Positions 1 to 35,131 of a stretch of 35,131 bases of DNA are shown in pieces. The notes under the pieces are model-generated. The model searched no databases, was not told where the DNA came from, and saw nothing but the letters and a program-made list of their open reading frames with translations. A program made the position numbers and the translations under genes. Source of the stretch: an uncultured Balneola sp. (lineage in GTDB: Bacteria > Bacteroidota > Rhodothermia > Balneolales > Balneolaceae); contig CAJXQC010000029.1 of NCBI GenBank assembly GCA_913058495.1, positions 1 through 35,131 of the forward strand, given 5' to 3'. Positions within the stretch are counted from its first letter, which is position 1. Each line of letters opens with the position of its first letter.

Positions 1-62
1 GTGATTGGTGATTGGTGATTGGTGATTGGTGATTGGTGATTGGTGATTGGTGATTGGTGATT
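1..62. repeat. 7-bp tandem repeat (GTGATTG)n
   Basis: Eight uninterrupted copies of GTGATTG occupy 1-56, and a ninth partial copy (GTGATT) ends at 62, where the sequence diverges. The array begins at the first base of the window, so its true length is unknown. The unit is not a multiple of three, so it is unlikely to be coding. Perfect conservation suggests recent slippage, as in a variable-number tandem repeat. No flanking gene on its left side can be seen. Confidence 0.95.
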
Positions 63-72
63 AGGAATTGTC

Positions 73-121
73 TTTAAACTAGGAGGACGTTTACGTCCGT
101 GTTGGTGAGACACAGTTTAAA
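73..121. repeat. Nested inverted repeats able to form a three-way junction
   Basis: An outer 8-bp stem pairs TTTAAACT (73-80) with AGTTTAAA (114-121). Inside it are two adjacent hairpins: the perfect palindrome GGACGT-TT-ACGTCC (85-98), and GTGT (99-102) paired with ACAC (110-113). Together they fold as a closed three-way junction on either strand. This resembles an intergenic REP/MITE-like repeat or a small structured RNA. The sequence shows only the pairing; the biological class is inferred. Confidence 0.6.
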
Positions 122-147
122 AGAGGAAAGTGGCGTTGTTAAAAAGC

Positions 148-167
148 GCAGAACCTGAAGGATCTGC
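148..167. repeat. Small palindromic hairpin
   Basis: GCAGA (148-152) pairs with TCTGC (163-167), and CCT (154-156) pairs with AGG (159-161) around a GA loop, with one A-A mismatch between the two stems. It belongs to a run of small palindromes with two-base loops in the add downstream region. It is not followed by a T-tract, so it is not a canonical terminator for either strand. Confidence 0.45.
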
Positions 168-209
168 TGGTTTAAGTTGCTTTAATTTATATGCAGGAAA
201 TTCTTCGCA

Positions 210-221
210 GGACTGAAGTCC
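210..221. repeat. GGACT-GA-AGTCC palindrome
   Basis: A 12-bp element with 5-bp arms (GGACT/AGTCC) around GA. A near copy, GGACT-AA-AGTCC, lies at 4276-4287. The pair brackets the add-polA unit, which suggests a dispersed intergenic repeat family. It could also contribute to ending add transcription, although no T-run follows it. Confidence 0.5.
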
Positions 222-271
222 ATGCTTGTTTATGTACTTTGTGTGATTTCGTACATAAGCTAGAAAGGGTT

Positions 272-1279
272 TTAACTCTTGGGTTTATGATCAAGAAGCT
301 TCTTTTTTAAACTGGTTTTAGTTTCATCATCCACAAAGGCTGCTTCGATGGCAAAGAGGTTGGTTGCTAAATAGTCTTTTAATTTCCAGTCAAAATGGGT
401 GTTCAGGTTTTTATATTCATCAAATAAACTAACATTGGAAAGTGATCTTCCGTCGGTATTCACGCTGAGAGAAACTCCGGATCTGTAAATCTTATCGATA
501 TTATGGTTTGCCAGTTTTGGATAGATTCCCGTTTTGATATTACTGGTTGGACATACTTCGAGATGAACATCTTTTTCTTTGAGATATTCCATCAGTGTAG
601 AGTCTTCATAACTTCGCACTCCGTGACCGATTCTTTGAACATGAAGTTCATCAATTGCTTCCCATACATTCTTAGGTCCACATGCTTCTCCTGCATGACA
701 AGTACACGGAATTCCGTTTTCTCTTGCAAATTCAAAAGCTGATTTGTGCTCATCAATCGGATAACCGGCTTCATCTGCAGCAAGATCAAAACCAACAACA
801 TTGGTGCCTTTGAAAACATGAACCAACTGAACGGTTTCTAAACTCTGTGCTTCCGAAAAATGGCGAAGAGAGCATAAGATCAATCGAACTTCCATTTCGA
901 GATCAACTGTGGCTTTAGAAATAGTTTCGTTGACGGTTTCGACAACTTCTTTTGCGGTCAATTCTTGATTCAGGTGTTGTAGAGGTGCAAATCGAACTTC
1001 GCAGTAAATGACATTATCCGCTTTTAATTGCTCTATAAAATCCTGCGTAACTAATTCCAGCTGTTCTTTAGTTTGCATAATGTCGATGCTGGCAGATGCG
1101 CATTTTATATACTCAACTAAACTTCCACAGTTTTCGGGAGCTACAAAACGCTCATTGTATTCTTCCTCCGTTGTTTCGGGAAGTAATTTCTGAACCACCT
1201 GAAAGCTCAGTGAGCAATCCAGATGAACGTGCAGTTCTACTTTTGGGAGTTGTTGAAGTTGTTGAGTAAAATTATTCAA
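272..1279 (-). CDS. add: Adenosine deaminase
   Basis: Zinc-dependent hydrolase converting (deoxy)adenosine to (deoxy)inosine in cytosolic purine salvage. The 335-residue length is normal for the family. Visible landmarks in order: the metal-binding HVHLD near the N-terminus (H17 and H19), FDLAADE, TCHAGE (zinc His plus catalytic Glu), RIGHG, VCPTSN, and the late NTDGRSLSNVSL segment carrying the last metal-binding Asp. The NTDGR form resembles bacterial rather than mammalian enzymes (NTDDP). The start is TTG at 1277-1279: the frame upstream meets a stop before any ATG, and the zinc-binding motif begins only 16 residues in. It is divergent from polA with a gap of about 80 bp. An adenine deaminase or adenosine-like deaminase of the same superfamily is possible but less likely. 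Confidence 0.9.
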   Translation of the reverse strand: MNNFTQQLQQLPKVELHVHLDCSLSFQVVQKLLPETTEEEYNERFVAPENCGSLVEYIKCASASIDIMQTKEQLELVTQDFIEQLKADNVIYCEVRFAPLQHLNQELTAKEVVETVNETISKATVDLEMEVRLILCSLRHFSEAQSLETVQLVHVFKGTNVVGFDLAADEAGYPIDEHKSAFEFARENGIPCTCHAGEACGPKNVWEAIDELHVQRIGHGVRSYEDSTLMEYLKEKDVHLEVCPTSNIKTGIYPKLANHNIDKIYRSGVSLSVNTDGRSLSNVSLFDEYKNLNTHFDWKLKDYLATNLFAIEAAFVDDETKTSLKKKLLDHKPKS

Positions 1280-1358
1280 ATGATTTAGAATCTGAATTCG
1301 GAATTAATGTCAAAACCTTTAGTTTCAAAGACTACAATTTCGACAAATAAAAGACTAC

Positions 1359-4109
1359 ATGTCAAAGAAACTTCTTTTTTTACTTGATGGGATGGCACTG
1401 GCTTATCGTGCTCATTTCGCATTTGTTAATTCTAGACTTAAAAATTCTGAAGGAATAGCCACCGGTCCTGTGCTTGGATTTGCGAACACATTAGTTCGTA
1501 TGCTGGACGAAGAAAAACCTACACACATTGCCGTTGCCTGGGATACAAAAGCTGCAACATTCCGTCATGATGCCGATGAAACGTACAAAGCTCAACGTCC
1601 ACCACAGCCTGATGAACTAAAAGTGGGAATTCCTCTGATCAAAGAAATGGTTGAAAATTGGGGAATCAAGAATATTGAGCAGGATGGTTATGAGGCTGAT
1701 GACATCATCGGAACCATTGCTTCGGGTGCAAATGCAGATGATGTGGATGTGTATCTGGTTACTCCTGATAAGGATTTTATGCAATTGGTGCACGATCATG
1801 TGAAAATGATGAAGCCCGATAACAAAGACGGTGGGTTTAATATCATCGACAGAGAAGGAGTGCACGATTATTTCGGAGTGTATCCGGATCAGGTGATCGA
1901 TGTGTTGGCTATAATTGGTGATACTTCGGATAACATTCCGGGAGTTCCGGGCATTGGAAAGAAAGGAGCTCCAAAACTGATCAATGAATTTGGTTCTTTA
2001 GAAGAAGCCATCGCCAAAGCTGACACCATTTCCGCAAAACGTCAGCGTGAAGGATTACAGGAATTTGCTGATCAGGCGATGCATGCTAAGTTTATGGTTA
2101 CCATCAAAACCGATGTTCCTGATACCGCTGAGTGGGAAGAGTTGGAATGGAATGGTCCGAATAAAAATGATCTGGGTGCTTTTTTCAAGAGAATGGAATT
2201 CAGAACTCTGACAAAGAGATATTTAGGCGAAGAACCCATCGAAAATAAAGCCGGAGATCAGGGAGATCTTTTCGGTACTTTTGTTGAAGAAGAACCTACT
2301 GAAAAGCTGGATGAAGAAAAGAATGCTTATGAGCTGATCAAAGACCTTGATGGGGTTAAAAAGCTTGTTGAGGATCTAAAGAAAGAGTCCGTGATCTGTT
2401 TTGACACAGAGACAAATTCACCGAATCCGGTTTCGGCTTCTTTAGTCGGATTTTCATTTTCAGCAAAACCCGGAATGGGATTTTATATTCCGGTAAATGT
2501 AGAAGGAGCTTTGGATGAAAAAGAAGTGGTGGAAATTATTCGTCCGTTGTTTGAAGATGAAAGTAAAACCCTTGTGGCACATAACTATAAGTTCGATTGG
2601 CTGATTCTCCATCGAGCCGGAATTCAGATCAAAGGAAAGCCATTTGATACTATGATCACTGCATATCTCATTGATGCGACTCAAAAGATCAAGATGGACG
2701 AACTGTCGAAAAAGTATCTGAATTATGAGCCTGTTCCGATTGAAGCATTGATCGGAAAGGGGAAGAAACAAATATCATTAGCGGATTTAACTCCTGAAGA
2801 AGTATATTTGTATGCCTGCGAAGATGCGGATATCACACTACGATTATACGAGATCTTTAGTGAACAACTCACCAAAGATGAATTGGATGAAGTTGCAAAA
2901 ACAGTTGAATTTCCGTTGATGGAAGTATTGGCTGAGATCGAATATCAGGGAGTAAAGCTGGATGTTGGAATGTTGGAAGGATTTTCGGAAGATCTGGCAA
3001 CGGATCTTAAAGAACTGGAGAAGCAAATCTATGAGAAGGCTGGAGAGGAGTTTAATATCAATTCTCCGCAACAGTTAGGAACCATTTTATTTGATAAACT
3101 GGGATTGCCAGCCGGAAAGAAAACCAAAACTGGTCAGTATTCTACCAATGAATCGGTGTTGACGAAGCTCGCCGTTAAGTACGAAATGCCGGATCTGATT
3201 TTGGAATATCGTCAGTTGGCGAAACTAAAATCTACTTATGTTGATGCTTTGCCTTCCATTGTTGACGAAACAACCGGAAGAATTCATACTGATTTCAATC
3301 AAAGTGTGGCGGCTACCGGTCGACTTTCTTCGTCTAATCCCAATCTTCAGAACATTCCGATCAGAACAAAACGTGGACGTGAGATCCGTAAAGCATTCAT
3401 TGCTGATGAAGGATTTAAGATGATGTCTGCCGATTATTCGCAGGTAGAGCTTCGTGTGATTGCTCATATTGCCAAAGACGAAGCGATGATAGAGGCGTTT
3501 AAAAACGGCGAAGATATTCACTCCAGAACGGCTAAAGAGATCTTTCATTTAGATTCATTGGATGATGTTACCGCTGATCATCGTCGTAAGGCAAAAGAAG
3601 TGAATTTCGGAATTCCTTACGGCTTAAGTGCGTACGGATTGGCTCAAAATCTCGGCATCGAAAATTCTGAAGGGAAGGAAATGATCGATGAGTATTTCGA
3701 GCGGTTTCCGAATATTCTGAATTACATCAACGACACTAAACAGTTTGCCAAAGAACACGGGTATGTGAAAACGTTGATCGGAAGAAGGAGATATGTGTCG
3801 GATATTAATTCAGGAAATTGGAATGTTCGCGGCTTTGCTGAACGAGTAGCGATCAATATGCCTATTCAGGGCACGGCTGCGGATGTGATAAAACTTGCGA
3901 TGATCAACATCCATAACTGGCTGAAGAACAACAACAAGAAAAGCCGGATGTTACTTCAGGTTCATGATGAACTGATCTTTGAGATCCATGAAAGCGAGCT
4001 GGACGAAGTTCCGAAGAAGATAGAAGAATTGATGGAATCAGCTTTTGAGATGGATGTTCCGTTAAAAGTGGAAGCCGGGATTGGAGAGAATTGGCTGGAA
4101 GCGCATTGA
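1359..4109 (+). CDS. polA: DNA polymerase I
   Basis: Removes RNA primers and fills gaps in replication and excision repair. The 916 residues carry all three modules. The N-terminal 5'-3' nuclease covers roughly residues 1-290 (DGMALAYRAHFAF, YEADDIIG, VTPDKDFMQL, GDTSDNIPGVPGIG). The 3'-5' proofreading domain covers about 330-510 and is apparently active: D349 and E351 in FDTET, AHNYKFD, and YACEDAD. The polymerase domain covers about 530-916: motif A DYSQVELR with D692, motif B RRKAKEVNFGIPYG, and motif C HDE at 869-871. Motif B has Phe at the position that discriminates against dideoxynucleotides, as in E. coli. It starts at ATG 1359 with no strong ribosome-binding site. It seems to stand alone on the plus strand, divergent from add. 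Confidence 0.98.
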   Translation: MSKKLLFLLDGMALAYRAHFAFVNSRLKNSEGIATGPVLGFANTLVRMLDEEKPTHIAVAWDTKAATFRHDADETYKAQRPPQPDELKVGIPLIKEMVENWGIKNIEQDGYEADDIIGTIASGANADDVDVYLVTPDKDFMQLVHDHVKMMKPDNKDGGFNIIDREGVHDYFGVYPDQVIDVLAIIGDTSDNIPGVPGIGKKGAPKLINEFGSLEEAIAKADTISAKRQREGLQEFADQAMHAKFMVTIKTDVPDTAEWEELEWNGPNKNDLGAFFKRMEFRTLTKRYLGEEPIENKAGDQGDLFGTFVEEEPTEKLDEEKNAYELIKDLDGVKKLVEDLKKESVICFDTETNSPNPVSASLVGFSFSAKPGMGFYIPVNVEGALDEKEVVEIIRPLFEDESKTLVAHNYKFDWLILHRAGIQIKGKPFDTMITAYLIDATQKIKMDELSKKYLNYEPVPIEALIGKGKKQISLADLTPEEVYLYACEDADITLRLYEIFSEQLTKDELDEVAKTVEFPLMEVLAEIEYQGVKLDVGMLEGFSEDLATDLKELEKQIYEKAGEEFNINSPQQLGTILFDKLGLPAGKKTKTGQYSTNESVLTKLAVKYEMPDLILEYRQLAKLKSTYVDALPSIVDETTGRIHTDFNQSVAATGRLSSSNPNLQNIPIRTKRGREIRKAFIADEGFKMMSADYSQVELRVIAHIAKDEAMIEAFKNGEDIHSRTAKEIFHLDSLDDVTADHRRKAKEVNFGIPYGLSAYGLAQNLGIENSEGKEMIDEYFERFPNILNYINDTKQFAKEHGYVKTLIGRRRYVSDINSGNWNVRGFAERVAINMPIQGTAADVIKLAMINIHNWLKNNNKKSRMLLQVHDELIFEIHESELDEVPKKIEELMESAFEMDVPLKVEAGIGENWLEAH

Positions 4110-4130
4110 TCAATTAAGAATGGATCAATG
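4104..4130 (+). terminator. Hairpin at the polA stop codon, possible terminator
   Basis: CATTGATC (4104-4111) and GATCAATG (4123-4130) form a perfect 8-bp stem around an 11-nt loop, and the polA stop codon lies within the first arm. A short T5 run follows only at about 4143, so this is a weak intrinsic terminator candidate. AATTAAGAAT-like motifs recur around it (4112-4156). Confidence 0.35.
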
Positions 4131-4191
4131 AAGAATTAAGAATTTTTCAATTAGGAATAGTTCTGATTTACAATTTCATTCTCAAAAAAAG

Positions 4192-4218
4192 GACGTCATC
4201 CTGAACTTGTTTCAGGAT
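4192..4218. repeat. Dispersed-repeat-like hairpin, left inverted copy
   Basis: ATCCTGAA (4198-4205) pairs with TTCAGGAT (4211-4218) around a 5-nt loop. The first 15 bases, GACGTCATCCTGAAC (4192-4206), recur exactly in reverse orientation at 4745-4759 on the far side of the small gene at 4348-4686. From memory, sequences of this CATCCTGAACTTGTTTCAGGAT type recur between genes in many bacterial genomes; copy number in this genome could not be checked. Confidence 0.6.
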
Positions 4219-4275
4219 CTTTGTAGGGGGTGGGGCTTTGATCTTGTTCTAGTTTTGTAATCAACGATGTAGTGC

Positions 4276-4287
4276 GGACTAAAGTCC
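4276..4287. repeat. GGACT-AA-AGTCC palindrome
   Basis: Perfect 5-bp arms around AA, nearly identical to the element at 210-221. It sits in a 238-bp gap between polA and the small minus-strand gene, next to other palindromes. It is probably a member of the same intergenic repeat family. Confidence 0.5.
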
Positions 4288-4347
4288 TTACTGGTTTACT
4301 TGAATAAGAATTCTTCAATTGGGAATAAGTGATTTGGGGGAGTCTAA

Positions 4348-4686
4348 TTAATCATAACTAGTGATCACGGAATAAGTATTTCCAAAAACTTGAAGACTAT
4401 CTTCAGGTAAATCATAATTCACTAAAGTATGATCGTTGGAAGTAAAAACTATCTGAAAGCGTTCATTTTCGAAACGACCAATAGCATCTATTCCTCTTAC
4501 AGATGCATTTTTAACCGTTAACCCTTTAGGTAAAGTTAAAAGCGTTGAATCAGTCATAAAAATTCCAATTTCAACATCTTTTTCCAATCGTCCAATTTCG
4601 TAGGATGGACAATTCAAATTATTCCATCCAAGTATTAGAAGTAGGATAAAGTTCAAAATTATTGAAATGATTAATGCTTTTTTCAT
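4348..4686 (-). CDS. Small membrane-anchored hypothetical protein
   Basis: 112 residues, family not recognised. It opens with a basic residue pair and a long hydrophobic run (roughly residues 4-20, IISIILNFILLLILG), which is either an uncleaved N-terminal anchor or a signal peptide. A polar tail of about 90 residues follows, alternating short hydrophobic strands with charged turns, as expected for a small beta-rich domain outside the membrane. There is one cysteine just after the anchor (NCPSY), but the preceding residues do not make a lipobox. The ATG start is followed by AAAAAAGC, a typical signal-peptide opening. It is alone on the minus strand between plus-strand polA and the oxidoreductase, and inverted 15-bp repeats bracket it. 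No function can be assigned. Confidence 0.65.
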   Translation of the reverse strand: MKKALIISIILNFILLLILGWNNLNCPSYEIGRLEKDVEIGIFMTDSTLLTLPKGLTVKNASVRGIDAIGRFENERFQIVFTSNDHTLVNYDLPEDSLQVFGNTYSVITSYD

Positions 4687-4744
4687 TCTTTAAGATATGT
4701 TTCTCTATTAAATTAATTTAGTATAAAAAATCGTTCTAATCATA

Positions 4745-4759
4745 GTTCAGGATGACGTC
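4745..4759. repeat. Right inverted copy of the 15-bp repeat
   Basis: GTTCAGGATGACGTC is the exact reverse complement of 4192-4206. It lies about 60 bp upstream of the small minus-strand gene start and about 45 bp before the oxidoreductase start, so it could also influence either promoter. Only the hairpin's first arm is preserved here; the loop and second arm are missing. Confidence 0.7.
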
Positions 4760-4802
4760 AATAAAATGGAACACTTTAGCTAATAATTGATGTTCTACTC
4801 CC

Positions 4803-6293
4803 ATGAACACCAACAAAGACTATGACGTAATTATTATTGGCTCGGGAATGGGTGGAATGAGTGCAGGAGCGATGCTTGCCAACGACGGATACAAAGTGTT
4901 GATCCTGGAAGCAGCAGCTGTTCCGGGCGGATGCAGTTCATCGTATTACCGAAAGGGATTCACGTTTGAGTCGGGCGCGACTACACTTATTGGATTTGAT
5001 GAAAATCAGCCGTTGTGGAAATTGGAGAGAGAAACCGGAATTCAGATTCCCAGAGAAGAGATCACTCCAAGCATGACTGTTCGATTAGATGGAGAGGAGA
5101 TAATCCGGTATAAAGATCGGGAAGAATGGATCGAAGAAGCCGGTCGAGTTTTTGGAAATCCTCAGGCACAGAGATCATTCTGGGAAGAAGCACTAAAAGT
5201 CTCTGATACCGTTTGGGATGTTTCACTCAAAAATCCTTTTTTTCCACCGCAAAATATAACCGATTGGGGAAGACTGGCGATCTCAAATTCATCCTTAGAT
5301 GTCTGGGTGTTACCTTATGCGATTCAGTCGGTTGAGGATGTAATGAGAAAGTTCGGAGTTGACACAGTTAAGTTTCGTCGTTTTGTAGATGAACAATTGA
5401 TGATCACAGCTCAATCCAAAGCAGAAGACACACCTTTTCTGTTTGGTGCAGCCGGTTTGACTTATACCAACTATTCAAATTTTTATGTTCCGGGTGGATT
5501 GTTGGAAATGATCAATTCCATCAGAAGTTTTATTCAGGAAAAAGGAGGGGCACTTCATACTCGAGAAGCAGTTACTCATCTGAGTAAAAAAGAAGAAGAG
5601 TTCATCATTCAAACCAAAAAAGGAAATATTTACCAAGCTCCGATAATAGTTTCCAACATCCCGATATGGAATATGAAAGATATAACATCAGGAGAGTTGA
5701 AAGGTTACTTTGAAGAAAAATCTAAAGATTTTGACGAAGCTTGGGGAGCGATCACATTAGGCATTGCAACCACAGATACTTATCCCGAAGAAATGAGTTT
5801 ACACCATCAAATTCATTTAGAAGAGGATGATACTGTTCCGTTTACAAATTCAGATTCCATATTTATATCTATGTCAAAAAGGGGAGATACCGATCGTGCT
5901 CCGGAAGGAAAAAGGACATTGAATATATCTTGTCACGCTTCACCTGAATATTGGTTTTCATTAAATGGTGATTATGCATCTGCGAAGAAACAAACAGAAG
6001 AGTTTATAGTTGAAACACTAAAACAGAAACTTCCGGGTTTTGAACAAAGTGATATCGAAACAATTCATACGGCTACTCCCATTACATGGCAAAATTGGGT
6101 ATACCGCAAAAAAGGCAGGGTTGGTGGGATCCCGCAAAGCATGGCACGCAGCTTGCTTAAATGGACACCAAACCAAACGCCATTCTCAGGATTATATCTT
6201 GTGGGCGATACTACTTATCCGGGGCAAGGAATTCCGGGCGTAACTTTAAGTGGTATCAACGTATATTGGCGTATCAAAAAAAAATCAGAATAG
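4803..6293 (+). CDS. Carotenoid desaturase/isomerase-type FAD oxidoreductase (CrtISO/CrtD-like)
   Basis: A 496-residue flavoprotein of the phytoene desaturase/CrtISO/retinol saturase superfamily. The N-terminal Rossmann motif is GSGMGG (about residues 13-18), and the strand ending in ILE supplies the ribose-binding acid. AVPGGCSSSYYRKGFTFESG follows, a signature shared by CrtD and CrtISO proteins. The C-terminal FAD motif is GLYLVGDTTYPGQGIPGV. The likely role is introducing or isomerising double bonds in a carotenoid at the membrane surface, which would suit a pigmented marine bacterium. No phytoene synthase or cyclase lies nearby. ispG downstream makes isoprenoid precursors, but the rhomboids in between make a functional link tentative. 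Substrate and direction (desaturase, isomerase or saturase) cannot be told from the sequence. Confidence 0.8.
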   Translation: MNTNKDYDVIIIGSGMGGMSAGAMLANDGYKVLILEAAAVPGGCSSSYYRKGFTFESGATTLIGFDENQPLWKLERETGIQIPREEITPSMTVRLDGEEIIRYKDREEWIEEAGRVFGNPQAQRSFWEEALKVSDTVWDVSLKNPFFPPQNITDWGRLAISNSSLDVWVLPYAIQSVEDVMRKFGVDTVKFRRFVDEQLMITAQSKAEDTPFLFGAAGLTYTNYSNFYVPGGLLEMINSIRSFIQEKGGALHTREAVTHLSKKEEEFIIQTKKGNIYQAPIIVSNIPIWNMKDITSGELKGYFEEKSKDFDEAWGAITLGIATTDTYPEEMSLHHQIHLEEDDTVPFTNSDSIFISMSKRGDTDRAPEGKRTLNISCHASPEYWFSLNGDYASAKKQTEEFIVETLKQKLPGFEQSDIETIHTATPITWQNWVYRKKGRVGGIPQSMARSLLKWTPNQTPFSGLYLVGDTTYPGQGIPGVTLSGINVYWRIKKKSE

Positions 6294-6321
6294 AATTAAA
6301 AATCAGCGATAAGGTTTTCAA

Positions 6322-6948
6322 TTGAATCAATTTTCACCGAATACTCAGTTTTCATTTTTCCCGCCGGCAATTAAATACTTATTGATCTGGAACGGGATCT
6401 TCTTTTTGGCAACCATTAACATTTTTGGTTCAGGATGGACTCCAATGGGTTCTGCTCTGGCGCCATTACTTGTTTTGCAACCTTTCGGAGATGGGTTTAT
6501 GCCATGGCAGTTAGTAACTTACATGTTCTTACATGCTGATTTTTACCACATATTCTTCAACTTGTTTGCGCTTTGGATATTTGGTCAGGCTTTGGAACAA
6601 TTATGGGGAACTAAGCGCTTTTTGATGTACTACTTTTTAACAGGAATCGGCGCAGGTTTGATTCAGCTTTTTGTTAGTAGTGGTTCAACTATTGGGGCTT
6701 CCGGCGCAGTTTATGGGATCTTGTTAGGATTCGGAATGATGTACCCAAATCGCAGGATCATGCTGTTATTCCCACCAATACCAATCAAAGCTAAGTACTT
6801 TGTTGGATTTTACGGTGCACTTGAATTATTTAATGGATTAACAAGATCAGATAGTGGCGTTGCTCATTTCGCGCATTTAGGAGGATTGTTAGTAGGCTTT
6901 ATTTTGATCAAATTATGGGGACTAAAAAAACCATCCGAGTACGCATAA
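6322..6948 (+). CDS. Rhomboid family intramembrane serine protease (first of pair)
   Basis: 208 residues, mostly hydrophobic, consistent with six transmembrane helices. Rhomboid landmarks are complete: HADFYHIFFNLFALW in the loop-1/helix-2 region, catalytic Ser127 in GASGAVYG, and catalytic His185 in AHFAHLGG. It probably cleaves substrate transmembrane segments in the inner membrane; the substrate is unknown. The start is TTG at 6322: an in-frame stop lies just upstream (6310-6312), and the first in-frame ATG falls past the first transmembrane segment. It lies 28 bp after the oxidoreductase and 21 bp before a second rhomboid, so the three probably share a transcript with ispG. Confidence 0.9.
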   Translation: MNQFSPNTQFSFFPPAIKYLLIWNGIFFLATINIFGSGWTPMGSALAPLLVLQPFGDGFMPWQLVTYMFLHADFYHIFFNLFALWIFGQALEQLWGTKRFLMYYFLTGIGAGLIQLFVSSGSTIGASGAVYGILLGFGMMYPNRRIMLLFPPIPIKAKYFVGFYGALELFNGLTRSDSGVAHFAHLGGLLVGFILIKLWGLKKPSEYA

Positions 6949-6969
6949 GTTTTATATGAGAGAAGAAAG

Positions 6970-7827
6970 ATGAGAAATCAGTCATACGATTCATTTGGAA
7001 ATACTTTTAAGCGAGGCTTCATGAGGATGCCAATGGCTATCCGTACGATCATAGCGATCAATGCAGCATTCTTTGTTATTCAAACTTTAGGCGGAGCGGC
7101 TTTAAACAATTGGTTGATTCCGAATCTTGGATTTGATCCGTCTTTCCCAACGGTATTTACTCAGCCGTGGAGATTGATTACTTATTCATTCCTTCATGCA
7201 GGATTTTTTCACTTTTTGTTCAATATGTTGTGGTTGTGGTGGATGGGACGTTCTGTTGAAGAAACTATTGGTCCACGTTCATTTATCATGGTATATCTTG
7301 GAGCTACAATTCTAGGAGCTTTGGTAGATGCAGGGCTTGCTCAGATATTTGGTTCAGCATTAGTTATAGGGGCTTCCGGTGCTGTTACCGGAATACTCGT
7401 GGCTTTTGCGATGTTATTTCCACGAGCACCTATTATGCTTTTTCTTTTGCCACCGATAGAGGCTCGTTTTTTTGTAGTTGGTTGGATAGCCATTGATATA
7501 TTATTCCTTGGAAGCGGTGATAATGTAGCTAGGTTGGTACATTTGGGTGGAGCACTGGGCGGATACTTGCTTATTAAAGCACATCAAAATGGTATAGATC
7601 TGAGTAAAGTAATCCGATATTTTGAGTATCTTTTTGGTCGTTTGAAACCAAGTCCTTCTACAAAGCCGAAAAATAAGAATATGAGCATTGTGAAGGATGT
7701 TGAGATCGTTGAAGAAGTTGATCAAACCGAACTGGATGAAATTTTAGAAAAGATATCTAAAAGCGGTTATGATGCTTTAACGAAGGAAGAAAAACAGATA
7801 CTATTCGAATTAAGTAAGAAAAATTAG
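6970..7827 (+). CDS. Rhomboid family protease with cytoplasmic C-terminal tail (second of pair)
   Basis: 285 residues. The membrane domain (about 1-205) has [16 protein letters not shown], catalytic Ser136 in GASGAVTG and His191 in VHLGGALGG. After the last helix comes a charged tail of about 80 residues ending in a conserved-looking helical segment ([19 protein letters not shown]). Similar tails occur on many Bacteroidota rhomboids and may be a protein-interaction module. The ATG at 6970 is preceded by the purine-rich AGAAGAAAG, a reasonable ribosome-binding site. Tandem rhomboids of differing length suggest paralogues from an old duplication with separate substrates. ispG begins 7 bp after the stop. 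Confidence 0.9.
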
Positions 7828-7834
7828 GGCATAC

Positions 7835-9049
7835 ATGGCTTCTATAAAAAGAAGAAAGTCAATTCAAGTAATGGTAGGAGATGTACCAGTTGGTGGCGGA
7901 GCTCCGATCGTTGTACAATCCATGACGAATACAGATACCGCTGATATTGATGAAACGGTAGAACAGATAGATCATCTTCACAAAGCGGGTTCTGAGATAG
8001 TAAGAATCACGGTTAATAATGATGCTGCAGCCAAAGCAGTTCCTTATATCAAAGAGAAGTTGATGAATCGTGGAGTTCCTGTGCCAATTGTAGGCGATTT
8101 CCATTATAACGGTCATGTGCTGTTGACGAAATATCCCGACATGGCGGAATCGTTGGGAAAGTTTCGTATCAATCCCGGGAATACAGGTACAAAAACCCGT
8201 GACGAGAATTTTACCACCATTGTAGAACAAGCCATTAAATATGACAAACCCGTTCGAATTGGTGTAAACTGGGGCTCGCTTGATCAGCAGTTACTGGCTC
8301 AAAAAATGGATGCGAATAACGATCTGGCAGAACCTAAATCAGCAAAAGAAGTGATGCTGGATACTATGGTTGAAAGTGCAAAACGTTCTTCCAAATTAGC
8401 TGAGGATGTTGGGCTTGCATCTGATAAGATAATCATCAGCTGCAAAATGAGTGGTGTACAGGACGTGGTAAATGTATACACCAGAATTGCTGAAGTTATT
8501 GATTATCCGCTTCACGTTGGGTTGACAGAAGCCGGAATGGGCATGAAGGGTATGGTTGCCAGTGCATCAGCGCTTTCTGTGATCTTGCAAAGAGGAATTG
8601 GTGATACGATACGAGTTTCACTAACGCCTCAGCCCGGCGCTGACAGGGCATTGGAAGTTCAGGTGGCTCAGCAAGTGCTTCAATCGTTGGGGATCAGGAG
8701 TTTTATTCCACAAGTGACGTCTTGCCCCGGATGCGGACGTACAAAAAGTACATATTTCCAGGAATTAGCGGAAGAAATTCAGGATTATATAGTAGAATCT
8801 ATGCCGGTTTGGAGAGAAGTGTATCCCGGTGTTGAAGAAATGGACGTTGCGGTAATGGGCTGCGTTGTAAACGGGCCTGGTGAATCAAGAGCGGCGAACA
8901 TCGGAATTTCTCTTCCCGGAACTTTTGAAGAACCTAAAGCTCCTGTTTATGTAGATGGAGAGCATTTCAAGACTCTTAAAGGAGATGGTATAGGAAAAGA
9001 GTTTAAATCTATACTGAATGATTACATTGTAAAAAATTACAAGAACTAG
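7835..9049 (+). CDS. ispG: 4-hydroxy-3-methylbut-2-enyl diphosphate synthase
   Basis: Penultimate enzyme of the MEP isoprenoid pathway, converting MEcPP to HMBPP with a [4Fe-4S] cluster in the cytosol. The 404-residue protein opens with the family pattern [16 protein letters not shown]. Cluster ligands are C297 and C300 in SCPGCGRT and C343 in [10 protein letters not shown], followed by the usual NIGISLPG. The length matches the short bacterial form, without the large central insertion seen in plants, chlamydiae and many Bacteroidota. That argues mildly for a lineage outside classical Bacteroidia. It is 7 bp after the second rhomboid, so very likely cotranscribed. Confidence 0.97.
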
Positions 9050-9078
9050 TTTTTGTAACGAAAGGCCGGTTACAGAAA
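9050..9078. terminator. Hairpin after ispG, possible transcript boundary
   Basis: TTTTTGTAAC (9050-9059) pairs with GTTACAGAAA (9069-9078) through ten base pairs including one T-G wobble, around a 9-nt loop, directly after the ispG stop. The T-run is on the 5' arm, so it is not a textbook intrinsic terminator. Its position between ispG and the next operon promoter makes a boundary role plausible. Confidence 0.4.
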
Positions 9079-9165
9079 AACAGTTAGTTAATTATCCGTT
9101 CTAATACATGTCCTTGTTTAATTAAGGAAGCATTAAAGATTATTTAAGAAATCTTTAAAAATGTG

Positions 9166-9194
9166 TTGAAAAATGTAAGCGCTTTCATTATCAT
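9166..9194 (+). promoter_or_regulatory. Sigma70-like promoter of the starch locus
   Basis: TTGAAA (9166-9171), a 17-bp spacer and TATCAT (9189-9194) form a sigma70-type promoter, 33 bp before the ATG at 9228. The LacI-type operator fills the spacer. Bacteroidota use a different consensus (TTG and TAnnTTTG), which is not seen here. The assignment rests on the match and on the overlap with the operator, not on a mapped transcript start. Confidence 0.5.
9174..9187. promoter_or_regulatory. LacI/CcpA-type operator
   Basis: TGTAAGCGCTTTCA fits the cre-like consensus TGWAAGCGYTWWCA at all 14 positions and has the central CpG that LacI-family hinge helices kink. It lies between the -35 and -10 elements, a position in which bound repressor would exclude polymerase. 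The only LacI-family regulator in the window (21433-22422) is encoded in the downstream block, so it is the natural candidate ligand. No equally good site was seen elsewhere in the window. Confidence 0.75.
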
Positions 9195-9227
9195 TCTTTC
9201 ACCTTGGTAAAAAACTGTTAGCAATCA

Positions 9228-10901
9228 ATGCGTGATCATTTAATTTTATTATCCGGTTTGCTGTTTCTTTTTATGGGAGCGCTTTCCTGTACGGAAAAAG
9301 CTGATGATGATGTATTAGCGCAAATCAACGATTACTCGATTACCAAGATTCATTTCGAGAATGCCTTCAAAGAATATTACCACCGTACCGGAAGAGCTAT
9401 AAGTTCAAGCCCCTCTACAAAACTCTCCGTTTTAAACGCAAAATTCGATAATTATGTGCTAGCTACCTACGCGGAAGACAAAGGGTTGGATAGAACAGAG
9501 GAAGCCATTCAAAAAAGAGGAGAGATAGAAAGAAGAGTTTTAAATGAAGAATATCTGAATCAGGTCATTCTCAAAGATGTACAGGTTAGTGATACTGAGC
9601 TCAATCAATACTTTGTTCGGTTCAATACAACATTAAGAGCTTCGCATTTATTTGCCCATGATCTTGAATCAGCTAATGAAATATATAAGAGGTTACAAAA
9701 CGGCGAAGACTTTGAGGAATTAGCAAAAGAAGTATTCCAGACTCCTTATCTGGCAAACAATGGTGGAGATGTAGGCCGTTTTACTACTGATGAAATGGAT
9801 ATCGCTTTTGAAGAAGCTGCTTTTGGATTAAAGATCGATGAAATTTCAAAACCGGTCCCTACGGCTCAGGGTTATAGTATTATCAAACTTACCGATCGTT
9901 TTACAAAACCTATTCTCACCAAAAATGAATTCGCTAACAAAAAAGCTGAAATTGCTTCTTATGTTTATAAAAAGAAGAAAGAGCTTGCTACAAGAGAACA
10001 TCTGTACAACTTCCGCGACGATCTAGAATTTAATCCTGAGATTTTTGACGCTCTTTGGACTAAGATGAATGAGAATTACTCTTCAGCAATTTCTAAGGAT
10101 GCGGAATTCTTATCCAATCTGGTATCAGATAAAACTTTGGCTGTATATAACGATTTCGAATTTACTCTTGATGATTTTGCAGTCGAATACAGATTTACTC
10201 CGTTGTCTCAAATCAATGTAATAGAAGGGAAGAAGGGTTTTGAAAATTTTGTAATAGGGACTGCATTAAGAGCTTATTTATATAAGAATGCAAAAGAAGC
10301 AGGAATAGATGGTCAGAAAATTGTAAAAGAGTCGATAGAAGAAACATTTTATACTTTTCTGGCTCAAAGTGCGATTAAGGATCTTAAGAGTTCCATTTCA
10401 AACACAGAGCAGGAATTGAGAATTGCATATCAAAACAACGGCGAACGTTTTTATAAGCCAATAGAGGTTAATCTTTCCAGAATAGTTGTTGATACTGAAG
10501 AAAAAGCCAATTTTTTAATTTCAGAATTGAAGAAAGGAGCTGATTTCAAAGCATTGGTAGAAAAATACACCATAATTAATGAAGACCTGCTTACAAGTGG
10601 AGAATTGGGTTTCGAAAACGTCAAAAATTATGGCTCTTATGCCCCTAAAATTTCTGAATTAAAAGTAGGCGAGATATCAGAAGTGATTAATTATCAAACA
10701 GGGCAATACACTATTTATAAGATGAATGGAAAGATCGAAGGTCGCCCTTTAACATTTAATGAAGCCAAAGAATCAGTGGATGCATTTTTGTTGAATAAGA
10801 AATTAGAAGCCATAAAGGACAAGACGATTAAGGATGTTAAAGAAAAGCATAATGCTCTTATTGATATCGAAAAATTAAATGAAATTACTATTCAAATCTG
10901 A
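9228..10901 (+). CDS. Lipoprotein peptidyl-prolyl isomerase (SurA/PpiC parvulin type)
   Basis: A 557-residue exported chaperone-like protein. The signal sequence ends in the lipobox ALSC with C21 as the likely lipidated residue. A SurA-type helical region follows, then a first parvulin domain (about 135-240: ASHLFAH, NGEDFEELAKEV, NNGGDVGRF, AQGYSIIKL), and a second, more diverged parvulin-like segment (about 395-500: VNLSRIVVDTEEKANF, GADFKALVEKY, GELGF, TGQYTIYKM). It should assist folding of outer-membrane proteins in the periplasm. It is the first gene after the LacI-type operator and ends 8 bp before the TonB-dependent receptor, so it may act as a folding helper for this locus's barrels and secreted proteins. 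That dedication is inference. Confidence 0.85.
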   Translation: MRDHLILLSGLLFLFMGALSCTEKADDDVLAQINDYSITKIHFENAFKEYYHRTGRAISSSPSTKLSVLNAKFDNYVLATYAEDKGLDRTEEAIQKRGEIERRVLNEEYLNQVILKDVQVSDTELNQYFVRFNTTLRASHLFAHDLESANEIYKRLQNGEDFEELAKEVFQTPYLANNGGDVGRFTTDEMDIAFEEAAFGLKIDEISKPVPTAQGYSIIKLTDRFTKPILTKNEFANKKAEIASYVYKKKKELATREHLYNFRDDLEFNPEIFDALWTKMNENYSSAISKDAEFLSNLVSDKTLAVYNDFEFTLDDFAVEYRFTPLSQINVIEGKKGFENFVIGTALRAYLYKNAKEAGIDGQKIVKESIEETFYTFLAQSAIKDLKSSISNTEQELRIAYQNNGERFYKPIEVNLSRIVVDTEEKANFLISELKKGADFKALVEKYTIINEDLLTSGELGFENVKNYGSYAPKISELKVGEISEVINYQTGQYTIYKMNGKIEGRPLTFNEAKESVDAFLLNKKLEAIKDKTIKDVKEKHNALIDIEKLNEITIQI

Positions 10902-10909
10902 AGCAGTGT

Positions 10910-13861
10910 ATGAACATTAAAAAGCTACTACCGGTATTATTTCTATTTGTTAGTGTTGGGGTACAGGCGCAGTCAGGGAAAATTACGGGTAAAATTCTGG
11001 ATGCCGAAACCGGTGAGGCTCTGATAGGAGCAACAGTTGGGATAAAAGGATCTACAAAAGGTGCTGTAGCAGATATTGATGGTAATTATCTGATGTTAAA
11101 TGTAGGTCCGGGTACTTATACTTTGGAAGCAAGATACATTGGTTATGCTACTTTGGCTGTTCAGGAAGTAATCGTAAGAACTGATTTGACCACGGAGCAG
11201 GATTTTAGACTAGAACTGGAAGCGTTTGAAGGCGAAGAAATTGTTGTAGTGGCAACTCGTCAACCTGTTTTAAAAGATGTGACCAGTTCTGAATCCAGAG
11301 TAAGCAGTGAAGAAATTAAAAAGCTGCCTGTTCAGGAAGTTTCCGATGTAATCGGACTTCAAGCCGGAGTAAACGTAGATAATGGAGGGGGAATTCATAT
11401 CAGAGGTGGCCGAACTTCAGAGGTTTCCTATGTTGTGGATGGAATCAGGGTTACAGATGATTATGACAGGTCTAACGGGGTAAGAATCGAAAATGAATCT
11501 GTACAGGAGCTACAGGTAATATCCGGTTCTTTTAATGCAGAACATGGACAAGCGCTTTCAGGAATCGTAAATGTAGTTACCAAGTCGGGAGGTAATCAGT
11601 TTGATGCTTCTGTAAATGCATGGACGGGTAGCTATATGGCTACAGCTCAGAGTGATCTATATGATGGTATCGGAACGGGTTTTAATAATTTAAATCCGAA
11701 CAGAATGTATAATCTGTCTGCGTCTGTTTCAGGGCCAATTATAAAAGACAGACTTACATTTTTTGTAACGGCCAGACGGTTTGAGAATGAAGGACATTTA
11801 ACCGGAAGAAATGCTTTTTCACCTCACGGGCAATTCAGGGATACATTGGCATTGGGTACTGATTTTGATTCGTACAGAACTATCTATAATGAAAGGGTAG
11901 ACTTCAGTAAATCATGGTATTCTGTTGATACTGTTAATTTCCAGGGGACCGATAGATTGGTGTTAACAGATGACGGCACCAGAGACAGTTCAATAGTAAA
12001 TATGAATAATTTTCAAAGCACGAGTGTTCAGGGAAATCTCGAGTATAGGTTTTCAAAGTTTTTGAAATTCAATTTAATAGGTTCATATGGTCTTGAAGAA
12101 GGTCAGGGGTATGATCATCAGAATAAGTTAGTACCTTTGGGAAGAGGTACTGGTTTTAGAAATAATTATGCACTTAATTTTAAAACAACTATAACACCTT
12201 CCTCCAAAACTTTTCTTGTTGTAAATCTGGCCAACAGGTATAATGAACAAAAAAATCATTTGTATGATGATCCTTGGGATCCACGCTATTTTAATTTTGA
12301 CAGAGTAGTTGAGTTTTACTCACCCGCTGAGCAAAGTATACCCGGCGCGGCTCAGTTCAGTTTTTATGGGACAGACAATAACCGTTTTTTCAGATCGACA
12401 GATACATTTATCGGGAAGGCTGAAATTTCCAGTCAGGTTAATGAAAACCATTATATAAAAGCGGGTATTAATCTTCAACTTGATGAAGTAAGTTTTGAAA
12501 GTGTTTCCTTAGTTCCTTTTACTGATCCATCCATAAGTTTTCCTCCCGGAACTCCTCAAGAGCTCAAACCATTCGTAAAGTTGGGTTTCCCTGAATTAAA
12601 TACACCGGGTTATCAGAAATATTCTGAATCTCCGCGAAATTTAGGTGCTTATATTCAGGATAAGATCGAATTTGATAATCTGATCATTAATGTTGGATTG
12701 AGATTCGATTATTTTGATCCTAACTCCAGAGTTGTTGCCGATTTAGAAGATCCTGATATCACTTCCCCTACAAAACAAGAAAATCAGTACAGAGATCTTA
12801 ACAATAATGGCCAGCAAGATGACAATGAGCCCGATGTAACTTTAGAAGAACGTCAGCAATATTGGTATAAAGATACCAGTATCAAAACACAGCTTAGTCC
12901 CAGAGTAGGTGTGTCATATCCTATAAATGATCGTGGTGTGCTGTATTTTTCATATGGTTATTTCTTTCAGGTTCCTTCTTATAACTTCATGTACACAAAC
13001 AGCAGAGTTTTTGTAGGAGAGCGAAGCGGGAATTTGGGTTTATTCGGTAATCCTGATCTGAAACCGGAAAGATCTACACAGTATGAGTTGGGTTTAAAAC
13101 AGGAAATTTTTGATGGAACTGCAATTGAGCTCACAGGTTATTATAAAGATACCAGAGACTATGTGTCCTCCAGACCACAAGTAACCGGGGCAGCATCTAC
13201 AAATTATGGTATTTATTTCAACAGGGATTTCTCTAAGTCAATTGGATTTACTTTCGCCTTCAACCAATATGTAAGTCAGCGCTTTAATTTTGGGTTAGAC
13301 TATACTTTTAGCTCTGTGGAAGGAAGTAATTCAGATCCAAATTCAGAATACTTTGATATCGTAAATGCAGGAACTCAGATTGATTCAACCAATCAGACTA
13401 CATCTACAACAAAATTAATACAGCCATTAAATTGGGACAGAACACATATTGTAAATGGTTCTATGTTTTATTCAGGCAATAGTTGGGGTGCTAATTTGGT
13501 AACCAAATTCAGTACTGGAACTCCGTATACACCTCAAACTGATATTCCCGGTGTGGAAATCGGGGTAGGAGCAAGTACCAGAGATCTGAGAAACACATCA
13601 CGACTTCCAACAAGATTAACCGTGGATCTTAATACATACAAAAATATCAATTTACCAAACGGTTCCAGTATGGAGCTTTTTCTGAATATTTATAACCTGC
13701 TTGATAGTAAGGTTATAAACAATGTATATGGAGACTCAGGTGAAGCAACTGCACCGTTACCGATCAATACTGTAGGTACTGCAGACCCGGGATTTTATTC
13801 AAATCCTTCTTTTTATGCAGAACCAAGACGAATTCAATTAGGACTTTCAATCTCTTTTTAA
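10910..13861 (+). CDS. TonB-dependent outer-membrane transporter, SusC-like
   Basis: 983 residues with a Sec signal peptide ending in VQAQ (about residue 21). Next is an N-terminal CarboxypepD_reg-like domain (about 24-105: ITGKILDAETGEALIGATV), a TonB-box-like EEIVVVATR, a plug domain (about 120-230: LPVQEVSDVIGLQAGV, IHIRGGRTSEVSYVVDGIRV), and a 22-strand-type barrel ending in the aromatic terminus LSISF. It probably takes up maltodextrins across the outer membrane using TonB energy. The substrate is inferred from the flanking amylases, pullulanase and LacI regulator, not from the receptor itself. No SusD-type lipoprotein follows; the next gene, 3 bp away, encodes a large secreted protein. 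Confidence 0.92.
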   Translation: MNIKKLLPVLFLFVSVGVQAQSGKITGKILDAETGEALIGATVGIKGSTKGAVADIDGNYLMLNVGPGTYTLEARYIGYATLAVQEVIVRTDLTTEQDFRLELEAFEGEEIVVVATRQPVLKDVTSSESRVSSEEIKKLPVQEVSDVIGLQAGVNVDNGGGIHIRGGRTSEVSYVVDGIRVTDDYDRSNGVRIENESVQELQVISGSFNAEHGQALSGIVNVVTKSGGNQFDASVNAWTGSYMATAQSDLYDGIGTGFNNLNPNRMYNLSASVSGPIIKDRLTFFVTARRFENEGHLTGRNAFSPHGQFRDTLALGTDFDSYRTIYNERVDFSKSWYSVDTVNFQGTDRLVLTDDGTRDSSIVNMNNFQSTSVQGNLEYRFSKFLKFNLIGSYGLEEGQGYDHQNKLVPLGRGTGFRNNYALNFKTTITPSSKTFLVVNLANRYNEQKNHLYDDPWDPRYFNFDRVVEFYSPAEQSIPGAAQFSFYGTDNNRFFRSTDTFIGKAEISSQVNENHYIKAGINLQLDEVSFESVSLVPFTDPSISFPPGTPQELKPFVKLGFPELNTPGYQKYSESPRNLGAYIQDKIEFDNLIINVGLRFDYFDPNSRVVADLEDPDITSPTKQENQYRDLNNNGQQDDNEPDVTLEERQQYWYKDTSIKTQLSPRVGVSYPINDRGVLYFSYGYFFQVPSYNFMYTNSRVFVGERSGNLGLFGNPDLKPERSTQYELGLKQEIFDGTAIELTGYYKDTRDYVSSRPQVTGAASTNYGIYFNRDFSKSIGFTFAFNQYVSQRFNFGLDYTFSSVEGSNSDPNSEYFDIVNAGTQIDSTNQTTSTTKLIQPLNWDRTHIVNGSMFYSGNSWGANLVTKFSTGTPYTPQTDIPGVEIGVGASTRDLRNTSRLPTRLTVDLNTYKNINLPNGSSMELFLNIYNLLDSKVINNVYGDSGEATAPLPINTVGTADPGFYSNPSFYAEPRRIQLGLSISF

Positions 13862-13864
13862 ACA

Positions 13865-16800
13865 ATGAATAAAAATACATTCAATATTAAAGGCTTATTC
13901 ATTCTTCTTTTCGTTGCACTCTTTCCGGTGTTTTCAGGAGCTCAGGACTATGTGCCAAGTGAGGAAAGGTCATCTTTTGAAGACAGAAAGAAATCCACAA
14001 TGGATGCGAACAGATTAAGGGCATCTTACTTTAATACAGGGCACGCAGGACGTAGAAATAACACTAGTCTGGACGAGCTGATTTTTGAGTTTCCAAGAAA
14101 TACGAATCGTGAGTACATGTACTTTATGAGCGTTCACTTTGGAACTGAAGTACAGGCACAAAATAGTTCTGATGTTGTACATATAGTCAATGTTGCATCT
14201 TTTAAGACAAACAGAGACGGAAGTCAGAATTGGTCACTAAACCCGATTGAAGGATATTCACGGGATGATTCCAAAGAAATTGCAAGAAGTGACCGGGGAC
14301 CGGCTTCACCTCTCGGAAATACATGGCCGGATTCTTGGCCGGATAAATTTGAAGATGGAGGGGACGGTTGGGCTGGCTCCTGGAATGGATTCTTTGGAAG
14401 AGATCAATTCAATGCTGATTTAGAGTTCTACTATAAAGCAGGAGATGACAGATACACCCGATATAGTACAGGAACTTTCAGACCGGATAATACAGATCCA
14501 ACCAGAGGTGGGTTGGCAATAGTAATGGATACAAGAATTCTTGCCTGGTCTCAAATCCTTATCAATTCTGTTCATTTTAACTTATTTGAAATTACTAATG
14601 ATGGAAGCTACGATTATCCGAGAATGTCATTCGGTTTATGGATAGCGGATTTTGTTGCAGGAGGTGGTCCTACGGATCAACCGGTATTTGATAACCTTAG
14701 AGCGATTGCTTATTTGACTGATACAGACCGAAATAATGCACCATCATCTTTTGATGGATTACCGATTGGTGAAATGGGACTAAGCTTTTTGGAAACTCCG
14801 GGAAATGCAGGTGATGGAATTGATAATGATGGAGACAGCGACACTTATGATCCTGAAAACGCAGATTTTTATGATCCGGAGAACGTCGATTTATTCCGCT
14901 TGCTTTTGGAGGAAAATGGAGGTTTTTATGCAAGTGCTACATTAAAAGATACAGTTGTTAGAGAATTTGAAGCTGCTGACTTTGATTCAAGAACCATCAA
15001 TGTTGGAGACAAAATTGTATTGATCGACGAAGATGGGACAAGAATCATTCGTGAATACGATGGAAATAGTTTTCAATCACAAGGAATTACGTACAATTTA
15101 GGAGCTTCTTTTACTGTACAGGAAGAACTATTGCCTCTGTCAGACCCGAATTTCGGAGTTCATATCGATGGCTTAGACAATGATTTTGATGGCTTGATTG
15201 ATGAGAATACTCCGAACCATTTAGAGAAGACTACATTCGTAAACGGAAACTCAATTACAAAACCGGTTCGGTTTATTAATTACTTGTATTTCAATGATGG
15301 AGACAGTCTTCAGCAAGGATTGATTGTTTCGAATCAGGAGATAAGAGCAAGAATATCATCTGATCAGGATTTCGCAGATCTGGTTAATGATACTTACGAC
15401 GGAAGATTTCAAAATCATTCCACAAGTGCTCCGATGATCGATGAAGGTCGTGGTGATTCATTTGATAACGACAATGATTGGAACGAAAGCTTTGATGATG
15501 TGGGAATCCAGGGAGATCCGGATACACCAAGTGAAGGACAGGGAGATGGAAAAGCCACATCCGGAGCAGGTACCACTTTTCCTGGAGAGCCTAATATTGA
15601 TAAAACTGATGTTAGTGAAACAGATCTTATAGGTGTTTCACGAGCTATAATCTTTTCAGCCGGAGCATTGCAGGTAAGTCTGGATTCTGATATTTGGTTT
15701 AATTACCTGATTCCGGGCGAGTTTGATGTAGTTGGTAATCCCGGTACGGATCAGGATATATACGTGTCTTCAGGATTGTTCCCACTAAGAGTGGGAGAAT
15801 CACAAAGTTTTGCGGTTGCTATTTCAGCAGCGGCTTCCTCTTCACCAACAGGAACTGCGGCACAAGACCGAACTCAATTAAATAATAATTTGGACCAGGC
15901 AAGAGTTGCTTATGAAGCAGATTACCAATTTGCAGTTGCACCTGATCCTCCTATTGTATCAGCAGTTCCTGGAGATGGTAAAGTTACCTTGTATTGGGAA
16001 ACCAATTCTGAATTTTCATTTGATCGTTATCTGAATAACATTTCCGGTAATGGTTTTGATTTTGAAGGTTATAAAATTTATCGGTCAACTGATCCGTCTT
16101 TTGAAGATATCTTTAATGTCACTGATGCATATGGAAATGCTACCTATTATAGTGATATCGCAATTTTTGATAAGAATAACGGTATTCAGGGACTACATCC
16201 TGTTGATGTAAATGGTGTGAAATTTGATATGGGTAATGATTCAGGGCTGCAACGTAGCTTTGTTGATACTGATGTTGTGAATGGTAAAACCTATTATTAT
16301 GCGGTCACAGGTTTTGATTACGGGTATGTTCCTGCAGGCATTTCTCCTTCTGAATCTCCAATTCAAATTAGTCAGGGACCGGATGGTTCGATCAGCTTTG
16401 GCGTAAATGTAGTGCAAGTGCGTCCGTCAAGATCCCAGGCGGGGTACATTAATCCGGATAAACCACAAGCTACTATTGTACAAGGTTCACCGGGTGGAAC
16501 AGTGAGTGTGGATATAATTGATCCTTTTGAATTAAAAGCAGATAACTTATATGAAGTTACTTTTGAAGATACTTTAATCGATGGGGGTGCTGAGCCAGAC
16601 ACACTCAAAACTCAGAATTTTACGCTCAGAAACATAACTGATGGTGCAAATGATACACTAATTGCTCGTTCTCCTAATGTAAACGGAGGAAATAATCCGA
16701 TCACAGAAGGTTTTACTATTTCGATGACAAATGTAGAGACTTTTGGTGTAAATGAGTCTAGGTCTGGATGGAATGAGACAGGAAACCCAGAACCTCATCA

Positions 16801-17680
16801 GTACTTTTTTGCTACACAAAGTGTTTCTAAGGTCTCTGATTATGAATTAGTAGTAGGAGCGAATGTCGGATTCGGACAGTCTACAGAGAGAGAAATTGAA
16901 GTAGCCCCGGGATCCTTCTTTACTGCTCCATCAGAACCGACCAATTTCAAAATATTTAATACATATACAGAAGAAGAAGTTGATTATGCATATTTAGATT
17001 TAAACAGAGAAAATACTCCTTTTTCTCCGGGCAGGTGTGATCCTACCACTAATGCTCCGAATAATTATGTATCACCTGATCCGGGAATATTTTCTGCAGT
17101 AGCAGGGTTAAATGGTCAATGTTCAGACATTGTTTATGTAATTGAAGATGCCCGAGAATTTCAAGACACTCTTACATATCGGTTTGAGTTGAGAGCTCAA
17201 ATTTCGAATAACAGTTTAACAACAAGAAATCCTGATGCTGGGGATACTTTAGAGGTTTTTACTACCAAGCCGTTTTCCAGAAATGATCGTTTTCAATTCA
17301 GAATGGATCCGGAGAATTTACCAAGTGTAGACTCTGATTCGGCAAAAAGTGCACTGGATGATATTTTAGTTATTCCGAACCCATATAAGGTTTCCAGTAT
17401 TTATGAACAGGAAGCCGCAGGAGGAAGCAGACAGCAAAACAGAGAAATTCATTTCAATGGTTTGCCGGTGCCTTCTACGCTGAGAATATTTACATCATCA
17501 GGGGTGCTTGTAAGAGAAATTGAGGTGACCTCTTCCAATGTTCAAGGTGAAAACGGAGGAACTTATATATGGGATATGCTCACCAAAGATAATTTAGAGA
17601 TAGCTTATGGAATCTACATTTATCATGTAGAAGCTAAGGGTGTAGGAAACAAGACAGGTAAATTTGCGGTGATTAAATAA
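13865..17680 (+). CDS. Large secreted surface protein with FnIII-like and T9SS-type C-terminal domains
   Basis: 1271 residues of unknown specific function. A signal peptide ends near SGAQ (about residue 26). The first 300 residues are a Trp/Tyr-rich domain I do not recognise. Three acidic DxDNDxD-like motifs (about residues 316, 433 and 529: GIDNDGDSD, GLDNDFDG, SFDNDNDW) resemble thrombospondin type-3 calcium sites. A fibronectin-III-like segment starts near 695 (PPIVSAVPGDGKVTLYWETN, then YKIYRSTDPSF). The last 100 residues (NPYKVSS, LRIFTSSGVLVREIEV, GIYIYHVEAKG, GKFAVIK) have FlgD/T9SS type A sorting architecture. It may be a cell-surface partner of the SusC-like receptor in place of SusD. 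It overlaps the next gene by one base (TAATG), so translation of the two is probably coupled. Confidence 0.75.
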   Translation: MNKNTFNIKGLFILLFVALFPVFSGAQDYVPSEERSSFEDRKKSTMDANRLRASYFNTGHAGRRNNTSLDELIFEFPRNTNREYMYFMSVHFGTEVQAQNSSDVVHIVNVASFKTNRDGSQNWSLNPIEGYSRDDSKEIARSDRGPASPLGNTWPDSWPDKFEDGGDGWAGSWNGFFGRDQFNADLEFYYKAGDDRYTRYSTGTFRPDNTDPTRGGLAIVMDTRILAWSQILINSVHFNLFEITNDGSYDYPRMSFGLWIADFVAGGGPTDQPVFDNLRAIAYLTDTDRNNAPSSFDGLPIGEMGLSFLETPGNAGDGIDNDGDSDTYDPENADFYDPENVDLFRLLLEENGGFYASATLKDTVVREFEAADFDSRTINVGDKIVLIDEDGTRIIREYDGNSFQSQGITYNLGASFTVQEELLPLSDPNFGVHIDGLDNDFDGLIDENTPNHLEKTTFVNGNSITKPVRFINYLYFNDGDSLQQGLIVSNQEIRARISSDQDFADLVNDTYDGRFQNHSTSAPMIDEGRGDSFDNDNDWNESFDDVGIQGDPDTPSEGQGDGKATSGAGTTFPGEPNIDKTDVSETDLIGVSRAIIFSAGALQVSLDSDIWFNYLIPGEFDVVGNPGTDQDIYVSSGLFPLRVGESQSFAVAISAAASSSPTGTAAQDRTQLNNNLDQARVAYEADYQFAVAPDPPIVSAVPGDGKVTLYWETNSEFSFDRYLNNISGNGFDFEGYKIYRSTDPSFEDIFNVTDAYGNATYYSDIAIFDKNNGIQGLHPVDVNGVKFDMGNDSGLQRSFVDTDVVNGKTYYYAVTGFDYGYVPAGISPSESPIQISQGPDGSISFGVNVVQVRPSRSQAGYINPDKPQATIVQGSPGGTVSVDIIDPFELKADNLYEVTFEDTLIDGGAEPDTLKTQNFTLRNITDGANDTLIARSPNVNGGNNPITEGFTISMTNVETFGVNESRSGWNETGNPEPHQYFFATQSVSKVSDYELVVGANVGFGQSTEREIEVAPGSFFTAPSEPTNFKIFNTYTEEEVDYAYLDLNRENTPFSPGRCDPTTNAPNNYVSPDPGIFSAVAGLNGQCSDIVYVIEDAREFQDTLTYRFELRAQISNNSLTTRNPDAGDTLEVFTTKPFSRNDRFQFRMDPENLPSVDSDSAKSALDDILVIPNPYKVSSIYEQEAAGGSRQQNREIHFNGLPVPSTLRIFTSSGVLVREIEVTSSNVQGENGGTYIWDMLTKDNLEIAYGIYIYHVEAKGVGNKTGKFAVIK

Positions 17681-18702
17681 TGAGTTCAATGAAAAAGATA
17701 TTCTGCATTTGTTTGTTTCTTGTTTTATCAGGAACAGGAAGTTCTGTTTTTGCACAACTTTCAAAAATAGGTACTACAGCCGGTGATTTTTTAAGATTTC
17801 CTGTAGGTGCAAGAGCTTCATCTATGTCCGCCTTTGCGGCAACTGTGAACGATCCGTCAGCAATGGTTTTAAACCCTGCAGGTTTGGCCGAGTTGAATGA
17901 CGAAGAAGTACTTATAGAGTTTACAGATTATTATCTGGATTTTACACACAGCTATGTTGGTATCGGCATACCTACAAAAAAAGGTGTGGCCGGAATTCAT
18001 GTACTAGCCATGAATTATGGAGAATTTGAAGAAACCACTGAACAAGCTCAGGGTAAAACAGGGCGAACATTTGGTGCCTATTCTGTCACGGTTGGAGGTA
18101 GTTATTCACAATATCTGACAGAAAAATTATCTGTTGGGGGAACCCTGAAATTTGTTCATGAGCAAATTGAGGATGTTTCTGCATCTGGATTGGCTTTTGA
18201 TGTTGGTACGGTATTTATTACTCCATTCGATGATATCAGGTTTGGAGTAAGTGTAACCAATATAGGTTCAAAAATGCAGCTGACAGGAAACGGTCTTATT
18301 ACAGAATGTGATCTGGATGATAGTAGTTCCGGAAATAATGAAACTGACTGCTATCTGGCTACACAAGAATATGATTTACCATTAATGCTCAGAGTTGGTT
18401 TTGCATGGGATGCTTATACAAGCGACGATATCAGAGCAACATTAACTTTAGATGGTAACAATCCATCAAATAATGTTCAGAACATTAGTGTGGGAGGAGA
18501 AATTTCGCTGTTAAATGATACGGTATTTCTTAGAGGAGGAGTTCCTTATATCGGTCAAAATAACAGCAGGGAGACATTCAATGCCGGAGTGGGAATTAAG
18601 TATCAGGTAGACAGTTCTTTAAAACTTGGATTTAATTACGCTTATCACGGATATGAATACTTAGGTGATGTTAACAAACTAAGCCTTCAGGTTTATTTTT
18701 AA
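17680..18702 (+). CDS. PorV/PorQ-family outer-membrane beta-barrel protein
   Basis: 340 residues with a signal peptide ending in VFAQ (about residue 26). The mature start TTAGDFLRFPVGARASSMS, followed by NDPSAMVLNPAGLAEL, is the hallmark of PorV/PorQ (FadL-related) barrels. Alternating strands then run to a terminal aromatic (LSLQVYF). PorV carries T9SS substrates by their C-terminal domains from the SprA translocon to the sortase. A copy inside a carbohydrate locus, between two proteins with T9SS-like C-terminal domains, suggests a locus-dedicated shuttle or anchor. The ATG overlaps the previous stop by one base; an internal ATG three codons later (17689) gives a more typical MKK signal start and is a possible alternative. 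Confidence 0.82.
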   Translation: MSSMKKIFCICLFLVLSGTGSSVFAQLSKIGTTAGDFLRFPVGARASSMSAFAATVNDPSAMVLNPAGLAELNDEEVLIEFTDYYLDFTHSYVGIGIPTKKGVAGIHVLAMNYGEFEETTEQAQGKTGRTFGAYSVTVGGSYSQYLTEKLSVGGTLKFVHEQIEDVSASGLAFDVGTVFITPFDDIRFGVSVTNIGSKMQLTGNGLITECDLDDSSSGNNETDCYLATQEYDLPLMLRVGFAWDAYTSDDIRATLTLDGNNPSNNVQNISVGGEISLLNDTVFLRGGVPYIGQNNSRETFNAGVGIKYQVDSSLKLGFNYAYHGYEYLGDVNKLSLQVYF

Positions 18703-18734
18703 TACTACTAAACAATAACAACAAAACAAGGTAC

Positions 18735-21368
18735 ATGATGAATAAAGCTACTAAACTTGTGCTAACATGTTTGCTGATGATCTTCGGGATTTCTGCAACA
18801 TCTATGGCTCAGGTAACAAAAATACGTGACGCACGTGGCATGGATGGCCAGGAAGTTACGATCGTAGGTATCATGAATACGCCAGACTACGGTTTTAATG
18901 ACGGACAATTTTTTGTTCAGGATACAACCGGAGGTATAAACGTATTTTATGATGACGTTGGAGGAGCGAACAATCAGGATAGTTCAGCATTTTTAGGCTG
19001 GACAAAAGGCGACACTCTTCAAATTATAGGAACAATAGGTTCTTTTGGACAGCAAGTACAAATTGCCCCAAGTTCCGTAACCATTTTAGGTACAGGAGAA
19101 GCTTCGAGTGTTCCTGTAACCTCAATAACACAAGCAGATCTTAGTGTGGATTCCAAACATCAAGGTATGTTAGTGAAAATAGAATCAGTTGGTTTGGCTG
19201 ATGGTGAAACATGGCCGGCTGATGCTCAAACATCTTCAGGAGTAAGTTTAGATGTTGCTACAGCTGACAGTGCATTTATATTAAGGATCGATAGAGATGA
19301 ATCCTATTATGACGGCGCACCAGCTCCTACTGAAGCATTTAATTTGACTGGTGTACTTGCCAGATTTAATTCTGATGTACAGGTTATGCCATTTGACTCT
19401 ACCGATGTACAGAATATCGTTAAAGTTACTTTCATGGTTAATACTGCTACAGCCCCTGATACCGTAATGGGAGACCATTATGTAGGTGTGTTTGGTGCAA
19501 TTTCAGGACCAAACGGCGCAGGAAACCCATACTTAGGTCAAACTGTTGATTGGAATAACTCTACTGATATTGTTGCTGACAATCAAGGCGGTGACTATTG
19601 GTCAGTTACTTTTGATATGGCTGCTGGTGATACTTATACCTACAAGTATTGGTTGGGGTCAGATAAAGATACAGAACTTGCCGGAGGAGGTTGGGAAAGC
19701 GGAGATAACAGAGAATTCACTTTAGATTTTGATCAAGCTTCCGACTCAGTTGCTCCATTGAATTGGTATGAAACAAGAATGGCTCCATTTACTTCAGAAG
19801 AAGATAGTGTTTCTCTTTACTTCAGAGTTAATGTTGGAGCACAAGCTCAGGACGGATCATTCGATCCTGAAACATTTAAAGTTGGTGTTCGTGGTAACGG
19901 CGCTTTCTTTACCAATGACTGGGGAACCGGAGACTTCCTTGAAAAAGGTGGCCAAACGGGAGATAATTTATTCTATGAAGGTGTTGTAAGAGCACAGAAA
20001 GATTCTGCAGCAGCAATTGATGGTTCAATTGAATATAAGTTTGTTCTTGAAGCAGCTGATGGAACAGTAACTTGGGAATCCACAGATAACAGGCCGATAA
20101 ACATTCCTGCTCAGGATTCTACTGTTCAATGGGTCTTTTTCAATAACACTCCTCCAACAGATGCAGTTATTGTAAACACAACACTTAGCTTTGAAGTTAA
20201 TGTTGGAATTCTGGAAGGTTTAGATCTTTTCAATTCAAGTATTGATACAGTATCAGTAAGAGGTACATTCAATAGTTGGGGTGAAGCCAGAATGAACTTT
20301 AATCAAGTGCTCGGTACATACGAAGCAAACAACTTACCGTACACAAAAGCTGAAGGAACTGAAGAAAAATACAAGTATTACATTAAGTGGGATGCTCGAA
20401 GAGATTCGGCTGAAAGCGAATTTTTCTTAGAAGGAATTCAATCAGCAAATACCGGATGGGAAGAGCCGGGAGTAACAGGTGGTGCTGACAGATCATTCAC
20501 AATTGAGAATAAAGCCAATCAGGATAAACTTTCTGAATTCTATAACGGTGTAGAACCGGAAGCTTTATTAACTGCGAATAATGTTGAAACAGGTGCTACA
20601 AGTGTAACATTCAGTATTGATATGTCACCGGCACTTCAACATACTACTCCATTTTTACCTGCATCAGATTCTGTATTCCTTTTTGTGGATACTCCTTTCT
20701 TTGCACTTACAAATGGAATAACAGTTCCTGGTGATAACGGTGAAAACTTTATTACAACTTCAGAATCTGAAAGAGAAAGACTTCGATTTACTGATGATGA
20801 TGGAGATATGGTTTATGAACTAACTTTAGATCTTATGCTGCCAACTCTAAACCACATTGGTTTCAGAATAGCATACGGTGAGCCAACTTCAGCGGATGGT
20901 TCTCTTGTGGCAAATGGTGGTGGATTTGATGCAGGTCGTAGACATTACCAATACATTGCGCCTCAAGTAGATTCTGAGCTTAATGTTACATGGGCTTCAT
21001 CATATTCTTTCCCGCAATTAACCTGGAAAGCTTCAGATCTTCCATTTGAGCAACCACCAAGTTATACAACTGTAGGAAATGAAGATGAATTAGCAAATGT
21101 GGAAACCTTTAGATTAAATCAAAACTATCCGAATCCATTCAACCCAAGCACTACCATTAGTTTCAATCTGCCAAATGCTGCAGATGTAACATTATCGGTA
21201 TACAATGTTCTTGGACAAAGAGTGGCTACGTTGTTAAACAACAGAAAATATACTTCTGGTAGCCATACTTTGAGTTTTGATGCAAGCAACCTTGCTTCCG
21301 GTATTTATATTTACCGAATTCAAGCAGGTTCGTACACAAGTCAAAAGAGAATGACTTTAATTAAATAA
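18735..21368 (+). CDS. Multidomain T9SS-secreted protein, putative surface starch binder
   Basis: 877 residues with a signal peptide ending in SMAQ (about 26). An OB-fold-like domain follows (about 27-225: VTIVGIMNTPDYGFNDGQFF, then GDTLQIIGTIG). Four consecutive beta-sandwich modules each begin with a similar strand (VKVTFMVN about 228, VSLYFRVN about 358, TLSFEVN about 483, VTFSIDM about 630). They contain Trp-rich patterns such as SVRGTFNSWGEARMNF and YKYYIKW, reminiscent of CBM20/CBM48-type starch-binding folds. The last 90 residues are a classic T9SS type A sorting domain (NQNYPNPFNPSTTISF, LSVYNVLGQRVATL, GIYIYRIQ). It has no catalytic motif, so it is best read as a glycan-binding protein playing the part of SusE/F. 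Binding specificity is inference. Confidence 0.75.
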   Translation: MMNKATKLVLTCLLMIFGISATSMAQVTKIRDARGMDGQEVTIVGIMNTPDYGFNDGQFFVQDTTGGINVFYDDVGGANNQDSSAFLGWTKGDTLQIIGTIGSFGQQVQIAPSSVTILGTGEASSVPVTSITQADLSVDSKHQGMLVKIESVGLADGETWPADAQTSSGVSLDVATADSAFILRIDRDESYYDGAPAPTEAFNLTGVLARFNSDVQVMPFDSTDVQNIVKVTFMVNTATAPDTVMGDHYVGVFGAISGPNGAGNPYLGQTVDWNNSTDIVADNQGGDYWSVTFDMAAGDTYTYKYWLGSDKDTELAGGGWESGDNREFTLDFDQASDSVAPLNWYETRMAPFTSEEDSVSLYFRVNVGAQAQDGSFDPETFKVGVRGNGAFFTNDWGTGDFLEKGGQTGDNLFYEGVVRAQKDSAAAIDGSIEYKFVLEAADGTVTWESTDNRPINIPAQDSTVQWVFFNNTPPTDAVIVNTTLSFEVNVGILEGLDLFNSSIDTVSVRGTFNSWGEARMNFNQVLGTYEANNLPYTKAEGTEEKYKYYIKWDARRDSAESEFFLEGIQSANTGWEEPGVTGGADRSFTIENKANQDKLSEFYNGVEPEALLTANNVETGATSVTFSIDMSPALQHTTPFLPASDSVFLFVDTPFFALTNGITVPGDNGENFITTSESERERLRFTDDDGDMVYELTLDLMLPTLNHIGFRIAYGEPTSADGSLVANGGGFDAGRRHYQYIAPQVDSELNVTWASSYSFPQLTWKASDLPFEQPPSYTTVGNEDELANVETFRLNQNYPNPFNPSTTISFNLPNAADVTLSVYNVLGQRVATLLNNRKYTSGSHTLSFDASNLASGIYIYRIQAGSYTSQKRMTLIK

Positions 21369-21386
21369 TTTTCTCTAATAAGTCTT

Positions 21387-21412
21387 CGCAGATGCTTTGA
21401 CCGGCATCTGCG
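21387..21412 (+). terminator. Hairpin between the binding protein and regulator genes
   Basis: CGCAGATGC (21387-21395) and GCATCTGCG (21404-21412) form a perfect 9-bp stem with an 8-nt loop, 18 bp after the previous stop. Only the weak T-rich TATTTAAT follows, so it may be a partial terminator, attenuator or mRNA-end stabiliser that lowers expression of the regulator and enzyme genes relative to the upstream surface genes. A possible TTG start at 21397 lies inside the loop, which argues against that start. Confidence 0.55.
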
Positions 21413-21432
21413 TATTTAATCAGATAGAAAAA

Positions 21433-22422
21433 TTGGCATCTACTATATACGATATTGCAGAAGAAGCAGGAGTAAGTATTGCTACCGTTTCACGAGTGTT
21501 CAATCAAAGAGATAATGTCTCCGAAAGAACACGTGAAAAGGTTTTGGCAATAGCTGAAAGGGTTGGTTATCACCCACAGGCAAATGCACAAGGTCTTGCG
21601 AGCAGAAAAACCAATACCATTACTGTTCTTGTTCCTGTAATCTCCAATTATTTCTTTATGGAGGTTTTGGGTGGTATTCAGGATAAACTGAATAGTTATG
21701 ATTACGAATTAACTATTTTCAATATAAGTCCAAGCAAAAATACCTTTACACAGGTTGAGCATGTACTTAAAAGAAGAGCTTCTGAAGGATGTCTATTTAT
21801 TTCAACACATTTGGAACAGGAAGAATGGCGTCAACTAAAGAGATATAATGTTCCAATTACTTTAATTGATGAATATTATGACGGTTTTGATTCGGTAAGT
21901 GTTGATAACCTGGAGGGAGCTTACAGAGCCACAAAATATCTTTTAGACAGAGGCTTGGATAAAGTTGCCATGCTTTCTGCTTTAATAACCTCAAAACCTA
22001 TTCAAAGCCGGATAAAGGGGTTTAAAAAAGCCTATGATGTAACAGGTAAAGAATTTTCAAACTCTTTTATAGTAGCAGGAGATTCCACTTATCGCGATGG
22101 TTTCACGGAACGAGGAGGGTATGAGGCAATGATAAAAATTCTTGCCATGAATCCCGAGATCCAGGCTTGTTTCTGTGCTTCTGATATTCAGGCTGTTGGC
22201 GCTTTAAAAGCTATGCAGGATATGAATAAAAGTATTCCACTAATAGGTTATGATGATATTGAACTTGCAGAATATATGGGGCTTTCTACTATTCGTCAGC
22301 CAATGAGAGATATGGGATTTTTCGCTACTCAAAATCTGATCGAAAGATTGGAAAACCCCAAAAAAGCTGTTTCACAAACAGTTTACACACCAGAATTAAT
22401 TTTAAGAGACTCCACTGAGTAA
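21433..22422 (+). CDS. LacI family transcriptional regulator
   Basis: 329 residues from the preferred TTG at 21433, which gives the usual few residues before the helix-turn-helix TIYDIAEEAGVSIATVSRVF. The frame stays open to another TTG at 21397, but that one sits in a hairpin loop and adds 12 atypical residues. The hinge helix (ANAQGLASRKT) contains the Leu that intercalates at a central CpG. A periplasmic-binding-protein-like sensor domain follows (from about residue 60: ITVLVPVISNYFF, GYDDIELAEYMGLSTIRQP). It probably represses the locus through the operator at 9174-9187 and is released by a maltose-type sugar. Its gene lies in the middle of the block, so it would limit its own synthesis. 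It ends 8 bp before the amylase gene. Confidence 0.9.
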   Translation: MASTIYDIAEEAGVSIATVSRVFNQRDNVSERTREKVLAIAERVGYHPQANAQGLASRKTNTITVLVPVISNYFFMEVLGGIQDKLNSYDYELTIFNISPSKNTFTQVEHVLKRRASEGCLFISTHLEQEEWRQLKRYNVPITLIDEYYDGFDSVSVDNLEGAYRATKYLLDRGLDKVAMLSALITSKPIQSRIKGFKKAYDVTGKEFSNSFIVAGDSTYRDGFTERGGYEAMIKILAMNPEIQACFCASDIQAVGALKAMQDMNKSIPLIGYDDIELAEYMGLSTIRQPMRDMGFFATQNLIERLENPKKAVSQTVYTPELILRDSTE

Positions 22423-22430
22423 CTATATTT

Positions 22431-25346
22431 ATGAAGAATCTTCTAGTATCAGGATCAGTATTTCTAACCTTTCTATTTTTACCTGTAATTGCATTATCCC
22501 AGGTTGTAACTTTTGAACCTTCTTTTGCAACTCAGAACGATACATTAACTCTTACTTTTGATGCAACTCAGGGAAATGGAGAGTTGGTTGGTTTTTCAGG
22601 AGATGTGTATTTGCATACAGGAGTGATTACAGATAAAAGCTCAAGCCCATCCGACTGGAAATATGTACAATCCGGATGGGAGTCCTATCCCGAAAAATTG
22701 AAGGCTACACCTCTTGGAAATGATAAATGGGAATTCAAATATCCATCTTCAGTTAGGGAGTTTTATAATGTTTCGGCTGCGGATCAAGCTGAAGAAATAA
22801 CGTTGCTATTCAGAGGTACGCTTGACGGAGCCGGAGCACCTGACAAGGTTGGAAGGGCTTCGGGAGGCGAAGATATTTTCCTTGAGTTATTTGAGAATGA
22901 AGTTTCAGTACAATTTTTGAATCCGGGAGAAAGGTCTAAGGTTATCAAAACAAATGAAATAATTGAGATCGAAGGGATTGGAAATTCTCCGGCCGGAAAC
23001 CTTAATTTGAGTTTGAAGCAGAATGGTACTGAAGTTGCTCAAACTTCTGTCTCTGATACAGTGAGTTACTCATTTTCGTCAGCAACAGAAGGGAATTATA
23101 AATTTGATCTTATAGGTGATGATGGGGCAGGTGAAGAGGATTCAACTTCTGTTACTATAATTGTTACAGACGGAGCAGTTATGGAAACCAGACCATCCGG
23201 ACTTGAAGATGGGATCACTTATGGAGAAAACGGGACGTCGGTTACTTTATCACTTTTTGCTCCCGGTAAAAAGGAAGTGTTTGTAGTTGGAGATTTTTCG
23301 GATTGGGAATTGGATTTCAACTACCAAATGAAGAAAGACTCACTGAAAGCAGACAGTGTTTGGTTCTGGACTGAGATTACCGGGTTAACCCCGGGAGAAG
23401 AGTATGGCTTCCAATATGAAATTGATGGAAGTTTAAGAATCGCTGATCCTTATTCAGAATTAGTACTTCATCCAAATGATGACAATTTTATATCGTCTTC
23501 AGTTTATCCTGATCTCAAAGAATATCCTGTTGGTAAAACATCAGAGTATGTCGGTGTGTTACTTCCCGGAAAAGAAGACTTTCAATGGGAAGCAACAAAT
23601 TACCAAAGGCCAGATCAAGAAAACCTTGTTATATACGAATTGTTAATACGGGATTTTATCGAAGATCATAGCTATGCGACATTAATAGATACGCTAGATT
23701 ATTTAGACCGTTTAGGGATAAATACTATTGAATTGATGCCTGTAAATGAGTTTGAAGGAAATGAAAGTTGGGGATATAATCCAAGTTTTCACTTAGCATT
23801 AGACAAATACTACGGAGATCCTCAAACCTTTAAGAAATTTGTGGATGAAGCACATAAACGCGGAATAGCGGTTATTTTAGACATTGTCTTAAATCATGCT
23901 TTTGGTCAATCTCCATTAGTAAGACTTTGGAATGAAGGAAATTATGGAAAACCAACACCTGATAATCCTTACTTAAATGTTAATGCCACACATCCTTTCA
24001 ATGTAGGCTATGATTTTAATCATGAAAGTGCTGCAACTGGATATTTTCGAAACAGAGTAGTAAAATATTGGATTGAAGAATATAAAATTGACGGTTTCAG
24101 ATTCGATCTCTCAAAAGGGTTCACTCAAAGAGATAATCCAAACGACGTTGGAGCATGGAGTAATTATGATCAGTCCCGAATTGATATTTGGAAAGAATAC
24201 TCAAACTATATCTGGTCAATTGATCCAAATACTTATGTAACCCTAGAGCATTTAAGTGTCAACTCCGAAGAAAAAGTATTAGCTGATCATGGGATGTTAT
24301 TATGGGGAAATATGAATAGTGCGTACAATGAAGCCACCATGGGCTATATTTCAGGGTCAAATATTTATGGGGTATTATCTGAGTCACGAGATTTTCAGAG
24401 TAAAAATCTAATTGGGTACATGGAAAGCCATGACGAACAATGGTTGATGTTCAAAAATATCAGTTTTGGAAATTCATCCGGGGAATACAACATAAGAAAT
24501 CTGAACACAGCTCTTGGAAGACAAAAATTAGCAGGAGCTTTCTTTTTTACACTTCCGGGACCAAAAATGATATGGCAGTTTGGTGAAGTTGGATATGGAT
24601 ACGGAGACAATGGAGAACAATGTTTGAATGATTCGGAAGATTGTCCGGCAAGCGCTCCGGGTAGAGTAGCTAACAAGCCGATTCGTTGGGACTATTGGAA
24701 TACCAAAGGAACGGAAAGAGTTAAACTGTATAAAACATGGGCTGCTTTGATAAATCTTCGTAACAGCAGTCCTGCTTTCACAGAGCCTGAAAGTACTACC
24801 TACGCTTTATCAAATCGTATAAAAAGAATAATTCTCGAGCATTCAGACACTGATGTGGTTGTAGTTGGAAACTTTGATGTTACTGCAATCACAACAACAG
24901 GAGATTTCCCACAAACAGGAACGTGGTACGATTATTTTGATGGAACAGAGTACGAAGTAACTGATGCAGAGCAAGCTATTTCATTAGAACCGGGTGAATT
25001 CAAAGTATATACGACCAAACAATTTGAAACTCCGGAAACAGGTATAGCAACTTCAAATGAAGAATTGCCAAACGAAGGTCCAGAAACGTTTAAGTTGTAT
25101 AGCAACTATCCAAATCCCTTCAATCCTACTACAAATATCAAATTTGATATTGCAAAAGCCGGAGTCGTTAAACTGGAAGTGTTCGATATTCTTGGAAGAA
25201 AAGTCGCCACACTTTTTGATGGTAGAAAATCCGTTGGTACACATACTGTAACATTCGATGCTTCTTCACTTTCAAGTGGGGTTTATTTTACCCGATTTAC
25301 AGTCGGGAATACAGTGCAGGTTCAGAAAATGACATTACTAAAATAA
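22431..25346 (+). CDS. T9SS-secreted GH13 alpha-amylase with CBM48-like module
   Basis: 971 residues with a Sec signal (to about ALSQ, 24). An N-terminal beta-sandwich with several Trp (about 25-150) and an Ig-like segment (about 160-245) come first. A CBM48-like module follows (about 255-345: VTLSLFAPGKKEVFVVGDF). The GH13 barrel (about 395-800) has all conserved regions: DIVLNHA, GFRFDLSKG with nucleophile D559, TLEHLS with acid/base E606, and ESHDE with D668. The last 88 residues are a T9SS type A domain (YSNYPNPFNPTTNIKF, LEVFDILGRKVATLF). The enzyme should therefore be attached to or released from the cell surface and cut starch into importable maltodextrins. The exact GH13 subfamily and product range are not determinable here. 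Confidence 0.92.
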   Translation: MKNLLVSGSVFLTFLFLPVIALSQVVTFEPSFATQNDTLTLTFDATQGNGELVGFSGDVYLHTGVITDKSSSPSDWKYVQSGWESYPEKLKATPLGNDKWEFKYPSSVREFYNVSAADQAEEITLLFRGTLDGAGAPDKVGRASGGEDIFLELFENEVSVQFLNPGERSKVIKTNEIIEIEGIGNSPAGNLNLSLKQNGTEVAQTSVSDTVSYSFSSATEGNYKFDLIGDDGAGEEDSTSVTIIVTDGAVMETRPSGLEDGITYGENGTSVTLSLFAPGKKEVFVVGDFSDWELDFNYQMKKDSLKADSVWFWTEITGLTPGEEYGFQYEIDGSLRIADPYSELVLHPNDDNFISSSVYPDLKEYPVGKTSEYVGVLLPGKEDFQWEATNYQRPDQENLVIYELLIRDFIEDHSYATLIDTLDYLDRLGINTIELMPVNEFEGNESWGYNPSFHLALDKYYGDPQTFKKFVDEAHKRGIAVILDIVLNHAFGQSPLVRLWNEGNYGKPTPDNPYLNVNATHPFNVGYDFNHESAATGYFRNRVVKYWIEEYKIDGFRFDLSKGFTQRDNPNDVGAWSNYDQSRIDIWKEYSNYIWSIDPNTYVTLEHLSVNSEEKVLADHGMLLWGNMNSAYNEATMGYISGSNIYGVLSESRDFQSKNLIGYMESHDEQWLMFKNISFGNSSGEYNIRNLNTALGRQKLAGAFFFTLPGPKMIWQFGEVGYGYGDNGEQCLNDSEDCPASAPGRVANKPIRWDYWNTKGTERVKLYKTWAALINLRNSSPAFTEPESTTYALSNRIKRIILEHSDTDVVVVGNFDVTAITTTGDFPQTGTWYDYFDGTEYEVTDAEQAISLEPGEFKVYTTKQFETPETGIATSNEELPNEGPETFKLYSNYPNPFNPTTNIKFDIAKAGVVKLEVFDILGRKVATLFDGRKSVGTHTVTFDASSLSSGVYFTRFTVGNTVQVQKMTLLK

Positions 25347-25361
25347 TTTAGAAAGCATAGT

Positions 25362-27710
25362 ATGAGGAAATTAACCGGGTTATTAGTACTGTTTTTGATT
25401 TGGGTATGCTCCTCAGAAAGTAATATCAATTACGGAGATCAGATCGTTGGGTTGGGATCTCCTATTACTTTAGGATATGATTCCACAGTTGTGATCATGG
25501 AAGACTATTTCATGGATCCATCAACAATCGATGATGTTTCTACACCTTCTTCAATCACTTACTATTTAACTGAGGACAATTCAGAATTAGTTCTGAAGGG
25601 AGATATTTCCGGAAAGCTTGATATTATTTCTTTTCATGATGGAGATGTATCCTATGATATACTACTCAAGAAAACTTCAAAACAGGAAGTTACTTTCAGT
25701 ATAGAGGACAAAGGCTATGATCTGGTTCAGGTAAAAGGGGAAATGAATGCATGGAATCCTAATGCTTCGGATTTCAAAAAGGAAAATGGCACGTGGATTT
25801 TCAGTATGTTGGTGAACGAAGGTTTGTATCAGTATCTGTATGTGGTTGATGGAGAAGAAATGAAAGATCCATCTAACACAGAAACCGTTTCAAATGGGAT
25901 GGGCGGATTTAATAACCTGCTTACAGTTGGAAATATGGATGCTGAAAAACCGAAATTAGATACGTATGATTTTTCAGACGAACGAGTTTATCTGCAATCC
26001 GATGAAGCAGAAAATGTTATAGCACTTTGGGAAAATCATCAGCTGAAAACCGAATTCAAAGACGATATCATCAGAGTGTATTTACCCGAGAATTCTGATC
26101 TTGATGGACGAACACATATTCGGGCGTGGACTTTCAACGAAAACGGGATCTCAAACGATGTTCTTATTCCTTTGGAAAATGGTAAAGTGCTGAATAGTTC
26201 AGAAAGTCTTTCCCGAAAGGACGTAAGAGCATGGAATATGTATTTTGTTCTTATTGATCGATTTAAAGATGGAAATCCTTCAAACACCAGAAAAGTTGAC
26301 GATCCTGATATTCATCCAAAAGCCAATTATTATGGTGGAGATCTTGCCGGAATTACTCAAAAGATCAAAGATGGATATTTTGAAAAGATCAATGTAAATG
26401 CACTTTGGCTTTCACCCATTTCCCAAAACCCGGAAGATGCCTGGGGATTATGGGACAAAGGCGGTGTAAAAACTAAATTTTCGGGCTATCACGGATACTG
26501 GCCAATCTCATCTTCTAAGATCGACGATCGATTCGGAACTTCTGACGAGTTTAAAGAGCTGCTCAGTGTTGCACATGAAAATGGAATGGCTGTGATTCTC
26601 GATTATGTTGCAAATCACGTTCATAAAAATCATCCGGTTTATCAAAGAAATCCTGAATGGGCAACAGATCTGTATCTGCCGGATGGAAGAATGAATACGG
26701 AGTTATGGGATGAGCAGCGTCTAACAACTTGGTTTGATACATTCATGCCTTCGCTGGACTTTTCAAACCCTGAAGTGATTGAGACCATGACGGATTCAGC
26801 CCTTTTCTGGGTTGAAGAATATGAATTGGATGGTTTTCGTCATGACGCCACAAAGCACATTCAGTTAGAGTTCTGGAGAACATTGACCAGAAAAGTAAAA
26901 GAAGAAATTGTAGTTCCTGAAAACAGACAAGTATTTCAGGTGGGAGAGACTTATGGTAGTCGTGAGTTGGTGGCTAGTTATATCAATTCCGGAATGCTTG
27001 AAAGTCAGTTCGATTTCAGCATGTACGATGCAGGCTTGAATGCATTTGGTCAGGATCTTTCTTTTGAAGGATTACAAAGCCAGCTTCAGGAAAGCTTCAA
27101 TTACTTTGGTTATCACAATATGATGGGAGTCATTTCAGGAAATCATGACAAGCCCCGATTCATTACGCTAACCAGTGGCGAAGTAAAATGGAATGAAGAT
27201 TCTAAACTAGCAGGATGGACTAGAGAGATCGGTTCACCTCAGGCTTTTGCTTATGATCGACTAAGTTTACTTCTGGCTTTTAATCTGACTATTCCCGGAA
27301 TTCCGGTTACTTATATGGGAGACGAATTTGGAATGCCCGGCGCCAACGATCCTGACAACAGAAGATGGATGCGATTTGAGGATTCTGAATTAAGCCCGCT
27401 TGAGCTGAGGAACAGAAGTATCTATTCAAAGTTGTCGGAGCTGAGAACTTCAGAAATGTCCATTCTTTTTGGTGACTTCCAATTCCATAACGTTGAAGAT
27501 GATGTTATGGCTTATTCCAGAGCATATTTTGCTCAACAAGCTATAGTCGTTTTCAATAAAAGCAAAACACAGCAACAAGTTTCAGTTGACCTGAGACCGG
27601 GTTTTGATTATTCAAGCTTGGTAAATCATTTTGGCAATTCTTTTTCAGTTGAGGGGAATACTTTGACTGTGACTTTACCTTCAAATTCATTTGAAATTTT
27701 AACGCTTTAA
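25362..27710 (+). CDS. GH13 alpha-amylase family enzyme (neopullulanase/cyclomaltodextrinase-like)
   Basis: 782 residues. A hydrophobic N-terminus ends in WVCSSES; Cys16 could be lipidated, but the residue before it (Val) is not the usual small one. An AMPK/CBM48-like glycan-binding segment (about 110-180: VQVKGEMNAWNPNASDF) and a cyclomaltodextrinase-type N-domain (about 200-285) precede the catalytic barrel. GH13 regions are intact: DYVANHV, GFRHDATKH with D495, VGETYG with E529, and GNHDK with D596. A C-terminal beta domain closes the protein and there is no T9SS tail, so the enzyme is probably periplasmic or lipid-anchored and acts on imported oligosaccharides, as SusA does in Bacteroides. 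It is 15 bp downstream of the secreted amylase. Confidence 0.9.
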   Translation: MRKLTGLLVLFLIWVCSSESNINYGDQIVGLGSPITLGYDSTVVIMEDYFMDPSTIDDVSTPSSITYYLTEDNSELVLKGDISGKLDIISFHDGDVSYDILLKKTSKQEVTFSIEDKGYDLVQVKGEMNAWNPNASDFKKENGTWIFSMLVNEGLYQYLYVVDGEEMKDPSNTETVSNGMGGFNNLLTVGNMDAEKPKLDTYDFSDERVYLQSDEAENVIALWENHQLKTEFKDDIIRVYLPENSDLDGRTHIRAWTFNENGISNDVLIPLENGKVLNSSESLSRKDVRAWNMYFVLIDRFKDGNPSNTRKVDDPDIHPKANYYGGDLAGITQKIKDGYFEKINVNALWLSPISQNPEDAWGLWDKGGVKTKFSGYHGYWPISSSKIDDRFGTSDEFKELLSVAHENGMAVILDYVANHVHKNHPVYQRNPEWATDLYLPDGRMNTELWDEQRLTTWFDTFMPSLDFSNPEVIETMTDSALFWVEEYELDGFRHDATKHIQLEFWRTLTRKVKEEIVVPENRQVFQVGETYGSRELVASYINSGMLESQFDFSMYDAGLNAFGQDLSFEGLQSQLQESFNYFGYHNMMGVISGNHDKPRFITLTSGEVKWNEDSKLAGWTREIGSPQAFAYDRLSLLLAFNLTIPGIPVTYMGDEFGMPGANDPDNRRWMRFEDSELSPLELRNRSIYSKLSELRTSEMSILFGDFQFHNVEDDVMAYSRAYFAQQAIVVFNKSKTQQQVSVDLRPGFDYSSLVNHFGNSFSVEGNTLTVTLPSNSFEILTL

Positions 27711-27719
27711 AAAATATAC

Positions 27720-29078
27720 ATGCTTAAGCGAACTTTACTTTTATCCATTTTTGCAGCCTCGGTATTTGCGTCTTGCAATCCAACAGAAAAGCCGGTTGAG
27801 AAAAAACCAAGTCAGGTAGTACATCCTGAGTGGAGTAAAAATGCAAATATCTATGAAGTGAATATCCGTCAGTATTCTGAAGAAGGAACATTCAAAGCTT
27901 TTCAGGAAGATCTTCCTCGATTAAAAGAAATGGGTGTTAAGATCTTGTGGCTGATGCCCATACATCCAATTGGTAAGATCAACAGAAAGGAAACTGAAGA
28001 AAGCAGAGGAAGTTACTATTCTGTATCTGACTACAAAAAAGTAAATCCTAATTTTGGAACCGAAGAAGATTTTAAAAATTTGGTTGATGCAGCTCACGAA
28101 CAAGGTTTTAAGCTGATCATTGACTGGGTTGCTAATCATTCAGCATGGGATAATCCATGGACTGAAAACAAAGATTGGTATGAGTTGACAGAAGACGGAA
28201 ACTTCATGCCTCCAAGAGGAACGGATTGGTCGGATGTTATTCAGTTGAATTATGAAAGCGAAGAGATGCGTGCGGCAATGTTAGATGCTCTCGAATTCTG
28301 GGTTAGAGAATTTGATATTGACGGGTATCGCTGTGACGTTGCAGGAATGGTACCAACAGATTTCTGGGAAAACGCCCGAGTAGAATTAGACAAGATAAAG
28401 CCGGTATTCATGCTAGCTGAAGATGGAGAGCCTGAATTACTTCACAAAGCTTTTGATATGAATTATGCATGGGAATATGCTCATGTAATTCGTGAGATCG
28501 CTAAAGGAGAACAAACTTTTGAAGATCTGGACTCACTTTTTGAAAGAGACAGTAAACGCTTTCCTGACAATGCATACCGAATGTATTTCACTTCCAATCA
28601 TGATGAGAATTCATGGAATGGAACCGATCCTGAAATGTATGGAGATAATTTTGAGAATTTTGCAGTGTTGTCTGCTACCGTGAAAGGAATGCCATTGATC
28701 TATAACGGACAGGAAAGTGATTTGGATAAACGATTGGAGTTCTTCGAAAAAGACGAAATTGAGTGGAAAGAGTATAAATATGCTGACTTCTATAAGATGT
28801 TGCTGACTTTGAATACAGAAAACGAATCACTTTGGAACGGGGATTTTGGTGGAGAAACGATCAGAGTTGAATCACCTGAAGGCACTTATGCTTTTAAAAG
28901 AAAGAAAGGAGATCATGAGATTTGGGTAGCTATCAATAATAATACGGAAGCTACAATGATCAGCTTTCCTGATTGGAGTCACGAAACATATTCCGTATAC
29001 GGAGTTGTTGAAGGAGTAACTGATTTTTCAACGATAGAATTACCGGCAAACGAGTGGTTCATCATTTCAACAAATTAA
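27720..29078 (+). CDS. GH13 alpha-amylase lipoprotein
   Basis: A compact 452-residue GH13 enzyme. The lipoprotein signal is clear (VFASC, C19 lipidated). The barrel starts almost at once (ANIYEVNIRQYSEEGTF) with regions DWVANHS, GYRCDVAGM (nucleophile D206), LAEDGE (acid/base E234) and SNHDEN (D295), followed by a short beta C-domain. There are no binding modules and no T9SS tail. It should sit on the outer membrane, facing the periplasm or the surface, and trim maltodextrins. A Cys stands directly before the nucleophile (RCD), an uncommon choice at that site. The gene begins 9 bp after the preceding GH13 gene. Confidence 0.92.
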   Translation: MLKRTLLLSIFAASVFASCNPTEKPVEKKPSQVVHPEWSKNANIYEVNIRQYSEEGTFKAFQEDLPRLKEMGVKILWLMPIHPIGKINRKETEESRGSYYSVSDYKKVNPNFGTEEDFKNLVDAAHEQGFKLIIDWVANHSAWDNPWTENKDWYELTEDGNFMPPRGTDWSDVIQLNYESEEMRAAMLDALEFWVREFDIDGYRCDVAGMVPTDFWENARVELDKIKPVFMLAEDGEPELLHKAFDMNYAWEYAHVIREIAKGEQTFEDLDSLFERDSKRFPDNAYRMYFTSNHDENSWNGTDPEMYGDNFENFAVLSATVKGMPLIYNGQESDLDKRLEFFEKDEIEWKEYKYADFYKMLLTLNTENESLWNGDFGGETIRVESPEGTYAFKRKKGDHEIWVAINNNTEATMISFPDWSHETYSVYGVVEGVTDFSTIELPANEWFIISTN

Positions 29079-29101
29079 AAACTAATAAAAGGGATACTTA
29101 A

Positions 29102-30469
29102 ATGTCTGAACAGCAACAAGATACTAAGCCACGTCTGAGTTTTTGGCAAATATGGAATATGAGTTTTGGGTTTTTGGGAATCCAATTCGGATTTGCACTT
29201 CAAGGTGGATTCATGTCCCGGATTTTCCAAACATTGGGTGCTGCTAAAGATGATATTCCATTGCTTTGGATAGCAGCTCCTCTCATGGGATTGTTAGTAC
29301 AACCAATAATCGGATATTTAAGTGACCGGACTTGGAGTATACGTTTTGGAAGGCGAAGACCTTATTTCCTGATCGGTGCATTATTAAGCTCTATCACATT
29401 ATTTTTTGTTCCTCATTCGCCATATTTATGGATAGCGGTTGGTTGTTTGTTCATCCTTGATGCTTCCATCAATATTAGTATGGAACCATTCAGAGCATTA
29501 GTAGCAGATAAATTGCCCGAATCACAGAGATCTTATGGATTCGTTGTTCAAACGTTTATTATCGGTATCGGTACCTGGATTGCCAGTAACTTGCCTTGGA
29601 TGGTAAGTCAGCTTGGTGTTGCAAATGACGCTGCTCCCGGAGTAGTTCCCATGTCAGTAAAAGTTGCATTCGGAATAGGAGCTTTTGTTTTTATCGCAAG
29701 TATACTTTGGACTGTATTTACCACAGATGAATACCCACCTGAGGACATGGAAGCATTTGAAAAAGAGAAAAAAGATAGTGCAGGATTTTTTACCGGCGTT
29801 AAAGAGATCTTTTCAAACATCGGTAGTATGCCGGTTGTAATGAGAAAATTGGGAGTGGTTCAATTTTTTAGTTGGTTCGCTTTCTTTACAATGTGGAGCT
29901 TTGCGGTTCCGGCACTGACAGAACACGCTTTTTTGGCACCTGTTCCAATGCCCGATGCAGTAGATTTTGATACAGCCAATGTTGCATATAATAACGCTGC
30001 AAATCTTGTTGGTTCTTATATGGGTACATATGGATTATCTTCTATGTTTTTTGCGCTGCTTTTGACTTTTGTTACCAGCAAGATCAGAATCAACAGAAAG
30101 TTGGTTCATTTTGGATCGCTTTTAGTCGGTGGACTTGGATTTATAAGTATGTACTTCGTTTCTCCGGAAAATACCGGAATGCTGAATTTGAGTTTTGTTT
30201 GTGTGGGAATCGCTTGGGGAAGTATTCTCTCCATGCCATACGCAATGCTTTCGAGTAGTATAGATCCAAAGAAAATGGGTTTGTATATGGGGCTCTTTAA
30301 CATGTTTATAGTAATTCCACAGATCATTGCAGCTTTGGGAGGGATCAACTTTCTCTATAAAACGATCTTTGGAGAAGCGACCATAGGAACAATGCTTCTG
30401 GCAGGAGTTTGTTTAGCAATTGCAGCCTTCAGTAACTTCCTTATTACAGAAGAGGAAGCCATTAAGTAG
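29102..30469 (+). CDS. MFS sugar transporter, SLC45/MalT-like
   Basis: 455 residues with about 12 transmembrane helices. The loop between helices 2 and 3 carries the family signature [18 protein letters not shown], and helix 4 has [20 protein letters not shown], as in SLC45-type sucrose/maltose carriers. It probably imports maltose or short maltodextrins into the cytosol, the last step of the pathway encoded around it. It starts at ATG 29102 after AAAAGGGATACTTA, which includes a fair ribosome-binding site (AAAGGG). It is followed by 70 bp that carry the toxin-antitoxin operators. Confidence 0.9.
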
Positions 30470-30482
30470 CAGTAACCTTGAT

Positions 30483-30521
30483 TTGAAAAGTTGCAACTTT
30501 TAATTAAATTAGTTGCAACTA
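30483..30521 (+). promoter_or_regulatory. Toxin-antitoxin promoter with twin palindromic operators
   Basis: Two perfect palindromes share the core AGTTGCAACT: AAAAGTTGCAACTTTT (30486-30501) and TAGTTGCAACTA (30510-30521). Their centres are 22 bp apart, about two helical turns, so bound dimers would lie on one DNA face. They overlap a possible promoter, TTGAAA (30483-30488), 16-bp spacer, TAAATT (30505-30510). This is the layout expected for autoregulation by a ribbon-helix-helix antitoxin, whose start is 18 bp downstream. Confidence 0.75.
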
Positions 30522-30539
30522 TTATTTTAAGATATCATT

Positions 30540-30815
30540 ATGGCAAAGAAAGACAAAGATATTGTTTGGTTTGGGATGAAATTAACTCCCGAAGAAAAAC
30601 AGAAGATCGAATTACTTGCTGAAAGAAAGGGTGTTTCTAAAAAAGAAGCCGTAATGAATGCTGTAAATGAACAGGTTACAGAATACGAGATCGTAGCCAA
30701 ACCGGGATCAACATTAGAAAAATTGCAACACATCGTTGGTATAGCTGATGGTCCGGGAGATCTTTCAACGAATCCTAAATACATGGAAGATTTTGGCAAA
30801 GACAGCCTTTCTTGA
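30540..30815 (+). CDS. Ribbon-helix-helix antitoxin (VapB-like)
   Basis: 91 residues. A short basic N-terminus leads into a beta-strand (IVWFGMKLT) and two helices (PEEKQKIELLAERKG and SKKEAVMNAVNEQV), the ribbon-helix-helix DNA-binding layout. The C-terminal part GPGDLSTNPKYMEDFGKDSL resembles the toxin-binding tails of known VapB/RHH antitoxins (GDLSTN...Y...FG). It probably neutralises the PIN protein encoded next and represses its own promoter through the palindromes just upstream. Its 3' end overlaps the toxin start by 23 bases, typical of coupled antitoxin-toxin pairs. Confidence 0.85.
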   Translation: MAKKDKDIVWFGMKLTPEEKQKIELLAERKGVSKKEAVMNAVNEQVTEYEIVAKPGSTLEKLQHIVGIADGPGDLSTNPKYMEDFGKDSLS

Positions 30816-31215
30816 TACCGGTCCGTTAGTCTCTTTCATCGACAAGAGGGAATACCATCATACTTGGATTAAGTCTGTTTTTTCTGAAATTAATGTTTCA
30901 TTAAAAACTAATACGGCAGTAATTACAGAAGCTTTCTTTCTTTTGAAGCGATCGAATCGAGGAGAGGAGGGGCTTATGAAAATGATAAATAGTGGCTTTT
31001 TAGAAATTCAAGATTCATTTTTTTCAAATCAGAGATTCGTTTTGGATGTAATGAATAAATACAATGATGTGCCATGCGCATTTGCAGATGCAAATCTGCT
31101 TGCAATGTTTGAAAATGATAAAAAGTCTGTAATTATTTCTACAGATTCCGATTTTCTGATCTATCGAGATTCTCAAGGAAAAAAACTCAACCTGATTTCA
31201 CCTTATTTAAAATGA
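30793..31215 (+). CDS. PIN-domain ribonuclease toxin (VapC-like)
   Basis: 140 residues from the preferred TTG at 30793, which places the PIN strand KTAFLDTGPL at the N-terminus as in the family. An ATG at 30748 would add 15 residues read wholly inside the antitoxin gene and is less likely. The acidic metal-binding set is complete: D8 (FLDTG), E46 (ITEAF), D99 (FADAN) and D118/D120 (STDSD). It should be an Mg-dependent endoribonuclease that inhibits translation when free of antitoxin; the RNA target is unknown. The toxin stop overlaps the pullulanase start as ATGA (31212-31215), so the module is physically coupled to the starch gene downstream. Confidence 0.85.
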   Translation: MAKTAFLDTGPLVSFIDKREYHHTWIKSVFSEINVSLKTNTAVITEAFFLLKRSNRGEEGLMKMINSGFLEIQDSFFSNQRFVLDVMNKYNDVPCAFADANLLAMFENDKKSVIISTDSDFLIYRDSQGKKLNLISPYLK

Positions 31216-33491
31216 AAGTATTCTATTCCATTCTTATAACATTAGTTTTCTCGGGTAACTTATATAGTCAGGAGAATGATGAGATCATTTCTGCTTTTAT
31301 AACAAGCGAGAAAATCATAGAAGTAAAACTTGATGACCACTTCGATGTAAATAAGATTGTGATAGTATCAACAGAAGAGTCTGTTCCCGTTTCCGATATT
31401 CAGGAAATCAAATCTAATGAATATCGTCTTATTGTGAATCAGGCTTTGGACTTCACTAAAAAATATGTAGTTAAAGTCGGTGATTCAGAAAAGCAGGCCC
31501 AACCTCACTGGAAGGCTATTGACAAGCTTTATACGTACGATGGTGAATTAGGCTCATTCTATAATTGGAACAAAACTGACTTTAAATTATGGGCTCCGCT
31601 TGCTTCAAAGGTTGTTCTGAATTTGTATGAAAAGGGATTGGATGAAGAACCCTATGAAACAATTGAATTAGGCAGAAAAGAAAAAGGAGTCTGGCATACT
31701 TCTATTCCCGGAAACCTAAAGGGAAAGTATTACACCTATTCTGTAACTAATTACAGAGTAACTAAAGAAGTAATGGATCCATATGCTAAATCAATGGCAG
31801 AAACAGTACGAGAAACATTTTTTACTCCCAGAGGCGCAATTGTAGATCAATTTTCCACCGGACCAAGTTTAGATTTTGCACAAATTGAAGGATATGAAAA
31901 AAGAGAAGACGCCATTATTTGGGAAGCTCATGTTTGGGATTTTACCGTAGATCCGGATATCCAAACAGGAGCTCCATACGGAACTTATTCTGCATTTTCA
32001 GAGCGACTTGATTACATCAAAGATCTTGGAATAACCCATATTCAATTGCTTCCTGTGCTCAGTTACACATATTCAGATGAAATAGATCGGGATAGAAATT
32101 TGAATTATGAATTGGGAGCAAATTATAATTGGGGCTACGGTCCTGATAACTATTTCTCTCCGGAAGGAATGTATTCCGTCGACCCTACTGATCCGGAATT
32201 AAGGATCAAAGAACTGAAAGAGCTCATTAATAACATCCATGCAAAAGGAATGGGTGTTACTTTGGATGTAGTTTACAATCATACCGCCAGACTGGAATTT
32301 CTGGAAGATATCGTTCCCGGCTATTATCACTTCATGGATGCAAAAGGTATTGCTAAACAAAGTTATGGGGGAGGGAGACCGGGCTCTACTCACGCAATGG
32401 CGAGAAAACTGATTGTCGATTCAATTCTCTACTGGACAAAAGAATATAAAGTGGATGGTTTTAGATATGACCTTATGGGAGATCTGGATGCTGAAACTAT
32501 ACAGACTGCATACGATGAAGCCAAAAAGATCAATCCGGATATACTAATGGTTGGTGAGTGCTGGAGAACTTTTGCCGGTGACGATGGAGAATCTGTTATC
32601 CCTGCCGATCAGGATTGGATGGATCAAACCAATAGTGTTGTATGTTTTTCGGATGAGATCAGAAATGAATTGAAATCCGGCCATGGTATTGAAGGCGAAC
32701 CTAGGTTTGTTACAGGAGGTGCAAGGTCGATCCAAACCATTTTCAATAATGTAATCGCCAAACCTGATAACATGACTGAAGATGACCCCGGAGATGTTCT
32801 GCAGTATGTATCTGTGCACGATGGACTTACCCTTCATGACATGATTGCTTATTCGATCAAAAAAGATCCGAAAGATCACCAAGAAGAAATTCATAAAAGG
32901 ATCAGATTAGCCAATACAATTGTGTTAACCAGTCAAGGGGCAGCTTTTTTACATGCCGGTCAGGAATACGGTAGAACAAAGCAATGGTTTTCTTCAACCT
33001 CACCGGAAAGAGAATTCATGAAAGTAGATGAATTCGAAAATCCTTACTTGATTCGAAACTCCTACGACGCTTCAGCCGCAGTGAATATGTTTGACTGGGA
33101 TAAAGTGACTGAGGAAGGAATACACAAACAAACCATGAAATACACAAGCGGTCTCGTGGCTTTGCGGAGATCCACAGATGCATTTCGATTAGGAAATGAA
33201 AAACTTGTTTCCGAAAATGTTTATTTGCTCGAAAGTAAAGATATCAAAGAAGAAGACCTTGTATTGATGTTCAGGGCTGAATCTACAATGGGAGAGGGCT
33301 ATTACGTTATTGTAAATGCGGATTCAGAACAAAGAATGATCTCTTTAAATATCGATCTTTCTTCAGGAACTGTATTGGTAGACTCTGATGAAGCCGGAAC
33401 TGAAGCTGTATCTGAAGTATCAGGAATTCAGATCAATTCGGATTCAATTATAGTCGATCCACTTACATCTGTAGTAATAAAAGCCAAGTAA
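31212..33491 (+). CDS. pulA: Type I pullulanase (GH13)
   Basis: 759 residues with a Sec signal (NLYSQ, about residue 20) and no lipobox or T9SS tail, so it is probably periplasmic. An N-terminal beta domain and a CBM48 module (about 105-195: FKLWAPLASKVVLNLYE) precede the barrel. The type I pullulanase signature is present as YNWGYGP (305-311), with Gly310 where the usual form has Asp. GH13 regions: DVVYNHT, GFRYDLMGD (D420), VGECWR (E449) and VSVHDG (D537). It would debranch alpha-1,6 links in imported dextrins before the other GH13 enzymes finish them. The start overlaps the toxin stop by four bases. It is the last enzyme of the locus. Confidence 0.92.
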   Translation: MKVFYSILITLVFSGNLYSQENDEIISAFITSEKIIEVKLDDHFDVNKIVIVSTEESVPVSDIQEIKSNEYRLIVNQALDFTKKYVVKVGDSEKQAQPHWKAIDKLYTYDGELGSFYNWNKTDFKLWAPLASKVVLNLYEKGLDEEPYETIELGRKEKGVWHTSIPGNLKGKYYTYSVTNYRVTKEVMDPYAKSMAETVRETFFTPRGAIVDQFSTGPSLDFAQIEGYEKREDAIIWEAHVWDFTVDPDIQTGAPYGTYSAFSERLDYIKDLGITHIQLLPVLSYTYSDEIDRDRNLNYELGANYNWGYGPDNYFSPEGMYSVDPTDPELRIKELKELINNIHAKGMGVTLDVVYNHTARLEFLEDIVPGYYHFMDAKGIAKQSYGGGRPGSTHAMARKLIVDSILYWTKEYKVDGFRYDLMGDLDAETIQTAYDEAKKINPDILMVGECWRTFAGDDGESVIPADQDWMDQTNSVVCFSDEIRNELKSGHGIEGEPRFVTGGARSIQTIFNNVIAKPDNMTEDDPGDVLQYVSVHDGLTLHDMIAYSIKKDPKDHQEEIHKRIRLANTIVLTSQGAAFLHAGQEYGRTKQWFSSTSPEREFMKVDEFENPYLIRNSYDASAAVNMFDWDKVTEEGIHKQTMKYTSGLVALRRSTDAFRLGNEKLVSENVYLLESKDIKEEDLVLMFRAESTMGEGYYVIVNADSEQRMISLNIDLSSGTVLVDSDEAGTEAVSEVSGIQINSDSIIVDPLTSVVIKAK

Positions 33492-33515
33492 TTTCAGAAA
33501 TATTCTTTTTGAAAT
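33491..33515 (+). terminator. Hairpin at the end of the starch locus
   Basis: ATTTCAGAAA (33491-33500) pairs with TTTTTGAAAT (33506-33515) over ten positions including one G-T wobble, around a 5-nt loop, and begins on the last base of the pullulanase stop. No T-tract follows, so it is only a candidate 3' boundary. Confidence 0.35.
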
Positions 33516-33554
33516 AGCTTAATCATTGAAGCCAGATTTCCTTAATTTCAGGTC

Positions 33555-34082
33555 ATGAGATTAGATACCAAATATTTCCCGGCTTTTATGGCGGTAGTAG
33601 CTGTGCTCACTGCCTTAGCTATCGTTTTTTCTTCATTGAGATACAAAGAAACTCAAAAAGAGCGATTTATTGAAGCCATTCAGGAAAGTGATTCATTACT
33701 TAGTAAACCGTTGCTGGTTATTAATGAAAGTGATTCGGTTTCTATCGATCAGTACAAAGGAAATGACATTGTTGTGGTTTTCTGGTCAAGTTGGTCCGAA
33801 AAATCTGACCTGTTGCTTCAGGAGATATATACACTTCAGGATCAAATGGATTCGCTGGTAGTGATCTCAGCTTTGGTTCTGGATGCAACCGATGATATCT
33901 CAAACACTAAGTTTCTAGATGGTTTTGTACACGTAGACGGAGCTTCCTTATATAATGAACTCAAGGTTCCCGGAATCCCGTCTTATGTACTATTAGATAA
34001 AAAAGGATCCTTGAAATATGCTCACGTAGGATATCAGGAGAATGCAGGTTTTAGTTTATTGAGAAGTAAACTATCTGAATGA
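33555..34082 (+). CDS. Membrane-anchored thioredoxin-fold protein lacking redox cysteines
   Basis: 175 residues. An N-terminal transmembrane anchor (about 9-27) is followed by a TlpA/redoxin-like domain outside the membrane. The usual WCxxC active site reads FWSSWSEKS: both cysteines are Ser (S81 and S84), and the whole protein contains no cysteine. The cis-Pro loop is kept (VPGIPSYVLLDKKG). It cannot be a thiol oxidoreductase as such and may have become a binding or scaffolding protein. It overlaps the aminotransferase gene by four bases (ATGA at 34079-34082), so the two are translated together. No partner is evident from sequence. The start at ATG 33555 is 14 bp after a T-rich stretch without a clear ribosome-binding site. 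Confidence 0.8.
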   Translation: MRLDTKYFPAFMAVVAVLTALAIVFSSLRYKETQKERFIEAIQESDSLLSKPLLVINESDSVSIDQYKGNDIVVVFWSSWSEKSDLLLQEIYTLQDQMDSLVVISALVLDATDDISNTKFLDGFVHVDGASLYNELKVPGIPSYVLLDKKGSLKYAHVGYQENAGFSLLRSKLSE

Positions 34083-34921
34083 GTCGTTTTGTAAACATAA
34101 ATGGAACCTTAATTCCTGAAGAAGAAGCTTCAATTTCTGCTACTTCAAGAGCAGTTTCTTATGGTGATGGCTGTTTTGAAACGTTTGTAAGCTACAAAGG
34201 TAAATTCCTGCATTTTGAAAATCATTTTGCCCGACTCCAATCCGGATTAAAGTATCTCGAAATGAATCTTGATCTGACAAAAGATCAACTAAAGTCAGAG
34301 ATTCAAAAGTTATTGGAAGAGAATGAAATTGAAGTCGAAGATTCTGTAATTCGAATTCAATGTTTTAGAGAAGGAGGTCCGGGTTACATTAATATTTCTA
34401 ACCGTTCAGGGTTCATTATTTCAAATCGTCCAATTCCGGAACGACCGGAATCGCTCAAGCTGAAAACAGTTTCGATTCCGACTATTCCTTCTGCATCACT
34501 AGAAAGAAAAGTTAAACTCAGCAATTCCATCAATTATATCAAAGCTGTTCAGGAAGCCAAAAAGAAGGGCGGGGATGATGCTTTGATGTTAACTATTGAT
34601 AAAAATATCAGCGAGACAACCATTTCAAATATTTTCTGGATTAAAGGAAGTCAGGTTTTTACTCCATCTGTAAATTGTGATCTTTTACCCGGTGTAACAA
34701 GATCAATTATAATTGAATTAATAAATCAGGATTTGGAGTTAATCGAAGGAGTTTTCGGGTTGGAAGATATTTATAACGCCGAAGCTGTATTCTGCACTAA
34801 TTCAGTAATGGAAATGAAGTCTGTATCTAGTGTAGATGATTATTCTTATCAAGCTGATCATTCCATATTTGAGAAGCTAAAAGATGATTTTAAAGTGTAT
34901 AAAGAGAAATGGATTTGTTGA
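34079..34921 (+). CDS. Class IV PLP aminotransferase/lyase (PabC, IlvE or D-amino-acid type)
   Basis: 280 residues with the fold-type IV layout: an N-terminal FVNINGTLIPEEEASIS strand pair, SYGDGCFETF (the usual GDGxFET motif), and LHFENHFARLQ. K146 in KVKLSNS aligns with the PLP-binding lysine by its spacing to the following QEAKKKG. GDDALML, ISETTISNIF, LLPGVTR and AVFCTNSVMEM follow. Members include 4-amino-4-deoxychorismate lyase, branched-chain and D-amino-acid aminotransferases. The short length and the absence of a BCAT-type N-terminal extension fit PabC best, but no pabA/pabB is in view, so substrate is open. It is translationally coupled to the cysteine-free thioredoxin-fold gene. 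Confidence 0.85.
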   Translation: MSRFVNINGTLIPEEEASISATSRAVSYGDGCFETFVSYKGKFLHFENHFARLQSGLKYLEMNLDLTKDQLKSEIQKLLEENEIEVEDSVIRIQCFREGGPGYINISNRSGFIISNRPIPERPESLKLKTVSIPTIPSASLERKVKLSNSINYIKAVQEAKKKGGDDALMLTIDKNISETTISNIFWIKGSQVFTPSVNCDLLPGVTRSIIIELINQDLELIEGVFGLEDIYNAEAVFCTNSVMEMKSVSSVDDYSYQADHSIFEKLKDDFKVYKEKWIC

Positions 34922-34963
34922 ACGACCTTTAGAATTATTTTCACCAACTCCGTTATCCCGATT

Positions 34964-35131
34964 TCAGCGAAATGATGGATAGCTATTTCTCGGTCTGTCG
35001 GGCTTTGCACGGCTGACGGATCTTGGTTTTTTAGGAAGGAATAAGACCTGCCTGGCTAAGAAGCAGTTTCTTGTGGCTATGTACTTTTGTACCGACAAAA
35101 GTACCAAAAGCTCCCGACAAGAATTATTGGC
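34964..35131 (-). other. Open minus-strand frame running off the window end
   Basis: Reading inward from 35131 the frame is open for 55 codons until TGA at 34964-34966. No start is visible inside the window. The predicted peptide is rich in Arg, Ser and Pro (KKPRSVSRAKPDRPRNSYPS), more like accidental translation of a GC-richer repeat than a protein end. It overlaps a perfect hairpin (35081-35104). It is either the tail of a gene beyond the window or a dispersed repeat; I favour the repeat. Confidence 0.3.
35081..35104. repeat. Perfect 10-bp hairpin in terminal intergenic region
   Basis: GTACTTTTGT (35081-35090) and ACAAAAGTAC (35095-35104) are exact reverse complements around the tetraloop ACCG. 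The flanking stretch (34970-35131) is richer in G and C than the genes around it and carries no recognisable gene. Elements of this TACTTTTGT...ACAAAAGTA kind recur in Bacteroidota intergenic regions as far as I recall; a genome-wide count is needed to call it a repeat family. Confidence 0.6.

Follow-up and report, generated by a model that had tools for sequence, protein, structure and literature searches.

SusCD pairs are treated as a hallmark of glycan uptake in the FCB superphylum and as the marker in searches for polysaccharide utilisation loci (PULs). The pairing of exported proteins with outer-membrane barrels also has precedents, namely the PorU:PorV and PorZ:PorQ complexes described in PMC5562754 and the PorP-type anchors described in PMC9143113 and PMC12618676. 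In the alginate PUL of Rhodothermus marinus, the gene order is tonB, a type IX secretion system (T9SS) protein and a PorV/PorQ protein (PMC9530828). A term search of the main text of that paper found no mention of SusC or SusD, and its PUL section says nothing of the trio as a stand-in for SusCD; in open-licence PMC text, we found no publication naming the trio considered here (receptor, 1271-residue-type protein and barrel) as a SusCD substitute.

Gene content of the locus

The window, a stretch of 35,131 nucleotides from an uncultured Balneola sp., contains at 9228-33491 what is likely a starch/malto-oligosaccharide locus in which a receptor cassette with a T9SS-exported partner takes the place of SusC-SusD-SusE in outer-membrane import. 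Profile searches against Pfam and NCBIfam were used to annotate the window genes. They bore out the gene content and order given in a first-pass annotation, and recovered its three GH13 enzymes (22431, 25362 and 27720), pullulanase, carrier and LacI regulator; the locus encodes four GH13-type enzymes and three T9SS-tailed proteins. The single-strand, tightly packed layout is likewise as described, with no gap longer than 32 bases across the same-strand genes from 9228 to 30469, after which a PIN-domain gene precedes the pullulanase. By gene content, this is a PUL in the functional sense: an outer-membrane importer beside glycan enzymes and a regulator. Its features are as follows:

9228..10901, + strand: PpiC/SurA-type peptidyl-prolyl isomerase (PPIase), lipoprotein-like N-terminus by eye (PF00639 89.8 bits)
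10910..13861, + strand: TonB-dependent receptor with CarboxypepD_reg, plug and barrel, outside the SusC family (PF00593 96.5, PF07715 42.1, PF13715 69.8 bits)
13865..17680, + strand: 1271-aa putative surface partner with supersandwich, Fn3-like stretch and type-A-like T9SS tail (AF2, VIA-align, hhalign)
17680..18702, + strand: PorV/PorQ-family barrel, apparently cassette-dedicated (NF033709 157.7 bits, cut-off 90)
18735..21368, + strand: 877-aa surface protein, predicted to bind starch, with DUF5689 and CBM20-like domains and a type A T9SS tail (PF00686 41.2, PF18942 38.5, PF18962 50.3 bits; Foldseek CBM20/CBM26)
21397..22422, + strand: LacI-family regulator (PF00356 69.7 bits)
22431..25346, + strand: GH13 enzyme (971 aa) with CBM48 and type A T9SS tail (PF00128 71.7, PF02922 27.7, PF18962 44.8 bits)
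25362..27710, + strand: GH13 neopullulanase/cyclomaltodextrinase-like enzyme, lipoprotein-like N-terminus by eye (PF00128 167.7 bits)
27720..29078, + strand: GH13 enzyme, lipoprotein-like N-terminus by eye (PF00128 118.3 bits)
29102..30469, + strand: MFS/GPH sugar carrier, inner membrane (PF07690 89.9 bits; TIGR01301 86.1 bits against a cut-off of 511)
31212..33491, + strand: type I pullulanase (TIGR02102 909.2 and TIGR02104 461.2 bits, below their cut-offs of 1042.25 and 504.5; PF18033 81.7 bits)

The locus resembles the Sus system in bringing together a TonB-dependent receptor, surface glycan-binding partners and GH13 enzymes, and in occupying a slot that holds SusCDE in sister genomes; it differs in that the receptor lies outside SusC/RagA, a T9SS tail takes the place of the lipoprotein signal in the surface partners, which are predicted to be beta-rich, and a PorV-like barrel is added. 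As in PorZ-PorQ and PorU-PorV, a T9SS-exported protein is paired with a PorV/PorQ-family barrel, which would hold it by a retained tail. The 1271-residue protein matches the PorZ tail below its cut-off, and of the PorQ and PorV models it is PorQ that gives the barrel its higher score; unlike those pairs, the window barrel is not core PorQ or PorV, and its gene neighbours are those of a TonB-dependent receptor and sugar enzymes. Pairs of type B C-terminal domain (CTD) proteins with PorP/SprF share the placement of a dedicated barrel gene directly 3' of the gene for the exported protein, whereas the window combines a type A-like tail with a PorV/PorQ-family barrel. The R. marinus alginate PUL has, by annotation, the identical trio order, but a different glycan and a smaller T9SS protein (2,181 nt).

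The receptor and the absence of SusD

The label "SusC-like", initially given to the receptor, proved too loose. The protein scores 85.9 bits on TIGR04056 against a cut-off of 368.25 and has no match to the TIGR04057 SusC/RagA signature at E<=1 in NCBIfam; for comparison, the SusCs of four related loci (L117-L120) reach 727-753 bits on TIGR04056 and carry the TIGR04057 signature. The combination of CarboxypepD_reg domain, plug and TonB barrel (PF13715, PF07715, PF00593) is not SusC-specific, as other receptors in the genome match TIGR04056 over an N-terminal stretch only. SusC identity was rejected for the receptor, which fails both models.

The reported lack of SusD holds at the locus: PF07980, PF14322 and PF12771 are absent from the ten core proteins (Pfam, E<=0.01), and neither NF033071 nor any other SusD family matched them in NCBIfam at E<=1, for the three GH13 enzymes among the matches listed. 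It does not extend to the genome, where PF07980 matches three places elsewhere (two of these matches exceed the cut-off) and SusC genes that pass theirs are present at four other loci. No N-terminal lipoprotein Cys was seen by eye at the signal-peptide end in the translations of 13865 or 18735, and neither the 1271- nor the 877-residue protein resembles SusD by sequence; in predicted secondary structure the 1271-residue protein is unlike SusD, and the 877-residue protein appears so on a model with a mean pLDDT of 70.2. Foldseek and VIA-align searches returned no SusD chain among their best 50 rows, which is not proof of absence. Near the receptor in related genomes, where conservation of this absence had been proposed as a check, a SusD HMM run over 1099 ORFs from 127 loci picked out four, the SusDs of L117-L120, and no others; the HMM was built from eight sequences, which include these four matches and a seed (L045:8332-9684) that is SusD by position only, with no NCBIfam match. 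The starch-SusD model NF033071 was searched in 20 genomes, none of which reached its curated cut-off of 725: at the slot, the three Sus-type genomes had partial matches of 260-273 bits, and the 17 genomes with a T9SS-type cassette gave nothing above 95.6 bits anywhere.

The SusD homologues in the genome would allow a conventional Sus system whose SusD comes in trans from elsewhere in the genome. These homologues, however, adjoin SusCs of their own, the best NF033071 score among the genome's four SusD-position proteins is 42.9 bits against 436-451 for the SusDs of L117-L120, and the receptor is outside the SusC family. We regard supply in trans as extremely improbable and rejected it on the SusC neighbours, the low starch-SusD scores and the 20-genome search.

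The T9SS-tailed proteins

The T9SS-type tails originally assigned to the products of 13865, 18735 and 22431 were recovered by two routes. The 877- and 971-residue proteins pass TIGR04183 (cut-off 23) with type A tails at 47.9 and 46.3 bits. The 1271-residue protein has no match at E<=1 to TIGR04183 or to the type B CTD model TIGR04131, and the tail of its family aligns by hhalign with type A tails over 61 columns reaching the C-terminus (probability 95.1, E 3.2e-8), while 11 control slices from the same family score at most 0.4.

The 1271-residue protein has an N-terminal signal peptide by eye and no Pfam match at E<=0.01; in NCBIfam it matches nothing but the PorZ tail, at 20.4 bits against a cut-off of 260. 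Its AF2 model (mean pLDDT 89.5) spans residues 27-1170, so the tail lies outside it, and is mostly beta, with about 8% helix (helices of at least 4 counted). The SusD fold is largely helical and TPR-based, and the model does not show such a fold. Foldseek returned weak Fn3 matches only, and a second look with VIA-align, confined to Foldseek's candidates, surfaced a mutarotase-like domain (Z 19.4, 257 aligned, rmsd 3.2) whose fold we take to be a supersandwich. Searched by sequence against solved structures, the family had no significant match (best Fn3-like E 0.15, PorU E 0.19). Mutarotase-like domains are typical of glycan enzymes. The supersandwich fold by itself shows no function; the conserved motifs of the family are common to cassettes in other contexts and thus may serve partner binding, and we propose the protein as the functional counterpart of SusD.

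Helix makes up about 6% of the model of the 877-residue protein (residues 25-795), at a mean pLDDT of 70.2 and with 173 residues below 50; Foldseek gave CBM20/CBM26 matches, ranked below two long, poor mastigoneme-protein rows (TM 0.09). This putative starch-binding protein is accessory to the three-gene core.

The barrel and the T9SS machinery

A PorV/PorQ barrel had been recognised within the locus, and NF033709 agrees (157.7 bits, above the cut-off). The barrel stays below both core equivalog cut-offs (PorQ NF033711 101.8 against 220, PorV NF033710 42.5 against 250), which core copies elsewhere in the genome pass. The T9SS outer-membrane parts of the genome comprise SprA (1484.5 bits), PorU (1008.8), PorV (273.3) and PorQ (278.1), with core PorV adjoining PorU. 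The barrel has no match to PF11751 (PorP/SprF) at E<=0.01, and no solved structure matched its sequence at E<=1. By these profiles, it is distinct from the genome's core PorV and PorQ, and it is apparently dedicated to the cassette.

Exchange with SusCDE in the same slot

Related genomes differ in what lies between GcpE and LacI-GH13: this slot contains the window-type cassette (A), a divergent cassette (B) or SusC-SusD-SusE. Cassettes A and B both consist of receptor, 1271-type, PorV and 877-type genes; the SusC/SusD/SusE version is found in L117-L119, and the L117 proteins are genuine Sus components (TIGR04056 748.8, PF07980 115.3, NF033071 450.7, below 725, and SusE PF14292 67.9 bits). A tree of the flanks, limited to the 28 loci with long enough LacI and 971-residue GH13 sequences and made by a quick search with SH-aLRT support only, implies at least six switches of cassette type (at least five for A and B alone) against one on the receptor tree, although the flank genes may have recombined too. 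L120 (genome G071), with a divergent SusC-SusD beside LacI-GH13, was left out of the flank tree. Pairwise identities correlate with those of the receptor at 0.99 for the 1271-type protein, 0.98 for the barrel and 0.91 for the 877-type, compared with 0.41 for LacI and 0.51-0.53 for GH13, and LacI correlates with the 782-residue GH13 at 0.88; such mirror-tree correlations fit joint inheritance as well as physical contact. Comparison of the loci shows the receptor, 1271-type protein, PorV-like barrel and 877-type protein to behave, at the sequence level, as one exchangeable unit whose slot is common with SusCDE.

The 877-type is also exchanged, so capture could rest on it instead of the 1271-type protein. 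In cassette B, the 877-type label is supported beyond the tail in one named locus, L186 (27% identity, E 1.5e-11). The 877-type and 971-type labels of the named loci come from BLAST seeds with tails removed, and those in non-starch loci among the 40 loci of the order are unreliable, some sharing the T9SS tail only. The barrel of one cassette-B locus (L104) just matches PF11751 (23 bits, cut-off 22.3).

The initial proposal that T9SS-delivered proteins replace SusD/E/F at the surface is supported by SusCDE in the same slot of sister species and by the lack of SusD likeness; what has to be given up is the SusC-type receptor. Functional substitution for SusCDE is well supported, and the repeated same-slot exchange makes equivalence directly testable, since both systems are swappable in one genomic context. 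If the cassette is functionally equivalent, SusCD-based searches overlook such loci in deep FCB lineages as well as in Balneolota and Rhodothermota, and assembly of nutrient importers joins the roles of the T9SS.

Conservation across the order and the FCB superphylum

Conservation of gene order, also suggested for checking, was found among relatives: in 40 loci of the order, hand-picked from the listed matches of the 1271 search, the receptor directly precedes the 1271-type gene in all 40 (in L115 as a broken piece), and the barrel is the next gene in all 36 with room. Strand and spacing alone would be compatible with surface genes merely co-travelling as neighbours, but this constancy and the repeated exchange as a block leave hitchhiking a close to negligible probability; chance neighbourhood was rejected on synteny at both order and FCB level. 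The 1271 family has no match at E<=1e-10 in 66 of the 128 genomes of the order. G007, from the window's genus, has neither this family nor the 782-residue GH13.

Among 80 named FCB relatives, 54 loci have room on both sides (L157 and L190, with no 1271-type ORF of at least 700 aa, were dropped from the synteny counts). The order receptor, 1271-type, barrel is kept in 45 of these 54, and both partners lie within two genes in 50; one partner is missing nearby in four, and the barrel precedes the 1271-type gene in four. Beside five other cassettes, we found ABC sugar-binding proteins and permeases, SSF symporters, TrmB and GH130 (10 proteins, chosen for suggestive gene size or start, hence indicating occurrence, not frequency). 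The locus had been presented as a new way of assembling a PUL; it stands as a SusD-less T9SS system, whereas the unit is a recurring FCB-wide receptor/1271/barrel module and not a starch one-off.

In Myxococcus, the TonB-dependent transporter Oar is reportedly necessary for PopC secretion, a model for a module in which receptor and barrel jointly push T9SS-tailed proteins outwards. The T9SS-tailed genes do adjoin the receptor gene, and PorV-family barrels function in export (PMC10994853); against this, the slot is common to SusCDE importers, SprA and core PorV are present in the genome, and sugar importer genes adjoin the module in the five sampled loci, making an export role very unlikely. 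A looser arrangement, which we consider rather unlikely, has the receptor alone importing malto-oligosaccharides, with the 1271- and 877-type proteins fixed independently at the surface by the T9SS, the barrel a mere shuttle and no SusCD-like complex. The ordinary type A tails of the 877- and 971-residue proteins, the clear starch-binding domains in the former and the known shuttle role of PorV (described in PMC5562754 and PMC10994853) would fit it, but the receptor, 1271-type protein and barrel stay together FCB-wide and switch as a block, and a separate core PorV beside PorU means that general shuttling needs no dedicated barrel per receptor.

Proposed mechanism

For import by a cassette replacing SusCDE, we infer a physical assembly of receptor, 1271-type protein and barrel, in which the 1271-type surface partner is probably held by its own barrel. 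The 1271-type protein would enter the periplasm by Sec and cross the outer membrane through the cell's T9SS channel SprA; its C-terminal domain would bind the adjacent PorV/PorQ-type barrel, which would both export and retain it, as PorQ does PorZ and PorP/SprF does type B proteins. If the barrel sits beside the receptor, the beta-rich 1271-type protein could act as an extracellular capture lid, doing the job of SusD. The 877-type CBM protein and the T9SS-tailed GH13 may bind and trim starch outside, like SusE/F/G. Oligosaccharides would then pass the receptor with TonB energy, be cut by periplasmic GH13 enzymes and enter through the MFS carrier under LacI control, and the PPIase probably aids folding of the cassette's own proteins.

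We judge the chances to be evenly balanced that the module represents a third, so far unnamed class of TonB-dependent glycan importer across the FCB superphylum, with a T9SS supersandwich lid, permanently barrel-held, in the role of SusD but needing no lipoprotein export, and paralogous cassettes for different glycans. As named in the sequence records, the phyla with the module include Balneolota, Rhodothermota, Ignavibacteriota, Calditrichota, Neomarinimicrobiota, KSB1 and others. The position of the PPIase gene varies, being 5' of the receptor in cassette A and 3' of the barrel in several paralogous cassettes.

Gene content of the starch locus

The window is the complete contig C29 (35,131 bases); the genome to which it belongs measures 3.40 Mb and is 99.4% complete. 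Pfam and NCBIfam scans bore out the gene calls made for the starch locus in the first-pass annotation:

9228-10901 (+): PPIase
10910-13861 (+): TonB-dependent receptor with CarboxypepD_reg, plug and barrel domains
13865-17680 (+): 1271-aa protein without any Pfam family
17680-18702 (+): PorV/PorQ-family barrel
18735-21368 (+): 877-aa protein with DUF5689, CBM20 and a type IX secretion (T9SS) tail
21397-22422 (+): LacI regulator
22431-25346 (+): 971-aa GH13 enzyme with a T9SS tail
25362-27710 (+): 782-aa GH13 enzyme
further downstream: third GH13 enzyme, MFS carrier and type I pullulanase

Genes between 9228 and 30469 share one strand with short gaps (at most 32 bases); a PIN-domain gene and then the pullulanase lie 3' of 30469. 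The PIN-domain gene (30748-31215; PF01850, 22.9 bits, just below the cut-off of 23.6) separates the MFS carrier gene from the pullulanase gene and breaks the starch operon; a small ORF that overlaps it (30540-30815) may be its toxin-antitoxin partner. A tandem pair of rhomboid-family protease genes, the second with a C-terminal DUF6576, occupies 6322-7827; several relatives carry genes of similar size, a likeness in size only, upstream of GcpE.

The receptor had been called SusC-like, which did not hold: the SusC/RagA model gives it 85.9 bits (cut-off 368.25), and the NCBIfam scan found no SusC signature in it. True SusCs are encoded at four other loci of the genome, and SusD_RagB has three matches elsewhere, two of them above the cut-off; therefore, the genome uses SusCD, but not at the starch locus. 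The observation of a SusD-less, T9SS-linked starch locus is confirmed. On the starch SusD model, none of the four proteins that occupy the SusD position next to these SusCs exceeds 42.9 bits. One SusC gene (L047, G000:C5:112660-115795) is split over two overlapping frames (792 and 450 aa) by a frameshift that is either genuine or an assembly error.

Conservation of the receptor–1271–barrel module

Relatives of the 1271-aa protein occur in 62 of 128 genomes of the order (E≤1e-10) and, in an evenly drawn phylum sample, in 113 of 296 genomes and 74 of 139 genera (E≤1e-20). Forty loci were chosen among the 1271-family matches listed in the order-wide search before their neighbours were inspected. 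The receptor immediately precedes the 1271-type gene in 40/40 loci (as a broken piece only in L115), and a PorV-family gene comes next in all 36 loci with room. Nine of the 40 (L108-L116) are non-orthologous and lie in other gene contexts. In the paralogous cassettes L108, L109 and L113-L115 the PPIase gene is located 3' of the barrel instead of 5' of the receptor, an arrangement that points to a recurring functional tie of the parvulin-type chaperone to the module.

A further 80 named loci were selected solely for their 1271-family match; 78 of them have a 1271-type ORF of 700 aa or more. By record title they cover Balneolota, Rhodothermota, KSB1, Calditrichota, Neomarinimicrobiota, Ignavibacteriota and others. 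The 1271-type proteins among these records that most resemble the one in the window belong to a Balneolaceae assembly (L140, 64%), 'Bacteroidetes bacterium UBA1860' (L127, 58%) and a second Balneolaceae assembly (L132, 53%), which makes an assignment to Balneolota plausible. Among the 78, a receptor or barrel lies upstream in 68 of 71 loci with room upstream, and a barrel downstream in 51 of 60 with room downstream. Where there was room on both sides (54 loci), both partners lie within two genes in 50 and the order receptor–1271–barrel is found in 45; in four, the barrel precedes the 1271-type gene and a PPIase follows. A permuted order, receptor–barrel–1271-type–PPIase, occurs in L160, L163, L169 and L201 (Ignavibacteriales, Neomarinimicrobiota, KSB1 and an unclassified bacterium).

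The window genome has two more modules of a receptor and a PorV-family barrel: a 1045-aa receptor, 727-aa protein, barrel and 428-aa protein with T9SS-tailed neighbours (L038, G000:C22:12000-31000), and a 984-aa receptor and barrel adjoining a 700-aa protein that is related to both the Fn3 part and the tail of the 1271-aa protein (L039, G000:C5:36000-55000). In L100 (G092:C1:3248500-3268400) a tandem duplication adds a second, 946-aa 1271-type protein and a second barrel after the first; both barrels are 357 aa long, with similar starts and equal scores.

Exchange with SusCDE at the same slot

The starch locus, marked by an orthologue of the 782-aa GH13 (E≤1e-150), is present in 33 of 128 genomes. 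Upstream of LacI-GH13, the relatives examined carry one of three cassettes: A, PPIase–receptor–1271–barrel–877; B, a divergent receptor–1271–barrel–877 set without PPIase; or C, SusC–SusD–SusE-like. GcpE directly precedes the cassette in the window, in 8/8 B loci, 3/3 C loci and those A loci whose stretch reached GcpE. The three C-type SusCs score 748.8, 753.0 and 742.1 bits on TIGR04056, the SusE proteins 67.9 and 77.2 bits, and the SusD of L117 115.3 bits on SusD_RagB and 450.7 bits on starch-SusD NF033071 (below the curated cut-off of 725).

All three types were found inside one genus (g3), in which five compared loci share 79-91% identity in LacI and 76-81% in the 782-aa GH13; A and B receptors of the g3 loci compared are only 38% identical, and B receptors from four genera share 68-82% identity. 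The pairwise identities of receptor, 1271 and barrel correlate with one another at 0.98-0.99 and with those of the 877-aa protein at 0.90-0.91. Between cassette proteins and flanking genes the correlation is only 0.37-0.43 for LacI, 0.48-0.55 for the two GH13s and 0.29-0.51 for GcpE, as against 0.88 between LacI and the 782-aa GH13. On a quick tree of concatenated flank proteins (28 loci, SH-aLRT support), cassette type changes at least six times, and A/B alone five times, with starred SH-aLRT branches forcing five changes; A versus B requires one change on the receptor tree.

The starch-SusD model was run on 20 genomes. It yielded pieces of 260-273 bits at the slot in the three C genomes and no piece above 95.6 bits in the 17 A/B genomes, and the order-wide search found no 1271-family match in C genomes; therefore, the receptor cassette and starch SusCDE replace each other and do not coexist in the genomes sampled. 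PorV-family matches number 4-7 in C genomes versus 7-16 in eight A/B genomes. Comparative evidence lends good support to the cassette as a predicted functional equivalent of SusCDE. The main interpretation of the first-pass annotation, surface capture by T9SS-delivered proteins in place of Sus lipoproteins, stands in this form, with the unit redrawn as the receptor–1271–barrel module and its receptor no longer a SusC.

Predicted folds

AlphaFold2 modeling of the 1271-aa protein (residues 27-1170, 64 sequences) gave a mean pLDDT of 89.5, pTM of 0.80 and about 8% helix. VIA-align placed model residues ~9-815 against supersandwich domains, with matches to dextran dextrinase (Z 19.4, 257 aligned, rmsd 3.2), bacterial glucoamylase (Z 19.0), cellobiose phosphorylases (Z ~18) and galactose mutarotases (Z ~10-13); Foldseek's own ranking gave weak Fn3 matches only. 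Such a predicted fold is common in carbohydrate-active proteins and is by itself no proof of binding. Profile comparison identifies the C-terminal tail of the 1271-aa protein as a T9SS domain. Modeling of the 877-aa protein gave a less confident result (pLDDT 70.2), which matches starch-binding CBM20 and CBM26 domains. SusD-like helical content is absent from both models, although the 877-aa model is in places not reliable enough for a judgement.

Secretion and proposed mechanism

The genome encodes the SprA channel, PorU with an adjoining core PorV, and PorQ; the cassette barrel differs from both the core PorV and PorQ. Proteins held by barrels are described for PorU:PorV and PorZ:PorQ (PMC5562754), for type B proteins, which dedicated PorP/SprF barrels from adjacent genes retain or export (PMC9143113; PMC12618676), and for extracellular BamH, anchored by the FadL-family barrel BamG (PMC12611786). 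By analogy with these accounts, the 1271-type protein would most likely be exported via SprA, caught by its own cassette barrel and, we infer, held next to the receptor as a capture lid. This putative architecture of receptor, lid and barrel is a good model. Import by the module is favoured over export because of the exchange with SusCDE and the sugar-transport and enzyme neighbours in five other cassettes, from which ten hand-picked proteins included sugar ABC transporter parts, symporters, TrmB and GH130.

Our search of open-licence PMC text found no paper naming the trio as a SusCD substitute. The gene trio is nevertheless already in print: the figure of the Rhodothermus marinus alginate locus shows tonB followed by a T9SS sorting-domain protein and then a PorV/PorQ protein. 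The last two carry the hypothetical-gene names hypA and hypB, and the trio is left uninterpreted in the section on the locus (PMC9530828). As far as that account goes, it supports generality of the module across glycans.
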